A stretch of DNA of 64,000 bases from assembly GCA_031213475.1 (NCBI GenBank), contig JARUPZ010000005.1, forward strand, positions 2,945,732-3,009,731. The letters run 5' to 3'. Of the stretch, positions 1 through 64,000 are shown piece by piece. Positions within the stretch are counted from its first letter, which is position 1, and each line of letters opens with the position of its first letter. The DNA is from Nereocystis luetkeana (Eukaryota > Sar > Phaeophyceae > Laminariales > Laminariaceae). Position numbers and translations under genes: made by a program. The notes below the pieces were generated by a model. It ran no database searches and had not been told where the DNA came from. It saw only the letters and a list, made by a program, of their open reading frames with translations.

Positions 1-1857
1 TCCCTGTGAGAAGAGACATGCAGAGGTGACACCGAAGAAGCTGGGAAGGTCAGATGAAGAAAAAGATAGAACGTCTAGAACGGCGCTTATGTAGCCAAAA
101 GACGGAAGGAAACAGAGTAAGGTGGGCGATGCCTTCACCTGATCATCACGGAACAATGCCCATGCTACTGGCAGGTGTACTCTACGGCAGCCCGTCCTGT
201 TCCCTGCAACGTTCCCTGGTACATAAGGGGGTAAACTACTGGTTGCTCTGCGATACAACCAACTTCCCGATAGCGGTACTTTGAATATACAACATGCAGG
301 CAATACCGATGAACAACTATTGACTCTAAACGGGCAAGCACAACAAGGTGGCCTCGCTTCTTCGTGGCATCCTGCTGATTCGACATCGTGCGCGCCTTCA
401 ACGCGCATCTCCAAGAAATCATCGACCGCTCCCGCACCATAACTGTAGTATTGACTGCATTACCAACAACATCGAAACAATGACACTTTGCGTCGTTAAA
501 CTGTTCGGCAGGTGTTCCCAAACTCCTGACCCCCACATTCCAGCGATCAAACACACCCGCCTGTCATTTCAAAAGGATAATTCAGGTGAACTACAGTAGT
601 CGTCCTGCCCCTGTCTGTCTGCGGCTTCGATTCCGCGGGGGCCCTTTCAATTGGTTGCCTCGGGGGAGGGCGGGATCGTCGGTCCTGAGCGGCCCCAAAA
701 AACACAACTGAAAAACGTGGCCGACTGCAGTATTTATGCGTTGCAGTGACGTTGTTGATGATGGTGATGCTGATGACATCCTTACAACACGGTAGGAAGG
801 TTTCCTGCAATCTAGACCGTGGTCGCGAATCAGACTGATCACCACAGCATCACCATGGAACGAAGGCAAGCACAACACAATACACGTGCACCGCAGCACC
901 ACTACAGGCTGCGGTATACCAACACGTATCATTTGCAAACCCGGTAAAAAAAAAACAGGATAATACCCCACGGGTACGTACACCTGACAAGAAAAAACAC
1001 GTAGTATGAAGGCGACTGGGAAAAACTAAATGCGCGAAATAAACTACGCAGGCATGCGTTCGGAGAGCGAAATGCTTAAATGATATATATACGAAGTATA
1101 TATATAAACAGAAACAAAACAATCAAGCACGCGCTCAGCGCTCAGATTAACCTATAAACAAGTCCAGGATAATCCCCCATAGGTACGCACATCAGACAAG
1201 AAGAAAGAAACGGAGTACGAATGCGACTAAAAGAAGCAAAATAAACGAAATAAACTAGGCAAACATGCGTTCGGGGAGCGAAGATGCCCGAATGAAAATA
1301 TATACCAGGTATACAAAAAAACAGAAACAAGAAGAACCAAGCACGCAGATACCGAGAACTGAGGGAGCAAGGTTGCTGTTTGCTCATATTTCTATGTGCC
1401 GCCGGTGAACCAACTAAAATACGTCAAAAATGCCCCGGTAAAAAGAAGGCGAGAATACACAAATAGCAAACACGCATCACCAAAAGTCCGCAAAATCGAG
1501 AGAGGGTAGCGCGGCACAAAATAATCAAAAGTGTGCGGTGCCTAAACTATTGTCCGGGTTGTGGAAAGTATTGCATTAAGCTCTACAGCAGAAAGAACAC
1601 CAACGCTATAGATCTCTATATCTAAGACGCTTTGAGCCGTCCATTCAGCTCTGGGACGTTGAAATCAAATACGACACTAGACGGCACGTGCATCGATCGA
1701 CCGATAGTCGCGAGCATTTTCGCAATAGGCAGACCACCCGCCACTCCTCTCGGTTCGCCCTCTATCAGGTTTGATAGACGACAACGCCGTCGACCCATCT
1801 GCAGCAAATCGGGCGTTTCAGCCTGAAAAAGTTCGTGTCGAACGTGCTGGCGTGATT
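1..1857. other. Region downstream of gene C
   Basis: Apart from the tandem duplication at 956-1350 I see nothing I can support. Open frames here are short, overlap on both strands and lack recognisable domains. Confidence 0.5.
956..1350. repeat. Diverged tandem duplication of about 200 bp
   Basis: Two units, near 956-1130 and 1165-1350, share CACGGGTACG/CATAGGTACG, CATGCGTTCGG(A/G)GAGCGAA and AACAGAAACAA. Lies downstream of gene C exon 5. Confidence 0.55.
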
Positions 1858-1913
1858 TCATGCGGCCAGGTCGGTATATGGTGGCGGTGGCGTTTCCTGG
1901 CCTGAGCGCGCAG
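1858..1913 (-). CDS. Gene C exon 5 (PPxY tail)
   Basis: The exon is 56 nt after acceptor TTGACAG, phase 1, encoding ARSGQETPPPPYTDLAA and a TGA stop at 1858. It has exactly the length of gene B exon 5 and the same PPxY followed by a small and then an acidic residue. That agreement, not the short ORF itself, is the evidence. Confidence 0.68.
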
Positions 1914-2136
1914 CTGTCAAAAAGGCAAAGGACATACACACCAGAAAGCAAGAACGCGTACACCAGGGGCGATGAGGTTGGACGAGAGGGCCGAGGAAAA
2001 GGAGAAGAGCCGAACGATAGCTGTATATACACACCCATCTTCGACAGCTACGCGACGGCATCGCAGACGGCTTCGAGGATCGTACGGTGGCATATGGTGG
2101 CTTAAGGTGGCTTATGATGGCTTATTATGGGGGCCT

Positions 2137-2165
2137 CTCACGAGGCGTTCTACGATAGGGGGTGC
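2137..2165. repeat. Family 3 terminal fragment
   Basis: CACGAGGCGTTCTACGATAG matches one end of the family 3 element. The opposite end is not seen nearby. It lies in gene C intron 4. Confidence 0.45.
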
Positions 2166-2468
2166 CATTCCCGTGGCGTAACGAAAGAGAGGGCGGGAAG
2201 ACAATCGCTGTGGAGCGTATTCTGTCCGAGTGGGCTTGCAAGGGGCTCATATCGAGACGAGAACGAAGCAAATGCAAGGAAAAGCTTCTCGTGCGATTGC
2301 GACGTATTGCCCACACTTTGAAATCTGACCGTTCAGAGGCTTTCGAAGTTGCCAAAAATATAGTTTGCTTCATATCACGGCACGATTACCGTCAGGCCAT
2401 CAAGACAAGGGGTTGTCATTTCCGTTCATATTTTTTCACAGCTCCACCCTGCTGGGTGCTGGGCCCAC

Positions 2469-2819
2469 CTTGTCCCCTCTCGGTCATAGGTCCTACGCCA
2501 GCGATTCCAGGTGGGATCTTGCCGGAATCGCGTCCACCGCTTCCTTGGCGGCGGCTGATGCAGCACGTCGCGCCGATGGCTGCCGCGATCAGAAGCAGGC
2601 CCCCTCCCACGGCCGTGATAATGACAGCATTCGTGTTGACGGAAGAAGAGTTTGATCCCTCGGTGTTGACGCTCGATCCGTCAGTGACGACGGAGGAAGA
2701 AGTCGGTTCGGGTGTGGGGACGGGAGAGCTCGGCGCGGGGGGTGTGGAGACGGGTGTGGGGACCGGAGAGCTCGGCGCGGGTGTGGGGACGGGAGAGATT
2801 GGCACGGGTGTTGGCTTAT
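2469..2819 (-). CDS. Gene C exon 4 (stalk and transmembrane helix)
   Basis: Acceptor CATCAG at 2820; the likely donor is CAAG|GTGGGC at 2469/2468, which keeps phase 1 like the paralogues. It encodes a Pro-rich stalk with repeated APSSPVPTP units, then a hydrophobic helix and CCISRR. If the donor is not used, the frame reads on to a stop at 2416. Confidence 0.68.
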
Positions 2820-3381
2820 CTGATGGACAGTTGGAAGCGTTCGCACACGAGATGGCAGCGGTGCGATGTAAGTGGTACGGCGCAGAGAGACGTGGTCCTG
2901 TGACTTTCGGGTTGACGAATAAGGCATCGGAGTGCGGGGCACGCTACAACACCAGCACCGAGATCGGTACCTCTACTTACAGTATACGGCAGACGGTACT
3001 GCGGCGAAATTTGCTGGAAACTCCGATGGCCGATGAATGGTAACTCATGTCAATACGGTATGGTATGGCGCATGGTGTGGAAGGTTTCAGTCTTCAGCGC
3101 CTACGTTACAGTGCGAGCTGCTGTTTGTGCTTCACAACGGGAGGACTGGTTACCCTTCCCCCTTATCGTGAGCTCTCTCCCCATCGCGCTTGGCACGCCT
3201 CACAGCACAAACTATCGAGCGCTAACCTCGAAAGCCCACACACGGTACGTACGGCAATGGGCGTTGCCCCTCGAGAGCGGTACGTACGGAGCCCAAGTCA
3301 CGTTTGTCACGGCTATAATGTGAACGGCAGTTGCTGGGTGTAGCGTTTACGTCAGAAGCGACAAGTTTTCCGGCGACATAC

Positions 3382-3566
3382 CTGAATCGAAGATACTGTC
3401 AGGAGCATTCGGAGGTGCACACGTCGCCGTCAATGCTGCACACTCCAGTATGATTCCATATACGTATTTTGCGGAAGCCCACACAGTCACTCCCGTTGCC
3501 AACGAGTAGTCTTCGCAGTAAGAGTATGCCGTGTCCGGCATAACTGCGGAAGAATCGTCGACCTCC
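3382..3566 (-). CDS. Gene C exon 3 (ectodomain segment 3)
   Basis: The exon of 185 nt is one codon longer than in the other copies. It has a pyrimidine-rich acceptor (CCTTGGTGCCAAG) and donor GTATGT. It encodes YCEDYSLATGVTVW, the conserved G(I/V)(I/V/M)LEC core and TCAPPN, giving the last three of the six conserved cysteines. Confidence 0.85.
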
Positions 3567-4153
3567 CTTGGCACCAAGGAAAAAAATAGAGGGAAAACAA
3601 CACCGACGACACGCTCGTTGAGGGATGGGTGTAGAAGGGGCTTGGGACTGTCATGATGTGAGCACTTCGTAACGACAACACGGGGCTGCACTTGTTGCAT
3701 GTGGGTGTAGGGCCAGACCTTCCCCGCATCACGTGTCTGCTGTCGTCATTTATCGTAGTAGTCCTTCCGCGCTCGCAAACTAAACACGTGCAAGTACACT
3801 ATGCTATAGCGGTCTGCTCTGTCCCTAAATTTTCCAAGAATCATACGATCTGCACGGCGTCGCGGCACTCCTGGCGAGAACTGTACTGCTGTTCCGTAGG
3901 TGTACTGTTGTATCCTGCAGTACCTGCGTTCCGTACACACACAAGAAATAAGGTTCGTGTCTAGAGCAGCAACTGCCCCTTGATTCGCATTCCTATCCAT
4001 GAGTTCGCCACCCATTGACTTTCTCAAGCCCCTATAGACGAATGCCACACTTTCAGACGAGGAGACCTCCTCAAGCGGGGCACAAGAGGGCCGCCGAAGC
4101 CGGCCCATCCGAAATGAATAGCGAGGAGGGTATCGACTCCACCCCCGACTCAC

Positions 4154-4348
4154 CCTAGAGGGCCTTCCCACAAGAACGCGCCAGTCCCGTCGTCCTCAAC
4201 GTCGTACCCTTCGATGATCAGATCACCCAAATATGGATACTCAAACAACACTTTCGCTTGAATTTTCTGGATGCCCACTGTGAAGAACTCCGAGCCCTCG
4301 GGATCGCTGCCGCTGCTGGATGAGCCGACCACCTCCCCCCCAGAGCAC
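4154..4348 (-). CDS. Gene C exon 2 (ectodomain segment 2)
   Basis: Acceptor TTAG at 4349-4350; donor GTGAGT directly after GPLG. Length 195 nt, phase 2 in and 2 out. It begins with the conserved C-S-G-G and contains FFTVGIQKIQAKV and a GYDV segment, matching exon 2 of the other three copies. Confidence 0.85.
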
Positions 4349-6615
4349 CTAAGTTGTTCAACGGTTCTCCAAGTTTATGTGTCGGTTACATGTCACGGTT
4401 CGACTAAACACCGCATGCCTACGCATCAGTGCTAAACCCGTGGATATCCCAAAGGAGAGGAAACGTGCCCGAATTGAATGGACCCCTTCTGAGAGAGAGG
4501 AGATAAACACACTTCCCTATAACAACTCAATGATACGTTGTACGCATGCCATGTGCATGATCTATCAACATATATCTCCCTACGGAGGGGGTAGAGTATA
4601 GTGACCGTATAAATGGAACAAAGACAACAGACACGTGAATTTCCATTTTTTTAATTACACGACCATTATGTGCTTAGCCGTTCACCGTGGACTTTCCTGC
4701 CAACGTTTCAAATCAAACTCGAACCATTGCTGCAATCAATCCATGTATCAGGCGATGGGATTATTTTTATCATGCCCGGATATACCCCCCAAGGGTTTGG
4801 CAGGAGGAGGTGACGCAAGTGTAAATGCTGCCGTCATATCAACGAGTTGAGGGAGCATGGGTGGAGCAATGCATGGACGGATGTAGCACTCGTACATGAA
4901 GGTGGGCGCCGAGGGGAGGGTTCGGGCATGACAGGCGCCGGGCAGTAACGACTTCGAAGCAGCAAGCGCAGCTACGAGTACTCGTAACTATTCAACATAA
5001 TAGCAGATTGGGTCAGACCAGGCGCGCTTTCAATGCAGCATCTCTATGATCAGCCCTCCCAGGTGTCTATTCCCAGAGAACGTGAGCTACAACATTCTAG
5101 ATTGAAATCTAAGCGGGTGATAGGGGGGGGTCGTGGAAGAGAGGGGACGGAAGGGGGGGGGTGGAAAAAACAGTTTAAAAAGCTGATGAATGAAATGTTG
5201 ACGAACTAAAAGGCGAAAGTCCCGTTAAGAATAAAACACCTTGAAAGCTAACGAAATCCTGAAGGAAAACAGATCTTGTATGCAAACGAATATCCAGAAG
5301 AGAGCTGTGAATGAGGTCAGCTAGCGCACGACCACATTGCTGGCATGTAACATCGATTTTGCCCCTTGCTTCCGAAGGCTGTGAATCAAAGTTTCGAGTG
5401 GCTACCGTAGTCTGATAGTCTGATAGACACGAATTTTTGGTGATTACGTGGTACTCGCGATTATATTTTTCTTTTTGCGTGAACTGGCGAGTCATCACCT
5501 GGTTGGTCAAGATGCCTTACTTAAATGATATCAGCGCTGCTTCGAAAACCGAGAGCCGGCTCCTCGTCGTCTATTTGTTGTGGGAGGGCATGGTAGTTTA
5601 TACGTACTGCAGTCACAAGTGGAGGGGGCGCTGTGCTGGGGGAGCGGCCATCCTGAAAGAAAGGTCTCGCCCATCGGGATCCCCTCGTCAGAGGATCAAG
5701 CTTGGTGCTTGGGCCAACGAGAGCGTGCATAGACTTGGTCACTGCTGCTGTTGTATCGTTTTCTCTCTGTAGTGTGTTGATCCTTGGGCGAAAAAACTCA
5801 TGGAATGAGTTCGGGCAGGCTTATTCAGTACCAGTATGAAATTGTGCTGATAATAAGATACGTTCCATCTTGCAGTTCATGAAACTTCTCGAGGCACGAA
5901 TCGGACGCACGTATAGCTAGCGGCGCGGGCACCGCTGTTGTCTAAGGTTGAAAATGGAGTGACAGACCATGTTGCAACTCCCCTAGTTGCGTGCGGAACC
6001 CGCGATAGGTGCTCTTTCGATTCCTGGGTGTGTGTGTTTTCAGTCTGTTCTCTTTTTAAATTTTCGTACCAGGAACCTGGTATCCTTTATTTTGTTTCCA
6101 CCAATCAATTTTTTTTCTGGAAAAAGAAACACCTTCCTTCCTTGTATCCGTAGCGAATCATGCTCAGGGGGAACAGAACCATCTCGGTCTTCCCTGCGCT
6201 AAGACTTCTTACTTTCATTTTATCTTTCGTCGCTTCTTTCCTGTCATTTTTTCCTTACTCAGCTTTCTCTCCAAAGCAAAATGCCTGGTTTTCTTTTTAG
6301 TCCGTGTGCTACGAGTACCTGTTTTTGGTATCGAGCGCATTATTGCCAATATTTTTCCCGTAATAAATATTGATCCTATTTGGACCTTCGAGGGAAAAAT
6401 TGGCCTTCATTAGCGACGATCTACGTGACGGCAACTGCGGGGTCTGGGCGGGGGTGACACAACTTGGGGTCCGAGTTACAACCCAAGGAGTAGTGCGCAA
6501 CATGATCCTAACTGCCCTTCTGGGCGCTGGTGCTTATCGTAGACGGCTGATAACACCAGATAAAACTACCAATCATTATTGTAGTCGCTATCTCGGGGTC
6601 CCAAGGGGTTAACAG

Positions 6616-7504
6616 CAGGGCTTTTCATGGGTCATGACCCGACCCGCGGGTCGGGTCAGGTGGTGTTCAAAATGTTTCGGGTCGGGTCGGGTCTGGTCAG
6701 GAAGTGCTCAAAATCTCACGGGTCGGGTCGGGTCGGGTCGGGTTGGGTCAGGAGGTTTTCAAATCTCGTGGGTCGGGTCAGGTCGGGTCAAGAGTTTTTC
6801 AAATCTCACGGGTCGGGTCGGTGCGGTTCAAGAAGTGATGAAACGCTCACGGGTTGGCTCAGGTCATGACCCGCCAGAAGCGGGTCACTCGCGGGTCGAG
6901 CCAGCATGACCCGCCAGTTGCTTTCTACTGATCGCGGGTCGGACCTGTGAATTCGGTTCGCGGATCCGACACTTAGATTACTTCCTGCTCTCTCACCTAA
7001 ACGTTTCTCTTCTACCAATACTCGACAATGAATTCTCCTCGTATATAATATTCAAACGTTAAAACACCGCCAAATTAAGGTACGCATGCCCACATCCATC
7101 CATACCCACTACGGCCAGCCCATGTAACGCTGCGGGGCACTAAAATGAGCATTAAATTGTCTTTGAAGTGCCGACCCACGGGCCAGATCCGCGGGTCGAA
7201 CCTTCGGGTCAAGACAAATGGTCTCACGGGTCATCATGGTGACTCCACCCGTATGAAACCCGCGTCTCACGGGTCAATCGAAAGGTGGCGGGTCGGGTCG
7301 GGTTGGGTCAGGAGGCTTTGAAATTTCCCGGGTCGGTCGGGTTGTGGGTCATGAGATTTTCAAATATCACGGGTCGGGTCGGGTCAAGAGGCTTTCAAAA
7401 TCTCGCGGGTCGGGTCGGGTCGGGTCAAGTCAACACACCTCAATTTTTTCGCGGGTCAGCCGAGCCGACCCGTAAGGTTTGACCTGACCAGCACAAAGGC
7501 CCTG
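6616..7504. mobile_element. hAT-like non-autonomous element filled with GGGTC repeats, gene C intron 1
   Basis: 889 bp. The ends are CAGGGCTTTTCATGGGTCAT and an inverse ending GGCCCTG. Flanking 8-mers are GTTAACAG and GTTAATAC (6 of 8 identical), as expected for an aged 8-bp hAT target duplication. The outer parts are nearly pure GGGTC/GGGTC-A repeats; the centre (about 6950-7150) is unique and AT-richer. No ORF of a transposase. Confidence 0.65.
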
Positions 7505-8040
7505 GTTAATACGTACCAGGTAGGTATTAGCGATCGAATGTAATATCGCTGGCTCGCAGGTTGCGACAGCATACGTAGCTTGTCCTTCGAGTCATCTCTC
7601 TGATTGACAAAACATCAGTACGGGTACTGATAGGTGTGTATGGATGTCGATGGGTAGAACGGGCGGCAGGAAAAACGCACACGCACAGGCTTGCCGCGAG
7701 GAAGAAAGAGTCCCTACGTGTGCGTATTAACTCGGGGGTCGATGTGAGCGTCATCTGCGCACAAATAATTGTATCCGGTGTAAAATCGCGCAAGGGGGGC
7801 GAGGTTCTAAAACCTGCTCCCAACACGGTTCTACGCTGCCCCTGTGCGGCACCCTGATCACCTGCCGTCCAAACCGACCCCCGGGGGTACAACATAAGCC
7901 GTCGTCAGGCCCAAGGTGTGTGCGGCGTCAGAGCAAAGCGACGAGTGGGGCACTACAACAAATAAATACGGTACACCACACACTCGTATAACGTCATACG
8001 TAGAGTGGTGCGTACAACCGTACGTACAGCAGCTTGGGGC

Positions 8041-8135
8041 CACCCCTTTCGAACTGCAGTCCCGTTTTGGGGACAAGCTACTTGAAATTTGACTGGTTTG
8101 CCCCCAAAACGGGACTGCGGTTCTAAAGGGGTTAA
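8041..8135. mobile_element. TTAA-target piggyBac-like MITE (family 2), gene C intron 1
   Basis: About 95 bp palindrome with arms ACCCCTTTCGAACTGCAGTC and the inverse of GGTTCTAAAGGGGTTAA, and GTCCCGTTTTGGGGACAA in each arm. One TTAA end is lost. Confidence 0.7.
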
Positions 8136-8569
8136 GAAGCTCACCTCCGCGGGTATGTATGTACCCACGATGGACCAATTGACCAATCCCGAAAACTTCG
8201 AACTTCCCATTTGGTTCCCAGACGATGAATGGCAAAAAAAGAAAAAAACGTCAACTCGCGGACTATTTGCCGTTTTTGTACAAACCGTCGACCCTTGTGA
8301 AACAATTAGTTGCGCGTATTCTACCTTCTTCTCCCCGTCCGCGTCCTGCAAGCAAGTGTACCTGGTGTCTGGTGTCTGGTACCTGGTACCTGGTGTGTAT
8401 TACTTTTTCTCTCTATCTCTCTCTCTCTCTTCATTCCAAGAAATCGGTATACTGAGTAGTACACTACAGAGTAGATACGTTCGAAGTAGCGATTAGCTGG
8501 ATGATCTATCCTATCGTAAGCGTCCCATGACCTGCAAGTACTGCTATACTGTACCTGGTACGTACTTAC

Positions 8570-8930
8570 GTCCACGAGAGCGCATTGAGCGCCAAGGTGA
8601 TATCCTTTGTGGCTTCCACGCCGACGAGAAAGCCGCCGTAGTCTGCACAACTAAAGTACTTCTTGTCTGCGAACGAAGCGTTCCATGATAGAGCCGCGGA
8701 GTCGGGGTAGTACAACTCGCAGTCCTGGGTTTGGGCCGTGGTTATGGTGACCGTAGATGCGGCAAGAATTGCGGCCGATACGACTATTACGGGGGACCAT
8801 AGTTAATAGGACCTGTGGTATACATAAAAACCTATATATTTACCAATTTCTACTAACAAAATTTGCTCCTATTAACTATGGTCCCCCGTAATAGCGCCGT
8901 CGCTATCCTTTGCTGTGCCTTGCACTGCAT
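8570..8930 (-). CDS. Gene C exon 1 (signal peptide and first ectodomain segment, transposon inside)
   Basis: It starts at the ATG at 8930 and ends at donor GTAAGT (8569-8564). The coding parts lie either side of the element at 8787-8891. Without it and one TA the exon is 254 nt, the same as gene B exon 1, and encodes a start MQCKAQQRIATALVVSAAIL followed by the ectodomain (QDC, YFSC, and the first half of LSWTC). An upstream AG near 8946 could end a 5' UTR intron. Confidence 0.75.
8787..8891. mobile_element. TA-target inverted-repeat transposon (family 1), inside gene C exon 1
   Basis: 105 bp, flanked by TA on both sides. The ends are TTACGGGGGACCATAGTTAA and its inverse, with an AT-rich centre. 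No coding capacity. A TA duplication and this size fit a Tc1/mariner-type MITE. Confidence 0.85.
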
Positions 8931-10085
8931 GTTTTTCGTCTTGGGCACAAGTACCTGTGCATGACATGGCGAGGGGAACAAAGTTGTTGCGAGCATTTCA
9001 GCCATATAGATACGCCAAAAGCAGGTAGGTAAAGCTTCTCGACGTCCAAAGAGGTAGTTTCTTGTACGTGACCGTACTATTAAAGCATTTGTGACTGCTG
9101 TGCAAAGAAAGACCGGTTTGCTCCGACCTATGTGGCCAAGATTATAACACAAGGCTAGGAGAACAAGGTGTTACGTACGTAGGGGAATGCATACATGCGT
9201 GTTCATTGTGCTGTTGTCATCTCTATACCTGTACGCCTCATTTGTTCTTATTTGGACCTGGCATTCTATTGAGCGTGGCAACCATCTGAGCCAGCTGCGT
9301 TTTCGTCGATGTCAAGGCTTGTGAATCTATCCGCAAACCCGCTACAAGCAGTGCGTGTTTTGTCTTCCACTGCTTCACATCGCCCCTTATACACAGCTTC
9401 ATCACAGTACACTCAGTGCGCGTCCGTCCTGATTCCTGATCCTACAGGTATACAAACTATGTGGTCACGGACTGTGTGAGACATATCAAACTAAAAAAGC
9501 GGGTGAAGCACAGGGAAGGTGATGGTGCACTCGGCGATGATGTGTCGTCCCTCGCGGATGTAAAAGGTACACCAGGTACAGCCCATTATATATGATTCCA
9601 GTCCCAAGGCTACCAAACGCAACTCGTGCAATATGAACCCGCACGACAAGACACGTGCCACTCACTCTCATCAGGCGTTTGCTGTGATCGCCGGTAGCAG
9701 CTGTCTGTCCGCCTTCATGCCACTCGCAACCTGCTAAACCTACTCGATGTATGTGCTGGCTACAACAGAGAAAGAACGGTCGCAGAATGGAAAGAACGTT
9801 GCCGCGAATGGCTCTGAATGGCTAAAAAAAATGAAGAATTTCCCAGGAAATATCTTCCCGTTGAAGTGGGAAGTACTTTCCGCCTTAGATACTCCACTCT
9901 GTACCAGAATGTAAGGACTGGTTTGGTATTAAAATGTACACCAAACTATCCTTATATCTCGGGCCAGAGTAGCTATTTTCTCGTAAAACCCAGTTCTCGA
10001 AGGCCATGCATGGCCTCTACACATATAACTCCCCGACGACCGGCTTCGAGCCTATGGGCTACAAGTAAGTGACAGTACAAAAGAG

Positions 10086-10528
10086 GGGTAGGTTTAGCAG
10101 GTTGGGAGAAGGGATCTTTAGGGATATTTTTTACTTGAAAAATGTGTAGCGTGGTCTGCACTTCGGAATCGTCGTCCGCATCTGAGAAATTTCCTGGTTC
10201 GATGCAAACTCGGCGCAGCCGCGTTTTTGGCGAGTTTTGGCCCGTTTTGGCTGCGGTTTGGGGTCAGGGTTAGGGTTAGGGTTAGAGTCAGGGGTGGGGT
10301 TGAGTCTTCGCCCGTACCTTGACCCCAACAGGAACCAAAACACCCGAACAGCCTACCAACCTAAAGATCCCTTCTCCCAGATTGTTAAAGGTCTACGCCG
10401 AGCTTGCATCGAACCAGGAAAATTCTCAGATGCGGAGGACGATTCCGGAGTGCAAACCACGCTACACATTTTTCGAGTAAAAAACATCCCTAAAGATCCC
10501 TTCTCCCAGACAGACTGCTAAACCTACT
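10086..10528. mobile_element. Foldback element with internal telomere-like repeats
   Basis: Inverted arms of about 140 bp (10089-10230 and 10388-10526) begin TAGGTTTAGCAG and end CTGCTAAACCTA. The loop holds GTTAGGGTTAGGGTTAGAGT and flanking G-rich sequence. No coding capacity. Confidence 0.65.
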
Positions 10529-10680
10529 CCCGTTTCGGCTGCGGTTTGGGGTTAGGGTTAGGGTTAGGGTTAGAGTCAGGGGTTGGGTTGGGTCTTCGCT
10601 CGTGCCTTCATCCCAACAGGAACCAAAACATCCGAACAGCCTACCAACCTAAAGATCCCTTCTCCCAGATTGTTAATAAT
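10529..10680. repeat. Tandem partial copy of the foldback loop
   Basis: It repeats the loop of the preceding element: GGCTGCGGTTTGGGGTTAGG, the TTAGGG tract, CCAACAGGAACCAAAACA and AAAGATCCCTTCTCCCAGAT. Confidence 0.6.
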
Positions 10681-12325
10681 TACCTCTACGTATTTATTTC
10701 CAGTACGAAATAATTAAAGTGAAACCGAGGTCAAATTTGAACCCGTAAACCACACACAATAATAACCATAGCAGCGGCCAAGACAGCCTCAAAACCGAGC
10801 GCCGGTTCCGTCATTCAGTGGTGCGTGAAAGAAGTTAGCAACGCTCTGGAATCGGCCGTCGTCGGCAGGCAGAAGTTATCGAATCGCTGTCTTGGTGTGT
10901 GGTGGTTGGTTGGGATTTTGTTTATCTTTTCAAAGCTCAGTCCCAGAATCAATACTACCCAAATCGTTTAGTGATATATACACAAACAAGCATATACCTG
11001 CGTGTCCGCGAGAGACACGCGGGGCACAGGGCGCAGTCCACGATGTGTCGGCTCTCGGGGAGGTGCAACACAGCAGACGAGGTTATTAGCTCGTCCGGCA
11101 CACCGGAAAAGCACGTCTTCGAGCTCTGTTAAAATTCGATGCCGCGTGACGACTCACGACGCTTCTGACATTTATTTGTTTTTCTTCTGAAAAGCTGTAC
11201 CAGTCAGTGTTAAAATATTGTACCAGTAGCATTTTTCCTGTTTTGCCGCGGGTACGGAAATATCCTCCTACGTGTTTTCGGCGCGCACCCGGACCTTGAA
11301 GGCCTCGAGTCAGTGTCCAACTCCACGACGCAATCTTCGAACTTCGAACTTCGAACAGCATTTTCGAGGCGTGTCCAACACACAACCGGCTTTCGTTCGA
11401 CAGCGATCTTTAGTCTGCTGGGCCGAAAGGGGCTGCCAGTGGCGCGATGGTGGAGACACAGCTACCGGCGATCACAGGGTACTACACACTTGCGAGTGAG
11501 AGCTGCGTATCTCGAAAACAAGCCCAATCGACTATTTATTATTGCAATACACTCGTACCTCGTACCAGTACGTAGCGTTTTTTGTAAACCATGTTGATGG
11601 TGCTATAAGTACAGGTAGGTATGGAACAAGCAATGCGCAATGGGCACGCCGAGAGTGAGGAGCACTTGGCTTCCTTTCCGGGGTCACTTATTGTACACGT
11701 ATGCAGCCTTTAACTTTGAGGATACGGCACAGCACTAGTTTCTGCGAAAGATCGATGTGAACCTCACAGCAGACGAGGATCTTGCTCTGACACCTGCTAG
11801 ATACAACTACTGTAGTGGATTAACATACCAGCCTAGTTTATAGTTCCAAACGAGAAAGCGAAAGCATGGCGGACAGATATATCAACAACTGTACGTCAAC
11901 AGACTCAAGCCCCCGACACATTTTTGCCTTGTAATGATGATGTCCACAGCGTACTTTTTAGGAGCAGATCCAGTAAGCACTAATAATGCGCACGGCACTC
12001 TCTTCCCCTTTTTGTTCAGCTGCCCCTGTTCAGCGCAGATCCAACCAGATCTCTATTTGCACACCAAAATAACTTTCGAACTCCAAGCTCGTTTTGGGGG
12101 GCAAACCACTTGTAATCAGTTTGCAGTCATGTTTGTTTGCAGTGCTGTTTCAGGGGAACATACACCAGTTACTACTAGTAATCAGAACCGAATATGGTGT
12201 GTAGGCATACCTGGTAGGGAAATACTTGGCTTTACGCACCAATCGTGGGTTCTGATTACCACGGCACCCCGTACTACAGCAGTGCATACAGCAGCACGTA
12301 CCTACCTGGTAAACGTTAACAACGC

Positions 12326-12452
12326 TATTTACGGGGGGGCATATACATAGGAAATGGAATCAGATATTGTCAATGAAAATAGCTACCTGGTACTAAATAT
12401 ATACCTGAACCTGGTAGGTTTTTGTGTGCATCGTAATTGTCCCCCGTATTAC
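12326..12452. mobile_element. Family 1 transposon, diverged copy upstream of gene A
   Basis: The ends TATTTACGGGGGGGCATA and TCCCCCGTATTACG match family 1, with the centre expanded by ACCTGGTA-rich sequence. It lies about 135 bp upstream of the gene A start codon. Confidence 0.5.
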
Positions 12453-12539
12453 GATATTATGGCGGAGCCTCCACCCGCTCACTCGACGAAAAGGAACTGA
12501 GAACATAAAAATACGCGACAATTCTCTCCGCGCCTCTCG

Positions 12540-12551
12540 GCATATATATGC
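12540..12551 (+). promoter_or_regulatory. TATA-like palindrome upstream of gene A
   Basis: GCATATATATGC lies 36 bp before the chosen start codon. The identical 12-mer is upstream of gene B. TATA-type placement is inferred; transcription starts are unknown. Confidence 0.4.
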
Positions 12552-12586
12552 CCCGCATCACAGGTGGTGCCTACGAGAGGATATGC

Positions 12587-12888
12587 ATGACGCGACAGTA
12601 CACCGCACATAAAAGATCGGTGACACCACCACCACCACCGTCATCATGGTCATCGTCATCAAGGCGGTTCGCGTTCTTGATCGCCGTTCTCTTTGCCGCA
12701 TCAGCGACCACCGCGGCAGCGCAGAGCGATAACTGTGTAGCTTACAACACGTCTTCTTCGGCTGGGAACCTGTGGGACGCTACGATCGCTCATCCGACCT
12801 ACTTTACTTGTGCGGAAGACGGCTTCATCGTGGCGGTGGAATCAACATCCAACTCTTCTGTCAACCCTCTCGATGGGCTATCATGGAC
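12587..12888 (+). CDS. Gene A exon 1 (signal peptide, ectodomain segment 1)
   Basis: 302 nt ending in a split codon at TCATGGAC|GTAAGT. It encodes the signal peptide, then DNC, YFTC and the conserved GLSWT. The N-terminal region before the hydrophobic core is long (27 residues, with a run of prolines), so the true start may be elsewhere. Confidence 0.8.
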
Positions 12889-15800
12889 GTAAGTACTACC
12901 ACGGTGACTTACAAAGTAGTTTGCTCGTATCTACCACGACGTATAATATATATGTACGTGCTACAGGTTTTTGCAGCATCCCTTGGTGTCGGAGAGAGGG
13001 GCGAGGAGGGGGGGCGGCAGCAGTCGATAGAAAGCCTGGTACGCAATTTGGGTCGCGCATCTGTATCGAACCACAGAATAACAATAATACATGGAGAAAT
13101 ATTTACTCGCCATGACGGGCAAATTATTTTTCGGGTGGGTCATCGCTTCCCCGCTTCATCATGATCGAGATATTTCAGGGCACACATATTTTTTTGTCTG
13201 TAGGGTCTATTAACGGCGCATGTTGCCGCGGGTGGGGGGTATATTACTAACTTGCATGATCTATCTCGGGGCGTTCATACTGCGGGTAGCGCAGCATGCA
13301 TTGCTGGTGCTACTTTTACCAATCCGCCCGAGGATATATATTAAAAAAAAGTGCTCACCTCGCTCAGCAGATTACATGAAGAGGACAGCATGTTAACCTG
13401 TCTGGGTCGCATCTACACTCGTACGCAGATTCTGCATAATAACATCGTAACGGCAGGACCTAGGTGAGGGGCTACTTGTAGATTGCCCAGACCACGCCAT
13501 GTCCGACGTGTGGAGGTTTCCCGACGGGAGTTCGTGCTTCGCCTTCCACTGCTCGCTGCTGCTGTCAATGTGCGAACCCGAACCCGGGTGGCGAAGGAGA
13601 GGTACTGGTAGACCTCCAGAAATAGACGTTATAGCTGGATACTCCTGCAATTCCTTTGAAATATTTTGTTCCAGGTACGAGTGGTATATTATACCGTATG
13701 ATACGTGAAGAGGTAAAGCAGAGTGTGACACCATTCCCCGTATACCCGTACCCACGAGTACTGCCGTATTGATACTTAGTGCCTAATAATAATGCGTGGT
13801 ACGTTTTGTGTTACACCTGGTCGTGCAGTAAATTTTCCAAGATTAAATATACCGGTACCTGGTATAAAATATACCAGGTAATTATATATTATTATTCCTC
13901 TTGCCATCAGACAATGTGCAGCATGATCTTCAACATGGATCACTCATAACTTTCCCGAAAGAAGAAAACCTCGGAAACAAAAGGAAACCCATGCACCAAG
14001 TCTACCTCCCTTCCGTGCCAACTTTCAGCTTGTCTACTCTATTTGCTGTATATTTTCTGAAATCGGGGAGACGAAAGCCGGAATGGTTCAATTAGGAAAA
14101 AATTGAAAACAAAATATATATATATTAAAAAAACTTCGATTTTAGTAATAATAGCGCAAAAGTGTCGTGGGGCGTGTGACTTCAACTGAGAATAATTTAG
14201 TCCATTCTGGTGGGGCAGACACCAGAAAAAAATGTCTATTTCACGCTATTATTACCTTTCTTTATGGATACCAAACAGTCCTTGTATTTTCATCCAGATA
14301 GGAATATAGTTGGAAGACTAGCACGCGGGTGCGAGGACAACCCGTGTATCCCCTGGAAGGCGGGCAGGGGAGAGACTCTGCGGGAGAAGGATTGATAACT
14401 CCACCGATACTGCAGGAACGTACGTATCCGATAACATTCACTGTGTGTAGCTGCAAGAAAATGCCCCCCCACCAACCACGCGGGGTGCAGTCTGTCGATC
14501 TTTACTACTTTATCGTCCAGAAACCAACAATCCCGCGCTAATTAATTCCAAGTGTTTTGACCCCGCAAGGGCAGTGCATATTTAAAATGGCTGAGAGGTC
14601 TCGTGCGCGATGTCCGCTACGGTCGCTCGAGGCCTAATATTATGCACAAGGACTCACGGCAAGTCGAACACGCACGCAACCCCCAGAATAGAAATGGTGA
14701 AGAGGCTGTGGACCAGGGGGAAATTGTGGGTTTCCCTCGAGATCATCAACACCCCCTACAGCTCAGACATGCATATATATATAATAAATATATGCGCATG
14801 CACTTGGCACCGCTACAAGTCTTATTTTTGGGCCTCTCTGTCGACTGGGCTCCTTAAGTGAGGTAAGGCTTGTCCCTATCACTAGTGTGCTGTAGTTTGT
14901 TTAATAATGTTTGGACCACATCACTCTCACTTTCCAGCTCAACCATTGCAGTCGGATTTTTTACCCCCGGCGGCATTCTCAACCATTTTGTCAGTGGAGG
15001 CGTCGTCGCAGCAGGTATATTTTCTCCCCGTCTCCCCCCAAGCACACTACTTGCCTCCGCTTTTTTCGAGCATATATATGGCAGTGTTCAGTATTCCCAC
15101 CCCGCTCGTCGATTTGCCGTATCTAGTAGAAACACGGTTTCTTACGTATCGTGTGCAAATAAATATCGAGCGAAACAATAGTTACCTCCCGGGAAAGGTA
15201 TTGCACGCATGATAATCCCTTTAAACCTGTAGAGAGATGATGCATAGCTAGCATAATTCACAAGGTATCCCTTCGGATGCTTTCGAACGCGGTGTGACGT
15301 GAGGCAAAAGCCCAATGACGCTCTATGCACCTGTTAAAGCGAAAGGGTCCAACAGCCTTCGAAGTCTTGGGGTATTTACAGCCCAAAATCGAAAGGCGCG
15401 ACGACCAGCGAAAGGAAATCGGTATGCATTCACTTATACCAGGTATATACCTATATATATATATGCTGGGGTGTTTTCAGGATAAAATGCGGCCGGTTGT
15501 CCCCTCCCGACTCGCGAGTTATATTTAGCCGTGATGCAGGTTTCCGCCGACCACAAATGATTGATATCAACCCGCAGGTGCTCTGGCGGGGATGTGATCG
15601 GCTCACTCAGCAGCGATGCCGTGGCCGAGGACTCCGTGTCATTCACGGTAGCCATCGCGGAAGTCAAAACGAAAGTTGAAGACCTCGAGGCTTTTCCCTA
15701 TCTTGGCGACATGTCCATCGGAGGATACGATATTGACGCCGATGGGGCCGGTGTATCGTTCTCGTGGAAAGGTCCTCTCGGGTGAGTCCGAGGAGATGCA

Positions 15801-18800
15801 GAGTTGATGGCTCCCGGTATTGAAGCTTGCTAGGGCACGGGTATGGCGGTGGCACATCTTGACCCTTTTAGGACTGCAGTCTCGTTCTGGGGACAAGTTA
15901 CTTAGAGTTTGACTGGTTTGTCCCCAAAACGAGACTGCGGTTGGTTCTAAAAGCCAAACAACTATTTCTGACTGCTGACGCGGCTCCTCGACTGAAACAC
16001 TACCCGATACCGTCTATCTCATTTTTTTTCACAAATATAAGATAGTTTGAGCACCATCTACGATAGCCCGAGGGTGATAAAGGCGTCCGTCGTTTCCGTA
16101 GCATTTTTTTTTTTCAATAGAAATACAGAGCTGTCCAAGGGAATGCCTTCAGGATAACAGGTGCTCGTACTTCGACGGTGCGTAGTAGTACACGTCTATT
16201 CGGCTCGCGTACGAGTCGGTTTGAATGGCCTTCTCGTGTGTTCTACCACAGTACAACAGCAGAGGCCTCCCCGTGAGACTTCGTTGTAGGGGGGCTGTTT
16301 TGAGGTTTGCCGTGGCATCTACACATCGGGTGCCGTGCCCATGGTTGGGGAGGCGGATCAGGTGGACCGATTCGGACACAGAACACGGCAGGGAGGTGCA
16401 CCTCGGTCGGGAATAAGTTCTATGTCATGCCAGCGCATCGCCCATGAAAAGGCTCGGATAAAAACAAAACGCTCCTAGTCTGCGAGGACAAATCTCACGG
16501 AGTACGGTATAGGCTCCATATCGAAATTGTTTGTGGAAACGAATGATCTTGGATACAGTGTACTGTAGTTCCTCTGTCAAGAAGACCCATCAGTCAAAAA
16601 CATTTGCCTCGCAGAACAGAAAGTGCTGCGCGTACCGTGTAGTGCCCATCCAATGGTTGTCGCGGAACGCCGTTTTTACGGGGGCCTAACTCTAATAGGT
16701 TAACACAACAGTATGCTCTAGACAGCAACATAATTTCCTGAATGCCGCCATTTCGTCTTGCAGATCTGCTGCCGACTAGCGAAGCAGAGAGGAGGGCGAC
16801 ATGCAATGCCTGTGGTTTCCTTAGCAAGCCCGAAAGTACAATATCGCAAGCGATGACGGCAATAGGCAGCCGATGCAGGAAAGGGCTTGCACTACCACTC
16901 TACACCCAAAACCAAGCGGTTATTGTGTGGGAATTGTTCACAAGTGTCGGACAGATAGGTCATGATCTAGACAATCTGTGCAGATAGATCCCCTTGATCC
17001 TAGTCTTTCGATAAGAGGTGTTGTGCAGGATCGGTGCGTATCCCGTAGTGCAGATCCAACCCAGGAAGCATGTGTACGGTAGATGAGATAATGCGGGTTA
17101 CACGGTTCCCACTTGGTAAACATGAGCGAGTTCATACAAATCAGAGCAACATCTCTGCCCTAAAAGAGATACTCGGTACCCGGTATAGATTAGTCAAGTG
17201 GAAATCGTCGATTTGTCGGAGAGGTATGGAAACTGTTAGGATACACGAAAAGCCTATCACGCTCCTTCTGCAGTCGCTCACACCGTACGAACGTGTCGGC
17301 GGTGTTTCCCCCCCCTCTTGTTTGCTTTGCGCGCAGGGACTTTGACGACGACGATGTTGCCCTCCCGGGCACGTCGTCATCTTCCTGCGGCAATGACTCG
17401 TTTGCAACAGGCGTGACGGTGTGGTCGTCCACCAAGTTTGTGTACGGAGTTGTTCTGGAGTGCGCAGACGTCACGACAACGTGTACGCCCCCGAACTACC
17501 CTGCCAGTCTCATCCAAGGTGCGCCCCCGGAGAAGGTATGGGGGGGCACCTAGGGGGTGGTGCATCATTTTTTGGGCGGGCTCCTCACATAAGCCGATGA
17601 GCCGGAGCTCGATATCTCACGCGAAACGTGGTGAAAAAGACTTGTTGCGAGCTGGGGAATCAACCTAGATAGGGGATCCCTTTTGTCTTACGGGATCCAC
17701 GTTTGCCTCAGGGGATCCCCTCTCGTATTACGGGATACCCTCTCGCCTTAGGGGGTCCCGGCTCTCCTTAGGGGATCCCCAATCACCCTAGGGGATCCCC
17801 ACCCACTTTCGATGATCCCCCACAAGCTTAGTGGACCCCCAACAGGCTTGAGGGATGCCCTCTTGCCTTAGGGGGTCCCCAATAGGCTGAGGGAATCTCC
17901 TAAGGCAAATGCGGATCCCGTAAGGCAAAAATATCCCCTAACTAGGGGGATCCCCTAACTTGCAACATGGCTTCGAAGAAGGTCGTTCGCGCGACCCGAT
18001 GAAGATGTATCTGCTCTAGACTCCTGAAACCCATTATTCTGTTCTAGCAACAGTATCATAAACCGTGTAGTTTTTCGCTTGGAGAGCGCTCAACTCAAAC
18101 CGCGGCCATAAACTGGAGAGCCTAAAAAGCGCAAACCCCAACATACTGGCAGCCGTGGGATGAGTGCCCCTGACGTAAGCGCCCCAGCGGCTATACAACA
18201 GCAGCTCTCATTTGGGACCCGCCGTCGTGTACGCGCTTGTTTGGTTTTTGTTGAGTGCTCTCGAACGGCGGTATCCACACTGCCTCATCGTGCGTCTCGT
18301 CACGGCGCGCGCTCGGGTAGGTATTGGCTGCACTTCTCGGCGCAAAACGTATTACCTTGACTGAGGGAGCTCCTCACCTGTAGAGCGATGCCTTTCTATG
18401 AGTGGTGCCACATTTTCTGCGCTCCTTGCATGATGAGATCAATGTCTTACCGGAAACGTTTTGACTCTGAAAAATCGAGCTTGCGCAAGCTGACCAGCAC
18501 TTCTTTGCGCTGCCACGATTACGTATGCAGCCCCAAACCATATGCACCGCTGCCGAGGCGAATACGTTAAAGTAACCGCTGTACTAATAGTTGTTCGTTC
18601 GAGGAACTGAACCGGTCAGAAAATGTTGAGTCCAAAAGCGCGAACCCCTTTATTACCATGGGAAGAGTCTGAAGAGCTACGTACACCAACTATCATTGAA
18701 TTCGATGAATATTTTGTCTTGCACGAGACTCGTCAGACACCTGTTCACTATTCGTCGCCCGTGGGAGTTTGTACTGGTCTTAGCGTGTTCTTGTAATCAA

Positions 18801-21119
18801 CGGGGATCTCCCGTCCTTTCATCATAGCGCGTCGACGCGGTACGTATATGGATGGGTTTGGTTTGCAGATTTGTTGCGGCCTCTCACTTGAAGAATTTGA
18901 ATATTTGTTGTCGTATTTCAGACTCCTATCATAGCACGGGCCGCTCGCACTCTGCACCAAGTATATGTTTTGCTATATGGACTGACGGGCAGAAAAAGGA
19001 GAGCGAAACTAATCTTTTGTTCCGGGAGGTATGGGGTGTAACGACCCTTCTTTTATCAATGCCCGAGAAGCATACGCGACCGCGTACTTTCCGTCGTAGG
19101 CACCGCAGATAGACACAAACTCCGACGTTTCATGCTTGCAGTGTAGGGGGTTGATTGCATCAAAACGTGGCTAAATATGCCCCGTAATCCGGCTCGACAC
19201 TCGACCCCACGTATGTACATTCTCGTAACTCTCGCAGGCCTGGAACCACGTCTCCTGCTTCTTTCCGTTTATCCCGCGCGATGAATGTTTACCCCACCGC
19301 AATATATATAATACATGTGTGTGCATAAACGCAGATGATGACGATGCTGGGTCTGGATCCGCCGCCGATGCGAAAACCCTGACTCCTTCCCCGAGCGCCG
19401 CCTTCGCCGCCGACCCGCCAAACGCTTACGGTGAGACCGTGCCTAGCACCGCCACGCCAAGCCCATCTGTGAGCGCTGGGCCCACGACCGACACACCAAA
19501 CCCTTCCGCGAGCACCGTGGTCTCCACCAACACACCCGGTCCTTCTGAGAACACGGCAGCCACGACCACGCACACACCAAGCCCTTCTACCAGCACCATG
19601 ACCACCAGCAACACACCTAGCCCGTCCGAGGGCACCGTGGCCACCACAAACAGGCCGAGCTTTCCTGGGGGCATGGAAGGGCCTGCCGCAGGCACGCCAA
19701 GCCCTTCTGCGAGCTCCACTTCCGACGGCGGCGATGACGCCGCACCAACCTCTCCCGCGACAAGCGTGTCTTCAGGCGAATCGTCTACTTCTTCTGTGAG
19801 CCCCATGGTGATCGTTGGCGCCTCCGTCGCCGGGGGGCTTTTCTTTCTGGCCGTGTGCGTCGGCGCGGCGTGCTGCTTTTTGCGTCGGGATGAAAGGAAA
19901 ATGCGGCAGCCCGTTGCACCCCGGGACACGTTTGGGACACCAGCGGCGGCTGCTGGCGGGCAGCAGAGAGACGGCGCCCGCACCTATATAAGAGGAGGAG
20001 ACGTGACGCACGTGACGCGTGCAAGCGCAGGTGAGGTGACTCGGACCCCCCCCCCCCTCTCCCCTTGATACACGAGACAGTAGCGAGAACAGATATCACC
20101 ATATCCTACAGGAGGGGGGGATGGATGGCAGCCACAGACTGTAAAAACGAAAATGGGTAGGGTTTTCGTTGTATTTCTGTGGAAATATATTTATGAGACA
20201 AAATGTACATTTCGAGCGCCCCACATGTTGGAGGTATCTCTACCAAGAGTACGAACGGTGCTCCTATTCCAAAGGGATGCATGGTTAATGGTGAAATGAC
20301 TAAGGCGAGCGAAAAATGAGCACGCCCCCCCTCTCCCCCCCCCCTCCCTTTACGACTCAATCAAGGTGGCAAATGTGGACATAATTAGTTCAAGTGTTGG
20401 CTCATGTGCAACACCAGCAATAGTATTATCGATGTACTTGAACCTCGGCTACGCCCTGCGCCCTTTCCCTTCCGCTATGTCATTGTATGATGACAAGAAA
20501 AACGTGTTGCCCTCTCGATCGCTTCCAATCTCCTATCGTTTGTGAAATCCTGTGTTTTGCTAAACGCGTCAACACTCTTGGAAAGGCGTGTAGGCCTTTC
20601 TCGTGTATGACTTTCGAGCGAACACGTTAGTTGCCAAGATTGAGCCCCTTCCTCCTGCCGTCAGCTAGGGTGCTACAGCGGTCAATTGTTTGACTCTAAA
20701 GAGCACGCATAAGACAATCGAGCAGCTCTGCTAGAGCTGCGCTGATACTAACAGACCCGGTAGTGAGACGCAATGCCATCGCGTTTTCAATCTTGTGTAG
20801 TTGGCCAAAAGAGAACGCAGCGCGTTTTCTCCTCGGTCCATCAGTAAATCTCTCGCTTACGGACAAGAATGCTGGCAGCTGCAACTATTAATACTACATA
20901 TCACACCATAGCACACCCTAGACTACAATCCACACTCATGAACGCCCGTCGCCTCAACATGTATATCGAATAATTTGAGCTAAGATTCGCGACCCCACCC
21001 CCATCTCCCCCCCCCGGAACCCCTCCTCGTACGGTTTTGGCCCTTTGGAAGTTGGCCCTGTCCCTGCGAGAGATCTACCGCCACCGTATTCCGACCATCC
21101 ACGGTATTACCCAGCGTGA
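12587..21119 (+). CDS. Gene A: PPxY-tailed single-pass surface protein with P/S/T stalk
   Basis: Five exons: 12587-12888, 15578-15781, 17337-17518, 19335-20030 and 21052-21119, 1452 nt in all, giving 483 residues with phases 2, 2, 1, 1. Residues about 28-46 form a signal peptide (FAFLIAVLFAASATTAAAQ). The ectodomain is about 47-229 with cysteines at 50, 75, 102, 186, 211 and 218 and several NxS/T sites. The stalk (230-385) has repeats of the type TPSPSxSTxxTTN. The helix is about 388-411, followed by CCFLRRDERK and DTFGTP, and the tail ends with PPPYSDHP. I chose the start at 12587 because the earlier ATG at 12548 lies inside a TATA-like palindrome. Gene A is the only plus-strand copy and looks intact. 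The function is unknown; a receptor or adhesin with a WW-domain partner inside the cell is inferred. Confidence 0.8.
15578..15781 (+). CDS. Gene A exon 2 (ectodomain segment 2)
   Basis: 204 nt between CCGCAG and GTGAGT, phase 2 in and out, the same length as gene D exon 2. It encodes CSGGDVIGS, VSFTVAIAEVKTKV, MSIGGYDIDADG and KGPLG. Confidence 0.88.
15860..15953. mobile_element. Family 2 MITE, diverged copy in gene A intron 2
   Basis: Arms GACCCTTTTAGGACTGCAGT and CTGCGGTTGGTTCTAAAAG enclose TCTCGTTCTGGGGACAAG and its inverse. Confidence 0.65.
17337..17518 (+). CDS. Gene A exon 3 (ectodomain segment 3)
   Basis: 182 nt, identical in length to exon 3 of B and D. Acceptor GCGCAG is preceded by a strong pyrimidine tract; donor CAAG|GTGCGC. 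It encodes an acidic start (DFDDDD), SFATGVTVWSS, VYGVVLEC and TCTPPNYP. Confidence 0.88.
17668..17962. repeat. Minisatellite of GGGGATCCCC units in gene A intron 3
   Basis: About a dozen imperfect units of 25-28 bp centred on the palindrome GGGGATCCCC with CTTGCCTTA-type spacers. Later units are partly inverted. Confidence 0.75.
19335..20030 (+). CDS. Gene A exon 4 (stalk, transmembrane helix, DTFGTP)
   Basis: Starts after AACGCAG and ends at GCGCAG|GTGAGG, a donor that sits at the same place in B and D. It encodes about eight stalk repeats, the helix VIVGASVAGGLFFLAVCVG, the basic stop-transfer and DTFGTP. Reading past the donor the frame closes at 20068, so an unspliced end there is possible. 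Confidence 0.82.
21052..21119 (+). CDS. Gene A exon 5 (PPxY tail)
   Basis: 68 nt after CCCTTTGGAAG, an acceptor nearly identical to those of D (CCCTTTGGCAG) and B (CCCTTTCGGCAG). It encodes GPVPARDLPPPYSDHPRYYPA and TGA, with the right phase to join exon 4. Confidence 0.7.
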
Positions 21120-21239
21120 CCACCGCACCCTTGAAGCTACTGTGGTATTGGGCTCATTTGCGCTGCACGGCGTGGGAAATCGAGTGCCGGAGTTTCGGGC
21201 GTGTTGGTCAGCGCCAGACAGACAAAGGAGCTGAGAGGG

Positions 21240-21262
21240 AGGCAGGGAGAGAGAAGGAGAGA

Positions 21263-21301
<39 letters not shown>
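21240..21301. repeat. (GA)n microsatellite
   Basis: Purine GA repeat about 120 bp downstream of gene A exon 5. Confidence 0.95.
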
Positions 21302-22795
21302 CAAAACACCCTGTTGATGCTTCTCATGCTACGATCGACGCGACGTGCCACGAGATAGGAGGAACGCACGTTTTGGCAGTCGGAGAGCATAGGTCTGACT
21401 GGCTCCCCCCGCCTGAGGGACTACACTCACAGTATCGTTGGGTTTTCATTTGTAACAAATCTTCCATTTTCCATTATACACCCGACTCTAGGGACATGGA
21501 ATTGTTCGTGTACAATGCTCAAGGGTCTCTCTAGAGCCAGTCATTGGGGGGAGCTTTAGGCCTCCGCACGCGAGAACTTGACGATTTTCCTAATTTTTAT
21601 TTTGCACCAGGAGAGGAATGCTATGCGTTCCTGGCTTTTTGCCCTCCGTCAAATCTCTTTGATTTTTGTTTTTTAGAAAAACAGGAAACCCAAAGGAAAA
21701 TATATTCCATATTAAGTGTCCTTAGCACAGGCTCGGCGTGAACTACAGAGTCGCCGCACTGTAGGGGTTACACGTTTTGGGCCTAAGCTTTCTGACCAAT
21801 TGGGCCCCTTAAGTGAGGAACTCCCAGTTAGGATGAAATTTGTACTCGTCCATTCGTTTTAGGACTACTAGCGCATACAAGTGCCGGTTGGGTGGCACGA
21901 ACGAAATTCTTTCAAGTGTTGTATCGGGGGAGATACTGAGCTCCTAATGTTAGGGGCTCAGGGACGTCTGGTGCACCCCTACTGTGGGATGGCTCTACTA
22001 CGATAAGGATGTTTCTGATATCAACTTAGCCTCCCGGCGTAAAAAGCTCAACACTATCAATTAGCGAGTAAAAGCTGACCTGTTTATTCGAAAAAACGGC
22101 AGCTCAATCCGGATCGGGGTGTAAAGCTCATGCCAGGTACAGGGACAGGCGCTGCAGCAGGGGGGTCGTTTGTTGTGTCCTTTTGTTTCCAGCTGACTAC
22201 AGTCACTCGGCCAAGTGACTGCCTAATTTCGTCTCCCCGAATTCAGAAGATAGATAAGTCCCTCCGATTCGTCCCAGTTCAAGTTATTTTTCTTCGGTAT
22301 GATTGTCGCGGTCAATCAGACAATGTTCGCAATTTGGATACCCGTTTGTTTTTCGCGACATGCACCGTCACGAGAATATTTGCTATTCTGTGACAACAAC
22401 GTATCCTTGCGTCCAAACTTTCCACCCGAGTGGCGTAAGCGCAGCAGCCAAGATGATGGCATCACCCCCCCCCCCCCCCCTACCGTATGTAGCACCAGTT
22501 TTCTACCTGTAGGGTACTTTCCGAGTAGAGGAGACAGACCGCCAGAAAGTAGTTCCAGCAAAAAACTATTGTCGACATTGTTCACGAACGAGCTTTCCGT
22601 GTTTCGGCCTCGGCAAAACAAAGTCTTCGGAATAGCTCACCAGGATTCTGTTTTTCTAGAAATGCCTGGAATGTTTCCAGGACCCACAGCTGCCAAGGAA
22701 TGTCAGCAAGCAGTGTATGCTTTCGTTCCCGGACGTGGCCGGGAGAGTAGCCTGTTCCAGGTGTCGAAGATGACGGTAGTGACGCTTATTGGGAT

Positions 22796-22811
22796 GATGA
22801 TGATGAGGAGA

Positions 22812-22843
<32 letters not shown>

Positions 22844-22950
22844 AATAAGATAACCATACTGTATGAAGATCATGGTGATCAATCACGATGACGGCAGTCG
22901 TGATGATGATAATGATGATGACGATGATGATGACGATGATATGATAGCAT
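22796..22950. repeat. (GAT)n microsatellites
   Basis: Two GATGAT-rich blocks, 22796-22851 and about 22900-22945, separated by unique sequence. Confidence 0.92.
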
Positions 22951-23549
22951 GGCAAGGATGACATTGTTGATGATGGTGCGGGCGATGACTGGCTGTTTTC
23001 ATACGTTATCCGTGAATCAAGCCGGTTCGGTCGTAGATTAGCCTTGGCGGCTCGGGGGGAAGACGTGATGAAATGGTAAGTGTGCATTCGGGGGCAGTTG
23101 GCAACCATCGGCATGGCAGGAGAGGGGCATAGCAACAACAAACATATGCTATGGTACGTACATAACAAGATTTACCCGTGGAGGGGGGGGGGGTTCACAG
23201 CTAACAAAATGGCTAATTGGCACCACGTTTCGGCGGGTGGATTCACTTTCACAGGTGACCGGGACGATCCCTCTTTCACAACGGGCGCTCAACCCAACGG
23301 TTATTGTAGAGACGCTGAACAATGTGTAGCAAAACCCACAAAATGTCGACAAACTCTCAATTCGGCATCATGCGCCCAACTGTGTGATACACTGCTCAAT
23401 ATCTCCACAACGATTTGTTCACGCGCGCATTGTGCAGAGTGGGGAGCTTCCGGCCACCTGCATTCTTAACTATCTCATCATTTTACACAATATGATAAAA
23501 CGCCTATTCTCGGTTTGTAGAACTGAGTGTCTGTTTTGGTAAATGCAAA

Positions 23550-23735
<186 letters not shown>

Positions 23736-24352
23736 CGCAAGGCTTAAATTTTCGAACACTTTCCAATGTCCGAGATATAAGCTCGTTACAGATGATACTC
23801 GTACGACGTATTCGACCCTTACGGACCTTATATATATACTGAAGCATACCATACCACCAGGCAAATTTAGCCATACAACAAACGTACCATACCATGTACT
23901 GTATTTTTCCCGTCCCATACCGTCAACACATACCATACCACATACGGTGGTTTTCACATATCCCCATACTCCATACCACCAACATGTATACCCCATATCC
24001 CATCCCGTGTTAGTTCCATATATATAGTATATATCAAACCGCGTAGTACCATCATACCATGTACCAACACGTTATTATATGATATCACACCAGGTAGGTA
24101 CACGAGAAGAGCAATATCTCTGAACCCAAGATATTTTCCTCGACAACAAGCAGCAGCAGAACGATCGATGAGTTGAATGGTGACACCACTGTATACTAAC
24201 TAGCGTCGTTGCTTCTCACTCGACGCGCGGGGTCAGCGGGGGGCGCATCTATCTCTTCGTGGCCACTGCATCATTCGGCTGGCGCGGGTTTGGGTACCAA
24301 GAGAAGCCCGCGCGGCGCGCACCTCTCGGTGGATACGTAAACCGTAGACCAC

Positions 24353-24412
24353 AGCAGCAGCGGCACTGCAGCAACACCACCAGCAGCTGCAGCAGCAGCA
24401 GCAGCAGCAGTC
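24353..24412. repeat. (CAG)n microsatellite
   Basis: Interrupted CAG repeat with AACACCACCAG in the middle. Confidence 0.9.
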
Positions 24413-24626
24413 AGTCATCTTGTGAAGTACAAAATACCAAGACGAGTTGACTCGGCACGCCCCTCCGCCGGCAGACCGAAGAAAGGCAGTCAGAGTTGGC
24501 TCGGACGCTTGGGTCCTACGCGCAGTGCAGCGCACCCAGCACGTCTCTTCGCGGCACCAGACCACAACAACAGGAGAGTTGGTCTCGGCGTTTGCACGCG
24601 TCTGTGCGCGCCCAGTAAATCCGAGC

Positions 24627-24627
<1 letters not shown>

Positions 24628-24666
<39 letters not shown>

Positions 24667-24745
24667 CAAAACGGCCGGTGACGTGTGGCGGGCTCTGGTC
24701 AGGCGTATGATAAAAAACTATTGGGCGCTGTAGTATTATTATTAA

Positions 24746-24804
<59 letters not shown>
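24628..24804. repeat. (CAA)n and (TAG)n microsatellites
   Basis: CAA repeat at 24628-24665 and TAG repeat at 24745-24804, about 80 bp apart. Confidence 0.95.
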
Positions 24805-25130
24805 ATATTAATATTGATATTTAATAGTAGTAATGCAGTACGAGAGCTGATTTAAATGAACTTGTACAGGAAATAGAGGTAATTCGGGGAGATAGATGGA
24901 TGAATAAAAAACTCCACGTATTCGTCTCTGATGAATGGCGAATACTAGTTTTTTTTTTGTGGTGTTTGGGAGGATACCGTAGGACGCCGCCGGCAAGCTC
25001 TTGCCCCCTAGAGCATCGATCCACCTGATTTCTTCGAGTCCGTCATCTATACTATTAACAGTTGCCCTTGCCCGCCACGAAGCGGGTTGGCCGTGGGCTG
25101 AGGTTCATTCTTATCGGAGAGTGTTTTCTC

Positions 25131-25971
25131 CAGGGCTTTTCGCGGGTCACGTGGTATTCAAAATGTCGCGGGTCGGGTCGGGTCAGTGCTCAAACTCTCA
25201 CGGGTCGGGTCGGGTCGGGTCAAGAGCTTTTCAATCTCGTGGGTCGGGTCAGGTCGGGTCAAGAGTTTTTCAAATCTCACGGGTCGGGTCGGGTCAGGTC
25301 AAGAGGGGTGATGAAAATCTCACGGGCAGGGTCAGGTCACGACCCGCGAGAAGCGGGTCACTCGCGGGTCGGGCCAGCATGACCCGCGAGTTGTTTTCTA
25401 CTGACCCGCGGGTCGGACCCGCGCATTCGGCTCGCGGATCCGACACTTGAATCATTTCGCGCTCTCTTCCCCAACGGCTTCTCTCGTACCAATAATACTC
25501 CATAATACTCCTCCTTTGGTATCACATCCAAACATTAAAATACCGTCAAATTCGAATACCCATGCCCGCATCCATCTGTACCCACTACAGCCAGGTTATT
25601 TATCACTGCGAGGCACTAAAATGAACACTAAATGGTTTTCGAAGTCCCGACCCATGGACCACATCCGCGGGTCGAACCTGCGGGTCAAGATAAATGGTCT
25701 CGCGGGTCAAGGCCACCCGACCCGCATGAAACCCGTGTCTCACGGGTCAATCGGAAGGTGGCGGGTCGGGTCGGGTCAGGAAGTTTTGAAATCCCGCGGG
25801 TCGGGTCGGGTCGGGTCAGGATATTTTCAAATCGCACGGGTCGGGTCGGGTCGGATCAAGAGGCTTTCAAAATCTCGCGGGTCGGGTCGGGTCAAGTCAA
25901 CATGCCTAAAAAAAATCGCGGTCGGACCCGACCCGACCCGAGAGGTTTGACCTGACCCGCGAAAAGCCCTG
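25131..25971. mobile_element. hAT-like element filled with GGGTC repeats, second copy
   Basis: 841 bp. The ends CAGGGCTTTTCGCGGGTCAC and TGACCCGCGAAAAGCCCTG form an almost perfect inverted repeat. Flanking 8-mers are GTTTTCTC and GTTTTTTT. The whole length aligns by eye with the copy at 6616, including the non-repeat centre (CTGACCCGCGGGTCGGAC, then a segment with CTCTCTTCCCCAACGG). Confidence 0.68.
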
Positions 25972-26633
25972 GTTTTTTTAATAATTTCCAAAGTTAAAGT
26001 TTGGAAATAATTAATTGGGGATATGTATCAATATCCGGAGGCGTTCTGTCACTATTATTCGTGAAATTCCCCCGAACCAAAAATATCAAGTTCGTTACCA
26101 ACCAATGCAATATTTGTAAAAAAAAACAGGAAAATAAATATGGAAGATTGAAAACATGCATGAAAAAAATGTCGAAAATTTGGGGGGAAAAGCTCTCCGA
26201 TAAGAATGACCCTGAATCTATGTCGAGATCACGCGTCTATGGTCGCATGAGCTGATCTTTACCAGCAGCAGCGTGTTGACACTTTGCGACGAGAAAAAAC
26301 AATTTTTGCGCCGCCTGCAGCCGAAAACAGGGAAGGTACGGGGAAGGCAGCAGCAGCAGTGAATTACTTTTTACTTCGCCTATATCAATGTCTTGCGATC
26401 CTACCTTGTCGTATGTTTCGGTCCTCGTGAATAATCCGGCAGTTAGTTGAAAAAACTTGTAATGATGATGTGTGAGAACGTGTAACAACCCACCACGTGT
26501 TTTTCACTGGCCAACTATAAAGTCTAAAATTCGCCGCATCAACTTCAAGACGAAAAAAAAAAACTGTTTATTTACTTGTTACTATTGAATATTAAGAATA
26601 CGAGAGGCTGTCGGTTTCCTGGTATTATTTCAT

Positions 26634-26730
26634 TTAACCCTTTTAGAACCGCAGTCCCGTTTTGGGGACAGACAACTCGAAAATCAAGTAGTTTGTTCCC
26701 AAAACGGGACTGCGGTCCTAAAGGGGTTAA
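26634..26730. mobile_element. Family 2 MITE, best preserved copy
   Basis: TTAACCCTTTTAGAACCGCA to TGCGGTCCTAAAGGGGTTAA. TTAA at both ends followed by CCCT is the arrangement of piggyBac ends, so a piggyBac-mobilised element is inferred. Confidence 0.78.
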
Positions 26731-27005
26731 GTTCGACCAATTACGACCACGAGTATATATAGTGGTGGTTACTTTGTAACCGTCGTGCGTACAAGCGCAA
26801 CAATAAATGTCAAGAAACCCCGCCGTAGACCACTGCTGCTGCTGCAGCTGCTGCTGTATCACCAATTATTATTAAATAACGGGAATGACAATCCGGTGGA
26901 TAGATCTGTCACTTTCGTCACTCCCACTCTTTCTTCCAGTATAATAATAGTAGTAAGAGGCTGTAAAAGTTTAATCCGCATCAACTTCAAGACGAAAAAA
27001 AGTAG

Positions 27006-27114
27006 TATTACCGGGGACCATAGTTAATAGGACCAAATATTGTTAGTAGAAATTGTTAAATATATAGGTTTTTATGTATACCACAGGTCCTATTAACTAT
27101 GGTCCCCCGTAATA
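27006..27114. mobile_element. Family 1 transposon copy
   Basis: TATTACCGGGGACCATAG to GGTCCCCCGTAATA, with nearly perfect inverted ends. Flanking bases outside TA are not inverted, which supports a TA target duplication. Confidence 0.82.
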
Positions 27115-27221
27115 GTTCACCTTCACTTTCCTTTCCAACCCTCCGTGTAACACAGACATCATGTATTAATAGTATGTTCGTCTCTGTGTCGATCACTTTG
27201 TTTCCTACCCTCGTATAGAGT

Positions 27222-27440
27222 AGGTTTAGCAGTCAGGGAGAAGGGATTTTTAGGGATGTTTTTTACTTGAAAAATGTGTAGCGCGGTCTGCACTCTGACT
27301 TCGGAATCGTCGTCCGCATCTATCTGAGAAATTTCCTGGTTCGATGCAAATTCGGCGTAGCCGCGTTTATGGCGAGTTTTGGCCCGTTTCGGCTGCGGTT
27401 TGAGGTCAGGGTTAGGGTTAGGGTTAGAGTTAGTTTATGT
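27222..27440. mobile_element. Partial telomere-motif foldback element
   Basis: It matches the left arm and loop of the element at 10086: GTAGGTTTAGCAGTCAGGGA, ACTTGAAAAATGTGTAGCGC, then GTTAGGGTTAGGGTTAGAGT. The right arm is missing. Confidence 0.6.
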
Positions 27441-29567
27441 CTTCCCCCCGATTTAAGAAACAAAGAGCTTCCTGCGCTGTTGGACCACCCTTGCAATCTT
27501 ACAGGTAGGTGTGTGCATGCTGCGTTTTTCATATATATATCAAGAGCAGAAGAGAGACCAAGAAACTGTCCAAATATCATAGTGAGACTCACCAACTAAC
27601 ACGTACGTACGTACTCATCATGTGCTGGTACGTCAACATCTGCTGCAACATTTACAGGGAGTATTTTATAAGAAACTAAAAGAGTACGTCAGCTGTGAGT
27701 TCTACCGATCGGCAGATGGGAGTATTTCAAACATTTTTCAGTGTCTTGGTATGCTTGTCGCGTTTGAACTGTTGAGCCGTGTGGGTTTTCCTTAGAGGCG
27801 AGGGGGGGCATTCTGAGATATACAGATATCCGCAGAAGGCGTGCTTTCCCGTATGCACCACCGCCGTATGGACCAGGCAAAACCACAACCTCTTGATGGC
27901 TGTTGGGGGGTGGGGCGTCCTGCTCTCGCCGTGCTATCCTACTGTTGTACTGGCATACATACGGCATACTACTCTGTCCCGTAATATAGTAACCGTATTT
28001 TACTACGAGGCGCGCGAGCGCGAAGCGCTTGTTCCAAGAAAGGAAAGCAGGCGTTCAGTCTGAGAGCCAAGGTGCCGTCTGTGCCGGTGCCGACAGGTCT
28101 TTGTCCACACTCGCACCAACTCCAACTAACTGCAACTTCACAAAAAAAAATACAAGCAAACTGAGAACAGCGCTCGAAGCTTTTCATGGGGGGCAATAAC
28201 AAAATAACTACTTTATTACGCGTCCGTTCTCCAAACGTTGGAGGGGAGGGGGGCGGTGCAGGGGGGCTGAGCTATTGCGAAAGAGGTGCAAATATTCTCG
28301 GGGAATGTATGCGGCGATCAATTCGTGACATCGCGGTACTTCGTATGCGCAGTAGTACTCGGGGTTGGTTTCAGGGTCGTTGCCTCGAAGTCTCAGGCGA
28401 TACTATTGCTGTCAGTAAAGAGGCCCGGCCTACCGCGGGAGGGGTGCCCCCCTTATCGTCCCCGGGTTTCAGCTACTACTGGCTAGCGTGGGAGGCCTTG
28501 CACCTTACTCAAAGACCGAACTACTGAGGTAAACTCAGTTTTGTGCTGGGGCACCATCGCAGCGCAACACACAACGTCTTGGCAGCCCATTTCGCCTAAC
28601 TAACGTCTAAACTCCGAAAGGCTTTAAAACACTCGCTTACAAAGAAGATAGCTACTCGCAGGAGGAGACCTAGACCGTAAAATATAAAAATTAAATAGCC
28701 CCCCCTCCACCCTGGGGCAAGACGACCGTGGGACTATGCAAGAGGGAGAGAGGGGAGTTGCGCAGGAGGCACATTCATATCTACCTCATCAATACTTACT
28801 ACGGTTTTTTTGTTGCCATGATCCATTCGGCAGAAAACTGAAAATTTACATCGACTGTGTACTGTCAAGCGTGATTTCGCTCTGATACTCCGCCGTGATT
28901 TTTCGAGGACCCAACGCCCTCCCCGAAAGAAAACGTCTCATGATCCAAGACCCCGAGGGAGGGCTATTCGAAAACCAAGTAAACAACAACGGGGAAAAAC
29001 GTTTTTCGTTCATTCGTCCAGAATTCTCACCGCACTGTTTTTTTTTTATTGTGACCTTTTCACGAAAGTATGAATAGTATGGTGTCGTCTTGTCTTGCTG
29101 TTGCATGCCCGGGACTCAACGCTCGGGTTTCATGAGCCTCGTCTGGGCGGTCTACGTCGGGTCAGGGCATGGGTTTTCCATTGAACAAAATTCGTGATTT
29201 TCTCGCATCGGGATGCTCGCGGGGCTTTCCGCTTCGATGGCAAAAACCCTTGTGTCAGCACTAAAACTCCGTTTTTTTTTTCTGTTCACCGCGGTTCTAT
29301 ATGCTGTAGATATATATACCATACGCGAATCCATCATAGGGGCTGAAGCCAGCTACCAATCAACATCGGTACAGCAAAGCCTCGGAGATATACTGGTTAC
29401 TTTTAAACATTGACAACATGAACAGATCGCTCCCCACTCGTCTTCCCTTTCCACTAGTGCTGAGCTTGAGACACCGGTGACTCAAAGGCTATAGCCCGAT
29501 GTCCAGTACGCACGGCTTAGTTCGGTCCGATGCCGTGACCCAAGGGCAACGATGGTAGCGCGTCACG

Positions 29568-29623
29568 CTAAAGTGGAGGTTCGGCATAGGTTGGTGGCGG
29601 GCCTCTCGTGGAGGAGGAGCCAG
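29568..29623 (-). CDS. Gene B exon 5 (PPxY tail)
   Basis: 56 nt after CCCTTTCGGCAG, joining in phase 1 and encoding GSSSTRGPPPTYAEPPL and TAG. Nucleotide similarity to gene D begins at this acceptor and continues through the stop region. Confidence 0.7.
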
Positions 29624-32600
29624 CTGCCGAAAGGGACGGAGAGCATTGGCAGAGGCAACAGCGGTGCCGGGGGGCGGGACAGTGGGCAGGGGCAGTGGAC
29701 GGGATAGCCGACGACAGGAAGGGGGCTGTGCGTTAGACAACTCCACACATGTACACGTACACGAGGGGCGCTCGTTCGCCTAGCGCGACGCCAAGAGTAC
29801 ATCCTGTTAGTATAGGAGGCGTTCTTCGATGATAGAGGTTTTCACCCTGAATTTTCTGAGGCTCCTCCTCACTTAAGGAGCTCCGTACCTCACCCGAAAA
29901 ATGATTTCAGCAAAAATCGAAATGCATCGCGGCGAATAATCCCATGACCCAAGTCTACAAATCGTTTTTTTTTTTCGAAATCAAGATTGGCATTCCGACG
30001 ATGTGGGGGCAAGGATTACCGTTTTTCAGAAACAAATTAGCGGAAATGTGCTACCTCCATCGTCGAACGGGTCATAGTGGTGGACTACTAGTGCGACTGC
30101 GCCATCCGTCTTCCCCGAACACACTGCAAAATACGCATTGAGGCAATCCAATGTCGGGCCTGTCACTACCAGCGCCGCCAGCGCAGTTGCAACGTTAAAG
30201 CAGTAGCAACGAGAGCTGCCAAAAGCAGTACCGTTTTCCCCCAAACTAAAGACACTAAGAGCGAGTCATTCAGTTTTGGGATACCGGGGGGGGGGGGAGG
30301 GGAGGAGGGGAGGGGGTAAGCCCCCCCCTAACACTGAAAACGTACCGAAGTTTGTCCGCGAGAAACGTTCCTGATAAGTGCGGGCCCACCTGCATACCTT
30401 CCCACAAGCGTCCGCTCCCAGAGGTTGTGCCTTTTTGAGCGACCCGACAATCGGTGAGCTTGAAAGCAATCGAAAACGAGCCTTTTCTTTTCATCTAGAT
30501 CACTTCAGAAAGTAAAACACGCGAGCTACCAGGGGTAGTATTTTTTTGCCTTATGAGGCAAAGGTTTGACTGACTATTAATGTTCTCCTCACCTGAGGAA
30601 CTACAGATCCAATATGGCGTGTCTTGTAGCTGGAATACCGTCAACGTCTGTTTTGTTGTTGATACCCAGCGGGGCATGAGATTGTTTGTCGGGTTTTGCA
30701 CTTCTGTTTTCTCAAAACTCATTTTTTCTGGGCGACTTACTAATGACCTATTAATAGTGTGACGCGTTCTACGATAGAGGTAGCACATTTCCTCTATTTT
30801 TTTTTCTGAATGACGGGGCTCCTTAACCCAAACTCGTCGGAATGCTAATCTTGTTTCGAAAAATGACGTTGTGGTAAATTTAGCAAATGGGATTGTTTAT
30901 CGGGATACAGTTTGATTCTCGCTTAAGTCAGTTCTCGGGTGAGGTATAAAGTTCCTCAAGTGAGGAGCCTCAGAAAAGTTAGCGTAAACCTCTATCGTAG
31001 AACGCCTCGTGGACTCTACAGAAACCCTCAAGAGAGGGGCCTCAGAAGGCGAAAGCAGGTGCATCCCCTAATGAAGCACGCAAGAGGGGTCACGTTTAAC
31101 CCTTTTAATACAGCAGTCCCGTTTTGGGGACAAACTAAGTAGAAGTTGAGTGGTTCGACCCCAAAACGGGACTGGTGCACTACTGGTTGTAAAAAGGTAA
31201 AGTCCGGTATTTCCAGCCGCTCAGAGCCACCACCCTATTTTTCCGCGAGTCTTGAGCTCTTACGTAATTTCGTTTTCACGATATGCGCCCCGCCCTACCC
31301 TTCGTATGGCATTGTTTGCTAGGGTGCGCCAACGACATACTTTTCAAGTCCAATTTTGAGTGAGACTTAGAGCCAGTCGCCCGAGTGGCGTAAATTTTGG
31401 AGTGACAGTAGCAGTGGCTTCCCAACACGGTAGCACCAGTCGGGCACAAACCCCTAGGGGATGGAATACCGCTTAGCTCACGTGCGCACTTGTATGTACA
31501 CAATTGATATTACTCCAGATTGTTTATTCACATTTTACAACGCAACGTTTAGTCACGGAGCGGGAGGGGGAAGCGGCGGCAGAGGGGAGGGGGGGGGGGG
31601 GGGCGGAGATGTGCTGCTCACCTTCGCTTGCATTTGCCACCCCCCCTCCTTCAGGGGTTGGGCTCCCACCGCTTCCCCTCCCGGCCGAAAGCACCGGTGT
31701 TCCAAAGGTATCCCAGGGTTTCAGGGGGTGCCGCGCCCTCCTTTCTCCACGTCGGTAGAGGCAGCACGAAGCGACGATACATATCGCCAGAAGCAACAGC
31801 CCCGCCGCTGCTGAAACGCCAGCGATGACCGCAGTGCTCCCAGACGAAGTCGATGCGCCCCTCGTGGTCAACGCGCTGTTAGCGGAAGGGCTTGGTGTGT
31901 CGGCGGCGGAATCAGGGCCCCCAGAAGCACTTGGTGGGTCGGTGGCTGGCACGTTGCCCCCAGAAGCGCTTGGTGGGTCCGTGACAGCCCCCGCACCCCC
32001 TCCAGGAGAGCTTGGTGGGTCGGTGGCAGGTGCGGTGGTTGCAGAAGAGCTTGGTGGGCCCGTGGGGGGCACGGTCCCACCAGAAGTGCTTGGTCGATCG
32101 GTGGCGGGCACGGTGCCCACTGGCGAGTTTGGCGCGTCAGTGCCGGAAGTGGTACTCACGGAAGGGCTTGGTGTTTCGACGACAGGCCCGGCGCCGCCAG
32201 AAAAGCTCGGTTCATCGGTGTCGGAACTGGTGCTTACTGAAGGACTTGGTGTGTCGATGACAGGCCCGGCGCCGGCAGGAGAGCTTGGTGCGTCGGCGGT
32301 GGGGCTGGTGTTCACGGAAGGGATTGGTGTGCTCAGGTCAGGCGCGGTACCCCCAGGAGAACTTGGTGTATCCGGGGCGGCCACGATACTCGGAGAAACG
32401 CCCGGTGTGTCCGTGGCGTCTATTGTGCTTGGCGAAGGGGCCGCTGGATCGGTGCCGGGACCAGACGTATCTGCGTTCGGGCACGGTACGAAGGGGGTTT
32501 AACACAATCGCGCGGGACACATTCTACGCTCGAGAGCCCACTACGGGATCCAAACAGTGCAGCATGCGGCTCTAACGTGCGCTTCTTTCTCGAGATGGTA

Positions 32601-35600
32601 GCTTTCCTCGGTGCTGCTGACACGCACAACGGTGCCAACGCGTCGCTCGCGTCAGAGAAAATAAATGAGGAGAAGCCAGCGTCTACCGTAGGAGCTCCAC
32701 GCAACGAAACGTGAGCTGCCTCCCGCTAAGAACCGCTCATGGGCGGACATACCAGCACCTTATCCGTATGGGTAACACCCAACACTTCTAAGCCTCGCCG
32801 TCAAGGAGGCGCTTCGCCGCACCTAAATAAACACTTTTCGTTCCGAAAAAAACGAAGTTTGACCAAACAAGTAAAACCTATCCCGGACGAATGATCCCCA
32901 ATTCATACTACGGTAGCGAGCGACACTTTTTTCTCAATATTTGATGATCGGTTAAGCTCCTTGCGGGAGCAAACTACCCGCTAAAGCATGATACCTTTTT
33001 CCTATAGCGTGTTTGGTTTTGGGACCAATGCATCGCAAAATGCTGATCAGGTGGCTGCGCGCACAAAGATTTTTGAAGTCACGTTTTCGGATGAGATGTC
33101 GAGCTAGCCGTTAATGCGAGGCGCTCAGAAGACAAGGGGGCACCCCCCGTGCCGTGGCATTGCTCCCCTCTAGAGTAGGTATTTAAGGAGGCATTCTGCT
33201 GGATAGTTCCTCGGCTTAGAAGCACCATCACTCCGAAACAAATGCAGCTACCTGTATCGTAGCACACGTCTGTTGCGTGCTTACACCATGGGGTACGGCA
33301 GTTCCCGTGACGTACGTACAGTACCTTCGACGAGGCCGGTAGGGTAGTTCGGGGGCGCACACGTATCGGTCACATAGGCGCACTCCAGGACTATCCCAAG
33401 CACGTTTCCGCCGGACGACCACACCGTCACGCCCGTGGCGAAGGTGTCGTCTCCGCAATACGATCCGGATATGTCCGGCAGCAGCACAGCGCCCTCGTCG
33501 TTTGACCTTAAAAACACACACACAAACGAACAATAGAGATGGGCCGCACATACATGAGGCAAGCATGCCCGCCGACAGAGAAGCGTATCGTTCGTGCGTC
33601 TGGGAGAGGCGAAGAGGGAGGGGCTAGAAGGACTTAATGTTTCGTGCGATTCGAATGCGCTCGGCGGTTGAATACAGCAGTGGTGCATTTTTTTCTCCTA
33701 TGCCAGATAGCCGCCTGTGGTCATCTCTCTAACAATAGTTCTACCAAGTATTTTTATTTTCGCGCTTGACTCCTCCCACGGTACGGATGGGTGCTATATT
33801 TTCGGAGCTCCTCACATGAAGAGGAGCTTGATAATTGATCCGGAACTTACGAGACGTTTGCTCGCACAACGAGGCCAGCAATATCATGGGTTGTCGTCCT
33901 GAAACGAATGTAACCAGAAGAAGTATCATACTACTGTAACAGGTACGCTAATTGTTGCTCACTAGAGGAGCTCAACCGGTCAGAAAAAAAAATGCCTCAG
34001 AAGGGAAAAAGTGGTATACCCCTGCAGTGGCATTGCCTGCTTGGAAAGTAAACGGTATACATATCGCTCTTCTCGGGCCTTTTTTCGTATTTAGGTAACC
34101 ATGGGACCCAGAGAACCGATACACCACACCAGCGAAGGTTGGCTCTCCGACGTCTTTAGTGTGGAAAGCGTGGGATCGCAGCCCACGACTGTACACCTGA
34201 ACGCTACGGTACTACCCAGCACGCCCTCGGATAGCTGGTTTGGCAGCGGCTTGTGGTCGGCTGTCCGGATAGCAGTGTGTAAAGTGACGAGAAAATCAGA
34301 CCGAACTGTAGCTAGACCGATGCGGAAGATTGAACAGAGGAAGTCCGGGGCGTTGTGGAGAGATATTGAATCATTGGCATGTTTGAAAGGAGGAGATGAA
34401 CACGAGGGGCAAAACGTTGGCGACGGGTGCAGTTGGCTGAATTGGGAACACACATGCGAGGAAGGGCTGAGGCCGAAAGGAAGAAGACCAACGGGGCTCT
34501 ACTCGTGAGCGTAGAGGAGCAGGGGTCTGGTACTGGGTAGGGGGTCGGCGAGTTGAAAGAAGACGGGGGGTTTCAGGTAGAGATAATAATGAGACACCAC
34601 GCTAGCGTGCACGAAGCAGCAGCAGCTACTGCCGAATCGTGGAAAAATAACACATCCAGTTTACGTCAATGTAAGAGCGGGTGTGCATCAAGATGCGCTG
34701 TTGCGGGAGACAAAGCGGGACCAGGACAGTGTAGTGCTCAACGGCTACTTTGATAACATACCAAAGTATGTGGGACCACCGAACCGGGGCACGAAGACTC
34801 GTCTAGTTCAATGCTTACATTGGTTCGCGCGCGGCAATGCAACAATTGGTAGCGGTACCATGCCGGTATGTACGAATGCAGTACCAGGTATAGAACGCGC
34901 GCGAGGTATATACAGCCATAGCGCGTTCGTACATGTGGGCATTGGCATTTCTGTTGCTCTCTTCTATACTGCCCGTTGCGATTCTTTGTGGTTACTATTT
35001 TTGACGGGACTTCCTGCCTCAAAGCATTTAGGGCTCGCTCGGGATAACCCCTCGCGCTGATGCGCGCTCACCTCGGCGACAATCCCTCTGGATCAAATAA
35101 CCTTGCATTACAGAAAACCATCGCGAGTGCTGCTGTAAGCCTGCATAGGGCGGGCGGAAAGGTTTATATTCCCTTTTGCTTAGCCGGCCCTGCTGTGGCT
35201 TGTTTTGATGAATTTGGCTGTAAGAGAGCGATCGCGTCTCTCGACGAAAACCCCAGACGTTCGGACCTAACATACTGAGACAATATGTATCCCAATCTTA
35301 GGTCCATCTGACTGGGTCATGAGTTCAGTTATCCTTGCGGTCTGTTGTATTTCACGTGCGATATGTCGTTACCTGAAGAAGATTCCACCTTTTCCACCAC
35401 ATGCGCAAGTATATAGAACTACATACTTAGATCACAACCCCTGAGCGTGCTCGGTTGGTGCATCCCTGGCCTCTCAGAGCTCCCACTTCCAAACCGCCTC
35501 CTTTCATTACTTGCCGGACCTTTCCAGCAGTTCTTTGTTTTCTCGGTCATTTCTTCCTTTTTTCTTATTTCGTTTTGTGTGCGTGCGTGTTCTCCGAGCA

Positions 35601-38600
35601 CGGCATCGCGGGAGGACCCTGCACCGTCGCGGGTGTCAGCGGGTGCTGGCGGGTAGAGGGGAGGTTGCAAGGAGCGCGGTCGCCGCTTTCGTGCCTAGGC
35701 GTCGCGTGTGCCTCGAGACACGAGGGATGCATGAACGGCATTTGTCTGGCTTCGATTTATGATTGTTGATAGAGTATGTACGAGTTTATAAAGGTCGTTC
35801 GGGAGGGCAAGATAATATTCAAGCGGTGCTTATTTTTGCGACCACGCTGAAGTTGAAAGAGGGAGGTGTGCAGTTTGAACACCAACGTTATCGAGCAGGC
35901 GAACGACGGCCACGGTGAGCACCGGGCTTCACGCGGGGCGAGCGGCGGGGCTGATTGTGGCAGAGAGTGATAAAAGCTTTACCCGGACCGAATCGGTGGC
36001 GAGGTGGTCGCGAGAGGGGCGGGCGGCGTACGAGGCTGAGAGAGAAGCTCTTCTGTGCGATTTTTTCTTTTCTTCTTTTCGACCGGGTGTAAGGTGTTCC
36101 AATCAGGCAGAAAAACCTTACACGAGAGGGGGCGGGGATTTTTTTTCCTTTCCGAGTTTTCGGTTTCATTTTCATTGTTTTTGCTGTTGTTGTGCCGTGC
36201 TGTGCTTTCGCTTTCTTCGTACATACAGTACAGACATTCCAGGTAGAGCATATCGAAAGAAGAAAATAAGTACAGACAGTAGTACCCTACCTGGGGTGTA
36301 TGTACGTACGTACGACATCCGCGACGCGAAGCGTATATGTGGCATCCAAGCTGACGTCGGAGCTGTTTTTTCTTGAAGCATGGCGGCGGGACTCTTGGCA
36401 TTATCAAGTCGCCGGTGTGCAATTACGATCCTTGAAAACACTAAAGTCAATCGTGGACCTCAGTTCGCTTCGCATAGTTTGATGTACTTTTTTCCTTCCT
36501 GAGCGAGCGTAACGGGCGGCGTAGGCCGCCCGCGGAGCGAAGCGCCTTGTATAGTGTATTTATATCGATATAGTTGTCGATCATTTCGCATTCGTTACCG
36601 GCCTTGGACGTGCATAGACCATAATATATACATTTCGATCGCACTTCTTCACACTCTCGGCCGTCGAGGCGTCACGAACCTGTTGGTATGGCCGAACCCC
36701 AACCCCAAACGTAGACCCCGACCACCCTAATCCCTAACCCTGACCCCGACCCTAATTTTCAACCCCAACCCTAATGCTATTTCACGACCCTAACCCTAAC
36801 CCTAAGCCCTTATCTCAACCCTCGGGCGGAAAGGTTTATTCACATAGAGGCATTGTCACGATCACGAGGGTGTTGAAGTGTTGCACACGTAGTAGGAATC
36901 ACGATCTACTGTAGATAACCTAAATTAGATTCCAACCTACAGTGATCACACGTCGTGCAGCATCTGTACAAGTACGGGCCATACACAGGAAACATGTTCT
37001 CAAGTATAGATCATGAGGCAGTACGGCCCCTACACCGATGAACATGGGCTACATACAGATCAGGAATACATCTGTCCTGCAGGATCTAGATCCTTAACTT
37101 AAGTTAGAATCGATTATCTGTCCGACGTATAAACAGCTAAAACCACCGTTCTTTGCCGAAACAAATGGCTAGGATCAACGCCTAACGAGCTACGTGTCCA
37201 TTGACCTCACGAAAGCTCACCCGACCGGACCCTTCAGCGCAAAAAATACATCATTCCAGGAGCTGTCGATGTCGTATCCTCCAAAGTACATGTCCGACAG
37301 GAACCCAAGGGGGCCTGTTGTAACCCTCGTCTGCACTTCCGTGATGCCGACCGTGAATGACATCGAGCCCTCGGCTACGCTGCCACTGCTAAACGAGCCG
37401 ATCACATCCCCGCCAGAGCACCTGAGTTGTCAACCATCCGTGTGCGGGGAAACGTGCCATGGCCAAGCAATCCATTATGCATTCCACGAACCTCTCGGAA
37501 CTACTCCTGCCTTGATTGAGGGAAATTGACTGACACGCCGGGAGAGGGCAACAAATCGCGCCCGATTTAAGAGACGACATGGGATGAAACAAACGACGAT
37601 TGCAGCACCACCCAAGCGTATAGCATCACAACCCCGCGGTTTTTGGCTGCGTAAAAAAAGGTGATAAACTACATTTTATACCGGAGCAACGCTGCTAAAG
37701 CCGGACACTGGGCATGGGGGCCTAGATTGCAAGCAGGGCTGCGCAATACTACAGTTACGGGAAGGCATAATAATGAGAACCCACGATAGGCACCCAAACC
37801 CGCACATCCCCCTACACCCCCCCATTTTGCAAACCTCATTTTTTTGATAGTATGATCCCTCGCAATGGAAGCTGAACACCGGAAATACACTGCTAGGGCT
37901 GCGCAGCACGGCAGCTGGTGACATCTGGCTGAAGCTACACGGTAGGCGTACATCGAATTTTCTGAGGCGATGTTCACCTCGCCCGAAAACTGACTTCGAC
38001 AAAAGTCATAAAATACAGCAACTAACTGGTGTACCCGTTGTAACACCGCCCGTTGTAAGGCCACACTACAGTAGAGATAAAGCCAGGCACTGCAGCTTGT
38101 CACGAGAAAAATAAAAAATGATAATGCGTGGGTTACCTTAACCCTTTTAGAACCGCAGTCCCGTTCTGGGGACAAACTAGTCAATTTTCAAGTAGTTTTG
38201 TCCCCAAACGGGACTGCGGTTCTAAAGGGGTTAAGGAGTAAATAGATAACAACCACCCAGTGGTACTATAAGACCACGTTTTGGGGCTTGTCACGGGGGG
38301 TTACCCCCACCGCAAGTGCAAACCCGACAAATAACCTCATGACCTATTATTTCTAGTAGTTTGTACCTGGTATGTATGTAGAATAAATCATATTTTCAAC
38401 AAAACAACGATATTGAGTACCCTGGTACATCTATGCGGTACAGGCAGGCGCGCGAAAAAAGAAGAAAGCTGCCGGTACTGAAGAACGAGAGGTTCACTCT
38501 TTGAGGGGAGCCAATAAAATTGAATTTCAAAATAATAATGTGCTCGGTGGCGGGCGCTGCGCTAACTCTATTACAGCATAATATAATGGTCTGTTTCGTC

Positions 38601-39084
38601 TCCCCGAATTCGGAAAATAAATCATTACCTCTATTATCACGCTGCTGCCGCGTGCTTGATGCACACGAGGTATGGTAACCAAGGGGAAACGCCTCTTCAT
38701 AGCGGCTTGGATACGATGATGCTCAAGGATGTTGATACTCTAAAATTGTAATCGTTACTCAGATTACGAGGGGCTTCTTGTTGGTCGGCCCAAACACGTA
38801 CTGTACTGCAATCAAAGTATATCAGCTTACGTCCACGAGAGCGAGTTGATTGAGCTGAAGTACGATGCTTCCACCGCGACGAGAAAGCCTTCGTCCGCAC
38901 AGCCGAAGTAGCTCGGGTCCGCGATCGAAGCATCCCATAGGTTCCCGGCTGTCGAGGAAGAATTGTACGACACGCAGTCGTTCTGGTTTTGGGCCGAGGT
39001 AGTGGTAACGGTAGATGCGGCAACGAGGATGACCGCCGATAATAACGCCGACGATACTGATGCACTCCGTGCCGAACGTAGCAT
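29568..39084 (-). CDS. Gene B: PPxY-tailed single-pass surface protein with the longest stalk
   Basis: Exons on the minus strand: 39084-38831, 37421-37221, 33506-33325, 32470-31622 and 29623-29568, 1542 nt, 513 residues, phases 2, 2, 1, 1. It starts MLRSARSASVSSALLSAVIL, a clear signal peptide. The six cysteines lie in the same contexts as in gene A. Its stalk holds about 14 repeats of 13 residues (types TPSPSVSTxxxTD and PPSxSGGxxPATD), the longest of the four. The helix is AVIAGVSAAAGLLLLAICIV, followed by CCLYRRGERR and PWDTFGTP, and the tail ends PPPTYAEPPL. Upstream, ATTTCAG at 39105 and a possible donor GTATGT suggest a 5' UTR intron. Introns 1, 2 and 4 carry transposons or telomere-like repeats. 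It looks intact. The function is unknown beyond what the architecture suggests. Confidence 0.8.
29815..30070. mobile_element. Foldback element (family 3) in gene B intron 4
   Basis: About 250 bp with ends GAGGCGTTCTTCGATGATAG and the inverse of CCTCCATCGTCGAACG. Internally it has GGCTCCTCCTCACTTAAGGA and a GAAA-rich middle shared with the other copies. Confidence 0.6.
30763..31008. mobile_element. Foldback element (family 3) in gene B intron 4
   Basis: GCGTTCTACGATAGAGGTAG to CCTCTATCGTAGAACGCCTC, about 246 bp, inverted ends near perfect. It lies 88 bp from a family 2 MITE. Confidence 0.7.
31096..31200. mobile_element. Family 2 MITE in gene B intron 4
   Basis: TTAACCCTTTTAATACAGCA at the left; the right arm is altered (CGGGACTGGTGCAC ... 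GTAAAAAGGTAA). Confidence 0.62.
31622..32470 (-). CDS. Gene B exon 4 (long stalk, transmembrane helix, DTFGTP)
   Basis: 849 nt from GAACGCAG to GCGAAG|GTGAGC. It encodes about 14 imperfect 39-bp (13-residue) repeats, then the helix and DTFGTP. Without splicing the frame would run on to a stop at 31524. Confidence 0.82.
33325..33506 (-). CDS. Gene B exon 3 (ectodomain segment 3)
   Basis: 182 nt between TTTTTAAG and GTACTG. It encodes NDEGAVLLPD, YCGDDTFATGVTVWSS, VLGIVLEC and TCAPPNYP. Confidence 0.88.
36712..36820. repeat. Interstitial telomere-like tract (CCCTAA type) in gene B intron 2
   Basis: Degenerate CCCTAA/CCCCAA repeats, for example CCCTAACCCTAACCCTAAGC near 36790. It is not visibly part of the foldback element. 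Confidence 0.6.
37221..37421 (-). CDS. Gene B exon 2 (ectodomain segment 2)
   Basis: 201 nt between ACTCAG and GTGAGC. It encodes CSGGDVIGSFSSGSVAEGS, MSFTVGITEVQTRV, MYFGGYDID and KGPVG. Phase 2 on both sides. Confidence 0.88.
38138..38234. mobile_element. Family 2 MITE in gene B intron 1
   Basis: TTAACCCTTTTAGAACCGCA to TGCGGTTCTAAAGGGGTTAA, with both TTAA ends intact. Confidence 0.78.
38831..39084 (-). CDS. Gene B exon 1 (signal peptide, ectodomain segment 1)
   Basis: 254 nt from the ATG at 39084 to TGGAC|GTAAGC. It encodes the signal peptide, NDC, YFGC, GFLVAVEA and LSWT. An in-frame ATG at 39150 exists, but the one at 39084 directly precedes the signal peptide and matches gene C. Confidence 0.84.
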
Positions 39085-39220
39085 GCTTTCCCTCCACGAC
39101 AGACCTGAAATAAAACGCACACCCGTCAAGAACCGGAAATTTCGAACCACAGGTGATCAGGGCGACTCGAGAGGCGTACATACTCGCACGACGCATTATC
39201 CGGCTTGCGGTTGCCGACAA

Positions 39221-39232
39221 GCATATATATGC
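39221..39232 (-). promoter_or_regulatory. TATA-like palindrome upstream of gene B
   Basis: GCATATATATGC lies 137 bp before the gene B start codon, with a possible 5' UTR intron (GTATGT ... ATTTCAG) between. Confidence 0.4.
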
Positions 39233-42200
39233 ACAGCGTAGTCGTAGACGAGGCAGACTCGAAAAATAAGACGAAAAAAATCGAAACCTGCTACGTACGT
39301 ATTCGTACAAAGGGCTTCAGGCTGCCGGCATGCAGTGATTGACGGAATAGATTGGAATCTAAAGCCGCCCATCATTATGATACCTGGGACTGCTGTGTAC
39401 AGCTGCTCCGCGAAACCAAGAAGCGACTTGTAAGTACGCCGCGCGTTTGCTCATATTTTGCGCCTTTGACTAGTTAATATCACTAATCACTGAAGCTGAG
39501 GAGGTTCGAAAACTACAGCAGTACTGTAGTAGTAGTAGTAGACTCACACCGTAACACTAAGTCGTACGAACACCATACGAGTACCAGGTGCACGGCAAGC
39601 TGTAGTATGTGCTTCGCAATATTGTAAATGATAACCGGAACATGACACTCGATACCTGGTGCCTGGTAGGTATCAGTGTGAGATGGGACCAGTGGAGGGC
39701 TGCTTGCAGAGAGAGCAACGAAAACGATCTATGTACGGTAGTGTACGAGTGTGCTTTGGCCGTAAAATCAAATTCGGATTGAGAACGAGTTGAACTGGAA
39801 AGTTTCTGTCGAATGTAATGAGTTTTTCTGTTTGAGTAACAGTATAAGCACTGCTGTTCTTATATTTATTTACGAACATTGTGATTACTCGTTGCCTTCG
39901 AGCCTCATTCGTATACCTGGTACCACGCCAAGAACACAACTCCTTTCATAATAATACTCGTACAGCAGTACGATCCAGCAGTCGAACAGCGTAAGTCGTA
40001 CCCTGGAGCGGCACCAAGTCAAACGGGTGCGGGTTAGAGCAGCTCCTTCCGGCATGAGAGAGCTACAATACTCGCAGATAACCTCAGCGCCGGCACACCC
40101 TACGGGACAGTATTAATAGTGGCTGGCGTATCCAGGGAGAGGACCTACCCAGCACAGCGATGTACGTACTACTTCTACTGTAGAAAAGCCGTCATGCGTA
40201 CGAGTATTATCATGCCTGCAAACACTGCAAGGAATCTGTGTGATTGTTCACGTGGATTGCCTGGGACAAGAATTTGGACAAGATTGAGACTGACTGAGGC
40301 AGTTAGTTGGGGAGGGAGAGGGCGACCTTTGGGGTATATGACGAGGCAACGTAGTGCGATCAGATCAGTTCGTACCTCGCGGGAGCACAGCGGCAGTAGT
40401 AGACACAGGACGTACGTACGTATGGTAAGTGCAGCGCGCTGCCTCCAGGGATCGGGACTTTCACCGGTGGTGGGTGACGATCCTATATTTATATACTCAC
40501 TGTACACAGAAACACTGCTGTACACAGAAAATGCGTTCCATGTGTATCGTGTTCCGCTTGCTGCGTTGAACTGCTTTCTCGGAAATTTCTTAGGACGCAG
40601 CAAAGCTGTAGACTTGAAGTACCCGTTCAATGTCTGCCATAAAAGAAAAGGGTGTCTGCGTTGTTCTGCGGTAAGATTGTTGTTTTCGATGGTCTCGCAA
40701 CGCTGTCGTGACCGGAGGAGGAGAGGACAGATGGGAGAGGAACGCTCGAGGGAAGCACTATCTGTAAAATATCAAGATGCTAACACTACTGCCGGGTACT
40801 GAAGTGTTTGGAGTATTTATGTTATGGTACTGTCTGGTGCTATATACTCCAGTAGTGCTGATACTGGCTGGTGTGCGATGAGGGGATTGACGGTTGTGGC
40901 ACGCCGATAATATACACAGAGTAAAAGCAAATAGTTGCTTGCTGTACATTTTTTTGCCACCTTCTATTAAAAATAGCGGTGTATGGCGCTCGCGAGTCGC
41001 TACTACATTTATTTCGGTAAAAGGTTAGAGTTACCCCGGTTGTTATTTATTCTGTACCAGGTATTTATTTGCGGGTTGTCTCCTCGATCCGAACTAAAAA
41101 ATAATAAATAATGGCGAGAATAAATTTCACCAGAATTTCCTTCGTACCTCTGCTGTTGTTTGCTGGCGGAATTGTGGCCATCATGTACGTACAGCACGAG
41201 AAATCGCACCCACCCTGCAGATTAGATCGATGTCACGACCCTTTAGAACCGCAGTCCCGTTTTGGGGACAGACCAGTCAAATTTCAAGTATTTTGTCCCC
41301 AAAACGGGACTGCGGTCCTATAGGGGTTAATAACTGCTGCCACACAGCCCAGATGGACACCGCAGAACAGAACACAGCCCAAATCCCACACCGACACAGA
41401 AGCACAGCACACAGCCCATAAGGGGCACTCTCAAGCTGGTTGGGGGAGCTCCTGGTCTCGGTGAGTCACTGTATGTGTTGGCGTGGATAAGAGGTGTAAA
41501 AGGGGGGCCCCGGCGCCCGGCGCCTACAACAGAACACAGCAGCACAGCATGCAAGAACAGTAGTACAACAGTACTACAGCAGTAGCAGAATTAAAATAGT
41601 AGCGCGGTCAACTTCGCTGCCGGCTGAAAGTGCCGGCTGCGCGCTTTATTATCAATATTGCCTGCGAAATGGCTTTCTTTGTACAGATAGTAGATAGTGT
41701 GGGTAGGGTGAGCAATTAATTACCGGCTCACAGCCAGTAGTATAGCGATTCTAGTGCCCGTGAAAATCAATTAGTCTACTTGACTGTAAGTATAAAAGTA
41801 TTACCGAGTGAGACGCCGAGCTTGCCCCCCCCCTCCGGCTGGCAAGGAAGGGGGCGCAGGGAGGCGCCGCCGGATGGCAAAGAAACACGCGATTTCGCTT
41901 GATTTCCCATCACAATCAGGACTCTAAACTGCATACACGACCAGGTATTTTTTTTGTTCCTTCGCCATTATTTTCTCTCTCCTTCCCAATTAAAATGGTC
42001 GTGGCTGAGACCCAGGGTTGTTGCGATTTATGCCCCCCCTATACTATGACCCCCCCCTATTTGATATAGGTTGGGTTGGCGTCGGTTGGCAACGACACTG
42101 TAAAACATGCCGCTCAGTACGTGAGCTAGACAACCAGCGTACTGTTTGTTTTTTTTGTTTAGCGGCCGCCCACAGCTGGTTGCCGAGTTAGATCATTTGT

Positions 42201-42719
42201 GCGAGGTAAAGAACCTTTACTCCGCACAAGTAGGAATGATCGTATCACGTAGTGTTCAAGGTAAGGCACCCAAGAGGCAATTACTTACATCGTACTCCCA
42301 TTGCTGTCTTTGGAATCGCCTACACCGGATACTAAATTAACTCATTGAAGCTGTCATCCATGTGCAAGTCCGCCTCACAACAAGCTGTTGTTCTTAGTAG
42401 GATGCAGCTCACCCTTCGTGCGACTCGCTGAACACCTCACGGCGCTTCGCGCTTGGTGCAAGCAATGTCTGCCTGGTCGGTGAAAACCCGACATGATCCG
42501 TCCCGGCATTGTAGGGATGCGAGGGTCTATGGTCATCCGACTACGGCCATGCATGAGATCGAGTACACCCCCCCCCTCCCCCCTCCCTACTTTCAATACC
42601 TATGGGCCCCCTCGACCACTCCACTATATCTACCCCCCCCCCCGAAAAACAATTACCCCTCCCCCCCCAAAAAGTTTCCCCCTCCCCCATAAGCTTACCT
42701 CCCCTATGAACCTCGCAAA
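39233..42719. other. Intergenic region upstream of gene B
   Basis: One family 2 MITE (41236-41330) and several ACCTGGTA motifs. An ORF of 227 codons at 40119-40802 has no recognisable domain and unremarkable composition, so I do not call it. C-rich tracts begin near 42570. Confidence 0.45.
41236..41330. mobile_element. Family 2 MITE
   Basis: CGACCCTTTAGAACCGCAGT to CTGCGGTCCTATAGGGGTTAA in the intergenic region. The left TTAA has decayed to ACGA. Confidence 0.7.
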
Positions 42720-43765
42720 TCCACCCTCCCCTGTTATATCAACGGGTGATATCCGGGGGGTGATATGGTAACTGGTACATCAGCAGGTGATATATAGTAT
42801 ATCAAACTGGGATATTGGCGTGTGATACGGTATCAACTGGTAACGATATAGCTACACAGCACATCACCTGTCATACACCGGGTGCTATACTAGGGGGCCC
42901 GGGTTAGTGTCCGGGGTACACGTAAATATATTTATTATTATTTGCCTTGACAATGTGCAGGGCGTTATTCATTTAAAATGAAAAAGCTGGCATAATTCAT
43001 TGAATACCACCAACTTCATCTAACCAATTCTCCTTCCCTGCGTATAGTCACTTGAATATGCACCCCCACCATACCGAGATATGTTACCTACTATGTATCT
43101 ATACGCCATGCGTCCTACTCCGCATCTACATTCCACCCCCACGCCATGGGAAGTAGTCCTGCTTCCTCCTCCCTTCTCCCCCTGGCGGCCTGGCGGTCTC
43201 GCAGGGCGAGCTTATATCGGTGCACTCTGCGCGTAAATATTGACCCCGCAAAAAAATGAGGTTTTACTCCGCCTGGTATTTCACCGGACGATATAGTATC
43301 GACTGGTATATCAGCGGAGGGTATACTGCTGGGAGTGTATCACCCGGCAATATAGTCATGTCACGTGTGGTACGCGAGTTCCCCCCCCCCCCCTGTTAGA
43401 TCAGCGGGTGGTTTATTAAGAATATCAACTGGTGTATCAGCGGATGGCAACGTATATCAACCAGTAATAAAATGGCTATATCAACTGTAATATGCAATTT
43501 TTTACCCCCTAGTACACCCCCTGGTATCTCAGTGGGTGATATCGTATATCAGCAGTGTATCGTATGATATATACAGGTCATCGTCTGTGATGCGCAGATT
43601 TGTACCCCCCGGTGTATTCGGGCGGGTTATATGGTATGTCAGCGGGTAATATAATACACCTGGTGTCAACTTTGTTTAGGAGCAGCGGGTGGTATACTAT
43701 ATCACCTGTTGATAAGAGTACAGTATATCGCCCGCTGAAATGCCAGGGAGGGGTAAAAGATTGTT
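42720..43765. repeat. Left array of ATATCAGCGGGTGATAT-type repeats
   Basis: About 1 kb of degenerate units containing ATCAGCGGGTGATAT, CAACTGGTATATCAG and C-runs (TTTTTACCCCC). Most units are the reverse complement of those in the array at 45676. Confidence 0.6.
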
Positions 43766-43989
43766 CATCACATGCAGAGTATTTTCGGAAGAATGGGAGA
43801 ATATGAGTTTTGTACGTACGTAAAAATTTTAGCCAATCAGATGAATGCGATGTTTCACGGTAGCATGAATCGTAGCCCTTGGTGCATACACCTTATCTGG
43901 TACGTAGCCGCAACCTACACGCAACAGCGCAGTGAAGCAGAGGCAACGCTACAGGTTCAAGGAGTGACACAGACTAGTTTGAGTTCGGG

Positions 43990-45511
43990 ATGTCCGACGA
44001 GAGCAAGTCGCCGGAGGCCGATGCCAACGCGGCTACTGCGGCGCGAGGTGTGCAGGCTGCGTTGTTTGCTGCGCAAACATAAGCCGAGGCGAATGTTCAT
44101 GCTGCTGTAGCTGCTGTGCAAGCGGAGGTCGACGCTCGCCGTGCTGGACGAGCCGAAGCCGAGGCTCGCCAGGCCACCGACGCTGCTGCGGCCTCTCGCT
44201 AGGCCAACGATGCTGCTGCTACTGCTGCTGCGGCTGCTACTCCTGCTGCTACGGCTGGTCCTCCATCTATGCCGGCAGCCTCGGGGGAAGTGGTATCGAC
44301 AGCTGACGTGCGGCATTGGCAAAACCAGGTGACCTCCGAGTTTTCCCGCATGGATACGGAGATCCTCGGCGTCAAGTCATCTCTGGACAACGTGCTCCTG
44401 TCTGTTGGGAGCCTTCGGGATGCCGTCGCCGGCGGCGCATCCAAGACCGCCGACGTCGAGGTCCTGATTCAGCAGTTTGTGGACAACTTTGCCGACCGTG
44501 AGCCTTCCGTGTGAGACGACGGGGATGCGAGGGAGCGGCACGTCTAGAAATCACAGTTGACTGACGACACGGCCCTTTGGAAGAAAATGTCGTCACGCAA
44601 ACACTGGCTGCTTCGGGGATGCTTGCCTCCGAACCTCGGCGAGTCGGCCGCATATATTCAGTCATTTGTGGGTGACAGCGTCGGCGTTACGGCGGGGGTG
44701 GCGGCTCAGCTTCGCGCTGTCAGCAACTTTGACGTGAGCGTGTATGGGCCACGTGCCGACCGCCCTGTCGACCACCTGGTGTTTGTCGCTGACCGCCTGG
44801 ACCTCTTGCGCCAGGCTCTTATGGCGGTTCTTACAGTTGGACTCTCGGCTGACGTCACCGACGACCGCGCGTGCCTGGACCGGCTGGCACCCGTCGACGT
44901 CTCTTTCACATCCGCGGCGGCCGCTCTTCGCCGCCACACTTTAAGCAACATCCTTTTGCTTTCCGGCTCCGCGGCGCGGGCTGTTATGAGCGAGATGGTG
45001 AACGACGACCTGCGCCTGTGGGTGAACGACCCCATGAGGTTTGCCCAGCAAGCTCGTCCGTTTACTGTTCCCCCTCAGTTCAACGCCGTGTTTGACGCGC
45101 CGCCTGTCCCAGCGTTTAGTCGTACACGCAACTTTTTCTCGTCCGGTGGCGACGTTCTGAAGCTCGTCGAAGGTCTCCAAAGTTCCACGCGGCAGCAGGG
45201 ATGGGGCACCCAAGCGGGGTCAAAGCCTCGCCCCTGCCAAGACGGGTCCGGCCGGAAAGAAGAGCGCCGCGCTGTGCAGGATGATCGCGTCCACGGGCCT
45301 ATGCCGGTACTCTTACTGCAAATTCGTGCATGCGAATACCCCGGCCGACTCTTCCTCTCCTGCAGCTCTCCTCGGCGGCGGATCGGCGGCTCCAGCTGGG
45401 GGAATGCGAGGTGGCGCGGCGGCGCAAGCTAGCGGGTCGCGGGTTCTGGTGCTCCGCCCAGATGGTGGTCGCGGGGGGGGCGGGGATGGTGGTGGCTCGG
45501 GTTCGGGATGA
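43990..45511 (+). pseudogene. Decayed gag-like retroelement ORF
   Basis: From the ATG at 43990 a single frame can be followed for over 1.2 kb through four stops: TAA 44080, TAG 44200, TGA 44512 and TAG 44545. A +/-1 shift near 45225 leads into the last frame, closing at 45511. The N-terminal part is Ala/Glu-rich and probably coiled coil. The middle is a helical region of about 220 residues (from MTDDTALWKKMSSRKHW). The C-terminal part has C-x8-C-x4-C-x3-H (LCRMIASTGLCRYSYCKFVH), like a CCCH zinc finger, then Gly/Ala-rich sequence. This order resembles capsid plus nucleocapsid of an LTR- or DIRS-type element, which is inference. No protease, reverse transcriptase or integrase is visible nearby. 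Confidence 0.5.
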
Positions 45512-45561
45512 AGACACGGGCCCTTCCTGTCGGTTGGGCCAACACCTGGGGGGGCGTGATC

Positions 45562-45674
45562 TATTTCGGGGGGCCACAGTAAATAGCACCAAATATTGTT
45601 AGTAGAAATAGGTAGATATATAGGTGTTTGTGTGTACCGTAGGCCCGACCTATTTACTATGGTCATCCGAAATA
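45562..45674. mobile_element. Family 1 transposon, diverged copy after the gag relic
   Basis: The ends TATTTCGGGGGGCCA and TGGTCATCCGAAATA are changed together and still pair, with a related centre including ATTGTTAGTAGAAATAG. Confidence 0.6.
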
Positions 45675-45675
45675 G

Positions 45676-46270
45676 CTATATGACCGGTTGATATGTTTTA
45701 TCACCCGCTGATATACTATACCACCCGCTAAAATATCAGCAGGGGGTAAAGATCTGCGTATCACAGTTGGTATAGCTATATGACCAGTTGATATGATATG
45801 TCACCCGCTGATATACTATAACCACCCTCTGAAATTCCAGGGGGGGGTAAACATTTGCGCATTATAGAGGACACAGCTAAACCACCAGCTGATATACAAC
45901 AGCAGTGTACCACCCACCGAAATACCGGGGGAGGGGGATAATTTGCTGGGTTGATTTTATGTATACCTCAGACACCAACCCGGACATATTCACCCGACCC
46001 CCGAGTATAACACCCGTTGTATCACAGGTACTATATTTATATCACCTGCTGACATGCCAGTTGATAGACTACATCACCCGCTGATAGCCTCCGTTGATAT
46101 AGGAAGAGTGAATTTGCGGGGTTTATATACACAAGAAGGGGGTAAACGTTGGGGGGGGGGGGCAGGTAAAAGTTGGAGAGGAGGGGTAACATTTTTAGAG
46201 GGGGGGGGGGGGTTGAGGGGGGGTAGATATAGTTGCCGAGGGGGTCCATAACTAGGGGGGGGGGTATAAA
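45676..46270. repeat. Right array of about 100-bp units, opposite orientation
   Basis: At least three consecutive units of about 100 bp: CTATATGACC(A/G)GTTGATATG, TCACCCGCTGATATACTAT, then a G-rich GGGGGTAAA segment. Further degenerate units and long G runs continue to 46270. Confidence 0.65.
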
Positions 46271-46473
46271 TCGTAACAGAGGTAACAAAGTAGGATCTTC
46301 TTCTTCGTACTCACTACGGTTCTTACCTTGGAAGGCATTTTTATCGGGAGAAGACTTCAGTCCTTTCTTCCCTAATCCATCAGTAATAACATCGAATTGC
46401 GCCCACCGACGGTTCTAGGCGCTCTCTGCAGTTGATTCGGTTATATATGCACTTATTTTTACGGCTAAACTCA

Positions 46474-46582
46474 AAAGGTCTACCCACGTGGGATTCGAAC
46501 TCCAGCCCCAACTCTTTATTAATTGCAGCACTCGAGGGAATCATCACACTACTAGCCCCCCGGGGCGACCAGCGGCAGTGGC
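46474..46582 (-). other. tRNA-like (SINE-like) sequence
   Basis: On the minus strand, GGGGGGCTAGTAGTGTGATG resembles a pol III A box and GAGTTCGAATCCCACG a B box with a T arm. Spacing is longer than in a normal tRNA and the acceptor arms do not pair well, so a tRNA relic or a tRNA-derived SINE is likelier than a working gene. Confidence 0.35.
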
Positions 46583-48349
46583 CGGGGGTGGCTGTGGTCA
46601 TCGACACAGAACAAAAAAACAAGAAAAAAAATGAAGAAAAATGCATATATATGGCGATGACGAGACAATTTTCATGTCATTGGTTTTTAGCGCATGGCAG
46701 GCACGCAAAAAAAAGTTTTCAATATCTGGTATACGAACGCAATATTGAATGTTACGTCATCGCTCCCACCCTTGGTGCGCAGAGTAGTAAGGCGCTCACC
46801 GGCAAGCACAAAAGAGCACACAAGAAAGCAAAAAGCAAAATGGAAAGCCATCTGAAAGAACGAAGGCACGCAAAATAATATACCCGGTGTCAGGTGTCAG
46901 GTGCACAGCGCGAAGAAAAAGACCATTCACAAAAAAAGCAAATACAAGGAACTAGTCAAAAGGCCCAACAGCCGGGGAGTGGCATCAGAGAGCTGTTATC
47001 TCCCCTCTCCTCCCGAAACGCACTCCGTGGGGTTTTCCGTGCTATGGTATGGCGTTCGTCTTGGACGTACGATGCACCGGGTCAATCAGTAGATTGGTAC
47101 TGCGCCAGTGCTTAGTGTGCCACTGCCTAACCGTCAGCGAAGCAGTGTGCGGAGTATTTAGTGCCGGTTGCCGCTAAAGTGCCGGTATCGTTGGCCGGGG
47201 CAGATCATACCGGCACTATAGAGGGGCAAGTGCTGTACGTAGTCCATCTATATGGGTAGACACACAGCGGGGCCAGTCAGTGTGAAATAACTCGGATTTG
47301 AAGCTGCAAGGAGACTCCCAACATAGTGGTTCTGTGAATTGCGAGAATTCCCATACGTAGCAGCGGTTCCAAAACATCTTGTCACCATTTTGACCCGACA
47401 TGGCGATCACCCCGCTGTATCGCGCCTTTTCTCCAGTAGTCGTGTTCCTGGTGGAAATAGCGGCTTCCACACATCTCCGGGGAAGAACATCCACCAACGA
47501 GTTGTGGAAACCCGTATAGCCGGCAGAGCTACGCACTATGGGCTGTGACTTTAGAGTCCTAACCCACTGGCAACATATGTGGCGATTGGGTTATTCCCAA
47601 GGTCGTTTGAATCTCGGCATTGGGAGAGGTTGTTCCCTGCACTCGGTAACCCGCCGATCGCGAGGATTGGGTTGTTGTCAGTGTTGTCACATCTCTACCC
47701 GGCCGAAGGTCAGTATACCTCAGGAACAAATGAGCAATGGTTGGGTCTTCTGACCTCGGAGAAGGCTGTTCGCTGCACTAGATACACGAGGGTTGTGTTG
47801 ACGTCAGTGTTGGAGTATATTTCTGCCTTGCCGAAAGTCAGTACCTCGGCAGAAACGAGGCAAACGTTTCTGCCTGGACTAATGTCTGCGATTGGCGGGG
47901 TCGGAAAATTGGCGGTGCCGTAAGAAAAATTACACCAAGACAAGCGTGGGTATTGGCTGCGTTGGCAACGGTGACACCCCGACTAGAATATATGGCAGCA
48001 CGGATGCTCGAAAGAAAAAGTTGTTCCGAGCACATCATGCGGACGCCAAAACATGTAGTTTCCAACGCCGTATTGATGTTGTGAAGAAATCGCAGCACTC
48101 CTATGTATGCAGGATACACAAGGAATCGACGTCAACAAAATGGTACTCAAACAATCGTAAGATACTACTGTAGAAAACTGTGGCTGCAGTGCGGGCACAC
48201 GTTTCTATCGAGCACGTTCGTCCCAGGAAAACGCTAAATTTCGCCTGATATCACCCGCCTAAACATGTGCCATATACCTGTATTATTATGCGATGCACCA
48301 CGACGACACAACATACACATGCCCCCCACAAAACACGATTTAATACGGG

Positions 48350-48423
48350 CATCATATATATATATATCCAGACAACTATATATATATACAAGTATACCAG
48401 GTATATATATGTATATATATATG
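48350..48423. repeat. AT-rich (TA)n block
   Basis: Four short TATATATA runs separated by CCAGACAAC, CAAGTATACCAGG and GTATATG. Confidence 0.9.
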
Positions 48424-49602
48424 TTGAACTCTGTGGCGGCAGTGCCAGGAATCACAGCATACACATGTTATCCACCGCGCTATCACACATCCACCCGTGC
48501 TCTCTAAAACGCGACAAACTGTGGGCTAAAAGCTGGTGCCGGGCACCAACACGCCTTACCGACGACACGATACCCGAAACAAAACGCCCCAAGTCCGCGT
48601 GGCGCAATCTTATATACTTGGTACTTCACGTGAGAAAACAAATTATAGATGGGTAGGCGTTGGCGATAGTGCCGATACAAGGTCGTATTCACTTGAAAAA
48701 CGCCGAACTGCGCCAGGTATCATCCACCAAATATATCCTATATACCAAGATGTGTGCGAAACACTTCGACTAAGACGAAACCACATTCACCCGCCCTCTC
48801 ATATAATAAGCGATACTTTTACCGTATATAAATCTAAAACCAAGTAAATATATTAAATTTCCGTCGCCTCCTGTGAGTAGTGTAGCGATCTTTGTGATCA
48901 CGTGCGCCTGCTACGTTGTACCTGGTATATGCTACCTGGTCTGTTTTCTCAGTGCTAAAATAGTGCCGGCACGCAGTATACGGCGACCTGCCGGAGATCA
49001 CCGTCCTATTTCCTATGTAAACGCGAGCATCCACGAGCTACACCCGCCCCCTGAAAACTGTCAAACCCTGCGTGATCCCGACCAGCTTACGGCAGCACCC
49101 AATAATATATAACGAACTACAGGAGATCGACCGTCCACACGATTCATTCTCTGGAGAAAGCACAGAGCGACGAGTATGATGGCGCGGCGGTTCGCTGCTG
49201 CTCCGTTTCAGCCACACGATCTGTCCCTGGCTGGCGGCGCCACTCCCAGCCTGGGGGGCAGTGGCGTCGCTCCTAGCTTGTCGGCAGTGTCACTCCCGGC
49301 TCGGCCGACGGCGCCACTCCCAGCTTGGGCGGTCGCGCCTACTGATATTTTGCCGAAGAAAAGGCTGCTCGCTCGTGAGTGTGTGTCAATGAGCACCGCT
49401 GGTCTCTCAGCCTTCAAACTATTCAGGGTGCAGCTAAACTATAACACAGCTTCGACGCAGCGACCGAAATGCTCATTACCAAACGCCCACCGGAACCGAA
49501 CGAGACGCCAATTAGATGTAAAATGTAATAATACCTAGAGAACAGAAATAAATAGAAAAAGGAGTAAGTAGAAGAAAAAAGCACCAAATCTGAAAAATAT
49601 CA

Positions 49603-49764
49603 AGGGTCGATCTTAACGAGGGCTGTTTTTGTAGTTTTTTTTCCAGCATTTTCCCGAAATTTCGGTATTTATTTCATGTTTTTTTCCTATAATAAGAAAA
49701 TACCGAAATTTCGGGAAAATACTGAAAAAAACTGAAAAACACACTCCTCGTTTAGATCGACCCT
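49603..49764. mobile_element. 162-bp hairpin MITE (fourth type)
   Basis: The ends AGGGTCGATCTTAACGAGG and CCTCGTTTAGATCGACCCT are inverted, with inner arms TTTTCCCGAAATTTCGGTAT and the inverse forming a long near-perfect stem. Single copy in the window. Confidence 0.6.
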
Positions 49765-49950
49765 ACCTAGCCAAACACGAGAATCTTGAACGAGCTGGAA
49801 AATATAACGGGCGTGATTCTAGGCAGATACCCGCGTGTGTGGGTAGAGAGTGCTTCGGCACACGTTAAACAGATTTGACATCAGACAGACAGACAACCAT
49901 CGGACGCGAAAGAGTGGCGAACCATTTTCTTAAATTGGGCGTGCGACTAT

Positions 49951-50059
49951 TATTACGGGGGACCATAGTTAACAGGACCTATGGTACACATAAAAACCTA
50001 TATGTTTAACCATTTTTACTCACAATATTTGGTCCTGTTAACTATGGTCCCCCGTAATA
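49951..50059. mobile_element. Family 1 transposon copy
   Basis: TATTACGGGGGACCATAG to GGTCCCCCGTAATA with TA at both ends. The AGTTAACAGG/CCTGTTAACT change is compensated in the other arm. Confidence 0.82.
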
Positions 50060-51427
50060 CGACGTTAATCAGAAATAAAGGAGTAAGCCACCCCCCAGGT
50101 ACAGTACTACATCCAGACCAGAGTACCACCGCAAACATCAACGATGTTCCCGTCGTTGTGTGCTTCGGCGCACCGCAGCTTATCGCACTATTACTGTTAA
50201 TTGCTCACTCCTCTTCTTCTTGGAAAACCTTGACGGAACTCGTACCGAGGGGCTTTACGTTCAATAAACACCCACACGAAAATCGGCATACGTACGACGA
50301 AAGCATAATAATCTAGGCCCTGGCCGTGTCTGAAAGTCCTTTTCTGAATGAGGGGCATAAGTCTTGCCGGACGGTGCCCTATCTAACCTACCTTGCGTGA
50401 GGCAACTGAAGGAATGCCAACAAGATCTGCCAGGCCCTCGGAAACAGCGAGATTTTACGAGGGAACTCCAAAGTAGAGGGATACGGTATACGGAGAGTTT
50501 ACTGCTATCGTTGCTTGCGTGCCCCGTCCTACAACCTACCTGGTATTCCACTGCAGTCCTGCTAACAGCCCGAGTGAGTTGCGGTCGAAGACACCACGAT
50601 ACTACTTGGCATGCCGAGTGGGACCGTCTGCGGGTAAGAAGAAAGCACACGCGTCCCCAATTGGTGCGTTGATTCCTAAAAAACCTGGAACAAAAAATGC
50701 GTTGAGTGACAGTAGCTTAGGAGGTCGACGGCTGGAGCGACAGTAACAACAGTTCTAGCACTGTAGTAGCAGCACCAGCAGCTAACTGAAAATCCAACAC
50801 GACGTAAACACACCGTATCTAGCACCAGTCATAGGCCTGGCACTGCTGATGTAAGGCCCGTTCGAGGTCTACCACTACCACACTAAAAACGTTTTGCGAA
50901 GTGTCTACTCGCGCCTCAAGGGTGCCTACTCGCGCGTGCTCGACAACAAATTCCTGGAAATTTCGCTGTGGCCTCGAGGGTGCCGCGACATCGAAATTCC
51001 CACAACAACGTGTTATGGCTGGTCAAAATGGCTTCATAAACACCGTGCGCGCGTGCGGCGCGCTCCGACCCTTCCGACTGCTGCGACTTCGAGGATCTTC
51101 CTTTGCCCAATGATTGGATCGCTTGCTTTCGGTCTGGCCGCGAACGCCTTATTGACGAAATGGGAACCGCAAAAATCTGTGTGTTGGTTCTGCTACTTCA
51201 AAGCAGATATGCTCGTCTACTCCCGTATTTCCTCCCTGCTGTTGTATTCACTGATCTGCAGCAGAAATCGTGTAGACATTTGTCTCCGTTTTCCACATCG
51301 GAAAAAAAAGCTTGTGGATTTAAAAACTGGAAAGAAGAAACCTTACGCTTTTAGCGTTTCTCGAAATGTGTTTATGGGTGCGGTGTAGAGCTCCTCACAC
51401 AAGGAGCCTCGTAAATTTAGGCGCTAA

Positions 51428-51776
51428 ACATATCAGGCAGGCCCTAGGTGCTACTTCTATCAGGCAAGCCCTAGGTGCTACTTCTATAAGGCAGACCCTG
51501 GATGCTACCACTATAAGGCAGACCCTGGATGCTACCCCTATAAGGCAGACCCTGTATGCTACCCCAAGAAGGCAGACCCTAGATGCTACCCCTGCAACGC
51601 AGACCCTAGAAGCTTCCCCTACAAGGCAGACCCTAGATGCTACCCCTATAAGACAGACCCTGGATGCTACCCCCGTAAGGCAGCCCCTAGGTGCTACCCC
51701 TATATAAGGCAGACCCTAGGTGCTACCCCTATAAAGCAAACCCTAGATACTGCCCCTATAAGGCAGACTCTACAGT
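51428..51776. repeat. 27-bp minisatellite upstream of gene E
   Basis: About 13 copies of a unit like GCAGACCCTGGATGCTACCC plus CTATAAG. Being a multiple of three it leaves an open frame of nine-residue repeats (RQTLDATPI), but nothing suggests that it is translated. Confidence 0.8.
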
Positions 51777-52149
51777 AGCATGCGTCCGGGGAAAGTCGTA
51801 TTTCTTCAACAGACTCCACGGAAGGGAAGCAGAAGTGCACGGAAACAAGTGTTCATGAATCTTCTTGAAACAAATGAATGTGTAAATGTGGACTTCCTCA
51901 TCACGCCCCCCCAAGACCCACCCCCTCGCTGCTCACAACTACTGTATCCAGGGAAACCATCGACTATGTATATCGGCGTACACTATTCTTCTCGATTCTT
52001 CGTACGTCGGATTTATATTCCTGGTTCTAACGGAACTCCTACTTGTCCACCTCGTTCAATCTGCGCAAGTGAAGAGCTTGGACCTGGAGGTAAAACGCTG
52101 TCTTCTTGACAAAGGAGGCGAGGTCGAACTCGGCTTCAAGGAACTTGGA

Positions 52150-53575
52150 CCACTCAAGGTTCCTCGTGACATGGACTATCAGAGGGCCGGGATACTGGTT
52201 GGTGCTGCCGGCGGCACTCGTCCTTATTTAGGTCGCCGTCGGAGAGTTGGGGTTGTCCGGACGAACGGTAGCTACCTATCAGACGCAGAATACCATCAGC
52301 GCGGGAAAATAGTTTACCCTGGATCTACACCCCTCTTTCTACGACAGAGCACCTAACCAATATGCCGGGATATGGACGCAATGTGTTGAATTTGGGGATG
52401 ATTCCGTGGTGGGTCATGTCGCGACGATTCCTCTCGACATGGTCAACAATAGAAAAGAAATGAGAACACCGTCGTGTTCAGCGGACGAAGATGTTGTCCT
52501 CTATGCGTTAGAAACCTTGTGCGATGATATCGTGAGCCATTCTACGATAGAGGTAGCACATTTCCGCTATTTTGCTTCTGAAAGACGGGGTTCCTTGAGC
52601 CCAAATCGTCGGGGATGTCTATCTTTATTTAAAAAAAAAAAACGGTTTTGTAGACTTGGGCCACGGGATTCTTCGCCGCGATGCCTTTTGATTTTTGCTG
52701 AAATCAGTTTTTGGGCGAGGTATGGAGCTTCTTGAGTTGGGAGCCTCAGAAAAATTACCGTGAACCTCTATCGTAGAACGCCTCTCGTGGACTACACTGT
52801 GGCTTCGCTTGGAGAGGATGAGGTATACGCCGTGGACGCAAGGAACACTCTTTACAAGAAGAAAAGTACTTATTCGCTTGCTGTTTGCAGAGGGGAGGCC
52901 AATTTTACGTGTTCGGGGACTCTTCATGATAGAAGAAGTACTATAATCTTTGTCGAGCACAGTAGTAACGATGCGTACGCGGTATTGAACGCGTCATCGC
53001 TCTTTGGAGGTAGCAATGAGGTTTGGATCGTTGACGACCTTGTTTCTGTGGGCACCGGGGCAAACTATATACCCACATCACTTGCGGTGGCTATAGAATG
53101 CCAGGAAGGTTGCTTCGAAGCTGTAGTGGAATGGAGCTTATCCGATAGTGGTTTGTCTATCGATGATTCGAGCAAATTCCTGTCTATCTGGTACGAGGGT
53201 TTGAACTTCTATATTTCGTATGACGAGGTGGACAACTACCCGGGATGCGAAGATCGTGACACGGATCGGGAAGACTTGTCGTTCTTTAAGAAAGGAGACT
53301 GTTCCGGTGCAATATCTTCGAGCTATGTGCAAGATGGAGGGCAAGAGAATGTCACGGCTATTTCTGCATGGGCGATTGTGGTGGTTTGTATTTCTTGCGT
53401 TCTTACTGCGTGGTACAAGGTGGCGCATCAAAAGGGGGGATACGACTTAGTCACGTATGAGGGCATAGCACAAGTATATTACAAGGAAGGACGTGAACCC
53501 GAGATGCGTGTGGGTGACAGGCGGGCCTCTCGTGGTGTCTCCCAAAAACAACGTGGTGCGAGCGACACGGACTGA
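52150..53575 (+). pseudogene. Gene E: broken single-pass membrane protein of unknown family
   Basis: One reading frame runs through this region, broken by TAG at 52229 and 52310 and by a foldback element at about 52538-52785 that adds a TGA at 52733. The coding parts before and after the element are in the same register. The first part has a hydrophobic segment (WLVLPAALVLI) and a run ending DMVNNRKEMRTP. The second part, from about 52788, is open to 53575 and looks like an ectodomain (YSLAVCRGEANFTC, PTSLAVAIECQEGC), a helix AWAIVVVCISCVLTAWY near 53370-53420 and a short tail. No PPxY and no clear similarity to genes A-D. I do not recognise the family. A multi-exon gene whose introns cover the stops is possible, but I found no good splice pairs. 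Confidence 0.5.
52538..52785. mobile_element. Foldback element (family 3) inserted in gene E
   Basis: ATTCTACGATAGAGGTAGCA to CCTCTATCGTAGAACGCCTC, about 250 bp and close to the copy at 30763. It interrupts the reading frame of gene E. Confidence 0.7.
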
Positions 53576-53668
53576 AAACGGGGTGATTGGCTCCGACGAT
53601 TGTATCAACGGGGAGTAGAGACGTCGATGTCATCATCCAGGATAATATCTGCATATATAAAACAGAAT

Positions 53669-53845
53669 GGTGGTGGTGGTGGTGGTGGTGGTGGTGGTGG
53701 TGGTGGCGGTGGCGGTGGTGTTGGTGGTGGTGATGGCTCTTTGTGTCGGCGGTAATGGTGGTGATGTCTCTGTATGTGAGTGATGGTAGTGGTGTCTGTA
53801 TGTGGGTGGGGGTGGTGGTGGTGGTGGTGGTGGTGGTGCCTCTGT
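53669..53845. repeat. (GGT)n microsatellites
   Basis: GGT repeats at 53669-53721 and 53805-53840 with related GTGGTG/GATGGT sequence between, directly downstream of gene E. Confidence 0.93.
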
Positions 53846-56616
53846 ATGCCGATATCGTTGTCTACATGTACGTGGAGTAAGTGGGGGAAACTGTTGCCGT
53901 GTGCCGTGCCTGAAATTTGCTTGGGCGTTTGGGTTCCGGATTTCGTCGTGGGTGTGGGGGCTAGGGTGCACGCACGGCGAAGCCCGCCCTTCCGTGTCGC
54001 GCAGGCCCACGGTCGTCCAGGCGCGAGAGGTGCCCGTGGGTGGGCCGCTGCTGTCTGGTCTGTCTGCGGGGTATCTAGAATGTCCACGCACATAAGGTGC
54101 TGGTTCTTGTTTGACAAAGAACAATCCATCGGGTAACGGTATTCAAGGTGTTCGGCGCTTTTGGATCGGGCAAGGCGGGCTATTCCAGTCTCAGTGACGG
54201 CGCGAGCGGTCGGGCGAAAGACCGCGCCACCGAGAACCTAGAAGAGCGTTTTTCATGGCGTAAGAAGAGCGTTTTTCATGGCGTGGGGCCGTCATCGTTT
54301 GTCATTGGCTATCGTTGTCCGAGATTACTTGGAAGCTAAAAGCGTACCAGGTAGCTTTCCTTTGGGGAACCATCGGATGGTTTCTTGGTTTTCTTCATGG
54401 GTTTTTTCCTTCGTCGTAGGTTTCCGTTTGTTTGGGCTATACCTCGCTTTGTTTGGGCTGTTTTTCGATTATGATTCGAATTTCGAAAATTACGTTTTTT
54501 ACTGTCTTGAAGTTTGTGGGGGAACGGCTATCTCGCTTCGTCTGGATTGCTTGTCGCTTCTGATTCGGGCTTCGAAAAATCGGTTTTCGCTTCCTTATCG
54601 ATTGTGTGCTTCGTTTGCTTTTATTCTCGAACTAGATTAAGTGTGGGCGCGACTTTCTCGCCTAATTTTGATTGGTTTTCGTGCGTAACCTGTAACCCGA
54701 TCGGTCTCGGTCGATTGCTCGGCCATTCGCACCGTCGCTCCCGCGCCGCCGCTCTCGCCCCTGCTGTTGTACTGGTTGTGCAGCTGTATACTACTGTGCT
54801 GCTCTGTCTGGTTGTTGCGCTGATGCTGTACGGTTGTATGTAGCGCGTAATGTAGACTAAAACTTGTTTCTTTATACCAGGTACATGTAGAAGGGGGGCG
54901 ATAATCGCGGCAGCCCTGTGAAGACCCGCTCAGACCTCTGTCGTAATCTTCACTCGATGACCCTGACAGCCCGCAGCTCTGCAACGCTTGCGCAAACCTG
55001 GGCTTGTAACCTATTAGCGGGATCTCCGCATGAGGGGTGTGGTGTGCGACGGCTGAGTCTCGTCATGCAGTCCGTGCAGCCAAGCACTGTCAGTCGGACT
55101 CAGCGGGCTGGTTGCTGTGTGGGCTTCATCCCCGGATAGGTTATGAAGCAAAATGGCGCTTCAAGCCATTCGGATTAATTGTGGGTGGTGCCCAAGAGGA
55201 CAAGTGGACAAGACAAAGAGTGGGCGAATAGGTGACGAGAACGCTCGTCGCAGCAACTTGAACCAAAAACATTACAAACGCGCGGAGACCGTCATGCGGC
55301 AAAAAGCTCGGTTGGATTCCCGAGATTTTGAGAATATCCATCCACGAAGCGGCAGTTTAAGTGTGCCACCTATCAACTGAAACCGCGTATGACATCCCAC
55401 ACTGCTCGTACTGCCGTGGCAACTTATACTGCTGTGGCCTGCTTGCTACGGGCAACAACGTTGCCGATCAGCGCCTCGGTAGGCTACTGGCTACTACTAG
55501 TACTGTGGCTATCGTCAATATTACTATCGTCCTAAAAAGCTCCTTCAATTGGAACTATTGATAAGCCGGTGTCTCGTACTAACTTTCGGAAACCCGTTGA
55601 TGCCGCGCTCCTTCTTGACGGCTGTGGGGGTACGATGCCTTGCGTATAATTCTATCAGACACACATACAGATGATAACAAAATATATAGTTTTTAAACAG
55701 ATCAGCAGTTGCTTCGGGAGAATCGAAGAAGGGTAGAAAATCCGTCCCATGGGACTCCAGTTGACGCTGGGAGATTCTGTGGTAGCTTATTTATCGCACA
55801 TTTGCGAGCCGGGGGGTCCTCCGCCAGTTGGACCCCCGTTCCCCCCGGCACAGCCGCACCACCCGTTCTAGCCGCTCCGTCCACACCCACCCTTGATGTA
55901 CCTCCTGCTCGTTTCGGTTGTATTCTTGTCGTAAGGGAGACCTCACACCGTGTGTTAACACAACTACCATGGTACTAACTTGAGATTTCTACCGGTTTAC
56001 CTGTCAAAGGGCGCCCCAAATAATATTACATGGATGGCTACCTATCTATGTTAATACGTTTTAAAAGCTCGACCGCGTGCTTGTGCCCAGGGACTTAACT
56101 TGCAGAAACGATGTGAAAGTCGCGACCCTCTACTCCGTGGCTGCAATCGAATGAAACATCCTACCTATGGTCGTGGCTACTCGAAACCGTATTTCGGCGA
56201 TGAGCCCCCTGCCTGATTGTAGTCCAAAGGGAGGTGAAATGGCGATCCTGTGTCACTGCCTGCAGCGATGCTTGCGTCAGGAAATTTGACCAGAGGAAAG
56301 AGGGGGTCGTCGAGCCTTCGCTTTTGGTTATCTTCGCCGAGTTACCTGAATTTTCCACTTATTATGCCCTTTTCCAGCTACCAGGTATACGCTATGGCGA
56401 CCCTGTTCACCACACGCGAAATACAAACCTGGTACATGTATCTGTCGTTTGGGCTGACGTCTATTAATTTACACCTCGATCGACTTTTTGGTTTACCATT
56501 GATAAGGTCAACAGGCCGCTCCTCGTCTATCTTCCACTAAGGTCGAAGCCCGCGTCGATGAAATCCGGTCGCCCGATCATCCCCGAAGACAGCGGGCCAC
56601 AGTCCGATACCGTAGC
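53846..56616. other. Region between gene E and gene D
   Basis: No supported gene. A T-rich stretch at 54.3-54.6 kb leaves a short hydrophobic open frame (54278-54640) without a recognisable domain. Confidence 0.45.
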
Positions 56617-56702
56617 TTAAGGATAGGATGGTAGTGGTGCTGCTTGATAAAGTGGACGTTCGGAGTAGGGTGGTGGTGGATCGCTCGTAGAGGAGGGCTC
56701 AG
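56617..56702 (-). CDS. Gene D exon 5 (PPxY tail)
   Basis: 86 nt after CCCTTTGGCAG, phase 1, ending in TAA at 56617. It encodes a longer tail than the paralogues, with PPPPYSE followed by PLYQAAPLPSYP. Confidence 0.7.
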
Positions 56703-59700
56703 CTGCCAAAGGGTCTAGAACGTGCGTAGCGGATTCCGAGGGGGCAGGGCGGGGAGGGCGAGGACAACAGAGGGGTCGAACGTCGGGATCGAAAATTAGC
56801 TCACACTTGGCAAACCAAATCGTGGCGATGTTCGTCCGTGTGACTTGCTGCCGAGGGCGCAAACATTATATTAAATGGTGCAGCCGCCATCAGCTCTCTA
56901 TAACCCAAAAACCACCGGTGCCTGCGGCCAAAACGTATCCCTTGTACCCTAAATGCCCACAATGAAATGGGACCTGCTGTTGAAATCCGATTTCCCAGCA
57001 GTCCCAACGTCAGGGCGATAGCAGCGGGAGCTGACAGAGTGTTTCAGGTTTACGATGCACGCTCTCATTCATAAAACCCAGACCCCGGTGGCTTGGTAGG
57101 TGGTCCGCGAGCCTATCAAGATCAACTTCGTAGGTTCAAGTCCCACCGAGTGCATGCTCGTAAGGGTTTTTTCTTGCATGAAAGAAATTGACTAGCGGAA
57201 AGCGCGAGAGCGTGAGTTAGCTACGGTCGATGAAAATCGACGAGCAGTGGGAATGCTGAACCCCATGCGCGACAAACAATAAAGGCACGTACCGGGGGGG
57301 AGAAGGGACGACACCAACCTGTGACCATGGCTCGTCCAGAAGAAAACCGCTGAGGGTAAAACCTCCTACGAGTTAGGCTGGAAAGCGAAAGTGATGATTA
57401 AAAAAAAAACGTCCAAAAGGTTATATTCTAGGTGACCGAGGGGAAGGGGCCCCCCGAATTGATACCTAACAACTTGTTCGCCAGTGAGTGTTTCGGAAAC
57501 ACAGCCTGCTACCCTCACTACCCTAAGGGGTCCGTGCGAACAGGTTGACTTTGCCATGGCCTACACGAGATAGGTGTGGAAGCAATCGAGAATGAAACGT
57601 GTTTTTACATGGAATGCACGTGATACTTCGCGAGGGACTCAAACCAGGAGGGCTGGGGAACGCAACGTGAAGCAATGTAGCGATCACGGTGTAGCTCACA
57701 TTTAGCATGAATCCTGTCACCGTTTTGCTCATTGAGGTTGTTGATGTAGGTATCGTTGTTGGTGAGACAGCTAGGTTGTGTTTTTTCGCCTATGATATGA
57801 CAACTTGCACGAGCCAATGAGGGGGGACGGTCACCTGCGTTTACGTAGACCACATGTGTCACAGTTCCTGCTTTCGGGGTGAAGCCGCCGCCTCCTTCTC
57901 TCCCGCCCATGATCACCGGCATGCCAAAGGTATCTTGGGGTCTGGCGGGGTGCCGCTTTTTTCTTGCTTCTCGTCGGTGGAAGCCGCACGCCAAGCCGAC
58001 GCATATCGCAAGCACACACAGCCCCCCCGCCACGGAAGCTCCAGCGATGATGGTGGTCGCGGACGAGGACGACGACCCCCCGGTCGACTGGATGTTTACC
58101 GAAGGGCTTGGTGTGACGGCGGCGAAACTGGTGCCAGTAGAAGGGCTTGGTGTGTCGAAGGAAGGTACGATGTCCCCAGAAGAACTCGGCGGGTCCGTGG
58201 TGGCCACGGGGCTCGCAGAAGTACTTGGCGGGTCGGTCGCGGTCACGGCGCTCGAGGCAGACGTCGTTCCATAGGTGGCGGAATCAGACCCATCTTAAAC
58301 TCGTTCGCGCATGGTACGGTGGGGTTGAAAAAAATCGTGCGGAATGTTGTTTGGAGAAGAAAAATGGTTAGCACTGTTTTTATGTCTGTGGATCGAACTA
58401 AACGTTGGAGTACTGACCATGCTGACATCTCAATCGACCCTCATGTTGTACTAAGTCGTAGGGATGACAATTTTGTTGAGCCATGTTGAATAGTTCTGCC
58501 TCGCAAGTTACACTACCGCAGGAATGACGCGGAGGGTTGCCCTATGCGAGGCCTATGACGGACGCTTTGCCGACATGTAGACTCCACGACGGAGAGGTCG
58601 TTGAAGAGTCCCCTCCCTGAAGTTGCTGAATATTTTCTTTTTGCTCGTCAGTTCACACGCAACACAATGTATCAGGCTTCGAGCAACACGATCGGAACAC
58701 GACACGGGGCTGCAATGCAGACATTGTCGCTCAACCGCACAACGGCGTCCAGACCGTACAAAAATTGGTTATGATGTGGACTGCTGCCGCTGCTGCTGCT
58801 GCTACTACTGCTGCTGCTGCTGCTGCTGCCATTGCGGCGTTCACGTCAGAGCTGATAATATCCAGTGTGGCGTACCTTCTAGGAGACCAGCAGGATATGC
58901 CAAAGGTGCGCACGTTGTCGTGACGTAGGCGCACTCCAGCATGACCCCAAACACGAAATCTGTGAAAGCCCACACCGTCATTCCCGTGGCAAACGACCCA
59001 CTGCTGCACAAAGAAAACGGTGTGTCTGGCAGGACGGAAGCTTCATCCTCGAAGTCCCTTAATAATTAATTCAACAAAAAAAGCGACAAATAAATAGCGC
59101 GCAAGGAATACCCCGCCGACGTGCAGATGTGTTAGAGGGATGGTCGCAGATGAGGAAGCCGAAGGGGCATCGTGTTTCGCATGCGCATACGTGATAATAA
59201 GGTGGGTACGTAAGCCCAAGCCCTTTTTTAATAGATGAAAAAGACATTTCGTGTCCGCAGCGTTTGGGAAAAACGAAGTCGTGATCCCGGATGACGACAA
59301 ATGTCGACCAAGAACTTCCACCTGTGCACAAATCGATGCGAAACAAACGAACACTAAGAAAACTGTGAGCACGAAATACGTTTCTTTCTACTCTGCGCCA
59401 GGTAGCTAGCCGTAAGTGGACATCTCTTTCGCTGGTATTTTATCAGGTGTTTATTCCGCTCGTGGGCAATGCAGTTGTATAGCATACCAGGTATATATTA
59501 TGTAGCTCTGAGGCGTTCTACAACAGAGGTCTACCCTAAATTTTAAGAGGCTCCTCACTTAAGGAGAACTCAATACCCCACCGGAAAACTGACTGCAGCA
59601 ACAACCAAATTGCATCCCGATGAATAACCCCATGGCCCTAGCATACAAAAATGTCATTCGACGAAACGAGATTGACAGGCCGACGATTTTGGGTCAAGGA

Positions 59701-62700
59701 GTCCCGTCACTCAGAAACAAAAAAAGGCCACCTCCTATCGCAGAACGCATCCTCTTCTTAAGTCTTGTTGCGTGCCTCGTAGGCAAAACCACGGGACCCG
59801 ATAAAGCAGGCCAGCGATCAATGTTTTTTTGTTTTTTCGGTACTCTGTCTAGGAATAGTATTAATAGCTACATTTGGACCTTGTTGGGGCTCATATTTTT
59901 CGCCGCAGGTGTGTTTTATTTGTTTGTTTTTTGTAGCTGTGCTCGCCCCGAGAGAGAGCACCTGAAGAGCACAAACACGACAAGATAAAGCAACATGATA
60001 ACCTCGCACCTGTCGATCGACCTCAGAAAGGGCACACAGAGGGCGCCTCATGACCGGCTATCTATGCTGTGGCAAGGCACATCGTGTGTTTTGAAAAACT
60101 GTTTTTTCTCTGGATTCGGAAGTTTCTCCTCGAGCCAAAACGCCGATTGAAAAGTCCAACTCCCATATTTGCCTCCGTTACGATGGATCAACTGCAAAGT
60201 TGGATGTTTATCACACTCACAAGCGAGGCGTACGAGTCGAATGGAGTAGCGGCCATCACTGCTGCTGCTGCAGGGGATGAGCTCTGCTGGTTGTTATGAT
60301 ACTGGTTTGTATGAGGTTGAAAGCCCGGTAGTTACCTGGGTTCTGGCACTGGGATCGTATTTGTAGTACTTGGAAGGCGTATATTAGGTGGACAACCAGG
60401 GGTTTTCCAGAGAGGCACGAGCGTGGTCTCAGTCTCCGTCGTGTACGAAAGGAATAAAGTGGCTCTTCTATCTCCAAGCGAACATCAACGTGAGTACCAA
60501 CGAGTGCCGGCTTAATAAGCAGACCTGTCCAGGGATACAAAGTGTTCCGCTCTCCGTGATCTTAACAAGTGGCGTCGTCGGCAGGACAGATGTCTCTTGA
60601 CATCTTCCGTGAAAATTTTCTTCTCGTCTTTTTTTATGTTCCCTTTTCACTTTCCCTGCATCTTCCTCACCCCCCCCCGTCGCGGGTGACATGGCGATTG
60701 TTTCTCGTTGACGATTTCTTCCTGCCCCTTAAGGCTACGCCCTCCTTTCATTATTTTTTACGTACTTTGCCGGCTTCGTTGCCTTGCCGTTCAGAGGTGT
60801 GGGAGTGGGTTTTGAGGAGCCGCATCTTCGACTCATGTTCTAGTTCGTGAAATCGGGGTTTCCATGAATTTCCCATAATTCCGCGTATGTATGCGGCTCA
60901 TCAGAGTGGGCTAGTGTTATGATACTGCTTTGTATGAGGTTGAAAGCCCGGTAATTACCTGGGTTCTGGCACTGGGATCGTATTGTAGTACTTGTAAGGT
61001 GTATCTTAGGTGGAATTTTCCAGAGAGGCACGAGCGTGGTCTCAGTCTCCGTCGTGCATGAAAGGAATAAAGTGGCTCTTCTATCTCTAAGCGAACATCA
61101 ACGTGAGTGCCAACGAGTGCCGGCTTAATAAGCAGACCTGTCCAGGGATACAAAGTATCCCGCTCTCCGTGATCTTAACATGACGCTATTTTCGTCCCCT
61201 GTTCATTACATGAATGTGTAACCGCGCCTCTTCGTATCTAGCGTGAGGATACTTGGTATGATACCAAACGTGATGATACCACCTCCGTGCGTACGTAGCT
61301 TGTATTCTGTCTATTAAATAAGCCAACACCGGGGATTGTAGCCGCCCATCCCCTGCTAAAACACCGAGTTTTGTCCGTCTTCTCTTTGTGGTATGAATAT
61401 GTAACCATGCCTCTTCGTCAATAGTCAGCGGCTTATGATGCCAAACGTGGCATAATTTGTATTCCTGGCCAACCCAATGATGTTGCAGCTATTACGGGGG
61501 GCCGTATTCAATATGACCTACGGTACGCACAAAAACCTATATATTTTGCTATTTTCACCCATAATATTTAGTCCTACCTGGTATTTACTACCTGGTATGG
61601 TCCCAGTGTTTATTCGTGGGTAGACGTCTGTCTCGTATCTTAGTGCGGAAGGCGTGGTGATGTAGCCAAACCCAACTGCCCTGCAAACCCTATACAGAGT
61701 ATCTGCGAACCCCCCCTATTACGGGGGACCAAAGTTAAGAGGACCAAATATTGCTAGTAAAAATGGTTTAATATACAGATTTTATGTATACCTGGTAGGT
61801 CCTATTAACTATGGTCCCCCGTAATAGCACCAACCTACACCCTCGAAGAGCTGGTTTGATGGTCTGTGGTCAGCTCAAAACCCGGTCATTCCCGGTGTTG
61901 GAAACATATGACAACTTTGGCAAAAAAAAGCAAGAGTGCATCGAACTAAAAATCTGACCAGGTAAAATGTCAGTATATCCTGTTTGCGCAACGACTCTGG
62001 TCTCGTTCGCCGATCCTCGGTACTCGCACACCATGCACGAAAAACATGGCATATTACCTGATGTACAGTAGTAAAACTGCTTTATTTTTGTTGAATTGGC
62101 ACACCTACTACTTGTTTGCGGTGTGTCTGCTGATGATGTAACATATTTTTTGTATTTAAAGCTACAACTACTGTAGCATAAATAGTAAATAACACTGTAA
62201 GCCGCCCGATTTCTGGATATTGTTACAGCAGTACCCAATTCCACTCGCGCTTCCGACCGCGGAAACGCTACGAATATATTTACGTGACCTACCTATAAAG
62301 CCCACAGCCCTATTGCAGCTCTAACCTCCACCTCTAACCCTGAACCCTGAACCCTCACTCCAACCCGCTCAGGCGGCAACCTCTGTTCGCATACTGAAAT
62401 TGACGCTTCCAGAACATAGCGAGGTTGAAATGTTGAAAGCACCTTCTGAGATGCATGAAGGGGTAGCGGATAACGGGCCGGGCCATGTTCATTGACCTGA
62501 AGAAACTCACCCGAAGGGACCCTTCGACTCGAACACTATGTCAGCTCCAGTGGTGTCAAGGTCGTATCCTCCAATGTGCATGTGCGTCAAGTACGGGAAG
62601 GTACCGTCTACGACCCTGGTGGTCACTTCCGTGATACCGACCGTGAAAGACAACGAGGCCTCAGAAGAAGAGCTGACGATGGCGGATGCGCGGACGTCCT

Positions 62701-62714
62701 CCGCGGCAGAGCAC
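56617..62714 (-). CDS. Gene D: PPxY-tailed surface protein, 5' end outside the window
   Basis: Exons 2-5 on the minus strand: 62714-62511, 59057-58876, 58293-57835 and 56702-56617. Exon 1 is not found between 62715 and the right edge; introns 1 of the paralogues are 1.4-4.2 kb, so it probably lies beyond 64000. Exon 2 encodes CSAAEDVRASAIV, LSFTVGITEVTTRV and MHIGGYDLD. Exon 3 encodes SFATGMTVW, GVMLEC and TCAPLAYP. Exon 4 has about four stalk repeats, the helix IIAGASVAGGLCVLAICVG, HRREARKKRHP and DTFGMP. The tail is EPSSTSDPPPPYSERPLYQ plus about ten more residues. No stop or frameshift is seen in the visible exons. Intron 2 (3.45 kb) carries a foldback element, a candidate TRIM and two small transposons. 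Confidence 0.78.
57080..57152 (+). other. tRNA-like relic
   Basis: GTGGCTTGGTAGGTGG resembles an A box and GTAGGTTCAAGTCCCAC a B box with a nearly complete T arm. No convincing acceptor stem or anticodon arm could be folded by eye. Confidence 0.3.
57835..58293 (-). CDS. Gene D exon 4 (stalk, transmembrane helix, DTFGMP)
   Basis: 459 nt from GTTTAAG to AACGCAG|GTGACC. Short stalk, one helix, and a basic segment before DTFGMP. An unspliced reading would continue to a stop at 57605. Confidence 0.78.
58783..58830. repeat. (CTG)n microsatellite next to gene D exon 3
   Basis: CTG repeat, about 46 bp from the exon 3 donor and within intron 3. Confidence 0.92.
58876..59057 (-). CDS. Gene D exon 3 (ectodomain segment 3)
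   Basis: 182 nt between ATTAAG and GTACGC. It starts with the acidic DFEDEASVLPD seen in the paralogues and carries the last three conserved cysteines. Confidence 0.86.
59509..59752. mobile_element. Foldback element (family 3) in gene D intron 2
   Basis: GAGGCGTTCTACAACAGAGG to CCTCCTATCGCAGAACGCAT, about 244 bp, with the shared GGCTCCTCACTTAAGGAG segment. Confidence 0.62.
60292..61180. mobile_element. Candidate TRIM (miniature LTR element) in gene D intron 2
   Basis: Two direct repeats, 60292-60567 (276 bp) and 60915-61180 (266 bp), are near identical apart from a short deletion. Each starts TGTTATGATACTG and ends GATCTTAACA, so each has the TG...CA and short inverted ends typical of LTRs. 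The internal part (60568-60914, 347 bp) is non-coding and begins AGTGGCGTCGTCGG, possibly a primer-binding site. No target duplication is seen (CTGGT against TGACG) and the polypurine tract is weak, so a plain segmental duplication remains possible. Confidence 0.5.
61490..61612. mobile_element. Family 1 transposon, degenerate copy in gene D intron 2
   Basis: The left end TATTACGGGGGGCCGTATT is clear; the right end is eroded (TATGGTCCCAGTGTTTATT). The centre carries ACCTAYATATTTTGCTATTTT-like sequence as in other copies. Confidence 0.45.
61717..61825. mobile_element. Family 1 transposon copy in gene D intron 2
   Basis: TATTACGGGGGACCAAAG to GGTCCCCCGTAATA with TA on each side, about 110 bp downstream of the degenerate copy. 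Confidence 0.8.
62322..62368. repeat. Short degenerate CCCTAA/CCCTGA tract
   Basis: CTCTAACCCTGAACCCTGAA lies about 140 bp 3' of gene D exon 2, inside intron 2. Confidence 0.4.
62511..62714 (-). CDS. Gene D exon 2 (ectodomain segment 2)
   Basis: 204 nt between GTCGCAG and GTGAGT after GPFG, phase 2 in and out. The same length as gene A exon 2. Confidence 0.86.
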
Positions 62715-63099
62715 CTGCGACAAGAAAATGGCCTATTGAATAATCCGCAGGTCGGAAGAGAGATAAATCCATGCGCATGGAGACAATCCACACGTCAGGC
62801 GACAGAGGCCAGCCACGCACACTATCCTTGATCACGACATACTGACGTTTGTCACGCCAGTTTGTCACGTCAGCACCGTCGGGATCCACGACCAAGCTAA
62901 ATCGACACACGGCACACAACTGACTGTGGACAAGTGTGGTGACCCCTACCTCTGTTGCTACCTATCCGGTCGTTATCGCTTATCGACCACATCCGACTGA
63001 CGACAAGGAAACCAACCCACTGGAAATCGAGCCTGAGATTGTTTTAAACTATGTTATACCCACACAAGTGTAGCCTGGCGCTGTTTGTGATTTCAGACG

Positions 63100-63345
63100 C
63101 ACCCTTTCGTAGATGTTGTGGGCCGCAGGCCAAAGTTTGAGGTGGCGGACCCGAGGGTCTGATTCGTGAGCCTGCGGGTCAGCAGAACAAGCTCGAGGGT
63201 CAAGGCGGCCCGACCCGCGAGTCAACGTGGCCCCATTCGCAGGAAACCTGCATATCGCGGATGTGACCCGACCTGACCCGACCCGGGAGCTTTGGAACAC
63301 CTCTTGATCCGACCCGCGGGCCGGGCCAGGCACGTGAGAAGCATT
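63100..63345. mobile_element. Truncated GGGTC-type hAT-like fragment
   Basis: Sequence such as GCGGGTCAGCAGAACAAG, CCCGACCCGCGAGTCAA and TGACCCGACCTGACCCGACC matches the inner part of the two full copies. CAGGG ends are not clear. Confidence 0.5.
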
Positions 63346-63364
63346 GAATTAAAACCCCAAGACT

Positions 63365-63837
63365 TTTTGGCTCGATTTTTTCTGCAGTATTCCGTCTCTC
63401 TACCGTGGATCATTTAATGTAAGTATTTGATTGGATGAGGCCTCCTGCGCCGGGCAGGAGGTCCCGTCCGGTATTTCCGCCCGCACTGAGTAAAGTGGCG
63501 AATCACAAAATCTGCGCGGGGTTAGTACCTGTAAATTATCTGGGTATACAAGCCAAAGAATACTAATCCTACTGCCGGGTGGGTGGGATGGTCTCAAGAA
63601 ATGGTGCGACCAACTCTTCTCCCGATGTTTCGGGAGCGAAAGGAAGAAGTGACCTCGATTCGATACAAATTCCGAGACATTTCGATATAATCAATGGTCC
63701 CATTATTTGTGCCAAACTTGAGTCCATGAATTGGATCGCCATTTTTTTACTGTAGTATTCTGTCTCTCTACCGTGGATCATTTAATGTATGAATTGGATT
63801 GGATGAGGCCTCCTGCGCCGGCCTGTGGTCCCGTCCA
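63365..63837. repeat. Pair of 105-110 bp direct repeats at the right edge
   Basis: 63365-63471 and 63727-63837 share CAGTATTCCGTCTCTCTACC and GGATGAGGCCTCCTGCGCCG with few changes. The spacer is unique. They could be ends of an unrecognised element. Confidence 0.65.
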
Positions 63838-64000
63838 TACTTCGTTACGCCCCCTTTCAGATTGCCTTTGTAGTTGACCGCTGGTCCGGGGCAGAATAGT
63901 ATCACCCAAACTTCTATCGCCTGAACTCAGTCCTTACCCGCACACGCCGCGAAAGTCCTTTACGAACTCCGGCGACAACGGTAGCTCGCTAGCTTCGCAT

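Follow-up and report, generated by a model that had tools for sequence, protein, structure and literature searches.

We describe a cluster of homologous genes in the brown alga Nereocystis luetkeana, four of which (A to D) lie in the 64,000-nt stretch of DNA analysed here (the window) and encode a cysteine-rich head, a stalk rich in proline, serine and threonine (P/S/T), a single transmembrane segment and a tail bearing PPxY. On balance, and with moderate confidence, we read them as single-pass receptors or sensors of the plasma membrane that form a clustered family, apparently restricted to their lineage.

The homology of the four genes, proposed by an earlier sequence-only reading, was confirmed by tblastn between exon pieces, with E values between paralogues within the window down to 7e-20 (exon 3). 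The introns located in A to D are all GT-AG and have phases 2, 2, 1, 1, giving the following sequence-based models, listed by gene.

1858..1913, reverse strand: gene A exon 5, 56 nt, PPPPY tail and stop
2469..2819, reverse strand: gene A exon 4, stalk, transmembrane segment and tail start
3382..3566, reverse strand: gene A exon 3, 185 nt, cysteines 4–6
4154..4348, reverse strand: gene A exon 2, cysteine 3
8570..8784, reverse strand: gene A exon 1, portion 3′ of the insert, cysteines 1–2
8790..8888, reverse strand: MITE-like insert within gene A exon 1, 99 bp, 22-bp perfect terminal inverted repeats
12587..12888, forward strand: gene B exon 1, signal peptide and cysteines 1–2, uncertain start codon
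15578..15781, forward strand: gene B exon 2
17337..17518, forward strand: gene B exon 3, 182 nt
19335..20030, forward strand: gene B exon 4, stalk, transmembrane segment and tail start
21052..21119, forward strand: gene B exon 5, 68 nt, PPPY tail
29568..29623, reverse strand: gene C exon 5, 56 nt, PPTY tail
31622..32470, reverse strand: gene C exon 4, transmembrane segment and long stalk from a 39-nt tandem repeat
33325..33506, reverse strand: gene C exon 3, 182 nt
37221..37421, reverse strand: gene C exon 2
38831..39084, reverse strand: gene C exon 1, 254 nt, signal peptide intact
56617..56702, reverse strand: gene D exon 5, 86 nt, PPPPY tail
57835..58293, reverse strand: gene D exon 4, stalk and transmembrane segment
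58876..59057, reverse strand: gene D exon 3, 182 nt
62511..62714, reverse strand: gene D exon 2

Of the exon lengths given by the sequence-only reading, whose B is our gene C and whose C is our gene A, these are borne out: exon 3 measures 182 nt in B, C and D but 185 nt in A, exon 5 measures 56 nt in two (A and C; 68 nt in B and 86 nt in D), and exon 1 of C, its B, measures 254 nt. The phases of the introns found agree with its five-exon plan. The signal-peptide exon that it assigned to all four genes is undamaged in C; in B it can be seen but its start is uncertain (302 nt from the first in-frame ATG), in A it is split by the 99-bp terminal-inverted-repeat element, which carries an in-frame stop, and in D it is absent from the window. 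An alternative PPxY frame near 30292 in gene C was not selected as exon 5. Rfam and tRNA scans of the window gave no match.

Exon 1 of gene D probably lies outside the window, about 6 kb past its edge, starting at window-equivalent position 70069 and cut by Ns. The candidate has a family-like signal-peptide start on the same strand before the Ns; its tblastn matches are not significant (E 0.57–0.71) and an exon-1 profile search did not report it; we accept it because of its position, strand and shared 5′ context, not its score. Searching the alga's own genome returned 18 matches, all 18 within 200 kb of one chromosome and accounted for by A to D, one further gene (E) and a degenerate sixth copy (F) with a frameshift and a stop at the end of exon 3. 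Both E and F lie upstream, making the cluster larger than the four genes first described. Models of B, C and E are uninterrupted. Ectodomain dN/dS is 0.24–0.49 in all 10 pairs, also in those that involve A and D, and the family is under purifying selection.

Outside this genome, a search of 5.8 billion proteins, which needs shared 5-residue words, yielded two relatives, neither functionally named, that cross the predicted junctions. One, from Laminaria digitata (P0001; E 5e-62, 62% identity), crosses the exon 1-2-3-4 joins in a model that ends upstream of the PPxY exon; the other, from a short contig (P0002), has the whole plan, crosses all joins and ends in a PPxY tail, with a short stalk and two PPxY motifs. 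The exon 3 E value of 7e-20, the ectodomain dN/dS below 0.5 in every pair and these junction-spanning proteins together place the family beyond chance. No Pfam family matched above cut-off in any of the six ectodomains scanned (A to D, L. digitata and P0002), a PDB sequence search found nothing for the one member used, with a profile giving one insignificant match, and no relatives turned up in phage records and viral contigs, nor a description of the family in a literature search. The family therefore apparently belongs to no described family and appears restricted to its lineage, in keeping with the earlier view of it as undescribed; neither Pfam nor PDB offered a strong match to a known family of another architecture.

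The head contains six cysteines in all six cases with a readable exon 1 (A, B, C, E, L. digitata and P0002). The six-cysteine ectodomain described for all four genes accordingly stands in A, B and C, while D shows four cysteines, counted in its exon 2–3 part only. Our guess at the disulfide pairing is C2-C3, C4-C5 and C1-C6. Putative signal peptides were marked by hydropathy above 1.6 in a 19-residue window, a level reached only by the N-termini of B and C, while those of E, P0002 and L. digitata fall short of it. When single exons were aligned to P0001 with MAFFT, part of exon 1 was placed on exon 3, which led us to test for an internal repeat. Profiles of exons 1 and 3 match with a pairwise E value of 0.004, a score reached by 0 of 100 column shuffles, at an HHalign probability of 8%; exon 1 against 2 and exon 2 against 3 show no similarity (scores reached by 81 and 36 of 100 shuffles). 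The exon-1 and exon-3 parts of the head may thus be diverged copies of one unit.

The head bears a weak resemblance to the animal beta-prism lectin VMO-I, which we treat as a lead and not as membership. Head against VMO1 profiles scored 33.3 and 31.6; none of 30 and none of 60 shuffles, respectively, came that high (maxima 19.0 and 19.8), with HHalign probabilities of 53% and 37%, compared with 3.7% for 1vmo alone; 1vmo ranked first among 15 single sequences compared with the head. A VMO1 repeat-unit profile matched the whole head in the exon-1 register (score reached by 0 of 40 shuffles), exon 1 alone in a different register, and exon 2 with a score of 13.7, barely over the shuffles' 12.9, and did not match exon 3 (score reached by 17 of 40 shuffles). 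The family and VMO-I have in common a weak profile match over the repeat core (GF...VE...C-S/L-x-G), a secreted head of similar size and a repeat bracketed by cysteines. They differ in that 1vmo has eight cysteines and is basic (pI 8.5), whereas the head here has six and is acidic (pI 4.05), which argues against charge-based binding of sulfated glycans; a third repeat was not detected, and the family here carries its head on a stalk, transmembrane segment and PPxY tail.

Membership of VOMI itself was rejected, as Pfam VOMI (PF03762) matched none of the six ectodomains scanned at its cut-off and six cysteines stand against the four disulfides of VMO1 (PMC9363672). An own-genome VOMI search gave 0 matches, but so did its 14 control genomes. 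Jacalin-related lectins and griffithsin (beta-prism I) belong to the same fold class as VMO-I, and look-alike stretches occur here (GPFG, TGVTV). A jacalin-like lectin was rejected as well (HHalign score 13.5, with 4 of 30 shuffles scoring as high; no Pfam match), a negative that does not exclude the fold class because the method also missed the known jacalin–VMO1 relation (probability 0.08%).

Beyond the head, A, B, C and D all have the P/S/T-rich stalk, single transmembrane segment and PPxY tail attributed to them before. Stalks range from 16 to 214 residues across members, with only 16–17 in E and P0002, and tandem repeats occur in the stalk-encoding DNA. The transmembrane segment is followed by a cysteine motif, double in most members, and by basic residues, and the tails of four long-stalk members share a (D/E)TFG(T/M)P motif. 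PPxY occurs in six of six identified tails (A, B, C, D, E and P0002), a count that is partly circular because the motif itself served to locate exon 5 in A, C, D and E; P0002 is free of this bias. As in PPxY membrane clients of WW-domain ligases, the motif sits in the predicted cytoplasmic tail.

We propose that the signal peptide would deliver the protein to the cell surface, where exons 1–3 would form the acidic six-cysteine head, probably an all-beta domain and possibly a VMO-I-like beta-prism, that may bind a ligand outside the cell, perhaps a glycan of the wall or the cell coat. The mucin-like stalk from exon 4, presumably O-glycosylated, would distance the head from the membrane and could change length via whole-codon repeats in the DNA, and the double-cysteine motif is a possible lipidation site. 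The PPxY of exon 5 is expected to draw in WW-domain proteins, the likeliest being a NEDD4-type ubiquitin ligase or an adaptor, and so could couple ligand binding to endocytosis or signalling. A bolder version, in which some brown algae placed an egg-coat-type, VMO-I-like beta-prism lectin on a mucin stalk of variable length with a PPxY tail and multiplied it in one cluster into a lineage-specific locus of glycan-recognition receptors (self/non-self or gamete) signalling via ubiquitin-ligase recruitment, strikes us as improbable.

The receptor- or adhesin-like architecture suggested earlier is supported by head, stalk and transmembrane metrics. One rival reading likens the family to the yeast cell-wall integrity sensors Wsc1-3 and Mid2: the head would be fixed in the wall, the stalk would serve as a spring and the short tail would pass on mechanical stress. 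The order of parts is the same, with a small cysteine-rich head, a Ser/Thr-rich stalk, one transmembrane segment and a short tail. The yeast sensors differ in their WSC (PAN-fold) domain, which Pfam did not find in any of the six ectodomains scanned here, and the family here differs in its PPxY tail, a motif not known from Wsc tails. Such sensors are known in walled cells (PMC9024836), and the review PMC8307928 describes the pathways leading from the macroalgal matrix to growth and development as not yet characterised. A wall-sensor role is nevertheless somewhat doubtful: stalks of 16–17 residues are short for a wall-spanning spring, and clustering with strong divergence would, we infer, fit recognition better than housekeeping sensing.

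Cell–cell or gamete recognition or adhesion, with diversity kept by a birth-and-death cluster, would indeed suit a single locus that holds intact, damaged and degenerate copies, heads of A to E that are 43–59% identical, and stalks of varying length. Putative transmembrane proteins with a possible gamete-recognition role lie in the brown algal sex region, and Fucus gametes have lectin-sensitive receptors (both from PMC12592211, the latter as cited there), neither being tied to the family here. We consider this alternative unlikely, as average dN/dS is well below 1, and roles in gametes, defence or wall contact are still the speculation that the sequence-only reading called them. Least probable is a locus of mostly decaying copies with one or two functional members: the transposon in the signal-peptide exon of A, the frameshift and stop of F and the run of the probable D exon 1 into Ns would agree with it, but uninterrupted models in B, C and E, relatives in two other records and the low dN/dS in all 10 pairs, A and D among them, speak against it.

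Such receptors or sensors might allow the alga to perceive its own wall as well as other cells or microbes. A compact, clustered family whose head, stalk and docking tail are defined provides tractable candidates for the missing link, defence or cell recognition, and these candidate genes can be tested through expression, tagging and gene removal.

Four homologous genes lie in the window (C5:2945732-3009731), which belongs to a genome of 465 Mb in 1987 contigs. They represent a real and apparently undescribed family, as the sequence-only reading proposed: the copies match one another by tblastn, relatives exist in a protein database and Pfam accepts no match. Each gene encodes a cysteine-bearing ectodomain or 'head' (exons 1-3), a stalk with a transmembrane segment (exon 4) and a PPxY tail (exon 5). 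The family is larger than the cluster of four originally described, with a fifth gene and a degenerate copy beyond the window on the same contig, C5.

1858-8784, plus an interrupted 5' end, minus strand: gene A
12587-21119, plus strand: gene B
29568-39084, minus strand: gene C
56617-62714, extending beyond the window, minus strand: gene D
About C5:2806870-2816501: gene E
About C5:2937477-2938470: remnant F

The copies were located by tblastn with exon pieces of A and B as queries, which matched the other copies with E values down to 7e-20 for exon 3, 2e-13 for exon 2 and 1e-15 for the transmembrane piece. Exon 1 was detected by comparing the upstream regions of the copies with each other (B versus C, 6e-19 one way and 2e-19 the other; A versus B and A versus C, weaker).

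Exon lengths (nt), in exon order
Gene A: 215 (counted only downstream of an insert), 195, 185, 351, 56
Gene B: 302, 204, 182, 696, 68
Gene C: 254, 201, 182, 849, 56
Gene D: no exon 1 length, 204, 182, 459, 86
Gene E: 236, 216, 182, 243 (exons 1-4)

The junctions read in A-D are GT-AG with phases 2, 2, 1, 1, in agreement with the five-exon plan read earlier by eye. That earlier reading labelled the present gene C as B and the present gene A as C. With the labels used here, the lengths given then for exon 3 (182 nt in B, C and D, 185 nt in A) and exon 5 (56 nt in C and A) were recovered, and the 254 nt of exon 1 hold for C; in A, 215 nt are read downstream of the insert. The start codon of B is uncertain: this gene lacks the 5' context AAGCATGCT shared by C, D and E.

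A signal peptide had been claimed for all four genes; the exon encoding it is interrupted in A, and the probable start of D lies outside the window. At window-equivalent 70069, a signal-peptide start (MLRSSWATGTALFAAVVLFAASA) runs into a stretch of Ns (69500 to about 70000) by which the probable first exon of D is cut. Its tblastn E values are only 0.57-0.71 and the exon-1 profile search did not report it; strand, position and 5' context make it the probable exon 1 of D.

The insert in A (8790-8888) is 99 bp long and bounded by perfect terminal inverted repeats of 22 bp, and its insertion is probably recent, since another regional copy is 97% identical. This MITE-like family has eight copies in the roughly 94-kb stretch searched, that of gene A included, one of them only 82 bp; one of the eight lies at about 27013-27109, with others elsewhere in the window and its flanks. 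The window also holds the following.

6647-6865, 7288-7429, 25169-25305 and 25762-25925: arrays built from a CGGGT-rich unit of roughly 40 bp, similar across places
23550-23735: TCTG microsatellite, 46.5 copies, 97% match
44548-45432, plus strand: 294-residue stop-to-stop frame, no Pfam match, perhaps a gene of its own or belonging to a mobile element
51431-51772: 27-bp tandem repeat, 12.6 copies
52736-53575, plus strand, between C and D: stop-to-stop frame of 279 residues, hydrophobic around residue 200, no accepted Pfam match, possibly another membrane-protein exon

Searched at E 1 or better, the whole genome gave 18 matches to the Laminaria digitata relative, all on C5 (2.81-3.01 Mb); these are exon-wise and a lower bound, as neither exon 1 of A nor the probable first exon of D is among them. 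The matches beyond A-D are gene E and remnant F, so that the family exceeds four copies, and all copies found sit in one genome stretch. In gene E a PPPPY tail is readable further on, and the residues around it are similar to those in the tail of a second relative, P0002. Remnant F, of which exons 2 and 3 were read, has a frameshift in exon 2 and a stop at the position of the other copies' exon-3 donor; two PPxY frames lie downstream, one of them tail-like. A PPAY-bearing frame at C5 about 2933335, ~4 kb downstream of F exon 3, resembles the family tail.

The protein database search found P0001 of L. digitata (427 aa, 62% identity, E 5e-62), the only named relative, which shares head, stalk and transmembrane segment, and P0002 (317 aa, on two contigs, the longest of 2049 bases), which has the complete plan including the PPxY tail and is probably a transcript because it is uninterrupted on so short a contig; no further relatives were found at E 10 or better. 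The L. digitata protein makes a brown alga the most likely source of the window. In the tree, E groups with P0002 (99% bootstrap), and the remaining branches are weak (48-86%). The family is under purifying selection, with ectodomain dN/dS of 0.24-0.49 in all ten pairs of A-E, ratios that are rough at dS of 0.9-1.5.

Six cysteines occur in 6/6 heads with a readable exon 1; the proposed six-cysteine ectodomain stands for A, B and C, and D shows four in its exon 2-3 part. The seven heads have a pI of 4.05 and charges of -14 to -22. Stalks contain 47-63% Pro+Ser+Thr and measure 65 (A), 157 (B), 214 (C), 81 (D), 17 (E), 145 (L. digitata) and 16 residues (P0002), with tandem repeats in the DNA of C (39-nt unit, 10.5 copies, 62% match, 31885-32296), D (39-nt unit, 2 copies, 58177-58254) and B (81-nt unit, 1.9 copies, 19491-19644). 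The transmembrane segment is followed by CC in A, B, C, E, L. digitata and P0002, by CG in D, and by basic residues. After the basic stretch, B, C, D and P0001 carry a cytoplasmic motif, (D/E)TFG(T/M)P, that A, E and P0002 lack; this conserved motif was absent from the initial description. PPxY is present in 6/6 tails identified (A, B, C, D, E and P0002), as claimed for A-D, with those of A, C, D and E located by the motif itself; for A, C and D, exon 5 was then anchored at a correctly phased CAG acceptor. Gene C has a second PPxY frame, not the one chosen, and the L. digitata model ends upstream of the PPxY exon.

A strong match between the ectodomain and a known family was looked for, and Pfam accepted none for 6/6 heads scanned (A-D, L. 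digitata and P0002); the best, Sortilin (E 0.043, one member), falls far under the cut-off, and the sole match in a PDB profile search is a proteasome chain (E 0.34). Within the head, the exon-1 and exon-3 profiles are alike (E 0.004, probability 8%, 19 columns; 0/100 column shuffles reach the score), and no resemblance was seen between exons 1 and 2 (reached by 81/100 shuffles) or 2 and 3 (36/100). By HHalign, the head scored 33.3 against two VMO1 sequences (probability 53%; 0/30 shuffles, maximum 19.0). Against a set of 97 VMO1 proteins from birds and reptiles, all those 175-195 aa long in a listing of 120 out of 371 found, it scored 31.6 (probability 37%; 0/60 shuffles, maximum 19.8; 12.7 when reversed). 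When 15 proteins were compared singly, 1vmo ranked highest (21.5, only 3.7% probability) and ubiquitin second (16.7). Jacalins did not match the head (4/30 shuffles reached the score), nor did jacalin match VMO1, although the two are a known fold pair. Against a VMO1 repeat-unit profile built from 290 units, the whole head matches in the exon-1 register (0/40 shuffles). Taken singly, exon 1 matches in another register, exon 2 gives a weak match (13.7 versus a shuffle maximum of 12.9) and exon 3 gives none (17/40 shuffles reach the score). A VMO-I-like fold is therefore the leading lead rather than an assignment, with a chance we put slightly below even. According to PMC9363672, VMO1 is a beta-prism protein; it has three repeats, contains four disulfides and binds both heparin and N-acetylglucosamine oligosaccharides. 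The algal heads are acidic, whereas 1vmo is basic (pI 8.5), and the ligand therefore need not be alike.

Recruitment of NEDD4-type ligases via PPxY is established. The anatomy suggests a type I membrane receptor or sensor. The strongest rival is a wall sensor like Wsc1 (PMC9024836); the proteins may also serve in cell-cell or gamete recognition. As a receptor or sensor, the protein would hold its head outside the cell on a glycosylated stalk, and its PPxY motif inside would dock WW-domain proteins.
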